The notes under the pieces are model-generated. The model did not search any database, was not told the DNA's origin, and worked only from the letters and a program-made list of their open reading frames with translations. A stretch of DNA of 64,000 nt from Microbacterium sp. SORGH_AS_1204. Its GTDB lineage: Bacteria > Actinomycetota > Actinomycetes > Actinomycetales > Microbacteriaceae. The number at the start of each line of letters is the position of its first letter. The stretch's first letter is position 1. This document shows positions 1 to 64,000 of this stretch, piece after piece. Location: positions 868,001-932,000 of the forward strand of contig NZ_JAUTBD010000001.1 in assembly GCF_030818935.1 (NCBI RefSeq), written 5' to 3'. The position numbers and the translations under genes were made by a program.

Positions 1-578
1 AGCACGGTTGCGCTCCCCGTGCCACCCAGGCGCTCGTCGAGTGCGAGCCAGGCATCGGGCGTCAGCGACAGGACGGGCGTGTGGCTGTAGGAGAGGTCGT
101 CCTGGATCGCCGAAACGGTGAATGCCGAACCGGCGACGCTGACCCGGTCGCCGACCGCGGCGCCCAGCGCCGTCGCGGCGCTGACGGAGACGATGATCTC
201 GTCGGCGCGGCGCGGGGCGGGAACGCCGTGGCCCGCGTCGAGGCCGAATACGGCGACGGCACCGGTGCCCTCGGGCCCCTCCGCCCGCGTCTGTCGGATG
301 CCGATGGGCACGACGCGGTCGACGCCCGGGGCGTTGCGCCACGCGGAGATCGTGTCGCCGTCGATGCTCGAGTCGGCGAAGGTCGGGGCACCTGTTCCGA
401 CGGGCTTCAGCACGAGCCGGTCGCCCGGGAGCGCGAGCACCGCCGAGACGTTCTGGGCGGCCAGGCCGCCGGTGAGGCCGGAGAGGAATCCGACGAGCAG
501 CGTGATGAGGGCGACGACCGCCCCGATGAGGGCGAACCGCCCGCGGGCGAACCGGAGATCGCGCCATGCGACGTACAC
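1..578 (-). CDS. ABC transporter permease, FtsX/MacB type (3' end outside window)
   Basis: Membrane permease of an FtsX/MacB-like ABC exporter; about 192 N-terminal residues lie in the window and the rest runs off the left edge. The start is GTG at 578, preceded by a strong GGAGG box six bases upstream. The protein opens with a basic segment (VYVAWRDLRFARGRF), then a hydrophobic helix (ALIGAVVALITLLVGFLSG), then a long extracytoplasmic domain rich in beta-type sequence, which is the MacB periplasmic-core layout. It is divergent from the sensor-kinase gene, so the two-component system next door may control this exporter. Substrate unknown. The partner ATPase would lie outside the window. Confidence 0.75.
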   Translation of the reverse strand, partial: MYVAWRDLRFARGRFALIGAVVALITLLVGFLSGLTGGLAAQNVSAVLALPGDRLVLKPVGTGAPTFADSSIDGDTISAWRNAPGVDRVVPIGIRQTRAEGPEGTGAVAVFGLDAGHGVPAPRRADEIIVSVSAATALGAAVGDRVSVAGSAFTVSAIQDDLSYSHTPVLSLTPDAWLALDERLGGTGSATV

Positions 579-723
579 GTCGCCTCCTTCCGCCGGTGGA
601 TCTCGCCGGCGTCTTCCACTCTCGTGGCGGGCCACGAAGCGGTCATCGGCGGCTCGGGCGAACTCCGTCTCCACCTTTCGGACGATTCCGCCGCGCCGCG
701 GCATCCGTAGCCTGGACTCCGAC

Positions 724-1917
724 ATGCCCCATCGCACTCTCGCACCGGTCTTCGCCGGCCTCCGCGCCGGACTCCACGTCCTGTTCTGCGCCCTGCTCGC
801 GCTGGTCGTCGTGCGTGTGCTGCTCACGGATGGATCCGTGCGCGCGCTGACGCTGGCGGGGCTGCTCGGTGTCGTGTATCTCGCCGGCCTCTGGCTGGCC
901 CGCGCCCGGCGCACCGACATCGACCACGCCGGCGGGCGGAAGTCGGGGGCGGGTGCCCTCTGGCTCGCGGCGCTCACCGTCGTGTGGGCGGCGCTGATGT
1001 GGTTCGTGCCCGAGGCGGCGTACCTCGTGTTCACGCTGTTCTTCCTCTACCTTCACCTCCTGCCCGGGGCGGCGGGCCCGCTCGCCGTCGTGTCCACCAC
1101 AGCGCTGACGATCGTGGCGTTCGCGGTGCACGGCGGCCTCACCGTGGGCGGGGTCGTGGGCCCGGTGGTCGGTGCGGGCGTGGCCCTGCTGATCGGTCTC
1201 GGCTATGCGGCCCTGGAGCGCCGTGCGGCTGAGCGCGAGGCGCTTCTGGCCGAGTTGCTCGCGACGCGCGACCGGTTGGCCGCGGCGCAACGCGAACAGG
1301 GCGTGCTCGCTGAACGCGCGCGCCTGGCCCGCGAGATCCACGACACCGTTGCGCAGGGGCTGTCGAGCATCCAGATGCTGTTGTACGCGGCGGAGCGGGC
1401 GGATGCCGCCGGTCCCGGCATCGAGCACGTGCGCCTCGCGCGACTCACCGCCGGCGAAGGGCTCGCCGAGGCGCGACGGTTCATCCGCGAACTGGCCCCG
1501 CCCAGCCTTCACAACGGACTCGGCCCAGCCCTGGAACGTCTCGCGGGGGAGTGGGGAGCGCGCGAGGCGCCGGCGGTCACGGTCGACGTGGCGAGCACGG
1601 TGGCGCTGCCGATGGACGCGCAGACCGCCCTGTTGCGTATCGCCCAGGGTGCTCTGGCGAACATCGCGCAGCACGCCCGCGCGGGTCGCGTGAGTATCCG
1701 CCTCCAACCGGTCGGCGACCTGGTGCGCCTCGAGATCGCCGACGACGGAGACGGGTTCGATCCCCGCAGCGCCGCCGTCGCCGCATCCGGAACCGACTCC
1801 TTCGGTCTGCGCGCCATGCGAGAGCGAGTCGACCAGCTCGACGGGCGGCTCGACGTGGTGAGCGCACCCGGCGCCGGAACCACCATCGCGGTGACACTGC
1901 CGGCGGCTGCGCGATGA
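724..1917 (+). CDS. NarL-family sensor histidine kinase
   Basis: Membrane sensor kinase of 397 residues that should phosphorylate the regulator encoded immediately downstream. Several hydrophobic segments fill residues 10-160 (N-terminal sensor region), followed by a coiled linker, the HisKA_3 dimerisation box with phospho-acceptor His206 in [15 protein letters not shown], and a C-terminal HATPase domain with ADDGDGFDP and [10 protein letters not shown]. The ATG at 724 was chosen because the membrane region begins just after it and a TAGCCT -10-like box lies at 708-713, only 10 nt upstream, implying a leaderless or nearly leaderless message. Its stop overlaps the next start by four bases (ATGA), so the two are translationally coupled. 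The signal sensed is unknown. Confidence 0.9.
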
Positions 1918-2534
1918 TCCGCGTCGTCATCGCCGACGATCACCCGGTGGTGCGGGCGGGAGTCCGCGCCCTGCTCGATACCGAACCCGACATCGCCGTG
2001 GTGGGCGAAGCGGCGACGCCCGACGAGGCCGTCGCGCTCGCCGAAGAGCTCGGGCCCGAACTCGTGCTCATGGACCTGCAGTTCGGCGACCGCGCCGCCG
2101 GGGCGGAGGCCACCCGACGGCTGCGCGCGCTGGCGGCGCCGCCCTACGTGCTCGTGCTCACCAACTACGACACCGACGGCGACATCCTCGCCGCCGTGGA
2201 GGCGGGGGCGAGTGGATACCTGCTGAAAGACGCGCCTCCCCACGATCTGCTCGCGGGCGTCCGTGCCGCGGCGGCGGGCCAGAGCGCGCTGGCCCCGGCG
2301 ATCGCCGGTCGGCTGCTGGCCCGTCTGCGCGAGCCCCGCGTGACCCTCTCCATCCGCGAGATCGAGGTACTCCGCCTCGTCGCGCGCGGTGCCTCGAACG
2401 CCGAGGTCGCCGGGCGCCTGCACATCACCGATGCCACGGTGAAGTCGCACCTCGCCCACGTCTTCTCCAAGCTCGGTGTCTCCTCGCGCACCGCGGCCGT
2501 GTCCGCGGCGCGCGCGCTCGGCGTCCTGCGCTGA
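1914..2534 (+). CDS. LuxR/NarL-family response regulator
   Basis: DNA-binding response regulator of 206 residues, partner of the upstream kinase. The receiver domain (1-120) shows the acidic pair in [10 protein letters not shown], phospho-acceptor Asp54 in [10 protein letters not shown] and the conserved lysine in [10 protein letters not shown]. The C-terminal LuxR-type HTH (about 140-206) has the typical [15 protein letters not shown] and [26 protein letters not shown] pattern. The start ATG overlaps the kinase stop. The likely target, from context, is the divergent ABC transporter operon, but no operator was identified. A strong hairpin closes the operon at the stop codon. Confidence 0.93.
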
Positions 2535-2561
2535 CAGGCCGCCGTTGCGGCGTGTCAGCGC
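2528..2561 (+). terminator. Rho-independent-like hairpin after the two-component operon
   Basis: Inverted repeat GCGCTGACA / TGTCAGCGC with a nested GCCG-ttg-CGGC stem. It begins inside the regulator's last codons and includes its stop codon. No clear U tract follows, as is common in high-GC actinobacteria. Confidence 0.6.
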
Positions 2562-2578
2562 GACATCGGTTCCGTCTC

Positions 2579-2607
2579 GTGACCTGCCCGCGGTGGCGCC
2601 GTACCAT
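2579..2607 (+). promoter_or_regulatory. promoter of the bifunctional-nuclease gene
   Basis: GTGACC at 2579-2584, 17-bp spacer, TACCAT at 2602-2607, then seven bases to the ATG at 2615. The spacing is ideal for a sigma-70 promoter with transcription starting at or next to the start codon, so the mRNA should be leaderless. Confidence 0.6.
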
Positions 2608-2614
2608 GGGGCAC

Positions 2615-3139
2615 ATGATCCGGGTGCGCGTGGTCGGTGTCGCCCTCGATCCGGCGCAGCAGCACGTGATCCTGCTCAAGCCGGTCGATGCCGCCGCCGG
2701 CGGTGCGCGAGTGCTACCGGTCTGGATCGGGGCGCAAGAGGCAATGTCGATCCTCGTCGCCATCGAGGGGAGCGGGTCGCCCCGTCCGCTCGCTCACGAC
2801 CTCATGACGGCCATGCTGGGTGAGCTGTCGGCATCCGTCGATCTCGTGGAGGTGACCCACCTCGACGAGGGAACCTTCCACGCCCGGATAGTGCTGCAGA
2901 CCCCCGCGGGGCCGCGCAGCTTCGACTCGCGACCCTCGGATGCCATCGCCCTCGCCGCCCGCGCAGACGCGCCGATCTGGGTGGCCGAGGCGGTCTTCGC
3001 CGAGGCCGGCGTCCCCGACGACGCCGTGGAACTGCAGGCTCCCGCGAACGAGGGCGCCGACGGCCCCGCCGAAGAGAAGAGCGTCGAGGAGTTCCGCCGG
3101 TTCTTGGACGCTGTCGATCCTGACGATTTCCAGGGCTAG
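2615..3139 (+). CDS. bifunctional nuclease (BFN) domain protein
   Basis: Soluble protein of 174 residues with the BFN/DUF151 fold: the core [16 protein letters not shown] near residue 32, then HDLMTAML, then the [24 protein letters not shown] signature region. The C-terminal 35 residues are acidic and polar ([20 protein letters not shown]), typical of the actinobacterial form. Homologues in mycobacteria are called bifunctional nucleases, and the wider family is linked to nucleic-acid hydrolysis; the physiological role is poorly defined. The start was set at MIRVRVVGV because a promoter-like -10 box lies seven bases upstream and because the family begins here. An upstream in-frame ATG at 2552 would overlap that promoter. 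Confidence 0.85.
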
Positions 3140-3224
3140 CACCGATGACCGGTGCCGCCGGGCGCTCCTAGACTCGCCAAGGGGCCGCGTCGCGCGGCTC
3201 CGATCCACGACGAACGGGGAACCA

Positions 3225-4286
3225 ATGCAACTCGCCATGGTCGGACTCGGACGAATGGGCGCCAACATCGTCCGCAGACTCATGAGAGACGGTCACGACT
3301 GCGTCGTCTTCGACGTGAATCAGGATGCCGTGGCGTCACTGGTGGCGGAGGGCGCGACCGGGGCGACGAGCATCGCCGATCTCGCCTCGAAGCTGCAGAA
3401 GCCCCGCGCCGTGTGGTTGATGATTCCCGCCGGGCTGACCGGCAAGGTCGTCGACCAGGTCGCCGACGTCCTCGAGCCGGGCGACATCATCATCGACGGG
3501 GGCAACTCGAACTACCGCGACGACGTGCGTCGGGCGAAGAAGCTCGACGACACCGGCATCCATTACGTCGACGTGGGAACCAGCGGCGGCGTCTTCGGCC
3601 TCGAGCGGGGCTACTGCCTCATGGTCGGCGGTCACGAGGAGGCCGTCGCGCACCTCGAGCCGGTGCTTCGCACGATCGCGCCCGGACCGGGGGAGGTCGA
3701 GCGGACCCCCGGCCGCACCGGCGACTACACCACCGAGGAACGCGGCTACCTGCACTGCGGTCCCTCGGGTGCGGGGCACTTCGTGAAGATGGTGCACAAC
3801 GGCATCGAATACGGCATCATGGCCGCGCTCGCCGAGGGCTTGAACGTGCTCAACAACGCCGATGCGGGCCTGCACCAGGGCGAGCACTCCGCAGAGGTCG
3901 CCCCCCTGGAAGAGCCCGAGTACTACCAGTTCGACATCGACACGGCCCGCGTCACCGAACTCTGGCGGCGGGGCTCGGTCATCTCGTCGTGGCTGCTCGA
4001 TCTGACCGCTGCGGCGCTCGCGCAGAACCCCACGCTCGACGGTCTCGCCGGTCGCGTGTCCGATTCGGGCGAAGGGCGCTGGACGGTGAAGGCCGCGGTC
4101 GACACGGGCGTTCCGGTACCGGTGCTGGCCGCATCGCTATTCGAGCGCTTCGCCTCGCGCGGCGAGGATCACTTCGCCAACCAGGTGCTCTCGGCGATGC
4201 GTCTGCAGTTCGGCGGCCATCAAGAACTGCCGGCCGGTGACGTGCTCGAAGCGGGTCAGAAGAAGGCCGAGAGCGGCCGCGACTGA
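3225..4286 (+). CDS. gnd: 6-phosphogluconate dehydrogenase (decarboxylating)
   Basis: Oxidises 6-phosphogluconate to ribulose-5-phosphate and CO2 in the oxidative pentose phosphate pathway. The 353-residue length fits the short, GndA-like family rather than the 470-residue enterobacterial form. The N-terminal Rossmann motif [11 protein letters not shown] (6-16) and the [10 protein letters not shown] box (91-100) bind the nucleotide and substrate. The catalytic segment [19 protein letters not shown] carries Lys188, Asn192 and Glu195. A CGGGGA Shine-Dalgarno sequence lies six bases before the ATG. The gene appears to be single; its 3' end is 10 bases from the oppositely oriented pilin-like gene. 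Confidence 0.95.
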
Positions 4287-4296
4287 CGTCGTCGGC

Positions 4297-4824
4297 TCAG
4301 CGTTCCAGCAGGATCTGACACACGAACAGGCCCCCGCCGTCGCGCCACACTTCGACGGTGGGGGCCTCGCACGTGCCGTTCTCGGCGGTGAGCAGGCGAA
4401 CCCCGGTCTCGTCGTACAGGGCATATGGTCCGACCGTGCCGCGCACCGGGGTGGTCGCGCCCCGGGGCAGTTCGGAGACCGAGGAGAGGGCGTCCATCAG
4501 GGGCGCGCTGGCCTCTTCGGTGTAGTACGTCGTGCTGTCGTAGTCGCGGCAGTTGGCCGTGCCGCCGGTGCCGACGGGGAAGCCGTCGCCCAGGCAGTAG
4601 CCGCCGAACGACATGTCGGGGAGGGACCCGTTCGCCGCCCGGTAGCGCTCGAACACCTCCTGCCACTGCACGAGTCGCTGCGATGCCTCGGCGTTCTGAT
4701 CGACCGGCTGAGCGAGCAGCCAGGCGAGCCAGCCCACGGCCCCGGCGATGCAGACGCCGGAGATCGCGAGCGCGGCCACGGCCGCGGGGTGAAGGCGGGC
4801 GCGGGTGGGGGACTTCTCTGACAT
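4297..4824 (-). CDS. membrane-anchored secreted protein, pilin-like architecture
   Basis: Protein of 175 residues, not assigned to a family with certainty. A short basic N-terminus is followed by one hydrophobic helix (about 13-40, AAVAALAISGVCIAGAVGWL), then an amphipathic stretch QRLVQWQEVFERYRAANGSLPD and a soluble domain with four cysteines. A single N-terminal helix running into a segment like FERYRAANGSLPD resembles type IV pilin and pseudopilin folds (compare GspG), but I see no prepilin-peptidase site and no secretion genes nearby. The start ATG at 4824 places the charged residues directly before the helix. It is divergent from rnhA. Confidence 0.6.
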   Translation of the reverse strand: MSEKSPTRARLHPAAVAALAISGVCIAGAVGWLAWLLAQPVDQNAEASQRLVQWQEVFERYRAANGSLPDMSFGGYCLGDGFPVGTGGTANCRDYDSTTYYTEEASAPLMDALSSVSELPRGATTPVRGTVGPYALYDETGVRLLTAENGTCEAPTVEVWRDGGGLFVCQILLER

Positions 4825-4991
4825 GACGGCGGACCTTCCCGGGGTGGCGAGCGCAAGGGCGAGGGCGCCAGAGTGGCACAGGCGCGTCCATGCGTCCGCG
4901 GGGGCGGCGGCGCCGGGCACGCGACCGCGTGTGGCTTCACCCGCGTGGTCACCCGACACGGGTGGTGCGTCGGGCGCGAGAGACTAGAGGG

Positions 4992-5558
4992 ATGAGCTCC
5001 TCCTCGGCATCCGGCTCCTCCGACCGCTACGTCGTCGCCACCGACGGCGCGTGCAAGGGCAACCCCGGACCGGCCGGGTGGGCCTGGGTCGGGGAGGACG
5101 GCCATTGGGCGGCGGGCTCGATCCCCTCGGGGACGAACAACATCGGCGAACTCCTCGGCCTGCTGTACGCCATCACCGATCACGCCGACGTGCGCGAGCT
5201 GGTCGTGCAGGCCGACTCGAAGTACGCCATCGATACGTACTCGTCGTGGATGGACGGCCACCGCCGCCGCGGGTGGGTGACGAGTGCGAAGAAGCCCGTC
5301 GCCAATCAGGGCATCCTCGAAGCGCTCATCGCGGCGCGCGACGCACGGCGGGCGGCGGGACTGCCCGATGTCGTGCTCGAGCACGTGCGCGGGCACAGCG
5401 GTCATGTGCTGAACTCGTGGGCCGACGAACGCGCCGTCCGAGCGTCGCAGCACGCGGCCAAGGGTGAGGAATTGATCTGGACGTCGCTCCGCGGCCTCGA
5501 CACGCTCGACGTGTCGTCGGCGCCGCCGCGTTCGGCGGCCGACCGCAACGGGCGCTAG
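4992..5558 (+). CDS. rnhA: ribonuclease HI
   Basis: Degrades the RNA strand of RNA-DNA hybrids. The 188-residue protein contains the catalytic acidic residues in order: Asp18 in ATDGACKGNPGPAG, Glu53 in NNIGELLGLLYAI, Asp75 in QADSKYAI, and a fourth Asp in SWADERAV near residue 146. The HVRGHSGHVLN loop is the conserved histidine-containing region. The first 10 residues are serine-rich and probably disordered; the last 25 are also outside the fold. The ATG at 4992 follows an AGAGGG box. It is transcribed away from the pilin-like gene. Confidence 0.93.
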   Translation: MSSSSASGSSDRYVVATDGACKGNPGPAGWAWVGEDGHWAAGSIPSGTNNIGELLGLLYAITDHADVRELVVQADSKYAIDTYSSWMDGHRRRGWVTSAKKPVANQGILEALIAARDARRAAGLPDVVLEHVRGHSGHVLNSWADERAVRASQHAAKGEELIWTSLRGLDTLDVSSAPPRSAADRNGR

Positions 5559-5636
5559 CCGCGGCATCCGGGAGGGCGTCGCGCCGATCGGCTCCGCGCC
5601 CGTGTGGACGAGCCCCGTCCGGCCGATAACCGCATC

Positions 5637-5657
5637 TTCGGTGCGCCCTGCGCAACA
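5637..5657 (+). promoter_or_regulatory. candidate IclR operator at the iclR promoter
   Basis: Imperfect inverted repeat TTCGGTGC-N5-GCGCAACA with the same arm length and 5-bp spacing as the motifs in front of gbcA and betA. It lies just upstream of a TAGTCT -10-like box (5664-5669), consistent with autoregulation. Confidence 0.5.
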
Positions 5658-5695
5658 GTCGCATAGTCTGGTCTTCCGCGACCCCAGGAGTAGGT

Positions 5696-6490
5696 ATGAC
5701 GAACGCAGACGGCACCGATGATCTCGGCGGTGCCGGGGGCACGGTCCAGTCGGTGGACCGGGCTATCCAGATTCTGGAGATGTTGGCCGACGCATCGTCG
5801 CTCGGGGTGAGCGAGATCTCGCGACGCCTGGGCGTGCACCGGTCGACCGCGTTCCGGCTGCTCGCGACTCTCGAAGCGCGCAACCTCGTCGAGCAGGAAG
5901 AGCGCCGGGGGACGTACCAACTCGGCTTCGGCGTCTTGCGCCTGGCGGGGCGGATCACGGCGCGCATGGACATCGTCAAGGATGCCCAGCAGGTGTGCGA
6001 CGAGCTCACCAACGAACTCAACGAGACCAGCAACGTCGCCATCTTCGACAACGGCGCGGCCGTCAACGTCTCGCAGGCCACCGGAACGCGTCTGGTCTCG
6101 GTCACGCGTCAGTACGTCGGTCAGCGCACCCCCCTGCACGCCACCTCGACCGGAAAGGTGCTGCTCGCGCACGCTCCCGCCGACGTCGTGCGCCACGCGC
6201 TGTCGCAGCCCCTCGAGCAGTGCACCGGGAACACGCTCACGTCTCCCGCTGCGCTCGAAGCGCACCTGGAACTGGTGCGCGAACGCGGGTGGGCCGCCGC
6301 GGCGGAGGAGTGGGAGTACGACACGAACGCCCTCGCCGTGCCGGTCTCGGGTCAGGACGGATCGGTGGTGGCGGCGCTGAGCATCACCGCGCCGAGCTTC
6401 CGGATGCCGGAGGCGTCGTTCCCCGGACTGGTCGACGTCTTGAAGCGTCACGCTCGTCAGCTGGGCGCGCGCCTGGGTGCGGCCGTCTGA
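5696..6490 (+). CDS. IclR-family transcriptional regulator
   Basis: Regulator of 264 residues. The N-terminal winged HTH (about 17-78) reads VQSVDRAIQILEMLADA then LGVSEISRRLGVHRSTAFRLLATLEARNLVEQ, the canonical IclR arrangement. The C-terminal effector domain (about 90-260) contains DELTNELNETSNVAIFDNG and the LHATSTGKVLLAH helix. A clean AGGAG box precedes the ATG. It stands directly upstream of gbcAB, and a shared 21-bp inverted repeat occurs at its own promoter and at those of gbcA and betA, so I infer that it represses choline/betaine catabolism. The ligand is probably a pathway intermediate, but nothing in the sequence identifies it. Confidence 0.92.
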   Translation: MTNADGTDDLGGAGGTVQSVDRAIQILEMLADASSLGVSEISRRLGVHRSTAFRLLATLEARNLVEQEERRGTYQLGFGVLRLAGRITARMDIVKDAQQVCDELTNELNETSNVAIFDNGAAVNVSQATGTRLVSVTRQYVGQRTPLHATSTGKVLLAHAPADVVRHALSQPLEQCTGNTLTSPAALEAHLELVRERGWAAAAEEWEYDTNALAVPVSGQDGSVVAALSITAPSFRMPEASFPGLVDVLKRHARQLGARLGAAV

Positions 6491-6571
6491 CCCGGATCCC
6501 CCGTGATTTCGCGGTGAGATGTCGCGAATGTTTCGGTCGAGAGAAGAATCGCGATCCTCGGGCGCGCGGCG

Positions 6572-6601
6572 TTGACACCTCGCCGCGGGCGCGGTGATGA
6601 T
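6572..6601 (+). promoter_or_regulatory. gbcA promoter
   Basis: Consensus TTGACA at 6572-6577, 18-bp spacer and GATGAT at 6596-6601. Transcription would start near 6608, inside the candidate operator at 6607-6627. Confidence 0.55.
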
Positions 6602-6606
6602 CATCG

Positions 6607-6627
6607 TGTTGAGCGTAATGCGCAACA
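6607..6627 (+). promoter_or_regulatory. candidate IclR operator over the gbcA start site
   Basis: Inverted repeat TGTTGAGC-N5-GCGCAACA with seven of eight arm positions complementary, directly downstream of the gbcA -10 box. A protein bound here would block initiation, so repression is the likely mode. Confidence 0.65.
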
Positions 6628-6708
6628 TGTCGCGTCATGCGCGCGACAGTTCTCAACCCTGAAGCGTCGCAGCCCCGGCCCGGCGCGGTCCCGTCGAAGG
6701 ATCACGAG

Positions 6709-7986
6709 ATGCCCGCTACCGTCGTCCGCCACCAGGACAATGTGACCACCCGTCGCCTGATCGCCGAGCGCAAGCCCGGCCACAGTCTGCCGGCGCCGTT
6801 CTATACCAGCGACGAGATCTTCGACCTCGATCTCGACGCGATCTTCGGTCAGCACTGGATCTTCGTCGCCTCCGAGGCGGAGATCCGCGAGCCCGGCGAC
6901 TACGTCACCGTCGAATTCGGAAAGACCTCCCTGCTCGTCATCCGCGACGACGACGAGAACGTGCAGGTGCTGCACAACGTGTGTCGCCACCGCGGTGCTC
7001 GCATCCTCACCCCCGGGTCGGGCTCCGTCGGCAACCTCGTCTGCGGTTACCACCAGTGGACCTACAAGCCCGACGGCACGCTCATCTGGGCGGCATCCGC
7101 GGCCGACGATTTCGACACAAGCTGCCACAACCTGCGCAAGGTGGCGTTCCGCTCGATCGCGGGCCTCATCTACGTCAACCTCTCGGACGAGCCGAACGAC
7201 GACATCGACGAGGTGGCATCCATCGTGGCGCCCTACTTCGAGCAGCACCAGCTCAAGCGTGCCAAGGTCGCCAAGCAGATCGACCTCATCGAGCTCGGCA
7301 ACTGGAAGCTCACGATGGAGAACAACCGGGAGTGCTACCACTGCGACATGCACCCCGAGCTCGGCTGCACGTACTTCATCACGTGGGGCTACCCCGAGGA
7401 TGCGATCCCGCCGCACCTGCAGGAGACGCACGAGCGGTACCTGTCGGCCGAGGCCGAGCTCGAGCACAAATGCGTCGAGCGCGGGCTCCCCTTCGAGGGG
7501 ATCGAGCAGCTCGACACCCGCACGATGGGCTTCCGCGTGCAGCGCGAAGCGCTCGACGGTGAGGGCGAGTCGTACAGCATGACGGGCGCGAAGCTCGTGA
7601 ACAAGCTCCTGGGCGACTTCGACGACGCCAAGCTCGGCCGTCTGTCGATGCACACGCAGCCGAACTTCTGGTGTCACTTCATGGCCGACCACGCCATCAC
7701 CTTCGCGGTGCTGCCGATCGCACCCGGTCGCACGCTCGTGCGTACCACGTGGCTCGTGCACGAGGACGCCGTCGAGGGCGTCGACTACAACGTCGACGAC
7801 CTCACGTACGTGTGGCGTGAGACCAACGCGCAGGATGCCGCGTTCGTCGAGCTCGCGCAGCGCGGCGTCACCGACCCGGCGTACATCCCGGGGCCGTACG
7901 TGCCGAGCGAGTACCAGGTCGACGCGTTCTGCAACTGGTACATCGACAAGCTCAACGTGCACCTGGATGCCGAGGGCGCGGAGTGA
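6709..7986 (+). CDS. gbcA: glycine betaine monooxygenase, Rieske oxygenase subunit
   Basis: Oxygenase component that removes one N-methyl group from glycine betaine, giving dimethylglycine and formaldehyde. The 425-residue protein has the Rieske [2Fe-2S] ligands Cys92-x-His94 and Cys112-x2-His115 (CRHRGAR and CGYHQW) and the mononuclear iron ligands His211 and His215 in MENNRECYHCDMH. The bridging position that is aspartate in ring-hydroxylating dioxygenases is Glu208, as in carnitine and betaine Rieske enzymes, which supports a quaternary-amine substrate. The start at 6709 has AAGGA seven bases upstream; an ATG at 6637 lacks one. Its stop overlaps the reductase start by four bases. Carnitine or stachydrine oxygenase are the alternatives; the neighbouring genes favour betaine. 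Confidence 0.88.
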   Translation: MPATVVRHQDNVTTRRLIAERKPGHSLPAPFYTSDEIFDLDLDAIFGQHWIFVASEAEIREPGDYVTVEFGKTSLLVIRDDDENVQVLHNVCRHRGARILTPGSGSVGNLVCGYHQWTYKPDGTLIWAASAADDFDTSCHNLRKVAFRSIAGLIYVNLSDEPNDDIDEVASIVAPYFEQHQLKRAKVAKQIDLIELGNWKLTMENNRECYHCDMHPELGCTYFITWGYPEDAIPPHLQETHERYLSAEAELEHKCVERGLPFEGIEQLDTRTMGFRVQREALDGEGESYSMTGAKLVNKLLGDFDDAKLGRLSMHTQPNFWCHFMADHAITFAVLPIAPGRTLVRTTWLVHEDAVEGVDYNVDDLTYVWRETNAQDAAFVELAQRGVTDPAYIPGPYVPSEYQVDAFCNWYIDKLNVHLDAEGAE

Positions 7987-9062
7987 CCGCCGTCTTCGCG
8001 CCGGGCGCGCTGCTGCACGATCACGACCGCTGGGACGACGACCCCTCGCCCCGGATGCTGCGCTGCTCGCGCATTCTCGCGCGCACCCCGCACATCTCGA
8101 CATTCGAGTTCGTCTCGGATGACCGCCGGGCGCTGCCCCGCGCGGCCGGCCAGTACGTCACCGTGAGCGCCGACATCGACGGCGAGCGCGTGAGCCGCTG
8201 CTACACCGTCAGCTCACCTCCGACCCGCCCGTATTCGGTGCAGCTCACGGTCAAACGTGAGGCCGACGGAGTGTTCTCGCGCTGGCTGCACGACACCCTG
8301 CGCGTCGGCGACCGTCTCGAGCTGAGCGGTCCGGCGGGCGAGTTCTCCACCGCGTTCCACCCGGCGGACCGTGTGCTGCTGCTGGCCGCGGGCGTCGGGA
8401 TCACGCCGATGATCGCGGTGCTCGAGGCCCTGCACGACCTCGGCGACGGCACCGACGCGGTGCTGCTGCACAACTCGCACGACCCGGAGTCCGTGGTGTT
8501 CGCGCGCGAGCTGGAGGCCCTGGCGAACGGCAATGACACGATCCGTGTCGTCCAGGCCGTCTCGGTCGACCCCGCCGGCACATGGGCGGGTCCCGTCGGG
8601 CGACTGGATGCCGAGATGCTCACGCAGCACGTGCCCGACCTCACCACGCGCGAGGTGTTCGTCTGCGGTCCCGACGCGTACATGCAGCACGCCGTCGCGT
8701 TGCTGGAGGAGCTGGGTGTGCCCGCCGAGCGCATCCACGTCGAGTCGTTCGTGCTCGCTGAGATCGCCCCGCCCGAGGTCAATGACACCCAGGGCGCGCC
8801 TGGTCACACCGTGAGCTTCGCGCGCAGCGGCAAGAGCGTCGTCATCGCCGAGGGCGAGACCGTTCTGCAGGCGGCGAAGCAGGTCGGCATCCGGATCATG
8901 ACCTCGTGTCAGAACGGTCTGTGCGGCACGTGCAAGATCGTGAAGATCGCGGGCGAGGTCGACATCGCGCACAACGGCGGTATCCGCCAGCGCGAGATCG
9001 ACGCCGGCAAGATCCTCGCCTGCTGCTCACGGCCGAAGGGGCCGGTGGAGGTCGACGCCTGA
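7983..9062 (+). CDS. gbcB: glycine betaine monooxygenase, ferredoxin-reductase subunit
   Basis: Supplies electrons from NAD(P)H to the Rieske subunit. The 359-residue protein has an FAD-binding domain (RCYTVSSPP, residues 72-80), an NAD-binding domain (LLLAAGVGITPM near 132-143, VFVCGPDAYM near 225-234) and a C-terminal plant-type [2Fe-2S] domain with Cys309, Cys314, Cys317 and Cys347 (C-x4-C-x2-C-x29-C). The start is GTG at 7983 in a GTGA overlap with the gbcA stop, showing translational coupling. The domain order is that of the GbcB/CntB reductases. No other electron carrier is needed for this pair. Confidence 0.9.
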   Translation: MTAVFAPGALLHDHDRWDDDPSPRMLRCSRILARTPHISTFEFVSDDRRALPRAAGQYVTVSADIDGERVSRCYTVSSPPTRPYSVQLTVKREADGVFSRWLHDTLRVGDRLELSGPAGEFSTAFHPADRVLLLAAGVGITPMIAVLEALHDLGDGTDAVLLHNSHDPESVVFARELEALANGNDTIRVVQAVSVDPAGTWAGPVGRLDAEMLTQHVPDLTTREVFVCGPDAYMQHAVALLEELGVPAERIHVESFVLAEIAPPEVNDTQGAPGHTVSFARSGKSVVIAEGETVLQAAKQVGIRIMTSCQNGLCGTCKIVKIAGEVDIAHNGGIRQREIDAGKILACCSRPKGPVEVDA

Positions 9063-9273
9063 GTGCCGGAGCGCGCGACGAGTTGCGCGACCTCCAGGTG
9101 ATATCGACGGCCGGCTCTCACGCTGGGGTCGGCATCCGAGGTGATTCTCGTGGGGACGTCCGCGTCATCGCGTCGGAGGCCGCGTCGCTGAATGGCGAGA
9201 AAACGCCCGGATCGCATTCTGCACAGGTGCACGGCCGCACATTCGCCATTTCGCTTTTGGTACATTCGCGTGC

Positions 9274-9591
9274 ATGAAAGAAATCGACGACCTTCCCGGT
9301 CTGCTGGAGGCTTTCACCCATCCCGCGCGAGATGAGGCCGTCACCTTCCGGGTCTACGACCTGGGGGTCGACGGTCAGGGCTCCGGCGTGGTCGTCACCG
9401 TCGCCCTCGGTCGCTACAACTGGGTCGTCTCCCTCGAGCAGCATCCGGTCGACGGGCAGTGGCGCGCGGTCTTCGAACCGTCGTTCTCCGAGTCGGTGTT
9501 CGATGAGGTCGGACTGGGTCATCTCGTCGACGGCATCGACATGATCCGCGCGCTGTGCGCGCACCTCGCCGCGGGAACAGCGCGGGCGTGA
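9274..9591 (+). CDS. hypothetical protein, 105 residues
   Basis: Small soluble acidic protein with no family I recognise. It has an alternating pattern with strands such as AVTFRVYDLGVD, GVVVTVALGRYNWVVSLEQ and WRAVFEPSF, then a C-terminal helix DMIRALCAHLAAG, suggesting a compact alpha/beta fold. There is no signal peptide or membrane segment. The ATG at 9274 follows TACATT (9261-9266) by seven bases, so the transcript is probably leaderless, which supports this as a real gene and start. It stands alone between gbcB and an amidohydrolase gene; no functional link to betaine use can be shown. Confidence 0.65.
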   Translation: MKEIDDLPGLLEAFTHPARDEAVTFRVYDLGVDGQGSGVVVTVALGRYNWVVSLEQHPVDGQWRAVFEPSFSESVFDEVGLGHLVDGIDMIRALCAHLAAGTARA

Positions 9592-9670
9592 CGTCGTCAT
9601 CCGTTCGGCCTCGTCCCGCCTTCGGGAGAGGGCATCGACGACCGACGCGTTGACTGCGTACTGTGTCCAC

Positions 9671-10849
9671 GTGAGAAACGGTTTCGACGAGGGATCGCTG
9701 CTCCTGCGCAATGCGCGCGTGTGGCGGAGACCGGGGGAGTGCGTGTCCGACCCGCAGGACGCCCTCCTCCGCGGGGGTCGTATCGCCGAGATCGGGCGCG
9801 TGGCAGGCGCGGGTTCCGGCGTCCGAGAAGTGGATCTCTCTGGCCGGGTCACGACCGCCGGCTTCTGGAACTGTCACGTGCACCTCACGGAAAGCGTGTG
9901 GTCTGGACGGTCACGTGCCGCGTTGTCGGCGATGCAAGCCGCGATCGATGACATGATGCTCAGCCGGGGCTTCGTGACGGTGGTGGATCTGGGCTCGCAC
10001 CCGCGGACGACGAACGCGCTCGCCCGGAGAATCGAAACGGGCCAGCTTCGCGGCCCGACGATCATCACCGCCGGCATCGGTATCCGCCCCTGGCGTGGCA
10101 TCCCGTTCTACACGAGGATCATCGTGCCGTGGTTCATGCGGTGGATGCTTCCGACACCCCTCACCGGGTTCGGCGCTCGGCTCGTGGTCGCATCTCAGCT
10201 GCGCAACGGCGCCCGCGTCGTCAAACTCTTCACCGGCGCATACGTCACTCCAGAGCGAGTCAAACCGATGCGAGAGGCAGTGGCGCGCGCAGCCGTCGAT
10301 CAGGCGCATCGACGGGGTGTGCGCGTTTTCGCCCACCCCTCGAACCGGGAGGGAACAGCGATCGCACTCGGTGCCGGCGTCGATGCGCTTGCTCACGTTC
10401 CCGACGACACGTACGGAACCGCTGCCCTTCTGGCAGAGGCGGCTCGACGCGGCGTGCGGACGGTGCCGACGTTGCACATGTTCGCCTCCACGGTCAGAAC
10501 GGATGCCGACTATCTGGGTCCGATTCACGCAGCGCTGGGCGACTTCCTGCGGCAGGGAGGCAAGGTGCTGTTCGGCACCGACGTGGGATACATGGCAGAA
10601 CGGGACACGCGCCCGGAGTTCGAAGCGATGGCGGACAGCGGCATGGGTGTCGATCACCTGCTCGGGTCGTTGACTTCCGAGCCCGCGGCATTCTTCGCCG
10701 ACCAGGAGCGGGGCGCGGTCGAAGTGGGTCATCACGCGGATCTGACGATCCTCGACACCAGATCGCAGCATCCGACACCCTCGGATTTTTCGCGGATCTA
10801 CGCAACCTTCCGGCAGGGGAGGATGATCTGGCCCGCCACGATCGAGTGA
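9671..10849 (+). CDS. amidohydrolase family protein
   Basis: Metal-dependent hydrolase of about 392 residues. Visible features are the HxH metal site in FWNCHVHL, a lysine in VVKLFTGAYV that could be the bridging carboxylysine, later histidines in VFAHPSN and DALAHVPDD, and the active-site aspartate in VLFGTDVGY, followed by the terminal beta-sandwich piece ADLTILDTRSQHP. Substrate is unknown; imidazolonepropionase- and dipeptidase-like members look similar. A TACTGT box at 9659-9664 six bases before GTG 9671 argues for a leaderless start there; an in-frame TTG at 9650 is the alternative. It is convergent with the betaine operon and separated from it by a long hairpin. Confidence 0.82.
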   Translation: MRNGFDEGSLLLRNARVWRRPGECVSDPQDALLRGGRIAEIGRVAGAGSGVREVDLSGRVTTAGFWNCHVHLTESVWSGRSRAALSAMQAAIDDMMLSRGFVTVVDLGSHPRTTNALARRIETGQLRGPTIITAGIGIRPWRGIPFYTRIIVPWFMRWMLPTPLTGFGARLVVASQLRNGARVVKLFTGAYVTPERVKPMREAVARAAVDQAHRRGVRVFAHPSNREGTAIALGAGVDALAHVPDDTYGTAALLAEAARRGVRTVPTLHMFASTVRTDADYLGPIHAALGDFLRQGGKVLFGTDVGYMAERDTRPEFEAMADSGMGVDHLLGSLTSEPAAFFADQERGAVEVGHHADLTILDTRSQHPTPSDFSRIYATFRQGRMIWPATIE

Positions 10850-10866
10850 CGGCGCTGCAGACGGGA

Positions 10867-10939
10867 CACGCACAAACGCGATCCGTGCGTACAAACGCGC
10901 GCACACCGCGTTTATGCGCGCAGATCGCGTTTATGCGTG
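10867..10939. terminator. long hairpin between convergent genes
   Basis: Two 33-nt arms (10867-10899 and 10907-10939) separated by 7 nt, with five mismatches that are all transitions. Each arm holds two copies of ACGCAYAAACGCG-like words. It sits midway between the amidohydrolase gene and the 3' end of the betaine operon, so it can stop transcription in both directions. Confidence 0.6.
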
Positions 10940-11012
10940 ACACCGGGACGCGACCGGCGCCCCGGCAGCGAGCGGCCGGCGCCCGGACGCGGGTCGATCG
11001 CGCCGAGCGCGG

Positions 11013-12179
11013 TCAGGCGCCCCGCAGCACCGCCCGGGTCGGGTCGAACAGCGTCGGGGGCAGCATGGCCGACCGCCCGTCGAGGGCCAGGTCGGCGAGG
11101 ATCTCGCCGACCACCGGCACGAACTTGAACCCGTGGCCGCTGAAGCCGCAGGCGATCTGGATCTGCTCGTGCAGGGGGTGCGCGCCGATGACGAAGTGCT
11201 CGTCGGGTGTCACCGAGTAGAGGCAGGTCTTGGCCTGCACGACGGGTCCGGTGAGGTAGGGGAACAGCTGCAGCGCGCGCTCGCGCATCTCGGCGATCTC
11301 GTGGTCGTAGACGTTGCGGTCGATCGTGTTCGCCGTGGTGGGGGAGCCCTTGCGGAAGAAACCGAGCTTCAGGCCGCCGGCGGGACCGTCGGTCATGGGG
11401 AAGCCGTAGATCTGCTGGTTGCCGTGGGTCTCTTCGATGTACACGGGATGCTGCTTGTCGCTGTAGCGCTCGTACGGCACCGCGTCGCTGTACTCGGGCG
11501 AGAACCAGTAGAAGATCATGCGGTCGATCGACAGTGGCAGCCGCAGCTCGGGCAGCACCTGCGGCGCCCAGGGGCCGGGAGTGATGACGAGACGGTCGGC
11601 GCCGTAGGTGCCCTGCGTGGTCACGACCTCGACGCCGCCGTTCGGGGTCGCCTGCCAGTGCGTCACCGGCTCGTGGAAGCGGAGAGTCGCGCCCTTCTTC
11701 GCCGCGACCTCGGCGTTGGCGATCGTCGTCTCCTCGGGGCGGACGTACCCCGCGTTCGCCTCGTACACGGCCACGGCGTCGTCGGCCGGGTTCATCGTGG
11801 GGAAGCGGCGGCGGATCTCGTCGGCATCCAGGATCTCGTGCGGCAGGTTGTGCAGCTCGGACGCCTCTTTGCTGCCGCGGAAGGTGATGTCATCCGGGTC
11901 GCCGATGTAGATGCCGCCGCAGAGCTCCATGATGTCGCGGCCCGACTCGGCTTCGAGCGTGCGCCAGCCCTCGTACGCGCGCTGCAGCAGCGGCACGTAC
12001 TCGGGGCTCTCGAAGTACGACTGCCGGATGATGCGGGTGCCGCCGTGCGCGGCGCCCTGGTCGTGGCCGGGTGCGAAGGTCTCGAGACCCAGGACCTTCG
12101 CGCCCCGTTCGGCGAGGGTGTTGGCGGCGGCGCCGCCCATCGACCCCAGGCCGAGGACGATGACGTCGTAGTGCTCCAT
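11013..12179 (-). CDS. solA: monomeric sarcosine oxidase / N-methyl amino acid oxidase
   Basis: Flavoenzyme of 388 residues expected to oxidise sarcosine to glycine, formaldehyde and H2O2. It has the N-terminal FAD fold VIVLGLGSMGGAAA (7-19), the MSOX signature HGGTRIIRQSYFE (45-57), and the covalent-flavin cysteine Cys319 in AKTCLYSVTPDEHFVIG, as in monomeric sarcosine oxidase and N-methyltryptophan oxidase. The C-terminal HGFKFVPVVGEILADL is also typical. GAAGGA lies nine bases before the ATG. It is the last gene of the betA operon, directly after the dimethylglycine dehydrogenase-like gene, which supports sarcosine as the substrate. Confidence 0.85.
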   Translation of the reverse strand: MEHYDVIVLGLGSMGGAAANTLAERGAKVLGLETFAPGHDQGAAHGGTRIIRQSYFESPEYVPLLQRAYEGWRTLEAESGRDIMELCGGIYIGDPDDITFRGSKEASELHNLPHEILDADEIRRRFPTMNPADDAVAVYEANAGYVRPEETTIANAEVAAKKGATLRFHEPVTHWQATPNGGVEVVTTQGTYGADRLVITPGPWAPQVLPELRLPLSIDRMIFYWFSPEYSDAVPYERYSDKQHPVYIEETHGNQQIYGFPMTDGPAGGLKLGFFRKGSPTTANTIDRNVYDHEIAEMRERALQLFPYLTGPVVQAKTCLYSVTPDEHFVIGAHPLHEQIQIACGFSGHGFKFVPVVGEILADLALDGRSAMLPPTLFDPTRAVLRGA

Positions 12180-12216
12180 CGTGGTGGTTCCTTCTCGTAT
12201 CGGTGCGGACGCCGGC

Positions 12217-14709
12217 TCAGCGGCGGATCGCGGCCATCTCGGGGTCGAACAGCGGCTCGGTGCGCACGGTCGCCGGCAGACGTTGGGCGAAGTACTCGAC
12301 CTCCAGTGTCGTGCCGGGCTCGGCGAGCTCGGGCGGCAGCCACGCGTACGCGATCGACGCGCCGATCGTGTAGCCCTGGTCGGCGCTGGTGACGTAGCCC
12401 ACGGCATCCGTCGTTCCGGGGACGAACACGGGCTCTGCGCCCAGCACCACCCGAGTCGGGTCGTCGAGGGTGAGCGGCACGAGGCGCGTGGTGACGGGAC
12501 GCTCGGCGAGGGCGGCCTTGCCGACGAAGTCGTCTTTGGCCATACGCACCGCGAAGCTCAGACCCGCCTCGGCGGGGGTGTGCTCGCGGGTCATGTCGTG
12601 GCCGAAGGCGCGGTATCCCTTCTCGAGGCGCAGGGCGTTGAACGCGCGGCGGCCGGCGGCGACGATGCCGTGCGCCTGGCCCGCTTCCCACAGGGCGTCC
12701 CAGAGGAAGACGGCGTTGTCGGCGCTGACGTACAGCTCCCAGCCGAGCTCGCCGACGTAGCTGACGCGCAGGGCGAGCACGCTGACGCCCGCGATGTCGA
12801 TCTGCTTCGCGCGGAAGAAGCCGAAACCCTCGTTCGAGACGTCGTCGTGGGTGAGCGACTCCAGCACGGCGCGAGCGTTCGGCCCCCACAGCCCGAGGCC
12901 GCCCTGGCCCGACGAGAGCGCGCGCACCCAGACCCCCTCGGGCGCCTGGGTGGTGAGGTGCACGAGGTCGAGGTTGCCGTTGGTGCCGATCATGTACCGC
13001 TCGGTGTCGAGGCGGGTGACGGTGACATCCGACAGGATGCCGCCCTGCTCGTCGAGCATCATGCCGTAGACGACCCGGCCGATGGCGACGTCGACGTTCG
13101 TGGTGAGCAGACGCTGCAGCAGCGCGGTGGTGCCCGGGCCGAAGACCTCGACGCGGGGGAGGGCGGTCAGGTCGTACAGGGCCACCGAGGATCGGGTGGC
13201 GTGCGCCTCGGCCGCGGCGATGGGCGACCAGTTCTGCGCGGCCCAGTCGTCGCGCACGGGCACGGTCTCCAGCTCGTCGACCAGGCCGGCGTTCGCCTCG
13301 AACCACAGCGGACGCTCCCAGCCTCCGCCCTCGCCGAAGACGGCGCCGAGCTCCTCGTAGCGCTGGTGGAAGGGCGTGCGGCGCAGGCCCCGCAGGCGCT
13401 GGGTTGGGGTGTGCGGGTGACGCACGTCGTAGACCTCGTCGTACGACTCCGACGAACGCTCGCGCGTGAACCGGCGGCTCACCACCGCGGGGTCGAAGCG
13501 GTTGAAGTCGAGGCCGTGGGTGTCGATCCCCGGGTCCCCCGAGACGATCCAGTCGGCGACGACCTGTGCGACACCGGCCGACTGCGTGACCCACACCGCC
13601 TGCGCGAGCCACAGGCCGTCGGTGCCGGGAACGGGCCCGAGCATGGGGCCGCCGTCGGGGGTGAACGAGAAGATGCCGTTGAAGCCCGACTCGAACTGCA
13701 CCCCGCGAAGCTCCGGGAGCAGGCGCTGCGCCTCCTCCCACGTGGGGGCGAAGTCGTCCCAGGTGAGGGGGTGCATCGCGGGGTGCACACCGGTCGCGGC
13801 GAAGGTGTCGGCATCCGCGATCTCGGACTGCTCCAGCGGGATCGGGCGGTGGTTGTACGCGCCGATGCCGATGCGGTCGACGTACTCGCGCAGGTACAGC
13901 GAGAAGTCCTGGTGGCGGAGCATGGGGCGCTTCGCCTCGTCGGTGGGGACATTGGCGCCCTTGAGCGACGGCACGGGCGCGCTGTAGCCGAAGCCGTGCT
14001 CCATGGGCTGCATCGGCAGCTCGAAACCGAGCAGGTCACGCGAGACGCCCGGTCCCCACAGTCCCGCGCACGAGATGACGATGTCGGCGGGGACGAGATC
14101 GGGCTCGGCGGAGCCGGCCGGCACGGGAAGGACCTTCACACCCGTCACCCGTCCGCCCGAGCGCTCGATGCCGACGACGCGGGTGTTGCCGACGATGCGC
14201 GCACCGCGGTCCTGGGCGCGTTCTGCCTGCCACTGCACGGCGGCCGCGCTCTTGACGATCCCGTCGGTGGGGGTGAGCCAACCGCCGAGCACCCCCGAGA
14301 CGTCGAGTCCGGGCCACAGCCGCGCGACCTCGTCGGGGTCGACGAGCTCGCCCGGCACACCCCAGGATGCCGCGAGGCCCCGCCGGCGCTTGAGGTCGTG
14401 CAGACGCTCGTCGGTGGTGGCGATCTCGAGCCCGCCGACGCGCTTGAGCAGCCACTGGCCGTTCAGCGAGACGCCGTCGAGCTTGTCGAGTGTGCGCTGC
14501 GCGAGCTGCGTCATCGTGCGGTCGCCGTTGGTCTGGAAGACGAAGCCGGGCGCGTGCGAGGACGACCCGCCGGTGATGTAGAGGGGACCCTGCTCGAACA
14601 CGGTCACATCGGTCAGGCCGCGCGAGGTCAGCTCGTCGGCGAGGGCGGCGCCGACGACGCCGAGGCCGATGATGACGACGCGGGGGGAACGGGCGGGAGA
14701 CGAGACCAT
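12217..14709 (-). CDS. dimethylglycine/sarcosine dehydrogenase-like FAD oxidoreductase with GcvT domain
   Basis: Protein of 830 residues: an N-terminal DAO-type FAD domain (VVIIGLGVVGAALADEL, 11-27), a probable flavin-linking His52 in GGSSSHAPGF (compare the WHAAG site of dimethylglycine dehydrogenase), an FAO_M middle part, and a C-terminal GcvT aminomethyltransferase domain (about 440-820, with YDLTALPRVEVFGP and GWELYVSAD). Family members demethylate dimethylglycine or sarcosine and pass the one-carbon unit to tetrahydrofolate, giving methylene-THF. Within this operon the likely step is dimethylglycine to sarcosine. The ATG at 14709 lies just before the dinucleotide fold. The methylene-THF made could feed the GlyA reaction encoded at 22.7 kb. 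Confidence 0.88.
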   Translation of the reverse strand: MVSSPARSPRVVIIGLGVVGAALADELTSRGLTDVTVFEQGPLYITGGSSSHAPGFVFQTNGDRTMTQLAQRTLDKLDGVSLNGQWLLKRVGGLEIATTDERLHDLKRRRGLAASWGVPGELVDPDEVARLWPGLDVSGVLGGWLTPTDGIVKSAAAVQWQAERAQDRGARIVGNTRVVGIERSGGRVTGVKVLPVPAGSAEPDLVPADIVISCAGLWGPGVSRDLLGFELPMQPMEHGFGYSAPVPSLKGANVPTDEAKRPMLRHQDFSLYLREYVDRIGIGAYNHRPIPLEQSEIADADTFAATGVHPAMHPLTWDDFAPTWEEAQRLLPELRGVQFESGFNGIFSFTPDGGPMLGPVPGTDGLWLAQAVWVTQSAGVAQVVADWIVSGDPGIDTHGLDFNRFDPAVVSRRFTRERSSESYDEVYDVRHPHTPTQRLRGLRRTPFHQRYEELGAVFGEGGGWERPLWFEANAGLVDELETVPVRDDWAAQNWSPIAAAEAHATRSSVALYDLTALPRVEVFGPGTTALLQRLLTTNVDVAIGRVVYGMMLDEQGGILSDVTVTRLDTERYMIGTNGNLDLVHLTTQAPEGVWVRALSSGQGGLGLWGPNARAVLESLTHDDVSNEGFGFFRAKQIDIAGVSVLALRVSYVGELGWELYVSADNAVFLWDALWEAGQAHGIVAAGRRAFNALRLEKGYRAFGHDMTREHTPAEAGLSFAVRMAKDDFVGKAALAERPVTTRLVPLTLDDPTRVVLGAEPVFVPGTTDAVGYVTSADQGYTIGASIAYAWLPPELAEPGTTLEVEYFAQRLPATVRTEPLFDPEMAAIRR

Positions 14710-14828
14710 GCGAAACCTCGAGATCGGATGCGTGCGCACGATGCAGCAACGGGCGCGGGGTGGGGCGGGGGGAATGCGGGGGTGTACCGGAGGGGGCGCG
14801 ATCGCGCCCCCTCCGGGTGGAGCGGGTG

Positions 14829-15803
14829 TTACTTGATGCCCTCGAGCATCGCGGCGACCTTGTCGGGGTTGTCGTCGACCCACTTCTTGGCCGCGTCTTC
14901 GGGCGTCATGTTGTCTTTCGCGATGTAGCTGGCGACGGTGTTCTGGTCGTCGTTGGTCCACGTGAAGTTCTTCAGCAGCTTCACCGCGGGAGTGTCCTTC
15001 GCGACCCACGCCGACGAGGCGATCTTGTCGAGCGTGTAGGGCGGGTAGTCGCAGGCGACCTTCTGCGGGTCGGCATCGCAGCCGTCGGTGTAGGCGGGCA
15101 GCGTGATGTGGCCGAGCTTCTGCTCGGAGAAGAACCAGTGCGGCTCGTAGAAATAGGCCAGCAGCGGGGTGCGGTTGGCCTGGGCCGAGCGGAACGCCTC
15201 GATGAGGGCCGCCTCGGAGCCGGCGTAGACCACCTTGTAGTTCAGGCCCAGGTTGGTCACGAGGGCCTCGTCGTTGGTGACGTAGCTGGGGTCGCCGTCG
15301 AGCAGCTGACCCTTGCCGTCGGACTCGCTGGTCTTGAACAGGTCGGCGTACTTGTTCAGGTCGGCCGAGGTCTTCAGGTCGGGGTACTCCTCGGTCATCC
15401 ACTCGGGGATGAACCAGCCGATGACCCCCTCGTTGCCGGTGGGGCCGACCTCGACGGCGGTCTTGTCGCCCTCGATGTACTTCTCCTTCAGCGACGCGTG
15501 TCCCCAGTTCTCGATGATGAGGTCGACCTCGCCGGTGCCGAAGCCCTGCCAGGCGACCTCTTCCGAGATGGGCTTCTGCACGACGGTGCAGCCCAGCTCG
15601 TTCTCGGCCAGGTACGTGTACACGGCGGCATCCGCGGTGTAACCGACCCAGTTGTTCATGGCGAGGTTGGTGGTGCCGCAGGCGGCGGCGCCACCCGCGT
15701 CGGACGAGCTGTCGTTGAGCGACGAGCCACAGCCCGAGAGGGCGAGGACACCGGCCGAGAGGACGGCGAGGGCGGACAGGGTGCGTGTGCGGGCGTGGTG
15801 CAT
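14829..15803 (-). CDS. proX: glycine betaine/choline ABC transporter substrate-binding lipoprotein
   Basis: OpuAC/ProX-type binding protein of 324 residues. A lipoprotein signal peptide ends in the lipobox LALSGC (Cys near residue 25), then a low-complexity linker and the binding domain. NLAMNNWVGYTADAAVYTYL at the start of the domain and IIENWGHASLKEKYI are the usual motifs of the betaine-binding family; the tryptophans there would form the aromatic cage for the trimethylammonium group. The C-terminus (DAAKKWVDDNPDKVAAMLEG) matches the family end. It follows the permease gene by 53 bases, but the permease frame runs into it because of an apparent single-base insertion. Confidence 0.93.
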   Translation of the reverse strand: MHHARTRTLSALAVLSAGVLALSGCGSSLNDSSSDAGGAAACGTTNLAMNNWVGYTADAAVYTYLAENELGCTVVQKPISEEVAWQGFGTGEVDLIIENWGHASLKEKYIEGDKTAVEVGPTGNEGVIGWFIPEWMTEEYPDLKTSADLNKYADLFKTSESDGKGQLLDGDPSYVTNDEALVTNLGLNYKVVYAGSEAALIEAFRSAQANRTPLLAYFYEPHWFFSEQKLGHITLPAYTDGCDADPQKVACDYPPYTLDKIASSAWVAKDTPAVKLLKNFTWTNDDQNTVASYIAKDNMTPEDAAKKWVDDNPDKVAAMLEGIK

Positions 15804-15856
15804 GGATACTCCCTTGGTGAGACGCGGCGTCTCGGTCGGTCGGGTCGGGACCCGTT

Positions 15857-17948
15857 TCATGCGGTAGCGGTGCGGGGTGTTCGGGTGGTGGATCTCCGTA
15901 GGCGCCGAGCCGGCGCCGGGGGAGCGGTGGGTGCGAGGGGAGTGCGGTGGGCGAAGGCCTGCGTCGTGCGGTCGAGCAGCATGCCCCAGATGACGATGGC
16001 GAGGGCCCGCGGCGAGCCCCTTGCCGAAGAGGTCGGTCTGCACGAAGCCCGCGACGACGAGGTAGCCGAGCCCGCCACCGCCGACCAGGCCGCCGATGAC
16101 GACCATCGACAGCACGTAGATGAGCGCCTGGTTCACCGCGAGGGTGATGGCGTGGCGGATCATCGGCAGCTGCACCTTCGTGACGGCCTGCCACGGGCTC
16201 GACCCGGTGCTGAGCAGCACCTCGCCGAGCGTCTCGGGCAGCTGCCGGATGGCGTCGGCGATGATCTTGATCGAGATGGGCGCGGCGTAGATGACGGCGG
16301 CGACGATCGCGGTGAAGCGGTTCGGCCCGAAGAGCCCGAGGAACGGCACGAGGTAGACGAACGCCGGCATGGTCTGCGCGGCATCCAGGATGGGACGGAT
16401 CGCCGCATCGACACGGGGGACCCGCCCCATCCACACGCCCAGCACCAGCGCGATGGCGACCGTGAGCACGGTGGCGACGAGGGTCGAAGCCAGCGTGATC
16501 ATCGAGGGTCCCCAGACGCCCAGCAGCCACACCACGACCATCCCCGCCAGGGTGGCTCCGGCGAGCGACGCCCGCCCGGCGACGAACGCGATGACCGTGA
16601 ACGCCGCCATGACGACGACGATCGGCGACTGCTCGAGCAGTGCCTGCAGCGGGTTGATCAGCGCGGTGGTCACGACCTCCTGCAGCGCCGACGTCACACC
16701 GCCGAAGGTGGTGTTCACCCAGGCGGATGCCGTGTTCACGGCGCTCTCGACGAGGTCGCCGATCTCGATCTGCGCGGGGAAGACGGCGGCCCACAGCTGC
16801 GAGCGAGACAGGAAGATCGCCACGAGCGCGATGGCTGCACCCGCCCCGTACGCGATGCGACGCGGCAGGACGGCACGGGTGCGCCGCGCGGCGACGACGG
16901 CCGGGTCGGCACGACGGCCGATCGCCGTGGTGACGCGGTCGAGCACGATCGCCAGCAGCACGACGGCGAGGCCGGCGTTGAACGCGCGACCGACGTTGAG
17001 CGACTGCAGCGCCTGCACGACCACCTGGCCGAGGCCGGGGGCGGCGATGAGGGCCGCGATGGTGACCATCGACAGCGCCGCCATGGTGGTCTGGTTGATG
17101 CCGAGCACGATCGAGGTGCGCGCGAGCGGCAACACGACCGTACGCAGGCGCTGGCGGGGCGTCGCACCCAGCGAGGCGACGCTCTCGTCGATGGACTCGG
17201 GGATGTCGCGGACGCCATGCGCGGTGAGGCGGATGACGGGAGGGGCGGCGTAGATGAGGGTCGCGATGACGGCGGCGGCGGGGCCGATGAGGAAGATCAG
17301 CGCCAGCGGGGCCAGGTAGACGAAGGTGGGCATCGTCTGCATGAAGTCGAGCACGGGGGTCAGCACCCGTTCGACGCGCCGCGACCGGCCCGTCCAGATG
17401 CCGACCGGGATGCCGATGACGAGGGCGAAGAACACCGCGGCGAAGGTGATGGCGAGCGTCTGCATCGCCTCGAGGTAGAGCCCCTGCACGCCGATGACGA
17501 CGAGGAAGCCCACGGTGAGGGCGGCCACGCGCGCGTTGCCGCACACCCAGGCGATCCAGCCGAAGAGGAGCGTCGAACCGAGCCAGCCGATCTCGGGGTA
17601 CCCGAGGCCGTACGTGGTGGCGGCCAGGAGCGACAGCAGCGCCTGCACCACCGCGTTGATGACGACGCGCACGACGTCGAGGGCCAGGAGCACGACGTTG
17701 GAGGAGCGGTTGTCGGCGACCCACTCCTTCACGGCGTCGAAGAAGCCGTGCACGTCGGTGAGTGACGCGGTGGGGAGGGTGTCGGTGCCCTGGCCGTGGG
17801 TGAACGCGAAGACGGCGAGCCAGAGCACGCCCACCCCGATCAGCACCGTGGTGCGCGGCGAGATGCGGCGCGGTCGCGGGGCGGCGGTGAGGGTCGAGGC
17901 CTCGATCTTGGTGATCTCGACGGTCGTGGGGGCGACGGGGGCGCTCAT
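15857..17948 (-). pseudogene. proW: betaine ABC transporter permease, duplicated domain, frameshifted near its 3' end
   Basis: Permease with two ProW-type domains in one chain: the first around 140-370 (MQTMPTFVYLAPLALIF, SIDESVASLGATPRQRLRTVVLP) and the second around 470-680 (AQTMPAFVYLVPFLGLF, TLGEVLLSTGSSPWQAVTKVQLP). About 696 residues would result if one extra G in the GGG run at 16003-16005 were removed; the last helix (LAIVIWGMLLDRTTQAFAHR) then reads in frame to a stop at 15857. As written, the frame loses that helix and runs without a stop into proX, giving a false permease-lipoprotein fusion. The start ATG at 17948 overlaps the proV stop (ATGA). An assembly indel is the simplest explanation; a real recent mutation cannot be excluded. 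Confidence 0.8.
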
Positions 17949-19018
17949 GACGGATGCCGTTCGCCGGCGACGGCACGCAGCACCGCGTCGCGATCGACGA
18001 TGCCGACGACGGCGCCCGCGGCATCCGTCACGCGAACCGGAACGGAGGTACCCAGGACCACGGGGATGGCGTCGGCGATGACGGTGTCGGCTGGCAGAGT
18101 CGGTGCGTCGGGCGCGGTGTCGCCGGGGCGGGCGATCCACTGCAGCGTGAGAACGCTCGCGATCGGCACGTCGGAGACGAAGTCGGCGACGTAGTCGTTG
18201 GCGGGGGCGCCGACGAGTTCGGCACCGGTGCCGATCTGCTGCAGTTCGCCGTGGCGCATGATGAGGATGCGGTCGCCGAGCTTGAGGGCTTCGGAGAGGT
18301 CGTGCGTGACGAAGACCATGGTCTTGCCCATCTCGTGGTGCAGCCGCACGATCTCGGCCTGCATGTTGCGGCGGATGAGCGGGTCGAGGGCCGAGAACGG
18401 CTCGTCGAACAACAGCACGTCGGGGTCGCCGGCCAGCGCCCGGGCCAGGCCCACGCGCTGCTGCATTCCGCCGGAAAGCTGCGAGGGGTAGCGCCATTCG
18501 TATCCGTCGAGCCCGACGAGCGAGACCATCTCGAGCGCCCGCTCGCGGCGCTCGGCCTTGCCGACGCCGCGGATCTCGAGTCCGTAGGCGATGTTGTCGA
18601 CGACGGTGCGGAAGGGGAGGAGACCGAAGTGCTGGAACACCATCGCGGCCTTGGTGCGGCGGAACTCCCGCAGGGGTCCCGGTGCGAGCGAGAGCAGATC
18701 GTCGCCGCGCATCGTGATGGAGCCGGCTGTGGGCTCGACGAGCCGGGTCAGACACCGGATCAGCGTGGACTTCCCGGAGCCCGACAGGCCCATGATGACG
18801 AACACCTCCCCGCGTCCGACGGTGAAGCTGAGGTCGCGGACGGCGACGACGTTGCCGGTGCGCTCGAGGATCTCGGCGGTGCTGAGGTCGGCGAGCTGCG
18901 GGTTGCCGACGACCTTCTCGGGGGCGTTCCCGAAGACCTTCCAGAGACCGTCGACGGTGAAGTCGTCGACGTCGGTGGCGGCGGAGCGGTGAAGGGGTGG
19001 TGCCGTGATGGTGCTCAT
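17945..19018 (-). CDS. proV: betaine ABC transporter ATP-binding protein
   Basis: ProV/OpuAA-type ATPase of 357 residues that drives betaine or choline uptake. Walker A is GLSGSGKS (77-84), the Q-loop is in VFQHFGLLP, the ABC signature is LSGGMQQR, and Walker B is [12 protein letters not shown]. The C-terminal region (about 280-350) is CBS-like ([32 protein letters not shown]), as in osmotically regulated members. The N-terminal extension with [14 protein letters not shown] is a family hallmark. It lies 28 bases after betB and overlaps the permease gene by four bases. Confidence 0.94.
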
Positions 19019-19046
19019 CGGTGGTGCTCCCTTTCGTGAGGAGAGG

Positions 19047-20528
19047 TCACTGGTCGGCGGCGGCGAACCAGTGCTGGGGCTTCGGGTCGAGGTTCTGGTA
19101 CACGTGCCGGGTCTCGCGGTACTCGTCGAGGCCCGCGAGGCCGAGCTCACGGCCGTTGCCCGACTGGCCGAATCCGCCCCACTCCGCCTGCGGCAGGTAG
19201 GGGTGGTAGTCGTTGATCCACACCGTGCCGTGGCGCAGACTGCTCGCCACGCGCTGGGCCCGGCCGGCATCCTGGGTCCACACCGCGCCGGCCAAGCCGT
19301 AGGGGGTGTCGTTGGCGATGCGCACGGCCTCGGCCTCGTCGCGGAAGGTCTCGACGGTCAGGACGGGGCCGAAGCTCTCCTCGCGCACGACGCTCATCGA
19401 GCCGTCGCAGCGGTCGAGGATCGTGGGCAGGTAGTAGAAGCCGTCGGCCAGTTCCGGGTCGGTCGGCGCGTGGCCGCCGCAGCGCAGGACCGCGCCCTCG
19501 GCGATGCCGGCCTGCACGTAGGCGTCGACCTTGTCGCGATGGGCGGCGGAGATGAGCGGGCCGGTCTCGGCGTCGTCGTCGAACGGGCCGCCGAGGCGAA
19601 TGTGCTGCGCGCGCTCGACGAGGGCGTCGACGAAGGCGTCGTGCAGCGACTCCTCGACCACGAGCCGGGCGCCGGCCGAGCACACCTGACCGCTGTGCAG
19701 GAAGATCGCTGTCATGGCGTAGTCGACCGCGGTGTCGAAGTCGGCGTCGGCGAAGACGATGTTCGGGTTCTTGCCGCCCAGCTCCAGCGCGACGCGCTTG
19801 ATGCTCTGGGCGGCGGCGGCCATGACGCGCCGGCCCGTCGCGAGGCCCCCGGTGAACGACACGAGGTCGACGTCGGCGTGGGTGGTGAGCACCTCGCCGA
19901 CGTCGGCGCCCGTCCCGGTGACGAGGTTCGCCACGCCGGCCGGCAGTCCCGCCTCGGTGAGCGTGTCCATCAGCAGCGTCGCCGTCGAGGGCGTCAGCTC
20001 GCTGGGCTTGAGCACGAAGGTGTTGCCCGCCAGCAGCGCCGGCGCCACCTTCCACGCGGCCTGCAGCAGCGGGTAGTTCCACGGCGTGATGAGGCTGCAG
20101 ACACCCACGGGGGCGTATTCGATGCGGCTGCGGGTGGACTCGCTGCCGGTGTCCACGAGCCGCCCCGGGTGCGCGCCGGCCTGGCTCGCGTAGTAGCGGA
20201 AGCACGCCACGATGTCGGCCATGTCGTAGCGCGCCTCGATGATGCGCTTGCCGGTGTCGCGCGCCTCGGCCTCGGCGTAGGTCTCGGCGTCGCGCTCGAT
20301 GAGGTCGGCGACGCGTTCGAGCAGCCGGCCGCGCTCGCGCTCGGGCGTCTCGCTCCACACTCCCGACCGCCAGGCCGAGGATGCCGCGGCGACCGCGTCG
20401 GCGGCATCCTGCGCGTCGCACTCGGTCACGGTCGCCACGAGCGTGCCGTCGGCGGGGCAGCGGATCTCGCGCGTGGCGGGGGAGTGCGGCTCGCGCCAGG
20501 CCCCGTCGATGTACAGAGACGAGGTCAT
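19047..20528 (-). CDS. betB: betaine-aldehyde dehydrogenase
   Basis: Oxidises betaine aldehyde to glycine betaine with NAD(P)+. The 493-residue protein has the aldehyde dehydrogenase hallmarks: [19 protein letters not shown] (147-165), [11 protein letters not shown], the general base Glu249 in ALELGGKN and the nucleophile Cys283 in [12 protein letters not shown]. The C-terminus contains [21 protein letters not shown], which resembles betaine-aldehyde and related amino-aldehyde enzymes. Its ATG overlaps the betA stop by four bases, so choline and betaine-aldehyde oxidation are co-expressed. Annotation as a general aldehyde dehydrogenase would be possible without this neighbour. Confidence 0.9.
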
Positions 20529-22225
20529 GCGGTCACGCCCACCTTCGCCGGGCCGTCTGCCACGTAGTAGGGCAGCTCCTCGGCGGCCAGCGGCTTCACG
20601 CCGCGGATGAGATCGGCGGCTTTCTCGGCGATCATCATGACGGGCGCGTAGATGTTGGCGTTCGTCACGAACGGCATGACCGAGGCATCCACGATGCGAA
20701 GCCCCGTCGTGCCGTGCACGCCCATGGTGAGCGGGTCGGTGACGGCCATGGGGTCATCGGCGGGCCCCATCTTGGCCGTGCCGCAGGGGTGCAGTGCCGT
20801 CTCGGCCTCGCGGCCCACCCACTCCAGGATCTCCTCGTCGGTGCTCACCTCGGCGCCGGGGGCGATCTCGCCGCCGTTGAAGGGGGCGAGCGCCGGCTGC
20901 GACAGGATGTCGCGGGCCACGCGCACGGCCTCGACCCACTCGCGGCGGTCGTTCTCGGTGCTGAGGTAGTTGAAGACGAGCTCGGGGTGCTCGGTCGGGT
21001 CGGTGGAGCGGATGCGCAGGCGTCCGATGGTGTCGGCGTACATCGGACCCACGTGCACCTGGAAGCCGTGCTTCACGTCGGCGATCTGCCCGTCGTAGCG
21101 CACCGCCACCGGCAGGAAGTGGAACATCAGGTTCGGCCAGCGCACCTCGTCGTTCGAGCGGACGAACCCGCCGCCTTCGAAGTGGTTGGTCGCGGCGGGG
21201 CCCTTTCGCCCGAGCAGCCACTTCAGCCCCGTCAGCGGCATGCTGAGCGGCCGCAGGTACGGCTGCATCGACACCGGCTGCGTGGCCTCGTGCTGGATGT
21301 AGACCTCGAGGTGGTCCTGCAGGTTCTCGCCGACGCCGGGCAGATCGACGACGACCGGGATGCCGAGAGACTCCAGGAGGTCGGCCGGGCCGACGCCCGA
21401 GAGCTGCAGGAGCTGCGGGGTGTTGATCGAGCCGCCGGCGAGCACGACCTCGTTCGCGCGCGCGGTGTGCGTGCGCCCGTTGCGGCGGTACTCCACGCCG
21501 ACGGCGCGCGTCCCCTCGAACAGGATGCGGGTGGCGAGCGCCCGGGTCTTCACGGTGAGGTTCTTGCGGCGCCGCCACACGGGGCGGACGTACGCACGGG
21601 ATGCCGAGAGCCGGCGGCCGTGGCGCACGTTGCGGTCGAAGGGGCCGAAGCCCTCCTGCCGGAAGCCGTTGACGTCGTCGGTGCGCGGGTAGCCCGCCTG
21701 CTCCGCGGCATCGAAGAAGGCCTGGAAGAGGGGATTGGTGGCGGGGCCCTTCTCGAGCTCGAGCGGACCGTCGTGACCGCGGTGGGGGTCACCGGCGGCG
21801 GCGGCGAGGGCGTTCTCCATGCGCTTGAAGTAGGGCAGGCAGTGGGCCCAGTTCCAGGTCTCGAGACCGGGCTGCTCGCCCCAGCGCTCGTAGTCGAGCG
21901 GGTTGCCGCGCTGGAAGATCATGCCGTTGATCGACGACGAGCCGCCGAGCACCTTGCCGCGTGCGTGGGCGACGCGGCGACCGTGCATGTGCGGCTCGGG
22001 CTCCGACTCGTACTTCCAGTCGTAGAGGGCGTGGCCGCTCGGGAAGGTGAGGGCGGCGGGCATCTGGATGAAGAGGTCCCACGGGTAGTCGCTGCGCCCC
22101 GCCTCGAGCACGAGCACGCGTGCTTCAGGGTCGTCGGACAGCCGCCGTGCGAGCACGCTTCCGGCACTTCCGCCGCCGACGACGATGTAGTCGTAGGTCG
22201 TGGAGTTCTCGCGACGAGTGGTCAT
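20525..22225 (-). CDS. betA: choline dehydrogenase, GMC oxidoreductase
   Basis: First gene of the minus-strand operon; a 566-residue FAD enzyme expected to oxidise choline to betaine aldehyde. It has the dinucleotide motif [21 protein letters not shown] signature 1 around [18 protein letters not shown], signature 2 around [17 protein letters not shown], and the catalytic histidine region [12 protein letters not shown] with [16 protein letters not shown] at the end. The ATG at 22225 follows GAGG six bases upstream; an ATG at 22279 overlaps the -10 region. A candidate operator (22261-22281) covers the promoter. Other GMC alcohol oxidases are possible, but the betB and proVWX partners make choline likely. 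Confidence 0.88.
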
Positions 22226-22260
22226 GGCATCCTCGGGTCTGTTGTTGCGCTGAAAGAAAC

Positions 22261-22281
22261 TGCTGTGCGTTGGACGCAACA
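22261..22281 (-). promoter_or_regulatory. candidate IclR operator at the betA promoter
   Basis: Inverted repeat TGCTGTGC-N5-ACGCAACA, same geometry as the gbcA site. It overlaps a minus-strand TACTGT -10 box (22284-22279) and the expected start point. A further half-site TGTTGCGC lies at 22243-22250. Confidence 0.6.
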
Positions 22282-22375
22282 GTAGAGGGCCCAGACCCCC
22301 GGAGCGGGGTGTTTCGCGGGTGCGTGACGCACTGTTTACACGGCCGTTACGCCCGCGGGGAATACGAGTCGATCA

Positions 22376-22427
22376 TGTTGCGTGTTGCTCAAGACGCATT
22401 GTGTTGCGCATAGCGATGCATTAGCGT
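22376..22427 (+). promoter_or_regulatory. glyA leader promoter with operator half-sites
   Basis: TTGTGT at 22399-22404, 17-bp spacer, TAGCGT at 22422-22427. Half-sites TGTTGCGT (22376), TGTTGCTC (22383) and TGTTGCGC (22402) resemble one arm of the gbcA/betA operators; no full inverted repeat is present. Confidence 0.45.
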
Positions 22428-22460
22428 CGCCCCCACACAACTCGATACGCGCCGATCGAA

Positions 22461-22645
22461 CCCCCGCGGGAGAGCCCGCGTCCCACCCGGACGCGGCGCC
22501 GAAGGAGCAAGCCCTCCCCGCACAATCTCTCAGGCCCAAGACCGCGAGGGTGAGGCGCACTCTGGAAAGCAGGCCCCGCCTGCGCCCACGGTGAAAGCCG
22601 CCACCCGCGGTGAAGCTCTCAGGCCCGATGACAGAGCGGGGAGGT
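22461..22645 (+). promoter_or_regulatory. tandem glycine riboswitch
   Basis: Two consecutive glycine aptamers. The first runs from GCGGGAGAGC through GCCGAAGGAGCAAGCC and ends with AATCTCTCAGGC; the second has CTCTGGAAAGCAGGCC, ACGGTGAAAGCCGC and AGCTCTCAGGC, then a closing stem to GACAGAGCGGGGAGG. These are the conserved glycine-riboswitch core elements in order, with the short inter-aptamer linker. It precedes glyA by 47 bases and should couple glyA-sdaA expression to glycine level. Confidence 0.93.
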
Positions 22646-22692
22646 GACCCATCCGATCGCCGCACCCTCGGCACGACAGGGAGCCTCCCGCC

Positions 22693-23991
22693 ATGACCGT
22701 TCTGTCCCCGACCACCGCCGCCGCCCTCCTCACCGCTCCGCTCGCCGAGATCGACCCGGCCGTCGCCGCGGCCCTCGACGCCGAGCGCGAGCGCCAGCGC
22801 GACACCCTCGAGATGATCGCCAGTGAGAACTTCGCCCCGCTCTCCGTCATGCAGGCGCAGGGATCGGTCGCCACCAACAAGTACGCCGAGGGTTACCCCG
22901 GTCGCCGTTACTACGGCGGATGCGAGCACGTCGACGTGATCGAGCGTCTCGCGATCGAGCGCGTGTGCGGTCTGTTCGGCGCCGCGTACGCCAACGTGCA
23001 GCCGCACTCCGGCGCCCAGGCCAACGCCGCGGTGCTGTTCGGCCTGCTGCAGCACGGCGACACCATCCTCGGCCTCGACCTCGCCCACGGCGGCCACCTC
23101 ACGCACGGGATGCGCCTGAGCTACAGCGGCAAGGCCTTCGACGCGGTCGCGTACCACGTGGATGCCACGGGCTCGGTCGACATGGACGAGGTCGCCGCCC
23201 TCGCCCGCGAGCGTCGGCCGAAGCTCATCATCGCCGGCTGGTCGGCCTACCCCCGCCAGCTCGACTTCGCCGCGTTCCGGGCCATCGCCGACGAGATCGG
23301 CGCGTACCTGTGGGTCGACATGGCGCACTTCGCCGGTCTCGTGGCCGCGGGCGTGCACCCGAACCCCGTGCCGCACGCGCACGTGGTCACCTCCACCACC
23401 CACAAGACCCTCGGCGGCCCGCGCGGCGGCATCGTGCTGACGAACGACGCCGACATCGCCAAGAAGATCGACCGGGCTGTGTTCCCGGGCCTGCAGGGCG
23501 GCCCGCTCGAGCACGTCATCGCGGCCAAGGCGGTGTCGTTCCTGATCGCCGCGGGCGACGAGTTCGCCGACCGCCAGCGCCGCACGCTCCGCGGCGCCCA
23601 CATCATCGCCGAGCGCCTCACGCAGCCCGACGTCGTGGCCGAGGGTGTGCGCGTGCTCACCGGCGGCACCGACGTGCACCTGCTGCTGGTCGACCTGGTC
23701 GAATCGCCCCTCGATGGCAAGCAGGCCGAGGACCGCCTGCACGAGGTCGGCATCACCGTCAACCGCAACTCGGTCCCCAACGACCCGCGCCCGCCGATGG
23801 TCACCTCGGGGCTTCGCATCGGGACGCCCGCTTTGGCCACGCGCGGCTTCGACGACGAGGACTTCGCCGCCGTCGCCGACGTCATCGCCGAGGCGCTGCG
23901 GGCGGAGGTCTCGCCCGAGCAGATCGCCGAGCTTCGCGAGCGCGTGGCCGCCCTGGCATCCGCTCACCCGCTCTACGAGGGCGCCGTCTGA
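22693..23991 (+). CDS. glyA: serine hydroxymethyltransferase
   Basis: PLP enzyme of 432 residues that interconverts glycine plus methylene-THF and serine. Diagnostic segments are ETL-type [11 protein letters not shown] (39-49), [18 protein letters not shown] (64-81), [24 protein letters not shown] and the PLP lysine Lys238 in [14 protein letters not shown]. It is under a glycine riboswitch, next to the betaine catabolic genes, and its last base is the first base of sdaA (TGATG), so here it probably runs in the glycine-to-serine direction for catabolism. A separate housekeeping glyA may exist elsewhere in the genome. Confidence 0.95.
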
Positions 23992-25358
23992 TGGTGGTCA
24001 GCGCCTTCGACCTCTTCTCGATCGGGGTGGGCCCGTCGAGCTCGCACACGGTCGGGCCGATGCGGGCGGCCCTGACGTTCGCCGAGCACCTGCGCGACAG
24101 TGGGCAGCACGAGCGCGTCGTCCGCGTGCGCGTCGATCTGCTCGGCTCGCTCGGCGCCACGGGACGCGGCCACGCCTCCGACCGTGCCGTGCTGATGGGC
24201 CTCGAGGGGCACCGGCCCGAGTCGTGCGACCCCGACTTGCTGCGCGATATCGAGGAGCGCGTGCGCGCCGACGGCATGCTCTGGCTGCTGGGGACGCACC
24301 CGGTCTCCTTCGACGTGGATGCCGACCTCGTGCTGGATGGGCGACGCTCGCTGCCGTTCCACCCCAACGCGGTCGTGTTCACGGCGATCGATGCCGGCGG
24401 CGTCGTTCTCGCGGAGGAGACGTTCTACTCGGTGGGCGGCGGATTCGTCGTGACCGAGGCCGAAGCCGCGACGCCCCGTGCCGACGACGTCTTCGTCGCG
24501 CACCCCTTCCGCACCGCCGACGACCTGCTCGCGCGCTGCGACGAGACCGGGCTGTCGATCGCCGAGATCGCGTTCGAGAACGAGCTCGCCCACCGCGACG
24601 GGGATGCCGTGCGCGCGGGGCTGCGGGCCATCTGGGACGTGATGAGCGGATGCATCGAGCGCGGAGCGGCGACCCCCGGGGTTCTCCCCGGCAGGCTCCG
24701 GGTGCCCCGCCGCGCCCCCGAGCTGGCGCGGCAGCTCGCCGACGAGGCGGCGTCGACCGACGGCCTGCGCGGAACCGACTGGCTCACCTTGTTCGCGATG
24801 GCGGTGAATGAGGAGAACGCCGCGGGCGGGCGCGTCGTCACCGCGCCCACGAACGGCGCGGCCGGTGTCATCCCCGCCGTCCTTGCCTACTACCGCCGGT
24901 TCGTCCCTGGAGCCGACGACGAGGGGATCATGACGTTCCTCCTCACGGCCGCCGCCATCGGCTCGATCTACAAAGAGACGGCCTCGATCTCGGGGGCGGA
25001 GGTCGGATGCCAGGGCGAGGTCGGCTCCGCCTGCTCGATGGCGGCCGCGGGTTTCGCCGCCGTGCTCGGAGGAACGCCCCGCCAGATCGAGAACGCCGCC
25101 GAGATCGGCATGGAGCATCATCTCGGCATGACGTGCGATCCGATCGGCGGCCTCGTGCAGATCCCGTGCATCGAGCGCAACGGCGTCGCGGCGGTCAAGG
25201 CCGTCACCGCCGCCCGCACGGCGCTCCGCGGCGACGGCACGCACATCGTCTCGCTCGACAACGTCATCCAGACCATGCGGCAGACCGGCGCCGACATGAA
25301 CGACAAGTACAAGGAGACCTCGCGCGGCGGCCTCGCCGTCAACGTCGTGGAGTGCTGA
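23991..25358 (+). CDS. sdaA: L-serine ammonia-lyase, iron-sulfur type
   Basis: Deaminates L-serine to pyruvate and ammonia. The 455-residue single-chain enzyme has the N-terminal beta-domain signature [18 protein letters not shown] (about 10-27) and the alpha-domain with [19 protein letters not shown]. Cysteines in [16 protein letters not shown] and [18 protein letters not shown] supply the [4Fe-4S] cluster ligands. The terminal [20 protein letters not shown] is typical. It is translationally coupled to glyA, completing the route from betaine-derived glycine to pyruvate, and ends six bases from a convergent gene. Confidence 0.95.
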
Positions 25359-25364
25359 CGCCCC

Positions 25365-26321
25365 TCAGCGCTCGAGCACCTCGGCCTCCTCGTCGAGGGT
25401 GAGGCCCGCTCGGCGCGCCCGATCCAGCCCGCGTGCGCGTTCGTCATCGAGCGTTCGTCGCATGGTCTCGGAGAGGGCGCGTCGGCGGCCCCCGGATGCC
25501 ACGAACGCGGCGTCGCTGCGCCGCGAGAACCCCCGCGCCTCGGGCGGGAGCCACAGCGGCAGCGATCGGGGCCCCATCCAGTGCTGCACACCGCGGGCGA
25601 GGAGGGTGTCGTCGTCGAGCGCGACGTTCTCCGCCGCGGTACCCGCCGCGTCGCGAGCGGCGGTCAGCACGGCGGCGAGTGGCAGCTCCTCGCCGACGGC
25701 GTTGACCGGCCCCGTGATCCCGTCGCGGCCCGCGCGTTCGATCCAGTCGGCGAGGTCGTCGACATCGATCCCCTGCACGTACCGGTCGGCGGTCCGGGGT
25801 GTCAGCACGCGCCCGCCGCGGGCGAAGCGTGCCGGCCAGTAGCCGAAGCGGTCGGTGGGATCGCCGGGGCCGACGATGAGGCCGGCACGGGCGAGGAGGG
25901 CGCGGTCACCCGCGCGCGCCGCGGTGAGGCGCTCGGCGTGCACCTTGGCATCCGCGTACTGCTCGAGGTCGACGGGCTCGACGAGCTCCGCCGTCTCATC
26001 GGCGAACGGGGCGTCGGCGTGCGCGTAGACCGAGACGCTCGACACGAGTGTCCAGTGCGCCGCTCGGTCTGCGAGGGCGTCGAGACCGGATGCCACGAAC
26101 CCCGGGTCCCACGACAGCTCCACGACCTCGTCCCAGTCGCCGTCGAGGGCGTCATAGGCGCGAGGGTCGTGGCGGTCGGCCCGGACCAGGCGCGACCCCG
26201 GAGCAACGGTGCCCGCTTCGCCGCGGGCGAGGCAGGTGACCTCCGCTCCTCCCGCCACAGCCGCTCGCGCGATGGCCCGGCCGAGCCAGGCGGTTCCCCC
26301 GAGGATGAGCACGCGTCGCAT
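25365..26321 (-). CDS. NAD-dependent epimerase/reductase family protein
   Basis: Extended-SDR-like protein of 318 residues. The N-terminus has the glycine-rich nucleotide site RRVLILGGTAWLGRAIARAA (2-21). The SSVSVYAH segment and a YADAKVHAERL stretch (Tyr-x3-Lys catalytic pair) follow, then GLIVGPGDPTDRFGYWPARF, which is common in actinobacterial sugar-epimerase-like reductases. The C-terminus is rich in basic and acidic residues. Substrate unknown. It appears monocistronic and convergent with sdaA; nothing links it to betaine metabolism. Confidence 0.8.
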   Translation of the reverse strand: MRRVLILGGTAWLGRAIARAAVAGGAEVTCLARGEAGTVAPGSRLVRADRHDPRAYDALDGDWDEVVELSWDPGFVASGLDALADRAAHWTLVSSVSVYAHADAPFADETAELVEPVDLEQYADAKVHAERLTAARAGDRALLARAGLIVGPGDPTDRFGYWPARFARGGRVLTPRTADRYVQGIDVDDLADWIERAGRDGITGPVNAVGEELPLAAVLTAARDAAGTAAENVALDDDTLLARGVQHWMGPRSLPLWLPPEARGFSRRSDAAFVASGGRRRALSETMRRTLDDERARGLDRARRAGLTLDEEAEVLER

Positions 26322-26520
26322 AGGGGTCAGCCAAGCAGCCGAACGGGGACGCGACCAGCCCGTTCGCGCACGGCGGACGGGGCGGGAGGCTCGCGAGACG
26401 AGTCACCCGGGCGAATTCTCTCCACAGAAGTCCGTGTATGTGCTTCAGAGCATGCAGGGGCCGCTACGTTCTCCGCCACGGAATATATCCCCCGTGGGGG
26501 CGGATCGAAGGGTGAGAACC

Positions 26521-26988
26521 ATGTCGGATGTACAGAACCAGCAGGCGCTCGGCCGGCCGACCGGAGCGTTCGTCGGGGCGTCGTGGGTGGCGCTCGGGCT
26601 CGGAGCGTCGGTGTACGTCGTGGGGTTGTACAACGCGCAGATGCTGCTGTCGGAGAAGGGCTTCTTCCTCGCGGTGTTCCTGCTCGGCCTGTTCGCCGCG
26701 ATCTCCGTACAGAAGGGCGTGCGCGACCGCGCGGAAGAGGTACCGGTGACCGGCGCGTACCTCGGCGTCGCGTGGGCGATGCTGCTCGCGGCGCTCACGC
26801 TCATGACGATCGGACTCTGGAACGCCGAACTGCTGCTCTCGGAGAAGGGGTTCTACGGCATCGGGTTCGCGATGAGCCTCTTCGCCGTGGTGGCGGTGCA
26901 GAAGAACGTCCGCGACCTGGCGGCGTTCCACCGCGTGCACCCGGAGGTCAGCCCCGTGGACCGGCCCGGCTTCCCGCCGGGCGCCTGA
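26521..26988 (+). CDS. YiaA/YiaB two-helix domain membrane protein
   Basis: Integral membrane protein of 155 residues with two repeats of the YiaAB module. Each consists of two helices and the motif LLSEKGF: SWVALGLGASVYVVGLYNAQMLLSEKGF-type sequence at about 20-50 and a second at about 80-110, each ending in QK(G/N)VRD. The repeats align closely, indicating an internal duplication as in E. coli YiaA. Function is unknown, though homologues are often linked with stress and envelope maintenance. AAGGG lies before the ATG, and a TACGTT -10-like box is at 26464-26469. Confidence 0.83.
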   Translation: MSDVQNQQALGRPTGAFVGASWVALGLGASVYVVGLYNAQMLLSEKGFFLAVFLLGLFAAISVQKGVRDRAEEVPVTGAYLGVAWAMLLAALTLMTIGLWNAELLLSEKGFYGIGFAMSLFAVVAVQKNVRDLAAFHRVHPEVSPVDRPGFPPGA

Positions 26989-27225
26989 GTCGACGCGCGC
27001 AGACGGGCGCGAGGCGGAGGCCACGGCCGGGGGCAGCGTCCCCGAGCGGAGCCGGAGGCATCGTCATCCCGATCAGGAGGACCGCGAGAACGCGATGCCG
27101 CCTGACTGCCCGTGCAGCGGAGACGCCGACGAGCACGCCATCGGCACGTATGACAGCGCGGTCGTGCGCAAACGCGGTCACCGCGTCGACCCTCCGAGCG
27201 CAGTGCACGCCGGTGCCCGCCGTCG

Positions 27226-28392
27226 TCAGCCGGGGACGACCGTTCCCTGATGGAAGAGGCAGCGTGGCTGCGGGTCGCACCGCCACACCGAGGAGCGGTA
27301 GCTGGCCCGGTCATCTCCCCTCAGCAGGTAGGTCAGCAGCACCGTGTCGGCATCGAGCAGCCGGCTCTGCCGACGCTCGATCGAGGGTGGGCGCGATCCT
27401 GGCTCCTCAGCGGTGAGAGCGGCGATGATCTCGTCGCGGGTCCACCAGCGTCCTGATCGGCCGATCTCGGCGAAGTCATCAGCCAGCAACCGTCGAAGCT
27501 CCTCGGGGTCGGACCTGACGGCCGGGTCCAGCAGTCGTTCCTCCGCCGCCCAGGCCTCGGCGATGACCGCACCGGCATCCTGTGCCCGTCCGCGGATGAC
27601 GTACGCGCGCGCGATCCCGGCGGTCGCGGACCCCCACACGCTCGCCGCGACGCGACGCTGGTGCGCGTCGAACGCGGCCTCGTCGATGAACCGTTCGTCG
27701 ACCCGCCAGACGAGGGGGTCGGCCGTCGGGTCGACGTCGAAGGCGATGCATCCGGGCTCGGCGCGGGTGAGGGCGATGTGCTCGGGGAGACGGGCGCGCA
27801 CCCGGGCCGCTTCGCCCTCGTTCGCGCACCGCAACTCGCCCGACAGCGTCACCTCGGGCCCGCGCGGCACGGGCGTCGTCACCCCGCTGAGCCAGTCCCG
27901 ACGCAGCACGCTGTAGGCGATGGATGCCATCGGTGCTCCGCCTTCGACCGGCCAGCCGTCGCGGTAGTACGCCTCGCGTACCCACCCGCTCTTGTCGAAG
28001 GTCCGCTGCATCGCGAGGTTGTCTTCGCGGGTCTGCCCCTCGAACCGGACGACGCCGGGGCGCGTGCGGAAGACGTGCTCGCTCGCGAGGGCGAGCGCCC
28101 GCGCGCCGAGGCCGTGGCCGCGCCACCGCTCCGCGAGACGCAGATCGATCAGGGCCGTCGCGTCGGCGAGGTCGTCGAGGCGCACCAATCCGACGCGCCC
28201 GTGCTCGTCGTGGTCGAGCCAGAACGCCTCGACGGCGTCGCCGCCCCAGGTCCCCTCGTCGATGGCCGCCACCACCTGGGTGCGGGTGGGGTGAGTGCGA
28301 ACGTGGAAGGGGAAGGCGTTCGCCGTGAGGAACGCGATCAGCTCCTCTCGGTCTCGGCCGGTCGCATCGAGGCAGGTGAGGGTGAGGGGCAC
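27226..28392 (-). CDS. GNAT acetyltransferase fused to ABM-like and SnoaL/DUF4440-like domains
   Basis: Protein of 388 residues with three apparent domains. Residues 1-175 form a GNAT acetyltransferase (IDLRLAERWRGHGLGARALALASEHVF, the acetyl-CoA loop; FDKSGWVREAYYRDGW). Residues about 182-270 resemble an antibiotic-biosynthesis-monooxygenase (ABM) ferredoxin-like fold (EVTLSGELRCANEGEAARVRARLPEHIALTRAEPGC, FIDEAAFDAHQRR). Residues about 275-388 resemble a SnoaL/DUF4440 fold (EAWAAEERLLDPAVRSDPEELRRLLADDFAEIGRSGRWWTRDEI). I know of no standard protein with this trio. GTG at 28392 follows TACGCT by six bases (leaderless). It is divergent from a small membrane protein gene across a palindrome. 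Confidence 0.75.
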   Translation of the reverse strand: MPLTLTCLDATGRDREELIAFLTANAFPFHVRTHPTRTQVVAAIDEGTWGGDAVEAFWLDHDEHGRVGLVRLDDLADATALIDLRLAERWRGHGLGARALALASEHVFRTRPGVVRFEGQTREDNLAMQRTFDKSGWVREAYYRDGWPVEGGAPMASIAYSVLRRDWLSGVTTPVPRGPEVTLSGELRCANEGEAARVRARLPEHIALTRAEPGCIAFDVDPTADPLVWRVDERFIDEAAFDAHQRRVAASVWGSATAGIARAYVIRGRAQDAGAVIAEAWAAEERLLDPAVRSDPEELRRLLADDFAEIGRSGRWWTRDEIIAALTAEEPGSRPPSIERRQSRLLDADTVLLTYLLRGDDRASYRSSVWRCDPQPRCLFHQGTVVPG

Positions 28393-28398
28393 CGCTCC

Positions 28399-28435
28399 AG
28401 CGTAGACAGACGGCTCGCGGCATCCTGTCTACGCT
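28399..28435. promoter_or_regulatory. palindromic divergent promoter
   Basis: Perfect 11-bp inverted repeat AGCGTAGACAG (28399-28409) / CTGTCTACGCT (28425-28435) with a 15-bp centre. Each arm contains a TACGCT -10 box pointing outward to the flanking genes, so one bound dimer could control both directions. Confidence 0.55.
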
Positions 28436-28467
28436 GAGAGAACCGCCCGCCGCACAAGGAGCCCGTC

Positions 28468-28851
28468 ATCCCCTCCGCATCCCGCACCCCCGCCGACCGC
28501 GCGACGACCGTTCGCGCGGTGCGTGCCGCCTCTCTCACGATCGCCGCGATCGGTGCCTCGATCACGACCGGGGCGCTCGGGCCGTGGTGGACGCCGGTGA
28601 TCCTGCTCGTCGCCACCGCCGGCGCCCTGTGGGTGACGTGGCGGGTCGGGGGCGCTCCCGTGGGGGCTCGCGCCGCTCTGCCGGTGCTCGTCGTCGTGGT
28701 GGCGCTGACCGCGGCGGCGATGCTCGGAATCGTGGGTGCGCTGCCGTCGGGCTGGACGTGGGCGGCGCTCGGCGCCTACGCCGTCGCGTGGGGCGAGTAC
28801 CTCGTCACGCAGACCATCGGCCGATCCCGCGGATCTGCGGCTGCGCGCTGA
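28468..28851 (+). CDS. small membrane protein with unusual start
   Basis: Hydrophobic protein of about 110-127 residues with three or four predicted helices (AASLTIAAIGASITTGALG, PVILLVATAGALWVTW, AALPVLVVVVALTAAAMLGIVG, WTWAALGAYAVAWGEYLV). No family assigned. The only good ribosome site, AAGGAG at 28456-28461, is followed after six bases by ATC (28468), not ATG or GTG; the next normal start is GTG at 28519, without a ribosome site, inside the first helix region. Either the gene uses a rare ATC start, or a base has changed or been misread. A TACGCT -10 box lies at 28430-28435. Confidence 0.6.
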   Translation: MPSASRTPADRATTVRAVRAASLTIAAIGASITTGALGPWWTPVILLVATAGALWVTWRVGGAPVGARAALPVLVVVVALTAAAMLGIVGALPSGWTWAALGAYAVAWGEYLVTQTIGRSRGSAAAR

Positions 28852-28854
28852 GCA

Positions 28855-29334
28855 TCATCGCCGCTCGAGGCACACGAGTCCTTCGCGGTCGTCCCACGAC
28901 GGGACCGGTGCGAAGCTGAGCCGCCGGTAGAGCCGGAGGGCGTCGCCGCGCCACTCCCACACCGACAGGCGGACGGGCGTGACGGCACCCTCGACCGCCG
29001 CGGCGATGAGAGCGGCTCCCACGCCCTTTCCGCGTGCGGTCGGCGTCGTCCAGAGGCGCGACACCTCCGTCGCATCCGGCGAGGTGGTGACGACGACGAT
29101 GCCGCAATCCTCCCCGTCGACCGCGGCGAGCAGCACACGTCGCCTGTCGAAGGCTGCAGCCGGGTCGGCGATCTCGCGCGCATAGTGCCCGGGGAGCGGG
29201 GCGTCCGCGGCGGCGAGTCCGCGCTCGGCCTTCTCGCTCTCCGTCTGACGCAGGTACGACGCGACGAGGGCGGAGACGACGTCCGCGTCGCGCGGGAAGA
29301 CCGCGGTGCGGACGGCCACGGCGCCGGGCGTCAC
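28855..29334 (-). CDS. GNAT-family N-acetyltransferase
   Basis: Acetyltransferase of 159 residues. The acetyl-CoA pyrophosphate loop is SRLWTTPTARGKGVGAALIAAAV (about 93-115), followed by PVRLSVWEWRGDALRLYRRLSFAPVPSW, the usual C-terminal strand and helix with the conserved tyrosine. Substrate unknown. The GTG start at 29334 overlaps the stop of a 49-residue membrane-protein gene by four bases (GTGA), so the two are probably translated together. Confidence 0.82.
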   Translation of the reverse strand: MTPGAVAVRTAVFPRDADVVSALVASYLRQTESEKAERGLAAADAPLPGHYAREIADPAAAFDRRRVLLAAVDGEDCGIVVVTTSPDATEVSRLWTTPTARGKGVGAALIAAAVEGAVTPVRLSVWEWRGDALRLYRRLSFAPVPSWDDREGLVCLERR

Positions 29335-29480
29335 GGCTGCGGCCCGTCGGTTTCACGACGGTCAGCGCGCGCGGCCGCGGCCATCTCGTCGCGAACGGCT
29401 TTGCGGACGACCCCGTACACGGCGTACAGCATGACGGCCGCGAGCGTGACGAGCAGAACGAGCTGTGTGATTACGTCCAT
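29331..29480 (-). CDS. 49-residue single-helix membrane protein
   Basis: Short open frame starting ATG at 29480 (MDVITQLVLLVTLAAVMLYA). It has one hydrophobic helix at about 3-26 followed by a charged cytoplasmic tail (VRKAVRDEMAAAARADRRET). Its GTGA overlap with the following acetyltransferase gene supports its being translated. The helix-plus-basic-tail form could anchor or regulate a partner; no family recognised. Confidence 0.55.
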   Translation of the reverse strand: MDVITQLVLLVTLAAVMLYAVYGVVRKAVRDEMAAAARADRRETDGPQP

Positions 29481-29531
29481 ACGACCAGGCTGTCATGCCG
29501 CAGCGGCGACTCCGAGAACGAGAAACGACAT

Positions 29532-29558
29532 CGGGATGCCGAAGGTCTCGGCATCCCG
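29532..29558 (-). terminator. hairpin after the LLM oxidoreductase gene
   Basis: Perfect 11-bp inverted repeat CGGGATGCCGA / TCGGCATCCCG with a 5-nt loop, 18 bases past the stop of the minus-strand LLM gene. On that strand a T-containing stretch follows. Confidence 0.6.
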
Positions 29559-29575
29559 AATCGACGGCGTCGTGA

Positions 29576-30610
29576 TCAGACGGTCGCGAGCGTCGATTGC
29601 CAGCCGAGCGCCGGTGCGACGTGCTTCGCGAAGTTCTCGACCAGCCGCAGGTTGAATTCGACGCCCATCTGCGACGGGATGGTCAGAAGCAGGGTGTCGG
29701 CGCTCATCACCGCGGCGTCGTTCTGCAGCTGTTCGACGAGCACGTCGGGGGTCGCCGCGTACGTCTTGCCGAAGGTCGATCGCATACCGTCGATGACGCC
29801 GATCTGGTCGCTGCCCGCCGACCCGCCGAAGTACAGCTCGTCTTCGGCGGTGACGATCGGGAAGATGCTGCGGCTGACCGAGGTGCGCGGCTCACCGGCG
29901 TGACCGGCCTCGCGCCAGGCGGCGCGGAACGCGTCGAGCTGCTGCGCCTGCAGGAGGTCGAAGGGCGTGCCGTCGGCCTCGGTGAGAAGCGTCGACGACA
30001 TGAGGTTGACGCCGATGCGGCCCGCCCACTCGGCGGTGGCCGTCGTGCCGGCGCCCCACCAGATGCGCTTGCGCAGGCCGGGGGAGTGCGGTTCGATCCG
30101 CTGCAGACCCGTGCCGCCGCCGAAGGGGCTCATCGGGTCGCGCTCCGCGAGGCCCTCACCGTCGATGGCGCGCAGGAACAGGTCGAAGTGCTCGCGCGCG
30201 ATGTCACCGCCGCGTGGGTCCTGCGACCCGGTGTAGCCGAACGCCTCGTAGCCGCGGACGACGGTCTCGGGTGAGCCGCGGCTGACGCCGAGCGCGAGCC
30301 GGTTGCCGCTGATGAGATCGACGGATGCCGCTTCCTCGGCCAGCATGAGGGGGTTCTCGTACCGCATGTCGATGACGCCGGTGCCCACCTCGATGCGGGT
30401 GGTGCGCGCCGCGATCGCGGCCAGGAGCGGCATGGGTGCCGCCTGTTGACGGGCGAAGTGGTGCACGCGGAACGAGATGCCGTTCACGCCGAGGTCGTCC
30501 ATGCCCTGCGCGAGGTCGATCGCTTGGAGCATGGAGTCGCCGGCGGAGAGGTGATGTCCGCCGCCGAGGGGGCCGTAGTGGCCGAACGAGAGAGTGCCGA
30601 ACGAGCGCAT
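29576..30610 (-). CDS. LLM-class flavin-dependent oxidoreductase
   Basis: Luciferase-like monooxygenase of 344 residues; uses reduced FMN (or F420) to oxidise an unknown substrate. It begins directly with the beta-strand SFGTLSFGHYGPLG and has DLGVNGISFRVHHFARQQAAPMPLLAAIAARTTRIEVGTGVI, the typical barrel strands with the HHF segment, then MLAEEAASVDLISGNRLALGVSRG. The C-terminus (DTLLLTIPSQMGVEFNLRLVENFAKHVAPAL) matches the family. It is monocistronic, with a terminator hairpin downstream, and divergent from the next gene. Confidence 0.87.
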   Translation of the reverse strand: MRSFGTLSFGHYGPLGGGHHLSAGDSMLQAIDLAQGMDDLGVNGISFRVHHFARQQAAPMPLLAAIAARTTRIEVGTGVIDMRYENPLMLAEEAASVDLISGNRLALGVSRGSPETVVRGYEAFGYTGSQDPRGGDIAREHFDLFLRAIDGEGLAERDPMSPFGGGTGLQRIEPHSPGLRKRIWWGAGTTATAEWAGRIGVNLMSSTLLTEADGTPFDLLQAQQLDAFRAAWREAGHAGEPRTSVSRSIFPIVTAEDELYFGGSAGSDQIGVIDGMRSTFGKTYAATPDVLVEQLQNDAAVMSADTLLLTIPSQMGVEFNLRLVENFAKHVAPALGWQSTLATV

Positions 30611-30699
30611 ATCGGGTGCAACGCGGCATCCGGCGATTCATTCCCGCGCATGCACCCGGCATGGCCCTGCGTCGCGCGGAGTGTGGAAGCATTCGAAGG

Positions 30700-31479
30700 G
30701 TGGACGATGGCGCACGGCGGGAACTCGAGACGCTCCGCGCGCGGGCGTACGGGCCCGATGCCGACATCGACACCGATCCGACCGCCGCCCAGCGCCTCCG
30801 CGAGCTGGAGGAACAGCAGCGGGAACGGCATTCGCTCCCCATCGCCGTGCGTCTTCCTGAAGCCGGCATCCGCGGTAGCGAATCGGATGCCCGGGTTCCG
30901 CTGGTGGATGCCGACGACCCGCTCGTCGACGCCGACGACCCGCTCGTCGACGCCGACGAGCCCCGCGAACGGCGGCCGCTCGTGCGCTCGAAACGGAACC
31001 TGTGGGCGTGGGCGATCTCGCTCGCCGTCGTCACCGCCCTGGCCAGTGCGGCGACCGCGCTCAGCCTGACGTTCGTGCCGGTGTCGAACTCGGTCGGGGC
31101 CCCGCAGGTGGGCACTCTCGAGCTCGATCCCGATGCCGAGACCCCCTCGGTGTTCGGCCAGCGCACCGGCCAGGAGCGGGCGTACCGGGACTTCTACGGC
31201 GTGACCGCTTTCGTGGGCTACGCGCAGACCGATGCGACCGAGAACCGCAACCCGTGCATCTATCTGCTCGACAGCGACGAGGTCGCGGCGAGTGACAGCA
31301 GCGGCATCCGGGGCAATTTCGTCTACGGCGGATGCGGTGCGGGCGTTTTTCCCGCGACCGTGCAGTTCGTGGTCGCAGAAGGGATGCCGGAGGCGTTCGT
31401 CGAGCGCTTCCCCGTGGGCAGCAGTGTGCAGTTCGTCTTCGACGGCGAGAACGTGGGCGTCTTCAGCGACCGGGGGTGA
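30700..31479 (+). CDS. membrane protein of unknown function with PLVDADD repeats
   Basis: Protein of about 259 residues. The N-terminal cytoplasmic part contains RRELETLRARAYGPDADIDTDPTAAQRLRELEEQQ, a charged region I associate with conserved hypothetical proteins of Microbacteriaceae. Then come three exact 7-residue units PLVDAD(D/E) encoded by 21-bp repeats (30898-30960), one transmembrane helix (WAWAISLAVVTALASAATALSL) and an extracytoplasmic C-terminal domain of about 130 residues with two cysteines. GTG at 30700 was preferred because the conserved region starts there and GAAGG lies close upstream; an ATG at 30661 is possible. The next gene is the helicase, 66 bases on. Confidence 0.68.
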   Translation: MDDGARRELETLRARAYGPDADIDTDPTAAQRLRELEEQQRERHSLPIAVRLPEAGIRGSESDARVPLVDADDPLVDADDPLVDADEPRERRPLVRSKRNLWAWAISLAVVTALASAATALSLTFVPVSNSVGAPQVGTLELDPDAETPSVFGQRTGQERAYRDFYGVTAFVGYAQTDATENRNPCIYLLDSDEVAASDSSGIRGNFVYGGCGAGVFPATVQFVVAEGMPEAFVERFPVGSSVQFVFDGENVGVFSDRG

Positions 31480-31545
31480 GGACGCCCGGGTGGTCCCTGA
31501 GCCCGCCGAAGCCACCGCCCGGCTCGCGGATGAGAGGGTTAGGGA

Positions 31546-34141
31546 GTGACCCCCCTTCTCGAGAACGTCCCCGTCGGCGCCGATCCGGATGCCGTGTACC
31601 TGGGCTTCGTCGAATGGGCGGCCTCTCGCGGGCTCACGCTCTACCCGGCGCAGGACGAGGCGATCATCGAGATCGTCTCGGGCGCGAACGTGATCCTGTC
31701 GACCCCGACCGGTACCGGCAAGTCGCTCGTCGCCGTGGCCGCGCACGCGGCATCCCTCGCCCGAGGCGGCCGCACCTATTACACGGCGCCGATCAAGGCG
31801 CTCGTGAGCGAGAAGTTCTTCGCGCTCGTCGACATCTTCGGCGCCGAGAACGTGGGGATGGTCACGGGTGACTCCTCCGTGAACGCCGACGCCCCGATCG
31901 TGTGCTGCACGGCCGAGATCCTGGCGAACCTCGCCCTGCGGCAGGGGGCGGATGCCGACGTCGACCAGGTCGTGATGGACGAGTTCCACTATTACGGCGA
32001 GGCCGACCGCGGATGGGCGTGGCAGGTGCCGCTGCTGCTGCTGACGCGGGCGCAGTTCATCCTCATGTCGGCGACCCTCGGCGACGTGACCGACATCGCC
32101 GACGACCTCTCCCGCCGCACGGGCCGACCGACCGCGCGGGTGACCGGCGTCGAGCGTCCCGTTCCGCTGCATTTCGAGTACGCGCGCACCCCCGTGCACG
32201 AGACCGTGCAGGAGTTGCTCGACACGAAGCAGGCGCCGATCTACGTCGTGCACTTCTCGCAGGCCGCCGCGATGGAGCGCGCGCAAGCACTGTCGTCGAT
32301 CCGCATCATCGGGCGCGAGCAGCGCGACGAGATCGCCGAGGCGATCGGCGGGTTCCGCTTCACCACCGGGTTCGGCAAGACGCTCTCGCGCTACGTGCGG
32401 GCGGGCATCGGCGTGCACCACGCGGGCATGCTGCCCCGTTACCGCCGGCTCGTCGAGACGCTCGCGCAGCGCGGGCTGCTGCGCGTCATCTGCGGCACCG
32501 ATACCCTCGGCGTCGGCATCAACGTGCCGATCCGCACGGTGCTCATGACGGCGCTGACCAAGTACGACGGCACGCGCATGCGCCAGCTCACGGCACGCGA
32601 GTTCCACCAGATCGCGGGCCGCGCCGGTCGAGCGGGATACGACACCGCGGGCACGGTCGTCGTGATGGCACCGGATCACGAGATCGAGAACGCGGCCCAA
32701 ATCCTCAAGGCCGGCGACGACCTCAAGAAGCAGAAGAAGATCGTGCGCAAGAAGGCGCCGCAGGGCTTCGTCAACTGGACCGAGCAGAGCTACGACCGCC
32801 TCGTCGCCGCGGAGCCCGAGCCGTTGACGCCGCAGATGAAGCTGAGCGCCGCGATGCTCATCAACGTCATCGCGCGCGGCGGCGACGTGTTCGGCAACGT
32901 CCGCTCGCTCGTCTTTGACAACCACGAGCCGCGCGCCCGCCAGTACGACCTCGCCCGCCGCGCTCTCGCGATCTTCCGCACCCTCGTGCAGGCCGGTGTG
33001 GTCGAGGTCGTCCCCCCACCGCGTGAGGGGTCAGATTTTGTCGCTTCGGAAGGGGGTCAGGCGACAAATTCTGACTCCTCACGCATCAGGCTCACCGTCG
33101 ACCTGCAGCCGAACTTCGCGCTCAACCAGCCGCTGTCGCCGTTCGCGCTCGCCGCGATCGAGATGCTCGACCCCGAGGTCGAACTCGGCAGGGGACCGTA
33201 TGCCACGCCCCCGGCGTCGTCGGTCGGCACGGGGCACTACGCGCTCGACGTCGTCAGCGTCATCGAGGCGACGCTCGATGACCCGCGCCCGATCCTGTCG
33301 CAGCAGCAGTTCCGCGCCCGCGGCGAGGCTGTCGCGGCGATGAAACGCGAGGGCATCGAGTACGACGAGCGCATGGAGCTGCTCGAGGAGATCACGTGGC
33401 CGAAGCCGCTCGACGAACTGCTCGCGCAGGCGTACGAGGTGTTCGCGTCGAGCCAGCCGTGGATCCGCGACTTCGAGCTGTCGCCCAAGTCGGTCGTACG
33501 CGACATGTTCGAGCAGGCGTGCTCGTTCGGCGAGTACGTGTCGCTGTACCAGCTCGCCCGCAGCGAGGGGCTCGTGCTGCGGTACCTCAGCGACGCGTAC
33601 CGCGCCATTCGCCAGACCGTGCCGGTCGATGCGCAGACGCCCGACCTGCTCGACCTCATCGCCTGGCTCGGCGAGCTCGTTCGGCAGGTCGACTCGAGCC
33701 TCGTCGACGAGTGGGAGCAGCTCATCAACCCGGCCGACGATCCGGACGCCCCCGTCGTCCCACCGGCGCCGCCGTCGATCCTCACCAACCGGCGCGCATT
33801 CGTCGTGCTCGTGCGCAACGAGATGTTCCGGCGCGTGCAGCTCGCGGCGCTGCAGAAGGACGATGAACTCGTCGAACTCGACCCCGACGTCGACTGGCCC
33901 GGGGTCCTCGACGGCTACTTCGACGAGCACGACACGATCGGCACCGGGGGAGGGGCGCGCTCCTCTGCGCTGGTCGCCATCGACGAGTCCGCCGCTGCCG
34001 ATGGGGTTGTGGCGGGTCGAGCAGACGATCGACGACCCCGCCGGTGACCACGATTGGCGCATCCGCGCGGAGGTCGACCTCGCCGCCTCCGAGGCGGAGG
34101 GAACGGCGATCGTGCGGGTGACCGAGGTGCTGCGGCTCTGA
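31546..34141 (+). CDS. DEAD/DEAH-box helicase with DUF3516-type C-terminus (apparent frameshift)
   Basis: Superfamily 2 helicase. Walker A is TPTGTGKS (53-60), the Walker B box is DEFH (from Asp145), motif III is SATLGD and motif VI QIAGRAGRAGYD. The long C-terminal region resembles the actinobacterial DUF3516 domain. The written frame ends at 34047 (833 residues) in unrelated sequence. If one G of the GGGG run at 34003-34006 is removed, the frame continues as LWRVEQTIDDPAGDHDWRIR to a stop at 34141 (864 residues), which looks like a proper family end. Residues about 492-513 are encoded by a palindromic insert. Probable role in RNA or DNA unwinding; exact substrate unknown. Confidence 0.85.
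33021..33084 (+). repeat. in-frame palindromic element inside the helicase gene
   Basis: Arms of 24 nt at 33021-33044 and 33061-33084 with two mismatches and a 16-nt loop. The element is translated as a polar, glycine/serine-rich stretch (GSDFVASEGGQATNSDSS) between helicase domains and keeps the frame open. Confidence 0.75.
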
Positions 34142-34257
34142 CTGCTGCTGCACCGCTTTGCATCGGGTGAAGTTATCCCCCCTATTCGCCGAAGTAGCGC
34201 GAGACGTGAGGAGAACGCTTACTGTCGATGGCATCGATCACGTCCGAAAGGAACGCT

Positions 34258-34593
34258 GTGGAAACTCTCCCACTCATCGCCACCGCCGTGGGCCTCGTCG
34301 TCTCGGTATCGACGACCGTCCTGGGCGGAACGAAGTGGCTGTTGCACCGCGTGGAGCAGCGGACGGACCAGCGGTTCGCGCAGGTCGATCAGCGGTTCGC
34401 TCAGGTCGATCAGCGGTTCGCGCAGGTCGATCAGCGGTTCGCGCAGGTCGATCAGCGATTCGCGCAGGTGGATCAGCGGTTCGCGCAGGTCGATCAACAG
34501 TTGCGGTCGGTCGCCGAGTCGGTGACGGAGCTGAAGATCGCCGTCGCGCGAATCGAGGGGCCCCACCCGCCCTTCCTCATCGCGCGCGGCTGA
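34258..34593 (+). CDS. membrane-anchored heptad-repeat (coiled-coil) protein
   Basis: Protein of 111 residues. One N-terminal transmembrane helix (LPLIATAVGLVVSVSTTVLGG) is followed by six perfect or near-perfect copies of the heptad RFAQVDQ and a final QLRSVAESVTELKIAVARIEG. The period of seven predicts a regular coiled-coil stalk, probably oligomeric. No family assigned; phage- and surface-type stalk proteins have similar repeats. GTG at 34258 is preceded by AAAGGA with a five-base gap; an ATG at 34228 lacks good spacing. The repeat length may vary between strains by slippage. Confidence 0.7.
   Translation: METLPLIATAVGLVVSVSTTVLGGTKWLLHRVEQRTDQRFAQVDQRFAQVDQRFAQVDQRFAQVDQRFAQVDQRFAQVDQQLRSVAESVTELKIAVARIEGPHPPFLIARG
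34369..34494 (+). repeat. six 21-bp tandem repeats encoding RFAQVDQ heptads
   Basis: Unit CAGCGGTTCGCGCAGGTCGA plus one base, six times in a row with three single-base changes. Near-identity at nucleotide level, including codon choice, indicates recent expansion or homogenisation. Confidence 0.9.
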
Positions 34594-34675
34594 CCCTCCG
34601 CGGCGGATGCCGCGGGCGACGCATGCCGCGGCTACGGGCCCCGGTGTCGAACGGAAGGCCCCGGTGCACGAACGA

Positions 34676-34707
34676 CGGATGCCGAGGCCCTGAGGCCCCG
34701 GCATCCG
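34676..34707. terminator. bidirectional hairpin between convergent genes
   Basis: Arms CGGATGCCGAGGCC and GGCCCCGGCATCCG, 14 bp with one mismatch and a CTGA loop, between the heptad-repeat gene and dps. Confidence 0.65.
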
Positions 34708-34723
34708 GTCGGTTCTCCGCGTG

Positions 34724-35284
34724 TTACGACTTGCGGGCGACGCGATTCTCCGCGCTGACCATCCACGACAGCTGCTCGAGGCGCTCGAGCACGCCGTGCA
34801 GGATGTCGGCGCTCGTGGGGTCTTCGTCGTCGACGTCATCGTGCACGTCGCGGACGGTGCCCACCGTGGCATCCAGGCGCTCGGTGATGAGGTCGATGAC
34901 CTCGGCGGTGTCGACCTCGCCCTGGGGGAACTCAGGGAGGGTCGTGGTCTCGGCGACCGTGTCGCTGCGGCCGTCAGGCAGTGCGTGCAGCGAACGCATG
35001 CGCTCGGCGACCTCGTCGCTGAACTCACGGGCGGCATCGATGATCTCGTCGAGCTGCAGGTGGGTGTCGCGGAAGTTCTTGCCGACGACGTTCCAGTGAG
35101 CCTGCTTGCCCTGGACCGACAGCTCGATCAGGTCGACGAGCACGGCCTGCAGGCTGTCGGTCAGCTTCTCCGACGCCTGGAAGCCCTTCTCGGCGTTCTG
35201 CTCGTCGGTGGTCTCGGGGCCGCTGCCGCCGCGGGCCGGGCGGCGACGGTTCTTGGTCGGGGCGTCCTTCGTGGTGGTGGACAT
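34724..35284 (-). CDS. dps: Dps/ferritin-like DNA-protection protein
   Basis: Ferritin-like protein of 186 residues expected to form dodecamers, oxidise and store iron, and shield DNA in stress. The ferroxidase residues are visible in GKQAHWNVVGKNFRDTHLQLDEIIDAAREFSDEVAER (His, Asp and Glu in Dps spacing). The first 35 residues are lysine/arginine-rich and disordered (STTTKDAPTKNRRRPARGG), a likely DNA-binding tail as in mycobacterial Dps. The ATG at 35284 has AAAGGA upstream. The promoter carries CAACCCC-N24-TAACGT, shared with other stress-type genes. It is divergent from the GH15 gene, which carries the same motif. Confidence 0.92.
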   Translation of the reverse strand: MSTTTKDAPTKNRRRPARGGSGPETTDEQNAEKGFQASEKLTDSLQAVLVDLIELSVQGKQAHWNVVGKNFRDTHLQLDEIIDAAREFSDEVAERMRSLHALPDGRSDTVAETTTLPEFPQGEVDTAEVIDLITERLDATVGTVRDVHDDVDDEDPTSADILHGVLERLEQLSWMVSAENRVARKS

Positions 35285-35314
35285 GCGCGTTCCTTTCACT
35301 CGCGGTCGATAGCG

Positions 35315-35351
35315 ACGTTAGGCGTGCGCCGACGGTGACCGGCGGGGGTTG
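35315..35351 (-). promoter_or_regulatory. CAACCCC-N24-TAACGT promoter of dps
   Basis: Reading the minus strand: CAACCCC at 35351-35345, 24 nt, TAACGT at 35320-35315. No recognisable -35 hexamer lies at the normal 17-bp distance. Confidence 0.6.
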
Positions 35352-35409
35352 CGAGGGCGACGACAGCGCGGTACCGAGTCGTCGCCGTAGCCGCTCGGCA
35401 TCCAAACGA

Positions 35410-35446
35410 CAACCCCGGCCTGACCGTCCGCCACCGTTCCTAGCGT
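35410..35446 (+). promoter_or_regulatory. CAACCCC-N24-TAGCGT promoter of the GH15 gene
   Basis: CAACCCC at 35410-35416, 24 nt, TAGCGT at 35441-35446, then six bases to GTG 35453 (leaderless). Same geometry as the divergent dps promoter. Confidence 0.6.
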
Positions 35447-35452
35447 GAACAC

Positions 35453-37261
35453 GTGCCCATCGAACCCCCGTCGCCGTCTCGGCCGCTCCGCGACTACGCC
35501 GCCATCGGCGATGGGCGCACGGTCGCGCTGATCGGTCTCGACGGGTCGGTCGATTGGCTGCCGCTGCCGAACATCCACTCGCGGCCGGTCTTCGCGCGGC
35601 TGCTCGACGAGACGGCCGGAGGGTGCATCGAGCTGGCGCCGGTGGAGGAGTACGAGGTGAAGCGGCGCTACGTCGCCCACACCAACGTGCTCGAGACGAC
35701 GTTCACCACGAAGACCGGCGTCGCGAAGGTCACCGACGCCATGGTGACGGGTATCGCGGGCCGACTGCCGTGGGCAGAACTCGCGCGTCGCGTCGAGGGC
35801 GTGCGCGGTGAGGTCGAGTTCGCCTGGTGCGTGCAGCCCGGCACGATGCTGCGCTCGGCCGCGCCCTGGACCGAACGCATCGACGGGTTCTCCATCATGC
35901 GCATCGGGCACGTGTCCCTCGCCGTCGTCGGGCACGAACACGGACTGCACGGAGACCCGGATGCCCGGAACGAAAGCATCGACGGAAGCTTCACGACGTC
36001 GAAGGGTTCGCGTCACCTCCTGGTGATCGCCGCCACTGAGGGAGAGCCGCTGCGCATCCCCAACGCGCAGAACGTCGACCGCGGGATCGACCGCACCATC
36101 GGCGGATGGCAGATGTGGTCGGACGAGTTCTCGTACGAGGGTCCCTGGGCCGATGACGTGCAGCGCAGCGCCCTCGCGCTCAAGCTTCTGCTGTTCAGCC
36201 CGACGGGCGCCATCGCGGCGGCGGCGACGACCTCGCTGCCCGAGAACCCCCGCGGGGGCAAGAACTGGGACTACCGCTATGCCTGGGTGCGCGACCTCGC
36301 GTACACCGCTCACGCCTGGGTGGGCTTCGGCCTGCGCGAAGAGACGCACGCCGCGATCTCGTGGCTGTTGCGCACGATCCGCGAAAACGGCCCCGGGGTG
36401 CAGGTCATGTACACCCTCGACGGCGGCGCCGACGTGAGCGTCGAGAAGCACGAGGTCCCGGGCTGGAACGGCAATCAACCGGTGGTCACCGGCAATCCCG
36501 CGCAGGGGCAGCTGCAGCTCGGCGTGTACGGCGACCTCATCGCGATCTGTCGCACGTACGTCGAAGCCGGCAACCGCCTCGACACGCAGACCGGGCGGCT
36601 CTTGGCCGACGTCGCCGACCGCACGTGCGACCTGTGGCGCCGCGAGGACTCCGGCATGTGGGAGCTGCCCGAGCTGCGGCACTACACCTCGTCGAAGATG
36701 GGGTGCTGGAAGGCCCTCGATGACGCGCAGTGGCTGGCCGACGGCGGACACATCCCCGACAACGGCGATCGCTGGCGCGCGGAACGCGATCGCATCCATG
36801 CCTGGGTCGAGACGCACTGCTGGTCGGAGAAGCTCGAGGCGTACACGATCCACCCCGACAGCGAGGACCTCGACGCATCGGTGCTGCTGCACGCCCCCAC
36901 CGGATTCGATCGCGGTGAGCGTATGTCGAAGACCCTGGATGCCATCACCGAGCGCCTCACCACCGACGACCACCTCGTCTACCGCTACACCGGCATGGAC
37001 CAGGAGGAGCAGACCTTCGTCGCCTGCGCCTTCTGGCGGGCGACCGCGCTGGCGTGCGTCGGCCGGCACGCCGAGGCGATCGAGGCGATGGACGCCCTCG
37101 TCGCCCAGGGCAACGACGTCGGCATCTACTCCGAGATGATCGCCGAGGCCGACGGGGCTTTCTGGGGCAACCTCCCGCAGGCGCTCAGCCATCTCGCCCT
37201 CATCAACGCCGCCCTCGTCATCCGCGAACTGGTGGATGACGCCGAGCTCGGCGACCGCTGA
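35453..37261 (+). CDS. glycoside hydrolase family 15 protein (glucoamylase/trehalase-like)
   Basis: Cytoplasmic-type GH15 enzyme of 602 residues, likely to hydrolyse an alpha-glucoside such as trehalose or a maltodextrin. The N-terminal beta domain starts LRDYAAIGDGRTVALIGLDGSVDWLPLPN; the alpha/alpha toroid has the family signature NWDYRYAWVRD (about 268-278), LDGGADVSVEKHEVPGWNG and GDVGIYSEMIAEADGAFWGNLPQALSHLALINAA with the second catalytic region. No signal peptide. GTG 35453 lies six bases after TAGCGT, so the transcript is leaderless. A stress-related SDR gene follows after 55 bases. Trehalase activity is plausible in actinobacteria but not proved. Confidence 0.88.
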   Translation: MPIEPPSPSRPLRDYAAIGDGRTVALIGLDGSVDWLPLPNIHSRPVFARLLDETAGGCIELAPVEEYEVKRRYVAHTNVLETTFTTKTGVAKVTDAMVTGIAGRLPWAELARRVEGVRGEVEFAWCVQPGTMLRSAAPWTERIDGFSIMRIGHVSLAVVGHEHGLHGDPDARNESIDGSFTTSKGSRHLLVIAATEGEPLRIPNAQNVDRGIDRTIGGWQMWSDEFSYEGPWADDVQRSALALKLLLFSPTGAIAAAATTSLPENPRGGKNWDYRYAWVRDLAYTAHAWVGFGLREETHAAISWLLRTIRENGPGVQVMYTLDGGADVSVEKHEVPGWNGNQPVVTGNPAQGQLQLGVYGDLIAICRTYVEAGNRLDTQTGRLLADVADRTCDLWRREDSGMWELPELRHYTSSKMGCWKALDDAQWLADGGHIPDNGDRWRAERDRIHAWVETHCWSEKLEAYTIHPDSEDLDASVLLHAPTGFDRGERMSKTLDAITERLTTDDHLVYRYTGMDQEEQTFVACAFWRATALACVGRHAEAIEAMDALVAQGNDVGIYSEMIAEADGAFWGNLPQALSHLALINAALVIRELVDDAELGDR

Positions 37262-37316
37262 CCCCTCCGCCGGGGCCCACCCTCCCGGCATCCATCCCCC
37301 TCAGAAAGGACTCGCC

Positions 37317-38210
37317 ATGAGCACGCAGTACACCTTCACCGACCCGGCGAAGCTCTATGCCGACATCGACCCGCAGTCGCAGGATGCGAAGGAGCCCGGT
37401 CTCGACGCCGAACTGACGCCGAAGGCCGCCCTCGGTGAGGACACCTACGTCGGCAGCGGACGTCTGGAGGGACGCAAGGCCCTGATCACCGGCGCCGACT
37501 CGGGCATCGGCGCGGCCACCGCGATCGCCTTCGCCCGCGAGGGCGCCTCGGTCGCGATGTCGTACCTGCCCGAGGAGAAGGTGGATGCCGACCGCATCGC
37601 GGGCATCCTGCGCGAGGCCGGCGCCACCGTCGTGCAGATCCCCGGCGACCTGCGCGAGCGTGAGTACGCCAAGACCCTGGTCACGGAAGCGGTCGAGGGG
37701 CTCGGCGGTCTCGACATCGTCGTCAACAACGGCGGCAAGCAGATCTTCAACGAAGACGTCACGACCCTGACCGACGAGCAGTTCGACGACACGTTCAAGA
37801 CCAACGTGTACGCCATGTTCTGGATCTGCAAAGAGGCCGTGCCGCACCTGCAGCCCGGCTCGACCATCATCAACACCACGTCGATCCAGGCGTACTCGCC
37901 CGCGCCGATCCTCGTCGACTACGCCTCCACCAAGGCGACGATCAACACCTTCACCAAGGCGCTCGGTCAGCAGCTCGCGCCCAAGGGCATCCGTGTGAAC
38001 GCGGTCGCCCCGGGCCCGATCTGGACGCCGCTGCAGGTCACCGACGGCCAGCCCGACGAGAAGGTCGACGAATTCGGCGAGGAGACCCCGCTCGGCCGCA
38101 TGGGCCAGCCGGCCGAGCTCGCCCCGGCGTACGTCTACCTCGCCTCGGCGGAGTCGAGCTACGTCATCGGCGAGACGCTCAACGTCAACGGCGGCATGCC
38201 GACGCCGTAA
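37317..38210 (+). CDS. SDR-family oxidoreductase, general-stress type
   Basis: Short-chain dehydrogenase of 297 residues with a roughly 45-residue N-terminal extension (MSTQYTFTDPAKLYADIDP) as in the YhdF/YdaD/YhxC group of Bacillus stress proteins. The cofactor site is ALITGADSGIGAATAIAF, the NNGG motif is in IVVNNGGKQIF, and the catalytic triad is Ser in NTTSIQAYSP with Tyr and Lys in DYASTKATI. The C-terminal VIGETLNVNGGMP is standard. AGAAAGGA precedes the ATG. It is probably co-transcribed with the GH15 gene. The natural substrate is unknown. Confidence 0.9.
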   Translation: MSTQYTFTDPAKLYADIDPQSQDAKEPGLDAELTPKAALGEDTYVGSGRLEGRKALITGADSGIGAATAIAFAREGASVAMSYLPEEKVDADRIAGILREAGATVVQIPGDLREREYAKTLVTEAVEGLGGLDIVVNNGGKQIFNEDVTTLTDEQFDDTFKTNVYAMFWICKEAVPHLQPGSTIINTTSIQAYSPAPILVDYASTKATINTFTKALGQQLAPKGIRVNAVAPGPIWTPLQVTDGQPDEKVDEFGEETPLGRMGQPAELAPAYVYLASAESSYVIGETLNVNGGMPTP

Positions 38211-38279
38211 GCAGCGACACTCACGAGGGGCCGTCGTCCGGGTGCGGGCGGCGGCCCTTCGGCATCCGTGGTGGTCGAA

Positions 38280-38346
38280 AACAGGGGATGCCACGAGAAC
38301 AGGCCGATCTCGGCCGGATCCCCCTGTTCTCGTCGCATCCCCTGTT
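38280..38346. terminator. long hairpin of the AACAGGGGATGCCACGAG family
   Basis: Arms of 24 nt (38280-38303 and 38323-38346) with one mismatch. The arms contain AACAGGGGATGC and ACGAGAACAGG. It lies between a plus-strand SDR gene and a minus-strand acetyltransferase gene, so it can act in both directions. Confidence 0.6.
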
Positions 38347-38367
38347 CTCGTGACGGTGCCCGGCAGG

Positions 38368-38829
38368 TCAGACGAGCGGTTTGCGGTAGAAGATCTCGCC
38401 GTCGGCGGTCTCTTCGGTGCGGTGGTAGCCCTCGCGCTCGTAGAGTCGCTGGTTCGCCTCGCTCAGGCCACCGGTGAACAGTTCCGCCTCGGTGGCCCCC
38501 GCCTCTCGGCCGCGATCTTCGACGGCGCCGAGCAGCAGCGTGCCGAGGCCTTCGCCCTGCTGGTCGGGGGCGATGGCAAGGCGCCCGATGAGCAGCAGCT
38601 CGCCGTCCTGGCGGGCGCGCACGGCGCCGACGATGCGGTGGCCCGCGATCGCGACGCAGCCGAGGTTCTCGACGAGCTCGGCCCGGAGCTCCTCGAGCGT
38701 CTGGGTGAGCGGAGGCATGTCGGGATCGCCATAAATGAGCGCCTCGCTGGCGAAGGCGGCGCGCTGGATGGTCAACACCTCCCCGGCGTCGTCGGGACTG
38801 ACAGGGCGGATGATGGGCGAGTTCGGCAT
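38368..38829 (-). CDS. GNAT-family N-acetyltransferase
   Basis: Acetyltransferase of 153 residues. It shows the GNAT core IGRLAIAPDQQGEGLGTLLLGAVEDRG (about 80-106), where QGEGLG contacts acetyl-CoA, and the terminal ELFTGGLSEANQRLYEREGYHRTEE with the conserved asparagine and tyrosine. The middle segment GCVAIAGHRIVGAVRARQDGELLLIG forms the central strands. Substrate unknown. It is monocistronic, divergent from an AraC-type gene and separated from the convergent SDR gene by the long hairpin. Confidence 0.85.
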   Translation of the reverse strand: MPNSPIIRPVSPDDAGEVLTIQRAAFASEALIYGDPDMPPLTQTLEELRAELVENLGCVAIAGHRIVGAVRARQDGELLLIGRLAIAPDQQGEGLGTLLLGAVEDRGREAGATEAELFTGGLSEANQRLYEREGYHRTEETADGEIFYRKPLV

Positions 38830-38916
38830 CGACGTTCTTTCGCGGGGAGGTGAGACGACAGGTTAACTATCATGGGCTCTGCGCCCCCGATTCTTCATCG
38901 GTGGACGAAGCCCCCC

Positions 38917-39846
38917 ATGAACGATTTCTTCACGACGACCGTCCACGCCGCTGACGTCGCCGAGACGCAAGCCTGGCTGCAGGCGCACTACGGTCACGTC
39001 GACGTGCAGGCCGATCGCGCCTCGTTCGCCGAAGACGCCGTCGGTGACGGTGCGTTCTCGATGCGTCGATTGACGTGGGACTGCCGTGCCGAGGTCATCT
39101 ACGAGGCGGATCGGTTCTATTTCGCCACCTCCACCCCGGGATACGCTTGGACCGTGGGGTCGCAGGCGGGGGAGTACAGCGTCGAGCCGGGCCTCGTCCA
39201 GCCCGGCGAAGACCTCGTCGGGCGCCCGGACGACACGACGGTGCAGCTCATCGCGTTCGACACCGCGTGGTTGACGGAATCGGCGCGGGCCATCTACGGC
39301 GACGAGTCGCTGACCGTCCGCTTCGCGGGTGCGGCTCCCGTCTCGCGCCGCATGCGCGACTACTGGCTCGCCACCGTCCGGTGGTCGCTGACCCAGGTGC
39401 CCGTGATGGCAGAGCCCCTGGTGCGTGCGCACGTGCGACGCTCGCTGGTCGCGGCGACGCTGGAGACCTTCCCGCTGGTGGGAGATCCGCGCGAACGGCG
39501 CGCATCGGCACTGGAGCAGGCGTCGATCTACACCTCGGCCACGGCGTGGATCGACGATCACGCGTCGCTGGCCGTGACCGTCGACGACGCGGCACGGGCG
39601 GTCGGCACCTCGACGGAGGGCCTGCGGCGCGCGTTCGCCGCGAACGGCCAACTCACCCACACCCCGGAGGAGTATCTCGCGGCGGCGCGGGTGAGCGCCG
39701 CGCACGCCGACCTCGTCGACGCGGATCCCGCCTGCGTCACCGTCGACGAGGTGGCCGCCCGCTGGGGATTCATCGATCGCGCCGCCTTCGCGCGGGCGTA
39801 CCGCGGCGCGTACGGGGTGGCGCCCGAGTCGACGCTCGAGCGCTGA
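38917..39846 (+). CDS. AraC-family transcriptional regulator
   Basis: Regulator of about 309 residues with a C-terminal AraC HTH pair: WIDDHASLAVTVDDAARAVGTSTEGLRRAFAANGQLTHTPEEYL and RVSAAHADLVDADPACVTVDEVAARWGFIDRAAFARAYRGAYG. The N-terminal 200 residues form an unknown sensing domain. An ATG at 38872 would overlap a TTAACT -10-like box (38863-38868), so ATG 38917 is preferred although its ribosome site is poor. The gene ends four bases from a convergent acidic-protein gene. Its overall layout resembles the regulator at 49052-49984. Confidence 0.82.
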   Translation: MNDFFTTTVHAADVAETQAWLQAHYGHVDVQADRASFAEDAVGDGAFSMRRLTWDCRAEVIYEADRFYFATSTPGYAWTVGSQAGEYSVEPGLVQPGEDLVGRPDDTTVQLIAFDTAWLTESARAIYGDESLTVRFAGAAPVSRRMRDYWLATVRWSLTQVPVMAEPLVRAHVRRSLVAATLETFPLVGDPRERRASALEQASIYTSATAWIDDHASLAVTVDDAARAVGTSTEGLRRAFAANGQLTHTPEEYLAAARVSAAHADLVDADPACVTVDEVAARWGFIDRAAFARAYRGAYGVAPESTLER

Positions 39847-39850
39847 GCGA

Positions 39851-40111
39851 TCACCGATCGCGGTCGGTGTACTCGCCGGGGTCGCCGAGATCCTCGCGCG
39901 ACTCGCCGCCGCCGGGCAGTTCGACATCGGTGTAGGCACCGGCCTCATCGGACCGTGGCCGGTCCTGCGTCCCGTCGGCGTTCTGCCGGTCGACGTACTC
40001 GCCGGGGAGGTCCGCGCTGCCGCGATCGGCGGTGCCGTCCGGCAGCTCCAGGTCGGTGTACTCGCCTTCGTCGGGTCCCGTGCCGTGTCCGTTGACGTCG
40101 CGTTCAGCCAT
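39851..40111 (-). CDS. acidic repeat-containing protein, probably disordered
   Basis: Protein of 86 residues composed almost wholly of hydrophilic residues. It has repeated units of the type GEYTDLELPDG, GEYVDRQNADG, GAYTDVELPGG and GEYTDRDR, spaced about 24 residues. There are no hydrophobic helices. Such sequences are expected to be intrinsically disordered; similar small acidic proteins occur twice more in this window. GGAGG lies well placed before the ATG. Function unknown; stress protection or hydration is only a guess. Confidence 0.65.
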   Translation of the reverse strand: MAERDVNGHGTGPDEGEYTDLELPDGTADRGSADLPGEYVDRQNADGTQDRPRSDEAGAYTDVELPGGGESREDLGDPGEYTDRDR

Positions 40112-40250
40112 TGCCGCCTCCTGGGTCGTGGTGGCTCGACGGTAGACCTCGGCGCGCTCGCCCGCAGCGGACTTGACAGGGCCGCTGTCGCGGCGGAGGG
40201 CGTGTGTCAAGGCGGTGGGAGCGGCGTTCGGGCGGAAGCAGGGTGGAGGC

Positions 40251-40409
40251 ATGCCAGCTCTCGCCATCATCCTCGTCATCGCCGGTCTCGTGCTGCTGTT
40301 CCTCGGTATCTTCGTCGAGGCCGTGAAGTTCCTGCTGTGGATCGGCCTCATCGTCCTGATCATCGGCGTCGTCGCGGCGCTTCTGCGTTTCCTTCGCCGA
40401 CAGGTCTGA
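40251..40409 (+). CDS. 52-residue two-helix membrane protein
   Basis: Very hydrophobic small protein: PALAIILVIAGLVLLFLGIF and FLLWIGLIVLIIGVVAALLRF form two helices, followed by a basic tail RRQV. This is the look of the small actinobacterial membrane proteins of DUF6131 type. GGAGG lies three bases before the ATG, which strongly supports translation. The role is unknown. It ends shortly before a long hairpin and a convergent epimerase gene. Confidence 0.72.
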   Translation: MPALAIILVIAGLVLLFLGIFVEAVKFLLWIGLIVLIIGVVAALLRFLRRQV

Positions 40410-40435
40410 CCGGGGGCGCGCGCCACGGCGATCCC

Positions 40436-40506
40436 AGAACAGGAAATGCGCCGAGAACGGGCCGTTCGAGCGCACGTCGCCCTGTGGTCGTGGCATCCCC
40501 TGTTCT
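40436..40506. terminator. degenerate long hairpin, same family as 38280-38346
   Basis: AGAACAGGAAATGCGCCGAGAAC on the left pairs imperfectly with CATCCCCTGTTCT on the right; the right arm keeps the CCCTGTTCTCGTGACG sequence of the 38.3-kb element. It lies between convergent genes. Confidence 0.45.
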
Positions 40507-40589
40507 CGTGACGCGAATGGCCCGCCCCGCACGTTCTGACACGCCGCTTCCCGCGCTCCTCATCGGCACGGGGAGCGGCGTTCGGGCTT

Positions 40590-41594
40590 TCAGGCCGAGA
40601 AGAGGTCGCGTGCCCGCGGCCGCCGCACCGCCGCGACGGCGTCGAGCGCGGGGCCGAGCTCGGGATGACGGAACGCGAAACCCGCGTCGGTGAGCACGCG
40701 CGGCACCGCCCAGCGGCTCTTCAGCACAAGCTCCGGCTCGTTGCGCAGCAGGGCCATCGCCGGGTCGAGCATCCAGCGGAAGGCCGGGAGGCCCAGCGGC
40801 ATCCGGGCCACCCGTCGAACCTCGCGCATGAGCGTGCGGTTGTCGCTGACGCCGGGAGCGGCGAGGTTGACGGGACCGGCGAGATCGTCGCGGTCACGAA
40901 GGAAGCGCACGGATGCCACGACGTCGTCGATGTGGATCCAGCTGAAGCGCTGGCGACCCGACGTGCGGTGCCACGACGACCACACGGGGCCCGTCGGTCG
41001 TGCGCCGATCCCGCGGTAGCGGCGGTGCGGAAACCACCAGCTGTCGATCTGCGGGCCGCCCAGGCCCATCCGCCCGAGCGCGAGCAGTATGCGGGTGGCG
41101 GGGCCGTCGCCCAACACGATCGCCATGCGCAGCGCCACGCGCCGGGTGGCGGGCAGGTCGCCGGCGAAGAAGGCCCGCTCCCAGCTCGTGGCGACGTCGA
41201 CCGAGAACCCCTCGCCGATCGTCCCGTCGACCTCGTCGTTGCCGTGCTCCGTCTCGTGCCGGTAGATGGTCGCCGTCGAGGCGTTCATCCACACGCGCGG
41301 CGGGCGCCGCGCGGCGGCCACGGCGGCGTGGAGCTCGCGTGTCGTGTCGACGCGTGAGCGCAGGATCTCGTCGCGATTCGCGTCGGTGTACCGGCACGAC
41401 ACGATCTTGCCCGCGAGATTCACCAGGACGTCGGCGCCGTCGACGAGGCCCTCGATGGCCGCGGCGTCACCCCAGACCGCCGTGCCGGAGCGTCCGACGG
41501 TGGCGACGTCGTACCCGTCGTCCGCGAACGCGGCGGTCAGGGCGCGCCCGACGAAGCCGCTCGCTCCGGCGATGACGACGCGGGGTCGGGGCAC
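40590..41594 (-). CDS. TIGR01777-type NAD(P)-dependent epimerase
   Basis: Atypical SDR of about 334 residues. The N-terminal motif is VVIAGASGFVGRALTAAFADDGYDV; VLVNLAGKIVSCRYTDANRDEILRSRVDTTREL is the hallmark region of the TIGR01777 (YfcH-like) family; the end LLFGEARVVL-like part appears as ELVLKSRWAVPRVLTDAGFAFRHPELGPALDAV. GTG 41594 was chosen because GGAGG lies just upstream; an in-frame TTG at 41606 overlaps that ribosome site. Family members are linked to cell-division or sugar-nucleotide functions, but the reaction is unknown. Confidence 0.83.
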   Translation of the reverse strand: MPRPRVVIAGASGFVGRALTAAFADDGYDVATVGRSGTAVWGDAAAIEGLVDGADVLVNLAGKIVSCRYTDANRDEILRSRVDTTRELHAAVAAARRPPRVWMNASTATIYRHETEHGNDEVDGTIGEGFSVDVATSWERAFFAGDLPATRRVALRMAIVLGDGPATRILLALGRMGLGGPQIDSWWFPHRRYRGIGARPTGPVWSSWHRTSGRQRFSWIHIDDVVASVRFLRDRDDLAGPVNLAAPGVSDNRTLMREVRRVARMPLGLPAFRWMLDPAMALLRNEPELVLKSRWAVPRVLTDAGFAFRHPELGPALDAVAAVRRPRARDLFSA

Positions 41595-41680
41595 GGCATC
41601 CTCCAAGGGTCGGTGGCCTCAGCCTAGGGGCGACGCGTCGCGCGTCCGGGCGCGCCGACGGGGCTGACACAATGGATGCC

Positions 41681-42271
41681 ATGCGACACGGCCGGGGCTC
41701 ACGCGTCGCGCGCGGTGCCGTCGCGGCATCCGTCGCCACCTTCGTCGCGCTGGTGTCGCACGTGTCGGCCGGGGGAGCGATCCCCGGCGTCGTCGGCGTC
41801 GTCGTGCCGCTCGCCCTGTCGTTCGTCGTGTGCACGGCGCTCGCCGGTCGGGCCCCGTCGATCTGGCGGTCGGTCCTCGCGGTCGCGGCCAGTCAGGGAC
41901 TGTTCCACACGCTGTTCGTGCTCGGCAGCTACGACCTCGGCGTGGGTCACGTGCACGGCGCGGCGGTCTCGATCACGGTTGACGCAGCGTCCGCTCCCGC
42001 GATGACGATGGATGCCGCCATGGCGGGCGCCCACTTCGTCGCGGCCGCGGTGACCGCCGCGGCGCTGCATCGCGGCGAGCGCGCGTTCGCGGCCCTGCGC
42101 TCCCTTGCTGTTCGCTGCGTCGCCTGGATGCGTGCGCGCCTTCGCGCCGTCGGCTTCTCGCCGGTGCCCCTCCGGCGCCTGCGCGCAGCGGTCCTCGCCG
42201 AGGTGCGGCCCATCTCGGTGCTCGTCGTGCGCGCCCGAGCGCGCCGCGGGCCGCCGGTCGCGGCATCCTGA
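41681..42271 (+). CDS. integral membrane protein, hypothetical
   Basis: Protein of 196 residues with five or so hydrophobic segments in the first 150 residues (VAASVATFVALVSHVSAGG, GVVGVVVPLALSFVVCTALAG, SVLAVAASQGLFHTLFVLGS, MAGAHFVAAAVTAAALHRGE) and a basic C-terminal tail. Histidines are scattered at helix ends (SHVS, GLFH, GHVHG, GAHF), as in membrane proteins of actinobacterial copper-handling clusters, and a PepSY-type protein follows; a metal link is only an inference. ATG 41681 lies seven bases after CACAAT, implying a leaderless start; ATG 41672 overlaps that box. Confidence 0.65.
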   Translation: MRHGRGSRVARGAVAASVATFVALVSHVSAGGAIPGVVGVVVPLALSFVVCTALAGRAPSIWRSVLAVAASQGLFHTLFVLGSYDLGVGHVHGAAVSITVDAASAPAMTMDAAMAGAHFVAAAVTAAALHRGERAFAALRSLAVRCVAWMRARLRAVGFSPVPLRRLRAAVLAEVRPISVLVVRARARRGPPVAAS

Positions 42272-42526
42272 GTCCCACCCCGCCCGGCTGACGGCGGGGT
42301 GGTCGGCCGTCGGGTCGAGCGCCGTCGCGCGCTCGCCGACGCCGTTCCGCGTCCTCTCCGGACGCCCCCTCCCTTCTGTGCCCTCCGCCGTGAGCACGCG
42401 CCCTGAGCCGTCTCCGCGCGGAGCGGTCCCGGCAGCGCCGCGACGGCCGCCGGACGACGGGTGCTCCGCGCACCCGGAAAGCGATCTGCGCATGTCCTTC
42501 TCCTCCGCCTCCGAGGCGGTCCGCCC

Positions 42527-43960
42527 GTGACCGCCACCGCCTCCGCCCCCGTGGGTGCCCCGACCCCGCCCGACCCGAGGCGGAGAGGGTGGTTGCTGCC
42601 GCTCCTTCGTCGCCTGCACTTCTTCGCGGGGCTCCTCGTCGGTCCGTTCATCTTCGTCGCGGCCGTCAGCGGCGCGCTCTACGCCCTCACCCCGACCCTC
42701 GAGCGCGGGATGTACGCGCACGAGCTGACCGCACCTGTGACGACGGGCTCCACCCCGCTCGCCGAGCAGGTCCGGGCCGCCGAGGCCTACGTCGGCGGCG
42801 GGACGCCGGTGGCCGTGCGTCCGGCGCCCGCGCCCGGCGACACCACCCGCGTGATGTTCGCCGACGACACGCTGCCCGAGAGCACGACACGGGCGGTCTT
42901 CGTCGACCCGGCGACCACCGAGATCCGTGGCGACCTGCCCGTCTACGGAACGAGCGGCGCGCTGCCGCTGCGGCACTGGGTCAGCGATCTGCACCGTTCG
43001 TTGCACCTCGGCGATGTCGGCCGCTGGTACAGCGAGCTCGCGGCATCCTGGCTCGGAATCGTTGCACTGGCAGGCCTCGGGCTGTGGGTCGGCCGTCTCG
43101 CGGTGCGGCGTCGGCGTCGGACGCGACGACCCCTCCGCGGCTACCGGCGGTTGTCGACGTGGCACTCGGCCGTCGGCGTGTCGGCGGTGCTGGGGGCGCT
43201 GTTCCTCTCGGCGACCGGCATCACCTGGTCGACGTACGCCGGGGCGCACGTGGCCGACCTGCGGGCGCTCGTCGGCGGAGGCACTCCCACGCTCGTGACG
43301 ACCCTCGACGGATCCGCCGGGACCGGCGACCACGCCCATCACGGCGGAGCGCACGAGGGTGGGCACAGCGTCGATGCCGCGTCGTTCGACGACGTGCTCG
43401 CCCTCGCGCGCACGGTGAACGTGAACTCCGGCGACGTCGAGATCCGCCCGCCCGCCGCCGACGGCATGGCCTGGGTCGTACAGGAGGTCCACCGCAGTTT
43501 CCCGACCGAAGTGGATGCCGTGGCCATCGACGCCGCCGACATGCGGGTGATCGACCGGGTCGACTTCGCCGACTACCCGCTGCTGGCGAAGCTGTCGCGC
43601 TGGGGGATCGATCTGCACATGGGCACGATGTTCGGCCTGGCGAATCAGCTGGTGCTGGTCGCGCTCGCCCTCGGCATCGGCGTGCTCGTCGTGCTCGGGT
43701 ACGCGATGTGGTGGAGGCGGCGGCCGACGAAGGGGGTCGCCGCGGCGCCGGCGCGCGGTGCGCTGCGGCAGGCGCCGTGGTGGGGGACCGGAGCCGTGCT
43801 GGCGGCGGCGGTCGTGATCGGGCTGGTGCTGCCGTTGATCGGCTACACGCTGGCGGCCTTCGTCGTGATCGACCTGCTGCTCGGGTGGCGGGCGCGGCGG
43901 GGGGAGCGCGTCAGTCGAGAAGCTGATGCATCGTCACCGACCCCGTCGTCGGCTCGGTGA
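42527..43960 (+). CDS. PepSY-associated transmembrane protein
   Basis: Membrane protein of 477 residues of the PepSY_TM (DUF2271/PiuB-like) family, found in iron or copper handling and cytochrome-like reductase contexts. The first helix pair is LRRLHFFAGLLVGPFIFVAAVSGALYAL with the conserved histidine; LRHWVSDLHRSLHLGDVGRWYSELAASWLGIVALAGLGLWV and STWHSAVGVSAVLGALFLSATGITWSTYAG follow; a histidine-rich loop (GDHAHHGGAHEGGHS) could bind metal. GTG 42527 sits in a GTGA overlap with the stop of a 12-codon reading frame (42492-42530). The last 50 bases overlap the 3' end of the convergent acetyltransferase gene. Confidence 0.83.
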   Translation: MTATASAPVGAPTPPDPRRRGWLLPLLRRLHFFAGLLVGPFIFVAAVSGALYALTPTLERGMYAHELTAPVTTGSTPLAEQVRAAEAYVGGGTPVAVRPAPAPGDTTRVMFADDTLPESTTRAVFVDPATTEIRGDLPVYGTSGALPLRHWVSDLHRSLHLGDVGRWYSELAASWLGIVALAGLGLWVGRLAVRRRRRTRRPLRGYRRLSTWHSAVGVSAVLGALFLSATGITWSTYAGAHVADLRALVGGGTPTLVTTLDGSAGTGDHAHHGGAHEGGHSVDAASFDDVLALARTVNVNSGDVEIRPPAADGMAWVVQEVHRSFPTEVDAVAIDAADMRVIDRVDFADYPLLAKLSRWGIDLHMGTMFGLANQLVLVALALGIGVLVVLGYAMWWRRRPTKGVAAAPARGALRQAPWWGTGAVLAAAVVIGLVLPLIGYTLAAFVVIDLLLGWRARRGERVSREADASSPTPSSAR

Positions 43961-44324
43961 AGCCCAGGCTGCGATACAGCGCCTGACCGGGAGGGTCGGC
44001 CAGCAGCGTCACGTACGCCCCCTCGGGGGCCTTCGCGCGGATCTCCGCGAGGAGGTCCTCGAGGATGCGGCGCCCGAGACCGCGTCGCTGGTGCGAGGGC
44101 AGGGTCGCCATGTCGGCGATCAGGAAGTACCACCCTCCGTCGCCGACGACCCGGCCCATCGCGACGGAGCGACCCGTGGCATCCGTGATCCGTCGCCACG
44201 TCCAGCTGTTCGCCAGGGCGGGCGCGCCCTGATCGGGGCGCTTCGGGGTGAGCCCCGAGGCGCGGCGGAGTTCGAGGTAGTCGTCGAGCGAAGGAGCGAG
44301 GGGCTCGAGATGCAGATCGTCCAT
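43911..44324 (-). CDS. GNAT-family N-acetyltransferase
   Basis: Acetyltransferase of 137 residues. Core region ADMATLPSHQRRGLGRRILEDLLAEIR (about 74-100) contains the acetyl-CoA loop QRRGLG; AYVTLLADPPGQALYRSLGFTE is the C-terminal GNAT element. The N-terminus is short, typical of the aminoglycoside-type single-domain members. The ATG at 44324 gives the standard family length. Its 3' end overlaps the PepSY gene by 50 bases on the opposite strand. Substrate unknown. Confidence 0.82.
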   Translation of the reverse strand: MDDLHLEPLAPSLDDYLELRRASGLTPKRPDQGAPALANSWTWRRITDATGRSVAMGRVVGDGGWYFLIADMATLPSHQRRGLGRRILEDLLAEIRAKAPEGAYVTLLADPPGQALYRSLGFTEPTTGSVTMHQLLD

Positions 44325-44376
44325 AACTTCAGCCTGACAGTGCGGCAGCCGATCGCCGCCTCGGACGCGGTGACCG

Positions 44377-44685
44377 TCAGATGAGGTCGTAGGGGCTGTC
44401 GCCGTCGTAGGTGATCGGTGCGCCCGCGCCCCAGCTCTCATCGCCCTGTCCATCGGCGCTGTCGATGTCGAGGTGGACGGTCTTGGCGGCGATGGTGACC
44501 GTCGATGCGGGCGTGATGAGGAAGCTGAGGCGCTGGCCGTCGTCGATGGTGACGTCGACGAACCCCCCGCCGCTGCGCACCTGGTGGGTGATCTCCGCCT
44601 TGAGGTCGTCGACGTGCTCCGTCGGCGCGAGCGCGTATGTCACACCGCCGACGCTGATCATCAGCCGTTCGATGGAGGGGGACAT
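44377..44685 (-). CDS. small conserved-type hypothetical protein, 102 residues
   Basis: Soluble protein beginning MSPSIERLMISVGGVTYALAP and continuing EHVDDLKAEITHQVRSGGGFVDVTIDDGQRLSFLITPAST. The pattern of strands ending in an SFLITP segment suggests a small beta-rich fold; many Microbacteriaceae carry similar proteins, but I cannot name a family. The start is supported by TAGCGT (44698-44693 on this strand) seven bases upstream, giving a leaderless message. The C-terminus is acidic. No clear partner gene. Confidence 0.65.
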   Translation of the reverse strand: MSPSIERLMISVGGVTYALAPTEHVDDLKAEITHQVRSGGGFVDVTIDDGQRLSFLITPASTVTIAAKTVHLDIDSADGQGDESWGAGAPITYDGDSPYDLI

Positions 44686-44894
44686 GCACGCCACGCTAGA
44701 TACCGGGTGTCCGCTTCGGTCACCCCGTTGCGCCGACGTGTCCGGTCGTTCACACTGCGCACGGCGCGGTCGGAGAGGGGGAGCGCCCTCGAACCCGGGC
44801 AGGTATGCGACCTCGCGGGTCCGCACCCCCGGGCGGCGGCGCGTCCCGGCCGGCCGGCGCGGCGGAACCGACCGGAACGCGCCCTCCGCGGCGA

Positions 44895-45365
44895 TCAGGC
44901 GTCGTCGGGGTCGGGGAGGTTCTGCGCGATCCGGCTCGACGCGGCGGAGTCGCGGCCGACACCGGGCTGGAACTTCGCGATGGGGTCGTCACCGTCGACG
45001 TGCGGCTCGCCGCCGCCGTCCGCCGGCGGGGGAGACGCGGGGGTGCGGTTGTCGGTCTCGACCGCGTCACGGTCGGGCCGTCCGGTGTCTTCCGTGTGCC
45101 GCGATGTCGAACCGTTCTCGCCGCGCGCGTCGTCGGTGCCCCTCTCGGTGAGGCCGTCGGCCGCCCGCGTGCCCACGCCGGGCAGGTCGTTCTGGCTCGA
45201 GATGCCCTGGATGCGCGCTTCGTCGTCGGCATCGATCTCGGCGGCTCCGACGGCTCCCGTGTCGGCTCCGGCGGCGCCCGCGGGGACGTCTGCGGCAGCG
45301 CCCTCGGAATCGGGGACGATGTTCTCTTCGTCGGCTCCGGGGAGCCGGTCGGCGGGAGTGTTCAT
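44895..45365 (-). CDS. acidic disordered protein, 156 residues
   Basis: Low-complexity hydrophilic protein rich in Asp, Glu, Gly, Ala and Thr (DRLPGADEENIVPDSEG, IDADDEARIQGISSQNDLPGVGTRAADG, FQPGVGRDSAASSRIAQNLPDPDDA). No hydrophobic core or signal peptide, so disorder is likely. AAAGGA precedes the ATG. Its promoter has CAACCCC-N24-TAGCGT, the same as dps and GH15, which suggests co-regulation in stress. Compare the acidic proteins at 39851-40111 and 50164-50523. Confidence 0.65.
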   Translation of the reverse strand: MNTPADRLPGADEENIVPDSEGAAADVPAGAAGADTGAVGAAEIDADDEARIQGISSQNDLPGVGTRAADGLTERGTDDARGENGSTSRHTEDTGRPDRDAVETDNRTPASPPPADGGGEPHVDGDDPIAKFQPGVGRDSAASSRIAQNLPDPDDA

Positions 45366-45392
45366 GGCGGTCCTTTCCGTGGGTGTGCCGCC

Positions 45393-45429
45393 ACGCTAGG
45401 CGCGGCGTCGACGAGGCGACCCGGGGTTG
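45393..45429 (-). promoter_or_regulatory. CAACCCC-N24-TAGCGT promoter of the acidic-protein gene
   Basis: On the minus strand CAACCCC occupies 45429-45423 and TAGCGT 45398-45393, exactly 24 nt apart. Confidence 0.6.
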
Positions 45430-45517
45430 CGCTCGGGCGGTGGGCGCTTCACGCGTGACGCGCCCCGGGGTCGGAGGTGCTGGTTAGGCTCGGAGCACGC
45501 TTCGAAAGGAAACCGCA

Positions 45518-46510
45518 ATGCAGCAGCGCCCTCTCTCCCGTACCGGCCGTGAGGTCTCGGCCATCGGCCTCGGCACCTGGCAGCTCGGCGCCGACTGGGG
45601 CGACGTCAGCGAGAGCGACGCCCGCGCCGTGCTCGCGGCCTCGGCCGAGGCGGGCGTCACGCTCTTCGACACCGCCGACGTGTACGGCGACGGCCGGTCG
45701 GAGCAGATCATCGGCGCGTTCCTCAAGAGCCCGGATGCCGCGGACATCACCGTGGCGACCAAGATGGGCCGCCGCGAAGACCAGGTACCCGAGAACTACG
45801 TCATGGAGAACTTCCGCGGGTGGCTCGACCGTTCGCGCCGCCTGCTCGACACCGAGACGCTCGACCTCGTGCAGCTGCACTGCCCGCCCTCGGCCGTGAT
45901 CGACGACGACGCGACGTGGGATGCCCTCGACCAGCTGGTGTCGGAGGGCGTGATCGCCGCGTACGGCGCGTCGGTCGAGACCATGGACCAGGCGCTGTCG
46001 GCTCTGCGGCGTCCGAACCTGACCAACCTGCAGATCATCTTCAACCCGTTCCGCCTCAAGCCGCTCGACGAGGTGCTCCCGCTCGCCGCCGAGAAGAACG
46101 TCGCCGTCTTCGCGCGCGTTCCGCTGGCCAGCGGCCTGCTGTCGGGGAAGTACTCGCACGACACCACGTTCGCCGAGAACGACCACCGCTCCTACAACCG
46201 CAACGGCGAGGCGTTCGACAAGGGCGAGACGTTCTCGGGCGTCCCCTTCGACGAGGGGGTGGCGGCGGCCGACGAGCTGAAGGCGTCGCTCCCCGAGGGC
46301 GTGACGCTCCCGGCCGCGACGCTGGCGTGGATCGCGTCGCGCGAGGGGGTGACCTCGGTCATCCCGGGGGCCCGTTCCACGGCGCAGGCCGAGGCCAACG
46401 CCGGCGCGGCCGACCTGCTCGACTCAGGCTTCGACCTCGACGCGTTCGACGCCCTCGTGCGCGACGTGTACGACCGTCGCCTGCGGTCGGAGATCCACCC
46501 GCAGTGGTGA
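45518..46510 (+). CDS. aldo/keto reductase
   Basis: NADPH-dependent reductase of 330 residues. The catalytic tetrad is visible: Asp and Tyr in LFDTADVYGDGRSEQIIG, Lys in VATKMGRR and His in LDLVQLHCPP. The cofactor loop is IPGARSTAQAEANAGAADL. ATG 45518 follows GAAAGGA. A TAGGCT box at 45485-45490 may be its -10. The substrate is unknown; AKR-11/12-like family members act on sugars and aldehydes. Two strong hairpins follow the gene. Confidence 0.9.
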   Translation: MQQRPLSRTGREVSAIGLGTWQLGADWGDVSESDARAVLAASAEAGVTLFDTADVYGDGRSEQIIGAFLKSPDAADITVATKMGRREDQVPENYVMENFRGWLDRSRRLLDTETLDLVQLHCPPSAVIDDDATWDALDQLVSEGVIAAYGASVETMDQALSALRRPNLTNLQIIFNPFRLKPLDEVLPLAAEKNVAVFARVPLASGLLSGKYSHDTTFAENDHRSYNRNGEAFDKGETFSGVPFDEGVAAADELKASLPEGVTLPAATLAWIASREGVTSVIPGARSTAQAEANAGAADLLDSGFDLDAFDALVRDVYDRRLRSEIHPQW

Positions 46511-46546
46511 CCGGTCGCGGCGGGGCCGCGACGGCATCCTGATCGA

Positions 46547-46589
46547 GAGACGGCATCCGCCAAACGTCTCTTCGGAGAGATGCCGTCTC
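46547..46589 (+). repeat. inverted repeat after the aldo/keto reductase gene
   Basis: Perfect 11-bp arms GAGACGGCATC (46547-46557) and GATGCCGTCTC (46579-46589), 21-nt loop that itself contains an AGACG-like complement. It may be an additional terminator or mRNA 3' structure. Confidence 0.45.
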
Positions 46590-46611
46590 GGTGCCCCCGC
46601 GGCCGGGAGCG

Positions 46612-46647
46612 ACGAAAGCCGGGCCCGTGGACGGGCCCGGCTTTCGT
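46612..46647. terminator. strong bidirectional terminator
   Basis: Perfect 16-bp inverted repeat ACGAAAGCCGGGCCCG / CGGGCCCGGCTTTCGT with a TGGA loop, between the convergent aldo/keto reductase and SRPBCC genes. Confidence 0.8.
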
Positions 46648-46661
46648 GAGAGGGGGAGACG

Positions 46662-47114
46662 TCAGCTGACGTCGCCGCGCCAGGCGCCGGACTCGGCACC
46701 GCGCGACTCGATGTACTCCTTGAAGTTGTCGAGGTCCTTCTTGACCGAGTGGTCGTCGGCGCCGAACGCGGCGCCGAGCTTCTCGAGCACGCCGGTCGGC
46801 TCCCAGTCGATCTGCACGGTGACGCGCGTCTCGTCGTCGGACAGGCGGTGGAACGTGACGACACCGGCGTGGTTCTCGTCGCCGCCCACGCTGTTCCACG
46901 CGACGCGCTCGTCGGGGTGCTGCTCGGTGATCTCGGCGTCGAATTCGCGCTCCGCGCCGCCGATCTTGACCTTCCAGTGCGTCAGGGTGTCGTTCTTCTG
47001 CGTGATCGACTCCACGAAGCTCATGAAGTGGGGGAACTCCTCGAACTGCGTCCACTGGTTGTACGCGACGCGGACGGGAACGTTGACGTCGATGGTTTCG
47101 ATGACCTGTGCCAT
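46662..47114 (-). CDS. SRPBCC family protein (polyketide cyclase/dehydrase-like)
   Basis: Protein of 150 residues with the START/Bet v1-like fold: opens MAQVIETIDVNVPVRVAYNQWTQFEEFPHFMSFVESI, the cyclase/dehydrase family pattern, then EREFDAEITEQHPDERVAWNSVGG and VTVQIDWEPTGVLEKLG. The C-terminal helix DDHSVKKDLDNFKEYIESRG closes the cavity. Such proteins are common in actinobacterial stress islands and bind lipids or hydrophobic ligands; the ligand here is unknown. Upstream lies CAACCCC at 47189-47183 with AAGACT at 25-nt distance, a weaker version of the dps-type promoter. Confidence 0.87.
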   Translation of the reverse strand: MAQVIETIDVNVPVRVAYNQWTQFEEFPHFMSFVESITQKNDTLTHWKVKIGGAEREFDAEITEQHPDERVAWNSVGGDENHAGVVTFHRLSDDETRVTVQIDWEPTGVLEKLGAAFGADDHSVKKDLDNFKEYIESRGAESGAWRGDVS

Positions 47115-47151
47115 GGTGTCCTCTTTTCGTGTGGCTTCCGGGGCGTCCCCC

Positions 47152-47189
47152 AGTCTTCGCGCCTTGCCGCGACCACGCCCCCGGGGTTG
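47152..47189 (-). promoter_or_regulatory. degenerate CAACCCC-type promoter of the SRPBCC gene
   Basis: On the minus strand CAACCCC lies at 47189-47183 and AAGACT at 47157-47152, with a 25-nt gap. Similar to the four exact instances but off by one base in spacing and one in the -10 box. Confidence 0.35.
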
Positions 47190-47336
47190 AGGGATCGGCG
47201 TTCGTGCCCTATGGGCGTGCGATCCGTCCCGGTCCCTTCGACAGGCTCAGGGACCTCGGTCGGCGCCGAGGGCCATTCGGGTCGTGGCTCACGGCCCGGC
47301 GAGGGGGAGGAGACGGAGCGTGTCGAAGTCACCGGG

Positions 47337-48545
47337 TCAGGCGCGGCCGCGCAGGATCAGGTGCCAGTAGACCCAGGGGAGGATGCGGCGGTCGGCGATC
47401 CACGACAGGCGGCGCTCGCGGTACAGCGAGCGCCAGAACGGGATCGTCGGCTGCAGCTTCCCCGCGCGGTCGAACTCGGCGAAGACCACCGTGCCGCGCG
47501 ACACCGTGAAGGGCACGACGCTGTAGCCGTTGTAGGTCGCCGTCGGGGCGCGCCCGGCGAGAACGGCTTTCATGTTCTTCACCAGCGCCTTCGCCTGCTG
47601 GCGGATCGCGCCGCCCGACCGGCGGGTGGCGACGGTCGCCGCGTCGCCCACCGACCAGATCTCCGGGTACCGCACATGCTGGAACGTCTCGGGATCGACG
47701 TCGACGAAGCCGTGCGGGTCATCGGATGCCGCCAGCCCGCTGCCCGCGATCCACTCCGGTGCCCGCTGGGGCGGAACGGCGTGCAGCACGTCGTACGACA
47801 GCGTTTCCGAGGCCGCGCCGTGCCCGATCACGAGCGTGCCTGCCGCGGCATCCACCGATCGGAGCTCCCGGCTGTAGCGCACCTCGATGCCGTACTCGTC
47901 GAGCTTGCGCTGCAGTTCGCGATCGATGGCGGGGATGCCGAAGGGCACGGGATCGGGGCAGACGAAGACGACCCGGATGTCGTCGCGCACCCCGATGGCG
48001 CGCCACCAGTCGCACGCGAGGTACATCGGCTTCTGCGCCGAGGCGCCGCACGACGCGGGCTCCGGCGGCTGCGTGAAAACCACGGTGCCGGAGCGGAGGT
48101 CGCGGAGCACCGGCGAGGCCTTCGCAGCCAGGTCGAAGTCGTAGTTCGAGATGCCGGTGGGCGCCGCCATCGCGTCAGGGAGTCCCGGAATCTGCTCCCA
48201 GGCCATGCGCATGCCGGCGCACACCACCAACTGGTCGTACTCGAGCTGCCCGCCCGAGACGAGGTGCACGCGGCGGGCGTCGGCATCCACCGTGAAGACC
48301 TCGTCGTGCAGCCACCGCACCCCCGGAGGGGTGACGTCGGCCTGCGAGCGGACGGCCTCGGAGGCGCGGGCGGCGCCGCCCGCGATGTGCGATTGGAGGG
48401 GCGCGAACACGTGCCGTTCTCGTGGTTCGATCACCGTGATGTCGCCGGCGCGGGCACGATGCAGGCGGCCGGCCACCGAGAGCCCGGCGTTTCCGCCGCC
48501 GATGACGACGATGCGCGGCGGCGCGGCGGAGCGGGGGTCAGTCAT
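47337..48545 (-). CDS. FAD-dependent sulfide:quinone oxidoreductase-like protein
   Basis: Flavoprotein of 402 residues. The N-terminal FAD fold is RIVVIGGGNAGLSVAGRLHRA; a central PEPASCGASAQKPMYLACDWWR matches the redox-cysteine region (CAGAPQKIMYL in eukaryotic-type SQR), and IWSVGDAATVATRRSGGAIRQQAKALVKN is the second flavin site. The C-terminal YRERRLSWIADRRILPWVYWHLIL is amphipathic, a membrane-association segment. A function in sulfide or polysulfide oxidation to quinone is likely; a type II NADH dehydrogenase is the alternative. ATG 48545 follows GAGAGGA. Confidence 0.82.
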   Translation of the reverse strand: MTDPRSAAPPRIVVIGGGNAGLSVAGRLHRARAGDITVIEPRERHVFAPLQSHIAGGAARASEAVRSQADVTPPGVRWLHDEVFTVDADARRVHLVSGGQLEYDQLVVCAGMRMAWEQIPGLPDAMAAPTGISNYDFDLAAKASPVLRDLRSGTVVFTQPPEPASCGASAQKPMYLACDWWRAIGVRDDIRVVFVCPDPVPFGIPAIDRELQRKLDEYGIEVRYSRELRSVDAAAGTLVIGHGAASETLSYDVLHAVPPQRAPEWIAGSGLAASDDPHGFVDVDPETFQHVRYPEIWSVGDAATVATRRSGGAIRQQAKALVKNMKAVLAGRAPTATYNGYSVVPFTVSRGTVVFAEFDRAGKLQPTIPFWRSLYRERRLSWIADRRILPWVYWHLILRGRA

Positions 48546-48614
48546 GGGGGATCCTCTCGTCTCCCTCACGCTCGCCCGCGGCGCGCCGCCGCGCCAGCGC
48601 CTTGACAGCGGGAC

Positions 48615-48941
48615 TCAGGCGAACGACTCGGGCGAGACGATGTCTTCCGACGGTTCCGGCACGACGTACAGACCGGTGGGGGAGTTCGCTGTCGACATCA
48701 GCGCCTCGAGCCACGCGCGATTCAGGGCCGGGGGGCGCCCACCGCTGAACTTGAAGACGAGATTCGCGCGCGGGTGCATCCACACCGCGGTGCGGCCGCC
48801 GCCCGTGCTGAGATCGTCTTTCCAGACGAAGTAGAACGGCTCACCGCGTCGCAGCTTGTTGCCGACGACCACCTGGAGGTGCGCCAGCAGACGGTCTTCG
48901 AAGTCGCTGCGGATGCCGCCCTCGTAAATGAACTTGCCCAC
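48615..48941 (-). CDS. DUF7882-like small protein
   Basis: Protein of 108 residues with the pattern GKFIYEGGIRSDFEDRLLAHLQVVVGNKLRRGEPFYFVWKDD, TAVWMHPRANLVFKFSGGRPPALNRAWLEALMSTANS and LYVVPEP. I recognise this as a small protein common in Microbacteriaceae, sometimes mislabelled as an ATP-dependent DNA ligase because of weak similarity. The function is unknown. GTG 48941 has AGGAGG five bases upstream. It lies between the SQR-like and AraC genes on the same strand, with separate promoters likely. Confidence 0.72.
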   Translation of the reverse strand: MGKFIYEGGIRSDFEDRLLAHLQVVVGNKLRRGEPFYFVWKDDLSTGGGRTAVWMHPRANLVFKFSGGRPPALNRAWLEALMSTANSPTGLYVVPEPSEDIVSPESFA

Positions 48942-49051
48942 GTGTTCCTCCTGCGGGCACGATGCCCAATCTCTTTACTGTGCAAGCGCTGTGAGCGGCC
49001 CGCGGGGACCCGACACCCTCGGCGCAACGGTGAGACCGAAGGCGCGGCGGC

Positions 49052-49984
49052 TCACGACATGCGGATCACCTGCGCCGGATTCTGGCCGTAGTGCTCGCGG
49101 TGGTACCGGGCGAAGCGCGACGCGCTCGAGAACCCCCAGCGCCGTGCCACCTCGGCCACCGACACCGCGGTGCCGGCGCGCAGCTCGTCGTGCGCGGCGC
49201 TGAGGCGCACTCGCCGCAGGTATTCGGTCGGTGTCGTGTCGAGCTCGCGCCGGAACGCGTGCTGCAGTCCGCGCGAGGAGATCCCGGATGCCGCGGCGAT
49301 GTCCTCAAGCGTGAGCGGCTGCTGTGCGTGAGCCTCGATGTGCGCGATCGCGCGGCGCACCGTGCGCGGAGCGGCTGCGCGCTGGTGGGCGCGGGCGACG
49401 GCCTCGACGTACGGGGTCGAAAAGGCGGACAGCGTCGTCAGCAACGCGTGTCGACGCAGCTCCTCCGCGAGGATGGGTTCTTCGTGCGTGGCGCCCAGTG
49501 ACGACGACACGTGCGCGAAGCTGCGTTCCCACTGCGTCGCCGCGTCGCGGCTGCGCGGGGCCGGGTCGACGCGGCGCAGCACGAGGCGGTCGTCGCCCGA
49601 GGCCACGCGGGCGACGCGTTCGGCGTCGGTGCGGTCGAACACGAATGCGCGCACGCGCGCGGAGCCCGTCCATTCGGCGTCGATGCGGCGTTCGGAGGCG
49701 AGCCACGGAAGTCGGGGGGCGATGGCACCGGGACCGGAGGTGAGCCGCAGATCGTCGCCCACCATGCGACACGCCATGAGCTGGTCGGTCATCTCGATGG
49801 AGGCGTGCACGCTCGCGGTCAGCTGCCAGCTGACCACCGAGAACCGGTCGAGTTCGACCGACTCCCAGGCGAAGGCCACCGTGCGGGGATCGACGCGGTC
49901 CAGGCGCGCACTCGGCACGAACCGCGTCCACACGCGTTCGACGTCGTCGATTCCGCGGGAACGGACATTCAGGATCTGTCCCAT
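49052..49984 (-). CDS. AraC-family transcriptional regulator
   Basis: Regulator of 310 residues. The C-terminal AraC domain reads AIAHIEAHAQQPLTLEDIAAASGISSRGLQHAFRRELDTTPTEYL and RVRLSAAHDELRAGTAVSVAEVARRWGFSSASRFARYHREHYGQNPAQVI, the full double HTH and signature. The N-terminal 190 residues resemble the cupin-like ligand domain of AraC-type regulators (FSVVSWQLTASVHASIEM). Targets unknown. It may regulate the divergent acidic-protein gene or the SQR gene downstream. Confidence 0.87.
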   Translation of the reverse strand: MGQILNVRSRGIDDVERVWTRFVPSARLDRVDPRTVAFAWESVELDRFSVVSWQLTASVHASIEMTDQLMACRMVGDDLRLTSGPGAIAPRLPWLASERRIDAEWTGSARVRAFVFDRTDAERVARVASGDDRLVLRRVDPAPRSRDAATQWERSFAHVSSSLGATHEEPILAEELRRHALLTTLSAFSTPYVEAVARAHQRAAAPRTVRRAIAHIEAHAQQPLTLEDIAAASGISSRGLQHAFRRELDTTPTEYLRRVRLSAAHDELRAGTAVSVAEVARRWGFSSASRFARYHREHYGQNPAQVIRMS

Positions 49985-50163
49985 GGTCTTCCTTCCGCCG
50001 CGGCGAGGTGCGGCTTTCGTCGTGGGGGCGTCGGAGGCTCGGCATCCGTCGCCGGTCGTCGGGGGTGAGGCGTGTCAAGGGGCGGGCCGGTGGCCGGCTG
50101 GCCGTGTGGGATGAGGGGACCGCCGATTCCGGTGGAGACCCTCGTCCGACGGAAGGACCCCCC

Positions 50164-50523
50164 ATGAGCGACGCCTCGATCGACCCGAACCCCGACTCGA
50201 CGAACCCGGCCACCGACGTGGGTGTCGCGGGCGTCCAGCCCCTGCGCGACGGCGACACCTCCATCGAGCCCGACCCGGCGCTCGACCCGGCGCAGGCCGA
50301 GTGGGACGCGACAACCGCCCTCGATGAGGGTGCCGACCCCGACGACATCAACCCGGCCACCGCCACGGGTGCCGACCCGGCCGAGATCCCCGCCGACGAC
50401 AGCGACATTCCGCTCGAGGACATCCACCCCTTCGCGGCCGGCACCGACTCGCAGGGCGAGGATCCGGGCGTCGTCGAACTCGGCGAGGAGGGCCAGGGCG
50501 ACCTGGCACCCGAAGACCTCTGA
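50164..50523 (+). CDS. acidic disordered protein, 119 residues
   Basis: Strongly acidic protein with almost no hydrophobic clusters: SDASIDPNPDSTNPATDVGVAGVQPLRDG, DPALDPAQAEWDATTALDEGADPDDINPATATGADPAEIPADD and GEEGQGDLAPEDL. Repeated -NPAT- and -DP(A/D)- words indicate internal duplication. Likely disordered. AAGGA lies before ATG 50164. It is one of three such genes here and stands next to several stress genes; function unknown. Confidence 0.68.
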   Translation: MSDASIDPNPDSTNPATDVGVAGVQPLRDGDTSIEPDPALDPAQAEWDATTALDEGADPDDINPATATGADPAEIPADDSDIPLEDIHPFAAGTDSQGEDPGVVELGEEGQGDLAPEDL

Positions 50524-50587
50524 CGAACCCGCGGCGTCCCGGCAGCCCGTCGCGGCCACCGGGACGCCGCGTGCGCGAGCGGAGCGC

Positions 50588-51628
50588 CTATGCATCGGTC
50601 GCCTCGCCCTGCGCTGCCTCTGTGCGACGCAACGCGCACGGCACGGCCGTCGCGATCCGGGCCGGCTCCTGCGCTCGGATGTGGTCGACGGACCGACGCC
50701 GCAGCACGCGCAGCGGGGTCGCGGCCCGCAGCACTCGTCGTCCCGCGTAGGGAACGCCGCCGGTCGCGCGCATGGCCAGGGCGATCCAGCTCGTGACCGC
50801 CCGCTCGGCGGCCCACAGCGGCGCCCAGAGCGCGGCGGTGCGGGCGAAGACGGCGTCTCCACGAGCGCGCCGCCGCCCGATCTCGGCCGCACCGACGGCG
50901 ATGGCGGCCAGAAGACAGAGGATGCCGGGATGCCGACGCAGCGCGAACGCCGTCGGCGCCACGGCGAGCTCCAGCATCAGGCGCCGCGGCTGCGCGAGGC
51001 TGTCGTACGCCTGGCGCACCCGCTGCGACCAGAATCGTCGCGCGCTCGGCGGCCGGCGCACGACGTACAGGTCGTGGCAGTGACGCACGCGGCCGCCGCC
51101 GGCGCGCACCGTGCGTTCCATCTCGAGATTCTCGAACAGTGCGTCGACGCCGTAGCCGCGGGGGAGCGCCCTGCACCGCAGGGCGTAGGTGCCGGGGTAG
51201 TCGCCCCTCGTCGCGCGGTTGATGAGTGACCGCGCGGTGTCCCAGCGCGCGTGCCAGGGCCGCGGCTCGAAGACGTTCTGCGGAGCGACGAGGTCGGCAT
51301 CCCGCACCTCGTACAGCAGCGCCCGCAGCGTCGCGCGATCGTGGCGCACGTCGTCGTCGGCGGTCACGACGATCTCGTGGCGGCTGGCCTTCAGCCCGCT
51401 CAGCACGCCCCGCGCCTTGCCGTTCAGTCCCTCGACGACCGATGGGGCGAGGTGACGCACTCCGGCGGGGAAGGTCCGCGCGTGCGCGGCGAACAGCGCG
51501 GCGTCGGATCCGTCGACGACCGTGACGTCGATCCACCGCTCCAAGCGCGTCAGGTAGGCGGTGAGCTCGTCGAGCCCGGTGTCGTCGGTCCAACGCAGCG
51601 GCAGGATGTACTCCGCATCGAGGCGCAT
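50588..51628 (-). CDS. glycosyltransferase family 2, membrane-associated
   Basis: Protein of 346 residues. The N-terminal GT-A domain starts AEYILPLRWTDDTGLDELTAYLTRLERWIDVTVVDGS, contains the metal-binding acidic triplet in EIVVTADDDVRHDRATLRALL and the acceptor-side GTYALRCRALPRGYGVDALFENLEMERTVRAGGG. Hydrophobic segments near 220-290 (GILCLLAAIAVGAAEIG, LWAPLWAAERAVTSWIALAM) suggest membrane anchoring. It overlaps the CDGSH gene by one base (TGATG) and is the third gene of an operon with a diiron-type oxidase. Sugar donor and acceptor unknown. Confidence 0.82.
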   Translation of the reverse strand: MRLDAEYILPLRWTDDTGLDELTAYLTRLERWIDVTVVDGSDAALFAAHARTFPAGVRHLAPSVVEGLNGKARGVLSGLKASRHEIVVTADDDVRHDRATLRALLYEVRDADLVAPQNVFEPRPWHARWDTARSLINRATRGDYPGTYALRCRALPRGYGVDALFENLEMERTVRAGGGRVRHCHDLYVVRRPPSARRFWSQRVRQAYDSLAQPRRLMLELAVAPTAFALRRHPGILCLLAAIAVGAAEIGRRRARGDAVFARTAALWAPLWAAERAVTSWIALAMRATGGVPYAGRRVLRAATPLRVLRRRSVDHIRAQEPARIATAVPCALRRTEAAQGEATDA

Positions 51629-51828
51629 CAGTCGTCGGTGCGGAAGCCGGATGCCTTGTGCGTGCCGTCGCAGAACGGCTTGATCGTCGACAGCCCGCAC
51701 CGGCAGAGCGCGACGGTCCGGCGCGTGCGCACCACCTCCCGTCCGTCGCTGCTCTCGATCCGCGCGTCGCCGCGTACGAGGAGCGGCCCGTCGGGGTAGG
51801 CGGTGATGGTGACCGGGGTCTCGCTCAT
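51628..51828 (-). CDS. CDGSH iron-sulfur domain protein (mitoNEET type)
   Basis: Protein of 66 residues. The signature CRCGLSTIKPFCDGTH supplies the three-Cys-one-His ligands of a [2Fe-2S] cluster (C-x-C-x8-C-x3-H) near the C-terminus. The N-terminal strands (VTITAYPDGPLLVRGDARI) form a beta-cap. No membrane anchor, unlike mitoNEET. It overlaps the upstream diiron-protein gene by four bases and the glycosyltransferase gene by one, so all three are translated together. It probably serves as an electron or cluster donor for the diiron partner (inference). Confidence 0.92.
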   Translation of the reverse strand: MSETPVTITAYPDGPLLVRGDARIESSDGREVVRTRRTVALCRCGLSTIKPFCDGTHKASGFRTDD

Positions 51829-52872
51829 CGACCGGCCACCTGACGCAACGACGATTCGCCGCGCGACCAGGCGTCGAGCATGTGGCGCCCGACGCGGTCG
51901 TCGACCTCCAGGCAGGCGGCCGCGCCGAAGACGATGTCGGCGAGCAGGTCGGGACGGTCTTCGGCGAGGGCTCCGGCGAGGTCGCGGCCGGCGATCTGCT
52001 CGTGCACGGCGTCGGCTTCGACGTGCTCGTCAAAATACTCGCAGACGTCGTCGCCGTACTCGAGGCGTCGCAGCCCCTCGGCGTAGAGGCGGTTCGGGAT
52101 CGAGGAGGTCATCTCGAACGCCGCGAGATGCCCGACGATCGCGCCGAGCAGACGCCGGTTCAGGCCGAACATCGACATCGTGTTCAGCGAGGCCAGTGTC
52201 ACGGCGGGCACGTCGTCGATGTAGGTGCCATAGACGTCGTCGAGTCCCGCGCCGCGAACGGCTCGTGCGAAAAGGGCGGCGTGCACACGGTCGGGCCGGC
52301 CGCCGCCGTATTCGTCGGACTGGATCTCGACCAGCGCCGCCTTCGGGCGTCCGCTCAGGCGGGGGATGGCCCACGAGTGCGGATCGGCCTCGCGCAGCGT
52401 GTACACGGTGCGGTGCACGAGGAACTCTCGCGCCTGGTCGACGGTGGCCTTGCGCGCGAGGAAGCGCGACAGGCTCGGTCCGCCCTCCGCGCCGGTGAGG
52501 GTGAAAGAGCGCGCGGGCCACGGCATCCGCGGTCGGCTCGGGAAGGGTGGGCACGACGACGCTGCGCCGCAGCGACCGCTCGAACGCGTCCTCGATGACC
52601 CGGCGCGTGGCGATGAGCGCGGGGTCCCATTCGAGGTCGGCGCGGAGGGCCTCGATCGACCCGTACGCCGAGGCGTACAGGGTGAAGAGGACCAGCTGCA
52701 GGTCGTCGTCGCGCTCGATGTCGACGGATGCCACGACGGCAGCGTCGGCGAGGGCGGTGTGCGCTGTGGCGGTGCCGTCGACGAGGTGCTGGAGGACCGC
52801 GGCGCTCACCGGCCCTCGCGCGCGGAACGGCGCGGCGACGGCGGGCGCGGCGGTAGTCAGGGTGGGGGGCAC
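51825..52872 (-). pseudogene. heme-oxygenase-like diiron protein (iron-containing redox enzyme), frameshifted
   Basis: First gene of the CDGSH-glycosyltransferase operon. Two overlapping reading frames together encode a protein of about 348 residues. The first frame covers 52872 down to about 52505 (PPTLTTAAPAVAAPF to PTADAVARALF). The second continues TLTGAEGGPSLSRFLARKATVDQAREFLVHR to a stop at 51825. The switch lies in the AAA run at 52504-52506, where one base is extra. Motifs VEIQSDEYGGG and CEYFDEHVEADAVHE fit the metal-ligand helices of heme-oxygenase-like diiron oxidases. A sequencing or assembly indel is the simplest reading, because both halves are well preserved. GTG 52872 is the likely start. 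Confidence 0.72.
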
Positions 52873-52981
52873 CCCCGCACTGTGCGGTCTCGGCCGCGCC
52901 CGCGCACAGACCCTTGACAAGATCGGGGGCGCGCACCGGGGGAGCAGCCCCGGGTGGGACCGCTCCCTCGGTGGTGTCGGC

Positions 52982-53437
52982 TCACTGCTCGATGAGCTGC
53001 GGGGTGCTCTCGTGCGCCTCGATGACGCCGTCGTGCTCGTCGGTCGAGACGGCGATGCGGCGTGGCTTCGCCTTCTCGCTGACCGGGATGGTCACGCTCA
53101 GCACGCCGTTGCGGTACGAGGCGCTGATGCGGTCGGTGTCGATGCCCTGCCCGAGGTTGAGCTGACGGACGAAGGATGCCGTCTCGCGCTCGCGCGTGAT
53201 CCACTTCACGCCGTCGCCGCTGCCGAGCGTGCGCTCGGCGCGGATGGTCAGCAGCTGGCCGTCGACGTCGATGTCGACCGAGCCCGGGTCGACGCCCGGG
53301 AGGTCGGCGGCGAGCACGTAGTGGTCGCCGTCGCGGTAGAGGTCCATCGGCATCCGTCGCGGACCGCCGCCGCGGCGCGCGTCGAGAAGGGTCGACGCGA
53401 GGCGGTCGAGGTCGCGGAAGGGGTCGTAGGTGGCCAT
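52982..53437 (-). CDS. Hsp20/alpha-crystallin family small heat-shock protein
   Basis: Chaperone of 151 residues. The alpha-crystallin domain runs from PMDLYRDGDHYVLAADLPGVDPGSVDIDVDGQLLTIRAERT to ASYRNGVLSVTIPVSEKAKPRRIAV, with the GVL motif in NGVLSVTIPV. The N-terminal ATYDPFRDLDRLASTLLDARR is the short actinobacterial form. ATG 53437 follows TAAGGAG. Its promoter holds both a CIRCE element and a HAIR element, so HrcA and HspR should both repress it. It is divergent from manganese catalase. Confidence 0.94.
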   Translation of the reverse strand: MATYDPFRDLDRLASTLLDARRGGGPRRMPMDLYRDGDHYVLAADLPGVDPGSVDIDVDGQLLTIRAERTLGSGDGVKWITRERETASFVRQLNLGQGIDTDRISASYRNGVLSVTIPVSEKAKPRRIAVSTDEHDGVIEAHESTPQLIEQ

Positions 53438-53490
53438 GGTCGTTCTCCTTATCGATCGGTCGGGACGTGGCATCCCGATGGTTCGGTGAA

Positions 53491-53511
53491 GTTGAGTGAC
53501 GGTGACTCAAC
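53491..53511 (-). promoter_or_regulatory. HAIR operator (HspR) of hsp20
   Basis: GTTGAGT-N7-ACTCAAC, one base at each end off the HspR consensus CTTGAGT-N7-ACTCAAG. It lies just downstream of the -10 box on the hsp20 strand. Confidence 0.8.
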
Positions 53512-53521
53512 TGCGCTCAGA

Positions 53522-53548
53522 TTAGCACTCTCGATAGGAGAGTGCCAA
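53522..53548 (-). promoter_or_regulatory. CIRCE operator (HrcA) over the hsp20 promoter
   Basis: TTAGCACTC-N9-GAGTGCCAA, one mismatch from the CIRCE consensus. On the gene strand it overlaps TTGGCA (53548-53543) and TAATCT (53524-53519), spaced 18 bp, which are good -35 and -10 boxes. Confidence 0.88.
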
Positions 53549-53691
53549 GACCCGGGCGCGCGATTGTGACGCGCTCGGGGACGCGCCGCAACCCCCGTGC
53601 CGAGCCCCCTGTCGCGGACGTTTCGTCGCGTCACGCGTCGCCGCGGTCGTCCGACCGCCCGTCCCCTCGAGCGGCGCGGTGAGGAGAGACG

Positions 53692-54573
53692 ATGTACTTC
53701 CACCGGCAAGAGCTCCAGCACTCGGCCACCCCCGAGAAGCCCGACGCCGTCTACGCCCGCAAGCTCCAGGAGGTGCTCGGCGGCCAATACGGCGAGATCT
53801 CGGTCGCGATGCAGTACCAGTTCCAGGCGTGGAACATGCACATGCCCGGCAAGTACCGCGACCTCGTCTTCGGCATCGGTGCGGAGGAGATGGGCCACGT
53901 CGAGATGCTCGCGATCATGATCGCCCAGCTGCTCGAGAAGGCCCCGCTCGGCATCACCGAGGAGGCCGTGCAGAACGACCCGACCGTCGCCGCGGTCATC
54001 GGCGGCACCGACATCCAGCACGGCATCGTCGCCGGAGCGGGCGCGCGACCGGTCGACTCGATGGGCAACCCCTGGCAGGGCAGCTTCATCACCGCGAGCG
54101 GCAACCTGCTCGCCGACTTCACCGCCAACGCCAACGCCGAGATGCAGGGCCGGGTGCAGGTCGCGCGGCTCTACCACCAGACCGACGACCACGGCGTGAA
54201 GGACCTGCTCGCCTTCCTGCTCGCGCGCGACACGATGCACCAGAACCAGTGGATGGCGGCCGCCGCCGAACTGCAGGAGGAGGGGCTCGAGAAGCTCCCC
54301 GTACCCAGCAACTTCCCCCTCGACAAGGAGGACCGCGACGTGGCGTACCAGTACATCAACTTCAGCGACGGCAAGAAGGCCGGCGACGGCTCCTGGGCGT
54401 CGGGGCCCACGCCCGACGGCAAGGGGGAGTTCTCGTACCTGCCCGAGCCGCCCGCGGGCGTGCCGATGCCCCCGCCCACGCACCCCGACGCGCGGTTCTA
54501 CGGCACCACGGAGCTGCCGAACACGGTCGAGAAGCTCGCCGGCCGCGCGCAGGACGCGCTGCACAAGGAATGA
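53692..54573 (+). CDS. manganese catalase
   Basis: Non-heme catalase of 293 residues that removes H2O2 with a dimanganese centre. The ferritin-like ligands appear in order: Glu in GGQYGEISVAMQYQFQAW, Glu and His in IGAEEMGHVEMLA, Glu in NANAEMQGRVQVARLY and His in ARDTMHQNQWMAAA. The C-terminal tail (PEPPAGVPMPPPTHPDARFYGTTELPN) is the family lid segment. GAGGAGAG precedes ATG 53692. Upstream CAACCCC at 53589 with TTTCGT 25 nt on is a possible weak version of the dps-type promoter. It overlaps the next gene by four bases. H2O2 from the sarcosine oxidase would be one source of substrate. Confidence 0.95.
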   Translation: MYFHRQELQHSATPEKPDAVYARKLQEVLGGQYGEISVAMQYQFQAWNMHMPGKYRDLVFGIGAEEMGHVEMLAIMIAQLLEKAPLGITEEAVQNDPTVAAVIGGTDIQHGIVAGAGARPVDSMGNPWQGSFITASGNLLADFTANANAEMQGRVQVARLYHQTDDHGVKDLLAFLLARDTMHQNQWMAAAAELQEEGLEKLPVPSNFPLDKEDRDVAYQYINFSDGKKAGDGSWASGPTPDGKGEFSYLPEPPAGVPMPPPTHPDARFYGTTELPNTVEKLAGRAQDALHKE

Positions 54574-55136
54574 GCGGGGCGGATGCCGCGGTGCCGGGGC
54601 CCTCGACGGTCTCGGCGCCGCGCAGCGGAGCGAGCTTTCCCGCGATGCGCGCGGCGAAGGTTCCGCGCGCGATCGTGGCGGGACCCTACGGGCACCCTTT
54701 CCACCCGATCGCGGTGACCATCCCCATCGGGGCGTGGTCCTCGAGCCTGGTGTTCGATCTGCTCGGGCTCGCCGCCGATGACCCGCGGGCATTCGCGACG
54801 GGCTCGAGGTGGCTCATCGCGATCGGGCTCGGCGGGGCCGTCGCGGCGTCGGTGCTGGGGGTGCTCGACATGTCGAGGATCCCGCCCGGCACGCCCGCAC
54901 GGCGCACCGCGCTGGTTCATCTGACGCTCAACGTCACCGCGATGGTGCTGTTCTCGCTCAGCCTCGTGCTGCGCGTTCTCGACCTGGCTCGCGTGCCGGT
55001 CGTGGCGTTCGGACTGAGCCTCGTGGCATCCCTGGGCCTGAGCGTGTCGGGGTGGCTCGGCGGCAAGCTCGCCTACCGCTGGGGCGTGCGCGTCGCCGAC
55101 GAGAACACCCAGCGCGAGGGCTTCGAGACGGCCTGA
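54570..55136 (+). CDS. DUF2231-type membrane protein
   Basis: Integral membrane protein of 188 residues with four helices. The family pattern is HPFHPIAVTIPIGAWSSSLVFDLLGLAADDP near 47-77, then LIAIGLGGAVAASVLGVLDMSRIPPGTPARRTALVHLTLNVTAMVLFSLSLVLR and VPVVAFGLSLVASLGLSVSGWLGGKLAYRWGVRV. The conserved histidines in the first helix and HL-type third helix suggest heme or metal binding. ATG 54570 overlaps the manganese-catalase stop (ATGA), so the two are one operon. The function is unknown, but similar pairs occur in other actinobacteria. Confidence 0.8.
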   Translation: MSGADAAVPGPSTVSAPRSGASFPAMRAAKVPRAIVAGPYGHPFHPIAVTIPIGAWSSSLVFDLLGLAADDPRAFATGSRWLIAIGLGGAVAASVLGVLDMSRIPPGTPARRTALVHLTLNVTAMVLFSLSLVLRVLDLARVPVVAFGLSLVASLGLSVSGWLGGKLAYRWGVRVADENTQREGFETA

Positions 55137-55192
55137 CGCGGCACATCCCTGAGCCTCGCAGGGGGCCCGGGACGCCCACGGGCCCTCTGCGT

Positions 55193-55356
55193 GGCGGCAG
55201 GTGCCTGAGCTTGTCGAAGGGGACCGGTACCCGCGGTGGGGTCGGAGGCTTCGACGGGCTCAGCCTCCCGCGTGGGCGGCAGGTCCCTGAGCTTGTCGAG
55301 GGGGACCGGTACCCGCGGTGGGGTCGGAGGCTTCGACGGGCTCAGCCTCCTGCGAC
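55193..55356 (+). repeat. two 82-bp direct repeats of the TGAGCYYGTCGAAG type
   Basis: Copies at 55193-55274 and 55275-55356 with about five differences. Each contains CCTGAGCTTGTCGA and CTTCGACGGGCTCAGCC as imperfect inverted arms, so each can fold. The second copy runs into the 3' end of the minus-strand SDR gene. Single copies of the core occur at 31491 and 47231. Confidence 0.75.
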
Positions 55357-56259
55357 GGAACTTCGGCGATCGCGCGGCCGCCGCAGGGGCACCCGTCCCC
55401 AGCCGCCGCTCACCGCGCCGGGGTCGTGCCACGCGTCGAGCACGGCGCCGGGCGTCGGCGCGGTGGGCCTCCGGCGCAGGCCCAGCAGGTGCTGCAGCGT
55501 GCGGATGAACCGGTCGTACACGCGGGGGGCGAGCAACTGCAGCGGACGCGTCACGAACTGGGCTGCGCCCACCCCGACCTCGTGCCGCCGCCCGCGTACC
55601 GCCCGCACGATCGCCCGCGCGACACGGTCGGCGGCGACAACGGGCGGCAGCGGGAACGCGGTGCGGCCGGTGTAGTTCGCCGCGCGCTGGTAGATCGGGG
55701 TGTCGATGCTGGCCGGCAGCACGATCTTGATGCGGATGCCGCGATGCGCGAGCATCTCCTGGCGCAACGAGCGGGTGAATCCGAGGAGCCCGTGCTTCGC
55801 GGCGACGTACGACGAGACGTAGGGCCCCGCGACCTGGGAGTACAGCGAGCCGACGAACACGATCGTGCCGCCGCCCCGGGCGCGGAAGTGGGGGATGACG
55901 GCCCGCGCCGCGCGCATATGGCCGACGAGGTTGGTCTCGATGACGCGGTCGCGCACGGCATCCGGAGTGTCCTCCACCGAGCCGTACGAGAAGACGGACG
56001 CCGAGGCCACCCACACATCGATGCGCCCGAACCGTTCGACGGCGGCGTCGGCCGCCCGCTCCGGCCCGTCGGGCAGGGCGAGGTCGACCGACACCGTGTG
56101 CACCTCGGCGCCACGGGCGCGGCAGTCGTCGGCGGCGGATGCCAAGGCCACCTCGTCGCGGGCGACCAGCACGAGTCGTGCGCCCTTCTTCGCGAAGCGC
56201 AGGGCTGCGGCGCGACCGATACCGCGAGAGCCCCCCGTGACGACGACGACCTGGCGCAT
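55342..56259 (-). CDS. SDR-family oxidoreductase
   Basis: Short-chain dehydrogenase of 305 residues. Cofactor site VVVVTGGSRGIGRAAALRFAKKG, IDVWVASASVFSYGSVED, catalytic Ser in IVFVGSLYSQVAGPYVSSYVAAKHGLLGF with Tyr-x3-Lys in the same segment. A C-terminal extension beyond the Rossmann core (about 230-305) is proline/arginine-rich and ends in sequence derived from the 82-bp repeat. AGGGGAG precedes the ATG. Its promoter is one of the four exact CAACCCC-N24-TAGCGT sites. Substrate unknown. Confidence 0.88.
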   Translation of the reverse strand: MRQVVVVTGGSRGIGRAAALRFAKKGARLVLVARDEVALASAADDCRARGAEVHTVSVDLALPDGPERAADAAVERFGRIDVWVASASVFSYGSVEDTPDAVRDRVIETNLVGHMRAARAVIPHFRARGGGTIVFVGSLYSQVAGPYVSSYVAAKHGLLGFTRSLRQEMLAHRGIRIKIVLPASIDTPIYQRAANYTGRTAFPLPPVVAADRVARAIVRAVRGRRHEVGVGAAQFVTRPLQLLAPRVYDRFIRTLQHLLGLRRRPTAPTPGAVLDAWHDPGAVSGGWGRVPLRRPRDRRSSVAGG

Positions 56260-56304
56260 GCGTGCTCCCCTCGCGACGGTCGCCGGTGCGGCGGACCGCG
56301 ACGG

Positions 56305-56341
56305 ACGCTATGCGGGTGGGAGGGGGATGCCACGGGGGTTG
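56305..56341 (-). promoter_or_regulatory. CAACCCC-N24-TAGCGT promoter of the SDR gene
   Basis: On the minus strand CAACCCC occupies 56341-56335 and TAGCGT 56310-56305, exactly 24 nt apart. The SDR start codon lies 45 bases beyond the -10 box. Confidence 0.6.
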
Positions 56342-56347
56342 ACGCCC

Positions 56348-56510
56348 GTGCGGCAGGCGCGGAGGCGCCCTCTCGCCCCGCCGTCGACGCTGTGCGGCAG
56401 AGGCGGAGGCGCTCTCTCGCCCCGCCGCCCCCGCCCGTGCGGCGCGGGCGGAGGCGCTCTCTCGCCCCGCCGTCGACGCTGTGCGGCGCGGGCGGAGAGG
56501 CCCCGCAACC
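56348..56510 (+). repeat. imperfect 44-bp tandem repeats, non-coding
   Basis: GTGCGGC begins units at 56348, 56392, 56437 and 56481; each continues with GCGGAGGCGC and TCTCGCCCCGC words. The fourth unit is incomplete. This, the promoter at 56305-56341 and the 5' leader of the downstream gene account for the 375-bp gene-free stretch 56260-56634; I see no protein-coding signal in it. Confidence 0.75.
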
Positions 56511-56634
56511 CGGCCGGTCACCGTCGTCGACCCTGTCGGTCTCGCACCGCGCCGGCCGTTCGCGCGATACCGCCGCCGCCCCCGCCCCGCAACCCCGTGG
56601 TCCGACCCGCGCGACCGCGCGGAGGGTGGCCCGC

Positions 56635-57396
56635 ATGAGAGGCAACGGGCCATCGGGCGATGGCATCCGCGAGGTCGCCGACGGCGTCGTGATGATCACG
56701 CGCGCCGTCACCAACAGCTACCTCGTCGCCACCGACGACGGTCTGCTCCTCATCGACGCGGGCCTCCCGCGCAGCTGGTCGCTCCTCGTCGAGGCGCTCG
56801 CCGCCCTCCGCGGCGCTCCCGACGATCTCGTGTCGGTGTACCTCACCCACGGCCACTTCGACCACGTCGGAATGCTCGAGCGTCTGCAGCGCGAACACCG
56901 CGTGCCCGTCCACGTGCACGCGGCCGACCGGCCGCTGGTGCGGCATCCGTACCGGTACGACCGGGAATCGCCGCGCACGGCCTACGCCCTGCGGCATCCC
57001 GGCGGGCTGCCCAGCTTGGCGCGGATGACGGTCGCCGGTGCGTTGGGAGTTCACGGCGTCGACGCGAGGGGGAGCATCGTGCCCGGCACGCCGCTGCTCG
57101 GCGGACTGATGCCCATCGCGACCCCGGGGCACACGTACGGTCACGTCGCCTTCCACCTGCCCGCCCGCGACGTCGTCTTCACCGGCGACGCCCTGGTGAC
57201 CTTCGACCCGTACACCGGCGGGTCGGGACCGCAGATCGTGGCCCGCGCGGCGACCGCCGACAGCGATGCCGCCCTCGCGGCCCTGCCCGCCCTGACCGCC
57301 ACCGCCGCCGCGACCGTGCTCCCCGGACACGGCGATGCGTGGGTGCACGGCATCCGCGATGCCGTCGGCGGAGCGCTCGCGCGGGGCGCGCACTGA
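56635..57396 (+). CDS. metallo-beta-lactamase-fold hydrolase
   Basis: Protein of 253 residues. Metal ligands are in THGHFDHVG (the HxHxDH site, about 77-85), ATPGHTYGHVAF and FTGDALVTF, with PGHGDAW near the end. The short N-terminal VTNSYLVATDDGLLLIDAGLP is the usual first beta-sandwich. Glyoxalase II- and lactonase-like enzymes look like this; substrate unknown. GGAGGGT lies before ATG 56635. A Zn-alcohol dehydrogenase gene follows after 23 bases, and a third gene after that, so this is probably an operon. Confidence 0.87.
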   Translation: MRGNGPSGDGIREVADGVVMITRAVTNSYLVATDDGLLLIDAGLPRSWSLLVEALAALRGAPDDLVSVYLTHGHFDHVGMLERLQREHRVPVHVHAADRPLVRHPYRYDRESPRTAYALRHPGGLPSLARMTVAGALGVHGVDARGSIVPGTPLLGGLMPIATPGHTYGHVAFHLPARDVVFTGDALVTFDPYTGGSGPQIVARAATADSDAALAALPALTATAAATVLPGHGDAWVHGIRDAVGGALARGAH

Positions 57397-57419
57397 CCAC
57401 GAGACGACAGGAGACGACA

Positions 57420-58568
57420 ATGCGAGCGATGACCTACCGCGGGCCCTACAAGGTGCGCGTCGAAGACAAGCCCGACCCGCGCATCGAGCACCCGAACGAC
57501 GCGATCGTGCGCGTCGAACGGGCGGCGATCTGCGGCTCCGACCTGCACCTGTACCACGGCATGATCCCCGACACCCGGATCGGCCACACCTTCGGCCACG
57601 AGTTCATCGGGCGGGTGATCGAGGTGGGGTCGTCGGTCGAGAGCCTGTCGGTCGGCGACCGGGTCATGGTGCCCTTCAACATCTCGTGCGGCACGTGCTT
57701 CTTCTGCGCCCGCGGGCTGTTGAGCAACTGCCACAACGTCAATGCCAACGCCACCGCGCTCGGCGGCATCTACGGCTACTCGCACACCGCCGGCGGCTAC
57801 GACGGCGGCCAGGCCGAGATGGTGCGGGTGCCCTTCGCCGACGTGGGACCGCGGGTGATCCCCGAGTGGTTGCACGACGAGGACGCGCTGCTCCTGACCG
57901 ACGCCTTCTCGACCGGTTACTTCGGCGCCCAGCTGGGCGACATCGTCGAAGGCGACACCGTCGTGGTGTTCGGCGCGGGACCGGTGGGGCTCGCCGCCGC
58001 GCGCTCGTCGTGGCTCATGGGGGCGGGGCGGGTCATCGTCGTCGACCAACTGCCGGAGCGTCTCGACAAGGCCCGCACCTTCGCCTACGCCGAGACCCTC
58101 GACTACCGCGAGCACCGTGACATCGTGGTCGAGCTGAAGAAGCAGACCGACCACATCGGGGCCGACGTCGTGATCGACGCGGTCGGCGCCGAGGCCGACG
58201 GGCACTTCCTGCAGCACCTCACCGGCGCGAAGCTGAAACTGCAGGCGGGGTCGCCGGTGGCGTTGAACTGGGCGATCGACTCCGTCCGCAAGGGCGGCAC
58301 CGTCTCGGTCATGGGCGCCTACGGCCCCCTCTTCAGCGCCGTGAAGTTCGGCGACGCGATGAACAAGGGCCTGACCATCCACACCAATCAGGCGCCGGTC
58401 GCGCGGCAGTGGCCGCGCCTGCTCGAACACATCCAGGCCGGGCGCATCTCGCCCCGCGACATGATCACGCACCGCATCCCCCTCGAGCACATCGCCGAGG
58501 GATACCACATGGTCTCGGCGAAGATCGACGGCTGCATCAAGGCCGTCATCGAGCCGCCCGCCGCTTGA
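57420..58568 (+). CDS. zinc-dependent alcohol dehydrogenase (MDR family)
   Basis: Dehydrogenase of 382 residues. Catalytic zinc ligands are in AAICGSDLHLYHG and FGHEFIGRV; structural zinc cysteines are in SCGTCFFCARGLLSNCHN; the cofactor motif is VVFGAGPVGLAAARSSWLMGAGRVIVVDQ. The glutathione-independent formaldehyde-dehydrogenase/threonine-dehydrogenase-like subgroup has this length and pattern, so an aldehyde such as formaldehyde is possible but not shown. AGGAG lies before ATG 57420. It is the middle gene of a probable three-gene operon. Confidence 0.9.
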   Translation: MRAMTYRGPYKVRVEDKPDPRIEHPNDAIVRVERAAICGSDLHLYHGMIPDTRIGHTFGHEFIGRVIEVGSSVESLSVGDRVMVPFNISCGTCFFCARGLLSNCHNVNANATALGGIYGYSHTAGGYDGGQAEMVRVPFADVGPRVIPEWLHDEDALLLTDAFSTGYFGAQLGDIVEGDTVVVFGAGPVGLAAARSSWLMGAGRVIVVDQLPERLDKARTFAYAETLDYREHRDIVVELKKQTDHIGADVVIDAVGAEADGHFLQHLTGAKLKLQAGSPVALNWAIDSVRKGGTVSVMGAYGPLFSAVKFGDAMNKGLTIHTNQAPVARQWPRLLEHIQAGRISPRDMITHRIPLEHIAEGYHMVSAKIDGCIKAVIEPPAA

Positions 58569-58582
58569 GAGGAGCCGTCATC

Positions 58583-59143
58583 ATGGCCTACACCGCCGAC
58601 AAGCCCACACCGCCCCCGTCGGCCGAGGAGCTGCGCGCCCGCATCCCCGGCTGGGGCGCCGACCTCGACCCGGCCGACAGGCCCTCGTTCCCCAAGGAAC
58701 AGGCGCTGCAGCTGGGCGCGCATTGGTCGTTCCCCGACGAGCAGCCCGAGCCCGCCGAAGGACGCGAACGCTCCATCGAGCACGGCCGCCTCACGCCGGT
58801 CTTCGGCACCGCGCAACCGCTGCACGGCGCGTCCGGTGCGATCCGTCGCTACGCCTACGACCGGTTCAGCGAGGCGCGCGCCGCGCACTGGCTGCTGCTG
58901 CTGGCGGCGGACCGGGTGGATGCCACGGGCGCGCACCTGCGATCGCTGATGTCGCGGCATCCCGACGATCCCCTCACCGAGACCGGTATCGCGGCCGAAC
59001 GGCGTTGGTCGCCGTGGGGCGGACGCCGCGGGCGCGTCGACGCGCGTCACCAGTGGATCGACCCGCTGCTCGTGGCCGGACCGTGGGTACTGGGCGCGGC
59101 GGGGGTCGTGGTCGTCGCGCGCCGCCTCCTGCGTCGCCGTTGA
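58583..59143 (+). CDS. hypothetical protein with C-terminal membrane helix
   Basis: Protein of 186 residues following the dehydrogenase by 14 bases. The first 140 residues are polar with proline-rich PPPSAEELRARIPGWGADLDPADRPSFPKE, then an alpha-helical segment RRYAYDRFSEARAAHWLLLLAADRVDATGAHLRSLM. A single C-terminal helix, LLVAGPWVLGAAGVVVVARRLL, ends in arginines, as in a tail-anchored protein. No family recognised. GAGAGGAG precedes the ATG. Close spacing suggests co-transcription with the dehydrogenase. Confidence 0.7.
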   Translation: MAYTADKPTPPPSAEELRARIPGWGADLDPADRPSFPKEQALQLGAHWSFPDEQPEPAEGRERSIEHGRLTPVFGTAQPLHGASGAIRRYAYDRFSEARAAHWLLLLAADRVDATGAHLRSLMSRHPDDPLTETGIAAERRWSPWGGRRGRVDARHQWIDPLLVAGPWVLGAAGVVVVARRLLRRR

Positions 59144-59270
59144 CGACCACGACGAACCTGCGGGAGCCACGGGCGACCCACGGACGCCTCGGAACGAGGG
59201 GCGGTGTGTCGATCGCACCGATCGAGGGTGACGGCTGCCCCGCTCGTCCGGCGCGCGGTAGCGTCGACGG

Positions 59271-60110
59271 ATGACGGATGCCACGGCGACACCGCGCGCG
59301 GGAACGTCGCTCGCGCGGTCGCTGTGGGCATCGACGCACCCCGGACCGACGCTCGTCGTCACCGTCCTCTCGCTCGCGCTCGGCAAGGCCGCGGGCGTCG
59401 GCCCCGTGCATCTCGGTCTGCTGGTGGCCGCGGTCTTCGCCGGGCAGGTGTCGGTGGGGCTGTCGAACGACGCCATCGACGCCGCCCGGGATGCCGCCGT
59501 CGGCCGCAACGACAAGCCCATCGCCGGCGGCGAGGTCACCGCCGGCCGGGCCCTCGCCGTGGCGGTGGGGGCCGTCGTCGTCGCCCTCGCGCTGTCGCTG
59601 CCGCTGGGGTCCGGGCTCGTCGCGGCGCACGCCGTCGCCCTCGCCTCGGCGTGGGCGTACAACGCCGGCCTGAAATCGACGCCGTTCTCGATCGCGCCGT
59701 TCCTGCTGAGCTTCGGCCTGTTCCCCTCGTTCGCGACCCTCTCGACGACGTCTCCCGCGCTCGCCGCGCCCTGGGCGACGGCCGCCGGCGCGGCATTGGG
59801 GGCGGCCGTTCACCTGACCAACGTCGTGCGCGATCTCGACGACGACCGCCGCACCGGCGTCCGCGGTCTTCCGCACCGCCTCGGCGCGCGGGCCTCGGTG
59901 CTGCTCGCCGCCGTCGGCATCGTCGTCGGCGCGGCCGCTGTGTTCGTGGGTGCCGGGGCGACAGTGCTCGGCATCCTGTTCTTCGTCGCGGTCGTGGCCG
60001 TGGCGCTGGCGACGGTCGTGCTGGTTCTCGTGCGGCCCCCCGGGCGGGCCGTGTTCCAGCTGACAATGCTCGCGGCACTGCTGCTGGCCGCCCAGCTCGT
60101 CATCGCCTGA
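59271..60110 (+). CDS. UbiA-family prenyltransferase
   Basis: Integral membrane protein of 279 residues with about eight helices. The first aspartate-rich motif is NDAIDAARD (about 65-73) with the following GRNDKPIAGGEVTAG; the second is NVVRDLDDDRRTG (about 184-196); both bind Mg-diphosphate. The family attaches prenyl groups to aromatic acceptors. ATG 59271 comes six bases after TAGCGT (leaderless). It faces the polyketide synthase operon across a tandem hairpin array. Whether it acts on a product of that operon or on a quinone precursor cannot be told from sequence. Confidence 0.85.
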   Translation: MTDATATPRAGTSLARSLWASTHPGPTLVVTVLSLALGKAAGVGPVHLGLLVAAVFAGQVSVGLSNDAIDAARDAAVGRNDKPIAGGEVTAGRALAVAVGAVVVALALSLPLGSGLVAAHAVALASAWAYNAGLKSTPFSIAPFLLSFGLFPSFATLSTTSPALAAPWATAAGAALGAAVHLTNVVRDLDDDRRTGVRGLPHRLGARASVLLAAVGIVVGAAAVFVGAGATVLGILFFVAVVAVALATVVLVLVRPPGRAVFQLTMLAALLLAAQLVIA

Positions 60111-60142
60111 GCCTCGCCGCGGGGGTGCGGGTCGCGCCCGGG

Positions 60143-60875
60143 GTGTGCGCAACGGCGGGGTTTGTGGGCGACACGCCGTTTCCGTGGCGGGTCGGCCGGC
60201 GTGTCGGCAGTGATGTCCGCTGTTGTGCACGGGGTGGCATCCGGTGGTCGGCGCATCGGGGCGCCGGGGGTGTGGGCGGGGGCGCGGGTTGCGCCGGGGG
60301 TGTGCACAACGGCGGGGTTTGTGGGCGACACGCCGTTCCTGTGCCGGGTCGGCCGGCGTGTCGGCGGTGACTCCTGCCGTTGTGTTCGGGGTGGCATCCG
60401 GTGGTCGTCGTCTTGGGGTGCCCGGGGGGTGTGGGCGGGGGTGCGGGTTGGGGTGATCCGGGGGTGTGCACAACGGCGGGGTTTGTGGGCGATACGCCGT
60501 TTTCGTGCCAGGTTGGCCGGCGTGTCGGCGGTGACTCCTGCCGTTGTGTACGGGGTGGCATCCGGTGGGCGTCGTCTCGGGGTGCCCGGGGGGTGTGGGC
60601 GGGGGTGCGGGTTGGGGTGATCCGGGGGTGTGCACAACGGCGGGGTTTGTGGGCGACACGCCGTTCCCGTGCCGGGTCGGCCGGCGTGTCGGCCGTGATG
60701 TCTGCCGTTGTGCACGGGGTGGCATCCGGTGGTCGTCGCATCGGGGCGCCGGGGGTGCGGGCGGGGGTGCGGGTGCGCCCGGGTGTGCACAACGGCGGGG
60801 TTTGTGGGCGACGCGCCGTTCCCGTGTCGGGTCGGCCGGCGTGTCGGCCGTGACTCCCGCCGTTGTGCACGGGGT
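60143..60875. repeat. five-copy array of about 160-bp hairpin-forming repeats
   Basis: Units start with GTGTGCRCAACGGCGGGG at 60143, 60300, 60464, 60628 and 60783 (periods 157, 164, 164, 155). Each unit has an outer inverted repeat (GTGCACAACGGCGGG with CCCGCCGTTGTGCAC, a perfect 15 bp in unit 5) and an inner one (GACACGCCG with CGGCGTGTC), followed by a GC-rich link. The array fills the whole 775-bp gap between ubiA and the convergent FAD-hydroxylase gene. Long open frames on both strands here are by-products of composition. Confidence 0.9.
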
Positions 60876-60885
60876 GAGGGGCGGG

Positions 60886-62007
60886 TCAGGTCCCCGCAGC
60901 CGCGCGGTCGAAACGCATCGCGTACGCCCGCGTGAACACTTCGCCGCCCGGACCCCGCAGCAGAGCCCGCAGCACGCCCGTGCGCGTCGCGTGCGCGGCC
61001 GGGCCCGCCGCGCGGCCCAGCATCGTGTTGAGCCACGCCAGTCGCGCTGCGTGACGGGCCGACGCGAGACGGCCGTGCTCCCACCGGGCGAGCCCGGCGG
61101 CGTCGCCCCGCCGCACCCATGGTGCGAGAAGCGGCGCGAGCGTCAGCGCGTCGAGCAGGCCCAGGTTCATCCCCTGCCCGCCGATCGGGCTCACCTCATG
61201 GCCCGCGTCGCCCACGACGACGATGCGCCCGCGCCGCAGGGCCGGCGCGACGGCCCGCCGCACGCCGAACGTCGAGGCCCCCGCGATGTCGACCTCGACC
61301 CCCGTGCGAGCGGCGACGGCGTCGCGAAGGAACGCGTCGGCATCCGTCACCTCGTCGGACCCGGCCCATGCCACCAGCCGCCGCCGACTACCGGGCAGCG
61401 GGAACGACTCCACCACGCCCCCGCGCTCGAGATGCACGCGCGCCACCGGCCCCCCGGATGCCACGACATCGGCCATGGCGTAGCGGTCGGGGTAGTGGTG
61501 GGTGCGGACGGCACCCGGCCGGTAGACGAGATCGCGCCCCGCCCATCCGGATGCCACGACGACGACGCCCGCCCGGACCTCGTCGTGCCCGCCGGGCCCG
61601 GACGTCTCGGCGCGCACGCCGTCGCCCTCGCGCCTGAGCGATGTGACGGTGATCCCGCGACGCACCGGCGGGGCGAGGGAGGTGAGCACCCGCATCGTGT
61701 CGCTCTGCGGAAGGGCGGCGACGTACGGATGCCGCGCCCGCACGCGGTCGAAGCGGATCTCGGCGAGCACCCGGCCGTCGGCCCGCGCTTCGCCGCGGTC
61801 GATGCGCACCGCCTCGGCGCGGAGGCCGTCGGTCGCTCCGCACGCCTCCAGCAACGCCAGGGCGGGGGAGTGGATGCCGATCGCCCGCGTGCCACCTCCA
61901 GCGTCGCCCCGACGCTCGACGATCTCGACGTCGACGCCGCGCGCGTGAAGGTCGGCTGCGAGCGCCAGGCCCACGGGTCCCGCGCCGACGACGAGGACCT
62001 CAGGCAC
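60886..62007 (-). CDS. FAD-dependent aromatic hydroxylase/monooxygenase
   Basis: Flavoprotein of 373 residues of the p-hydroxybenzoate-hydroxylase type. The N-terminal FAD motif is VLVVGAGPVGLALAADLHARG, and the second FAD site is IVVVGDAGHEVSPIGGQGMNLGLLDALTL. Substrate-side segments include RYAMADVVASGGPVARVHL. It is the last gene of the operon after the type III polyketide synthase and methyltransferase genes, the order of srsA-srsB-srsC of Streptomyces, where the flavoprotein hydroxylates alkylresorcinols. GTG 62007 is chosen just before the fold; it overlaps the methyltransferase 3' end by eight bases. Confidence 0.82.
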   Translation of the reverse strand: MPEVLVVGAGPVGLALAADLHARGVDVEIVERRGDAGGGTRAIGIHSPALALLEACGATDGLRAEAVRIDRGEARADGRVLAEIRFDRVRARHPYVAALPQSDTMRVLTSLAPPVRRGITVTSLRREGDGVRAETSGPGGHDEVRAGVVVVASGWAGRDLVYRPGAVRTHHYPDRYAMADVVASGGPVARVHLERGGVVESFPLPGSRRRLVAWAGSDEVTDADAFLRDAVAARTGVEVDIAGASTFGVRRAVAPALRRGRIVVVGDAGHEVSPIGGQGMNLGLLDALTLAPLLAPWVRRGDAAGLARWEHGRLASARHAARLAWLNTMLGRAAGPAAHATRTGVLRALLRGPGGEVFTRAYAMRFDRAAAGT

Positions 62008-63079
62008 CGCGACCGGCCCCGTCTGCGGCGCGCCGACTCTCCCGGGGCGAGACGGCGGCATCCGCGCGACGGGTCGTCGCCTCTCCTCGGTCACGGCGCT
62101 GTCCCTGTGAGGGCGCGGCGACGGCACCCGCCCGGCCCGGGGCGCCCCCGGCGGTTGCGGCGTCCGCCCGGAGCGAGGCGCCCCCGGTGGCGACGTCACC
62201 GGCCCGGCCCGAGGAGCCCCCGGCGGTTGCGGCGTCCGCCCGGCCCGAGGCGCTCCCGGCGGTTGCGGCGTCCGCCCGGCCCGGGGCGCCCCCGGCGACG
62301 GCACCCGACCGGCCCGAGGCGCCCCCGGCGGTTGCGGCACCCGACCGGCCAGAGGCGCCCCCGGCATGCGCCCGACCCCGCGCCACGGCGAGCAGCCGGA
62401 ACGGCGCGGGCGTCTCCACCCGCCACGGCGAGCCGAGGGCTGCGGCCAGCTCCGCAGCGCGGTAGCTGCGCCGGATCGACCGCAGTCCGTCGACGCGCAG
62501 GAACGTCCCCGCCGAGAGCGGTGTGATGCCGACCGCGTACAGGCCGTAGGCCAGACGCCCGCGTGCGATGTCGGCGTGCAGCACGGTGCCGGTCGAGAGG
62601 GCGAGCGAGTCGTCGGTGAACGTGCGCAGCGCGTCGGCGTCGAGGTGGTGCAGCACATGGTTGCTCACGACGAGATCGAAGCGTTCACCGGCCGCGAGCA
62701 GTTCCCGCGAGTCCTGCGCCACGAATCGCACGCCCGGCCGCGCACGCTCACGGGCTGCGGTGATCGCGCGCGGATCGGGATCGGCTCCCACCCACTCGAC
62801 GTCGAGACCGTCGCGCGCCGCGAGACCGGCGAGGCGCACGACGACGTCGCCTCCGCCGCAGCCGAGGTCGAGCACGCGGGCGGGGCGGCCGAGGGCGCCC
62901 AGCTCGGGCGCGACACGCGTGCGGTAGACATGTCCCCACGCCGACACCAGCCGGTTCACGACGTCGAACCGCCGGTACGTGGCGGCCAAGGCCCCCGGGT
63001 CGCAGTCGGGGTCGTCCATGAGCTCGCGCAGCGCCGTGTCGCGCCGCGAGAGCCCGCGTGGGCGCGCGGCCACGCTCAC
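62000..63079 (-). CDS. class I SAM-dependent methyltransferase with repeat-rich C-terminal tail
   Basis: Protein of 359 residues. The catalytic core (1-236) has the SAM motif RVLDLGCGGGDVVVRLAG (68-85), the acidic VGADPDP loop and FDLVVSNHVLHHLDADALRTF (134-154). Residues 237-359 form an Ala/Gly/Arg-rich tail of seven 12-residue units such as GRADAATAGGSS. That tail is encoded by 36-bp tandem repeats and is absent from ordinary family members of about 235 residues. GTG 63079 overlaps the polyketide-synthase stop by four bases. Likely to methylate the phenolic product of the upstream enzyme (SrsB-like); the tail is probably disordered. Confidence 0.82.
   Translation of the reverse strand: MSVAARPRGLSRRDTALRELMDDPDCDPGALAATYRRFDVVNRLVSAWGHVYRTRVAPELGALGRPARVLDLGCGGGDVVVRLAGLAARDGLDVEWVGADPDPRAITAARERARPGVRFVAQDSRELLAAGERFDLVVSNHVLHHLDADALRTFTDDSLALSTGTVLHADIARGRLAYGLYAVGITPLSAGTFLRVDGLRSIRRSYRAAELAAALGSPWRVETPAPFRLLAVARGRAHAGGASGRSGAATAGGASGRSGAVAGGAPGRADAATAGSASGRADAATAGGSSGRAGDVATGGASLRADAATAGGAPGRAGAVAAPSQGQRRDRGEATTRRADAAVSPRESRRAADGAGRGA
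62120..62362 (-). repeat. 36-bp tandem repeats in the methyltransferase tail
   Basis: About seven units of 36 bp containing GCGTCCGCCCGGCCCGAGG and CCCCCGGCGGTTGC words. They are in frame and translate to 12-residue Ala/Gly/Arg units, with copy differences mostly at third positions or whole-unit swaps. Confidence 0.8.
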
Positions 63080-64000
63080 GCCGCCGCGCGACGCACGGTG
63101 ATCTTCGCCGCCTCGACCGTCAGGCCCGGCCCGAATGCCAGGGCTGCGACCCGGTCGCCCTCGACGCGGGAGGCGTCGGCGAGCAGGTCGCGCAGGATGA
63201 ACAGCAGCGTCGCGCTCGACATGTTGCCGTGTCGGCGCAGCACGTCGCGCGAGGGCGCGAGGGCGCTGGCATCCAGTCCGAGGGCGTTCTCGACGCGGTC
63301 GAGGATGCTGCGCCCGCCAGGGTGCACGGCCCACGCGTCGACCCGGTCGAGCTCACCCACGACGTCGGCGGCGATGGCGGAGATCTCGCGGCCGATGATG
63401 CGGGGGACCTCGGGCGTGAGGGTCATCTCGAAGCCCGAGTCGCCCACGGTCCAGGCCATGTCCTTCTCACCCTCGTCGGTGACGTGGGTGGCGAATCCGT
63501 CGAGGTCGAGGCCGTCGTGCGAGGAGTCTCCGGATGCCACGACCGCAGCGCCCGCGCCATCGGCGAACACGGAGGCGGCCACGATCTGATCCGGATGCGA
63601 CGAGGTCTGCCAGTGCAGGGAGCACAGCTCAGCGCACGCGACGAGCACCACCGCAGCGGGATCGGCGCCGACGATGCGCGCGGCCAGACGCAGCGCGGGG
63701 ATTGCGGCCGCGCAGCCGATGAAACCGAGGTGGTAGCGCTCCACGGTCGGCGACAGGCCGAGATCGCGCACGAGGTGGTAGTCGGGGCCGGGGGCGAACA
63801 TGCCGGTGCACGACACCGTCACGACGTGCGTCACGGCATCCGTTCCGTATCCGGATCGATCGATCGCCGTGCGCGACGCCGCGGCGAAGAGGGCGGGCGC
63901 GGTGCGGCGGTACTCGTCGTTGCGGGCGCCGGTGGGCGGCATGAGCAGGGTGTCGCCGTCGCGCACTCCCAGTCCGTCACCCGATCCTCCCGCCAACTGC
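63076..64000 (-). CDS. type III polyketide synthase (5' end outside window)
   Basis: Chalcone/stilbene-synthase-like enzyme; the N-terminus lies beyond the right edge (about 308 residues seen; family about 350). The catalytic triad is visible: Cys in VVTVSCTGMFAPGPDYHL, His in AWAVHPGGRSILD and Asn in RHGNMSSATLLFIL. YHLGFIGCAAAIPALRLA and ASVFADGAGAAVVAS are standard segments. With the methyltransferase and hydroxylase that follow it, the operon is like srsABC, which makes methylated, hydroxylated alkylresorcinol lipids. FabH and ketosynthase III enzymes are excluded by the triad context and length. Confidence 0.9.
   Translation of the reverse strand, partial: QLAGGSGDGLGVRDGDTLLMPPTGARNDEYRRTAPALFAAASRTAIDRSGYGTDAVTHVVTVSCTGMFAPGPDYHLVRDLGLSPTVERYHLGFIGCAAAIPALRLAARIVGADPAAVVLVACAELCSLHWQTSSHPDQIVAASVFADGAGAAVVASGDSSHDGLDLDGFATHVTDEGEKDMAWTVGDSGFEMTLTPEVPRIIGREISAIAADVVGELDRVDAWAVHPGGRSILDRVENALGLDASALAPSRDVLRRHGNMSSATLLFILRDLLADASRVEGDRVAALAFGPGLTVEAAKITVRRAAA

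Follow-up and report, generated by a model that had tools for sequence, protein, structure and literature searches.

The stretch of DNA analysed here (the window, 64,000 nucleotides of the Microbacterium sp. SORGH_AS_1204 genome) contains four sites at which CAACCCC is followed, after 24 nt, by a TANCGT hexamer, lying upstream of a dps gene, a GH15 gene, a gene for an acidic protein and a short-chain dehydrogenase (SDR) gene. A first-pass annotation had drawn attention to them, and all four were found in the window with the position, strand and spacing it gave. The features are as follows.

34724..35299, minus strand: dps, ferritin-like (Pfam PF00210)
35315-35351, minus: whole site of dps (exact motif search)
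35315..35320, minus: -10 hexamer TAACGT of dps (motif search)
35345..35351, minus: CAACCCC of the dps promoter, proximal half-site, about -43 to -37 (motif search)
35370..35373, minus: distal half TACC of dps, fitting the T[AG]NC rule at -22 from CAACCCC and kept in dps relatives
35388..35391, plus: distal half TAGC of the GH15 promoter, fitting the T[AG]NC rule
35410-35446, plus: whole site of the GH15 gene (exact motif search)
35410..35416, plus: CAACCCC of the GH15 gene, proximal half-site (motif search)
35441..35446, plus: -10 hexamer TAGCGT of the GH15 gene (motif search)
35453..37261, plus: GH15 gene, trehalase-like (PF00723, PF19291)
44895..45365, minus: acidic-protein gene
45393-45429, minus: whole site of the acidic-protein gene (exact motif search)
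45393..45398, minus: -10 hexamer TAGCGT of the acidic-protein gene (motif search)
45423..45429, minus: CAACCCC of the acidic-protein gene, proximal half-site (distal half weak, TGAA)
47152..47189, minus: weaker site CAACCCC-N25-AAGACT, before the SRPBCC gene at 46662-47114 (read from sequence)
53589..53626, plus: weaker site CAACCCC-N25-TTTCGT, before the Mn-catalase gene at 53692-54573 (read from sequence)
55342..56259, minus: SDR gene (PF00106)
56305-56341, minus: whole site of the SDR gene (exact motif search)
56305..56310, minus: -10 hexamer TAGCGT of the SDR gene (motif search)
56335..56341, minus: CAACCCC of the SDR gene, proximal half-site (of the distal half, T alone kept)

The annotations of the GH15, Dps, SDR, SRPBCC and Mn-catalase genes agree with Pfam, in which the acidic protein had no match. 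Judged from the sequence, the GH15 gene is predicted to be leaderless, with a GTG 6 nt past the -10 hexamer, and dps probably starts at the ATG at 35284, 30 nt past its -10. The two sites described earlier as weaker versions do carry an exact CAACCCC at N25, but their -10 hexamers are poor.

Chance and base composition as the cause of this arrangement were ruled out by shuffles, reversed controls and gap counts. No CAACCCC-N24-TANCGT occurred in 100 dinucleotide shuffles of the window, and a scan of gaps 15-32 in the window returned the same four sites and none beyond them. The whole 3.7 Mb genome holds eight such sites, compared with none in the reversed control, and four of the eight lie inside a 21-kb part of the window. 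When gaps of 10-40 were allowed, 15 matches were obtained (one at gap 22, two at 23, eight at 24, three at 25 and one at 36) against 2 in the control, the Poisson P for gap 24 versus the mean of the other gaps being about 2e-10; the genome-wide count proposed in the first-pass annotation thus showed the excess at spacing 24 over 20-28. Across the genus Microbacterium, CAACCCC-N24-TANCGT was present in 61 of 71 genomes, with 249 matches versus 6 in the reversed control.

The position of start codons indicates how the hexamer works. An ATG or GTG lies 6-7 nt downstream of TANCGT at 49 of 107 sites, whereas nine other offsets together gave 13 occurrences, which argues that TANCGT acts as a -10 element with leaderless starts and sets CAACCCC at -43 to -37, bearing out the earlier estimate that the box is centred near -40. 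The hexamer, originally given as TAGCGT or TAACGT, is a real -10 but an ordinary TANNNT: among the 150 leaderless matches listed (of at least 150), on which the gap and -10 statistics rest, 69 have TANCGT and 81 another TANNNT, with an identical spacing peak, and apparent orthologues in other species carry TAGGGT, TAGCCT, TAGCTT or TAAGGT. With a generic TANNNT and gaps of 14-34 permitted, 138 of these 150 fall at 22-26 and 74 at exactly 24. A -35 element is rare. Hexamers starting with TTG at spacers of 16, 17 and 18 were seen in 1, 1 and 0 of 93 N24 sites, and at each spacer from 6 to 18 in 0-1 of the 93. Agreement with TTGACA in 4 or 5 of its 6 letters, with a spacer of 16-18, was found in 13 of the 93, compared with about 4 in shuffled spacers, suggesting that a minority of the promoters may have a weak -35; the absence of a visible -35 box at 17 bp, as first described, applies to most N24 sites but perhaps not to all of these 13.

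CAACCCC turned out to be one half, the promoter-proximal one, of an element in two parts, TANCAC-N17-CAANCCC. In other species CAATCCC or CAAGCCC stands in its place, and CAACCCC is a lineage-specific form of CAANCCC. The box singled out in the first reading is therefore real but one half only, the distal TANCAC, about two helical turns upstream, having been overlooked. A T[AG]NC placed exactly 22 bp upstream was seen in 34 of the 107 promoters and in 6 of 117 CAACCCC sequences outside promoters (P 1e-7). Set aside in this comparison were 30-mer duplicates, the loci from other genera (L088-L107), and those CAACCCC that had some TANNNT at gap 20-28 without qualifying as promoters. A scan of the family with the gap between the halves free (9-25) gave 17 matches, ten at gap 17, three at 16 (of which two are the same sequence found in sister genomes), one at 18 and three elsewhere, against 6 in the reversed control. 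Among dps upstream regions taken without regard to the motif (79 of 80 loci kept from 552 relatives found, the incomplete locus L240 being left out), the footprint was present in 32 of 79 versus 6 of 462 control windows, and 29 of the 79 regions fell below the 99th percentile of the control. The strict two-part pattern is absent from the genome of the window, where the distal halves lack the CAC end and read TACC and TAGC. Since Microbacterium promoters have a weak distal half (T[AG]NC in the 34 of 107 noted above, with a poor fit at two of the window's four sites), a single-box activator in place of a reader of two halves is possible.

In the sample searched, the strict form is restricted to Microbacteriaceae: it occurs in 6 of 34 genomes of the family (13 of 299 in a larger family sample) and in none of 362 genomes of the order outside it. 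Viral contigs gave 6 matches among 2.9 million, no more than chance by a rough estimate, and use of the element by phages was rejected. The genes downstream include those for Dps, CsbD-like, SDR, DJ-1, SRPBCC and LigD proteins (97 of 107 downstream proteins were scanned against Pfam, the ten omitted being near-copies or doubtful ORFs), and as a set they resemble a general-stress regulon. Most are of stress type, as the first-pass annotation had said of those in the window, but an amino-acid permease (Pfam) and, by reading, cytochrome P450-like and oxidase-like genes are not obviously such. These data support the view that the CAACCCC sites form a class of promoters, linked for the most part to genes of stress type.

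The first-pass annotation had left open whether the box is an activator site or an alternative-sigma element, and of the two the activator site is better supported. ECF -35 boxes have an AAC core and ECF -10 boxes a CGT core; CAAC and CGT resemble these, the genes resemble sigma-B regulons, and CGT-type -10s make up 69 of the 150 leaderless matches listed compared with 12 of 42 other leaderless candidates of the genome (P 0.03). An ECF or SigB-like factor reading CAACCCC as -35 and TANCGT as -10 is nevertheless quite unlikely: the 24 nt between the boxes (peak 23-25) exceeds the reach of sigma regions 2 and 4, which usually bind boxes 15-19 nt apart, the -10 varies as TANNNT among apparent orthologues, and another half-site is present two turns upstream. 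A census of sigma-70 region 2 (PF04542) in the genome returned nine proteins, one RpoD, which passes the NF004561 cut-off, and eight ECF-like; no SigB/SigF/SigG-type factor exceeded its cut-off among the best 25 matches per PF04542 protein, a profile that could miss a diverged sigma factor. Within the same best 25 matches per protein RpoD was the sole match to TIGR02980 (129.8 bits versus a cut-off of 234.35), and to the SigB model NF005920 it scored 455.8 versus 464. On the generic -10, the long spacing and this census we rejected the alternative-sigma reading.

The reading we regard as probable is that at stress-type genes of Microbacteriaceae a putative, probably dimeric activator bound to the two-part element, about 24 nt from TANNNT, would bring the housekeeping sigma-A RNA polymerase to promoters most of which have no -35. 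Class II activator promoters (AraC, XylS, MalT and CRP class II) likewise place the activator's box directly before the -35 position at a closely kept distance from the -10, with a weak or absent -35 and a generic -10, and the corresponding features are present here: a generic TANNNT at a fixed distance from the start, a box beside the -35 position, the tight -10 spacing, and a -35 that is poor or absent except at the minority with partial TTGACA matches. The element would be bound by a protein, presumably as a dimer, given two WANCMC half-sites that, with 23 bp between them, share one face of the DNA at about -65 to -37; the class II geometry and a -10 spacing mostly within one base suggest that this activator may touch sigma region 4. 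We know of no regulator that reads TANCAC-N17-CAANCCC, and the open papers listed by our searches name none in their titles or abstract openings, nor do they describe the element there.

Several known kinds of reader have to be weighed against this background. A regulator gene beside the sites was sought and rejected: among 123 neighbouring proteins (hand-picked from 197 ORFs, leaving 74 that are short fragments or, in some cases, long ORFs or ORFs that overlap), no regulator family recurred more than twice (ROK, LacI, MarR) within the 25 of 105 families listed. LytTR sites are direct repeats 21-22 bp apart, and a LytTR response regulator was likewise dismissed, as the genomes G020, G024, G027 and G032, with 12, 9, 7 and 6 sites, have no LytTR protein. 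An AraC/XylS-family dimer, for example one of three AraC-type proteins of the stress island, is an unlikely reader, although the layout suits it: about -69 to -35, with two direct halves, measured here as 22-23 bp apart, and the proximal one beside -35, it is of the AraC/XylS kind (the direct halves of AraC/XylS sites lie about 21 bp apart). Two of the three genes lie in the window.

38872-39846, plus: island AraC-type gene
49052-49984, minus: island AraC-type gene

The third, at 939011, belongs to a set of 13 similar proteins from 13 genomes, each with 5 to 12 N24 sites, but this correlation is confounded by the kinship of the site-rich genomes, and the protein is absent among the matches listed for G019, G040, G044 and G065, which have 6-8 sites. 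With an island AraC as query, which did recover the other two island AraC proteins, nothing matched at E 0.001 in G032 (6 sites) or G025 (5 sites); a single HTH_18 match came from G003 (94% complete, 1 site) and three within 1 kb from G041 (2 sites). An island-type AraC as universal reader is accordingly not supported, having no match in G032 and G025, while other AraC members are possible.

The chance that the box is read by a LuxR-type (GerE) regulator of the RamA or MalT kind, recognizing CCCC-containing boxes, is low. MalT boxes read TCATCCCC near -38. RamA of Corynebacterium glutamicum has the motifs A/T/C-GGGG-N and A/T/C-CCCC-N, which the ACCCC of the box fits, and passages of PMC4847777 that give these motifs name neither a fixed -10 distance nor a second half for RamA, in which it differs from the element here. 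The RamA motif is, moreover, so short that most G+C-rich sites fit it. The mycobacterial PafBC promoters, consensus TGTCRGTG-N8-TANNNT, also keep a sigma-A -10, lack a -35 and have a family-specific second box. Passages of PMC11804915 describe PafBC as inserted between sigma-A domain 4 and the DNA of the promoter, with a -26 motif, whereas the boxes here lie at about -40 and -63. It is very unlikely that the class serves the DNA-damage response through PafBC-like sigma adaptation: 7 of 42 leaderless candidates of the genome do have TGTCGG at -16 from the -10, and LigD (Pfam) and a uvrB-like gene (by reading) are among the genes with CAACCC boxes, but TGTCGG followed by A, T or C is found in the spacer of 6 of the 150 CAACCCC leaderless promoters listed, and CAACCCG accompanies one of the seven TGTCGG candidates, CAACCCC none of them. 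PafBC-type and CAACCCC promoters, both found in this genome, are two classes that sometimes meet. Least credible is a divergent promoter to which the element would supply both the -35 and the extended -10; the complement of the element does read GGGNTTG ... TGNTA, with 17 bp from TTGNNN to TA, a sigma-70 layout on the other strand, but a divergent TANNNT needs a sense-strand A at -26, where A stands in 6 and C in 53 of 107 promoters, and the fixed spacing to the sense -10 would go unexplained.

Returning to the putative dimeric activator, it may be stress-induced and may replace the SigB-type control of other Gram-positive bacteria. More tentatively, with the balance tipped slightly against it, Microbacteriaceae might manage their general stress response with no sigma factor dedicated to it: a single master activator, specific to the lineage, would read TANCAC-N17-CAANCCC and direct the housekeeping polymerase to some tens of stress genes per genome. 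If true, this would be a third solution beside SigB and EcfG; among the open papers listed by our searches, titles and abstract openings give no account of stress-survival control in this family. The defined DNA element is (i) a ready bait for catching its regulator, (ii) a means of listing candidate regulon members across Microbacteriaceae genomes and (iii) a test of whether an activator, not a sigma factor, can run a general stress response. The kinds of target overlap with those of the SigB (Bacillus), SigF/SigB (mycobacteria, streptomycetes) and EcfG (alphaproteobacteria) regulons, namely, Dps, CsbD-like proteins, GSP39-like SDR, catalase, LigD and small membrane proteins; those regulons are run by an alternative sigma factor, whereas the genes here have a sigma-A-type -10 in a genome whose census gave no SigB/SigF-type factor.

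The four window sites at which the first-pass annotation had placed CAACCCC 24 nt before TANCGT, preceding dps, the GH15 gene, an acidic-protein gene and an SDR gene, match that description exactly in place, orientation and spacing. The proposed excess at this spacing also held across the own genome (3,706,564 bases in one contig, of which the window is 868001-932000): CAACCCC-N24-TANCGT occurs eight times, compared with none for the reversed pattern used as a control, and a gap left free between 10 and 40 nt gave 15 matches against 2 in the control, with gaps of 24 (eight), 25 (three), 23 (two), 22 (one) and 36 (one). Four of the eight N24 sites fall within 21 kb of the window, inside a cluster of stress-type genes:

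Window 34700-57400: stress-gene island with Dps, GH15, SDRs, SRPBCC, DUF7882, haem-oxygenase-like, Hsp20 and Mn-catalase

The four sites scored 18.5-21.6 by weight matrix, and the top site in 400 kb sampled elsewhere scored 16.1. Another CAACCCC at window 56590 (+), near a divergent dehydrogenase gene, has a fair upstream match and no -10 at the right distance.

In a set of 107 sites drawn from genomes of the own genus and its relatives, 49 have an ATG or GTG start codon 6 or 7 nt 3' of the TANCGT hexamer; the nine other offsets within 3-13 nt account for 13 occurrences. Since leaderless starts lie at this distance from their -10, TANCGT was taken as the working -10, which places CAACCCC at -43 to -37, in agreement with the earlier estimate of about -40. 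A generic search (CAACCCC-N14..34-TANNNT-N6/7-ATG) found matches in 106 of 119 genus genomes (control, 10); among the 150 matches listed, the gap was 22-26 in 138 and exactly 24 in 74, and the hexamer was TANCGT in 69 and another TANNNT in 81, with an identical spacing peak. Twenty further sites were inspected, 18 of them with a non-CGT -10, and several non-CGT sites precede genes that elsewhere apparently follow a CGT site.

Non-CGT -10 hexamers and the genes that follow, gene likeness being judged by first residues
Flavin-dependent oxidoreductase: TAGCCT
'DIRWNEPARQKILDD' protein: TAGGGT
NAD-binding protein: TAGCCT
LigD: TAAGGT
Small acidic protein: TAAGGT
Permease: TAGCTT

Because the -10 varies before what read as the same genes, TANCGT is, on this comparison of sequences, a form of the ordinary actinobacterial TANNNT -10, with CAACCCC as the constant element. 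The claim that a normal -35 is missing stood in part: hexamers starting with TTG are nearly absent, but in 13 of 93 spacers a hexamer at spacer 16-18 agrees with TTGACA in 4 or 5 of the 6 positions, compared with ~4 expected after shuffling.

The conserved sequence extends upstream of CAACCCC. At a distance of precisely 22 bp on the 5' side of the first C, T[AG]NC accompanies 34 of 107 promoter copies, against 6 of 117 copies without a -10 downstream (P = 1e-7), and at other offsets from -40 to -9 it never exceeded 7 among the 107 promoters. In a second set of 80 dps loci picked by protein alone (79 usable upstream regions), a CAACCCC-like box (≤2 mismatches) with TANNNT at 22-26 was found in 32 regions, against 6 of 462 control windows, while 50 of the 79 exceeded the 99th percentile of the control by weight matrix, a result not wholly independent, since own-genus sites, some dps promoters among them, had served to train the matrix. 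Many species have CAATCCC, CAAGCCC or CAACCCG as the proximal core, with TANCAC as the upstream half (27 such dps sites). When the two halves were allowed any gap from 9 to 25, a search across the family gave 17 matches, spread over 13 of the 299 genomes (control, 6), the gap being 17 in ten, 16 in three (two identical copies), 18 in one and elsewhere in three. Put together, these motifs and spacings give TANCAC-N17-CAANCCC-N24-TANNNT as the full element; its halves, 23 bp apart, have WANCMC in common. The window's own genome lacks the strict full pattern, its distal half being TACC at dps and TAGC at GH15.

Within the genus, 61 of 71 genomes carry CAACCCC-N24-TANCGT (249 matches against 6 in the control), and 47 genomes of other families gave 3 matches against 3. 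The ten genus genomes without it (G004, G010, G026, G030, G037, G043, G046, G048, G054 and G064), two of which are <85% complete, may instead carry CAATCCC or CAAGCCC at this position. GCAACCCC-N23-25-TANCGT occurs in 93 of 299 family genomes and 45 of 85 genera, with ~205 matches against ~32 in the control, so that some single hits are due to chance. Across the order, the strict full element was found in 6 of 34 family genomes and 0 of 362 others (control, 0); it also lies on six viral contigs (L305-L310), probably by chance.

The proteins encoded downstream were fetched because of the motif and so describe the targets of the element, not a random sample. Among 97 of the 107 scanned with Pfam (best 25 of 74 families), SDR was most frequent (9), with DJ-1/PfpI, luciferase-like and Ferritin/Dps (4 each), CBS, SRPBCC, DUF2188, DUF7882, TREH_N and alpha-amylase (2 each), and G6PD, LigD and amino-acid permease (1 each). 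CsbD-like, small membrane and 'SLKDPELYEKLR' proteins were assigned by sequence reading only. By the same reading, the element in other genera precedes CsbD-like, GSP39-like SDR, small membrane, SRPBCC and DUF7882-like proteins, as well as cytochrome P450-like and oxidase-like proteins.

Judged from the anatomy of the element, a bound activator would be its simplest account: it would sit at about -65 to -37, make two contacts two turns apart on the same DNA face and touch sigma region 4, taking over the role of the -35. A PF04542 search of the own genome returned nine proteins; by NCBIfam, one is RpoD, over its cut-off, and the other eight match the ECF superfamily model, seven exceeding its cut-off and one (L114) falling below. 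Among the best 25 families for each of the nine, RpoD alone matches SigBFG (TIGR02980), below cut-off, and scores 455.8 against the SigB model NF005920, just under the cut-off of 464; none of the other eight matches these large-sigma models.

As the protein reading the element, LytTR was excluded, being absent from site-rich genomes. Three AraC-type regulators lie in or beside the island:

Window 38872-39846 (+): AraC-type regulator
Window 49052-49984 (-): AraC-type regulator
Genome 939011-939931 (+): third AraC-type regulator

HTH_18 proteins occur in 15 of 15 genomes tested, with one match in G003. An island AraC protein as reader is countered by the query from window 49052-49984, which found no match at E 0.001 in two genus genomes with 6 (G032) and 5 (G025) sites. 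It is favoured by the third regulator, which belongs to a set of 13 similar proteins from 13 genomes that each have at least five N24 sites; the frame is 314 codons long in 12 of the 13. A RamA/MalT-like LuxR protein is a further candidate, a lead from PMC4847777.

A second promoter class in the own genome carries PafBC-like boxes (TGTCGG at -16): among leaderless candidates, the positional words with the strongest enrichment came from TGTCGG-N10-TANNNT (7 of 42, in 464 kb). TGTCGG stands together with CAACCCG at a gene that reads as uvrB-like (locus L124, 14630, +) and with CAACCCC at locus L129 (2750, -).
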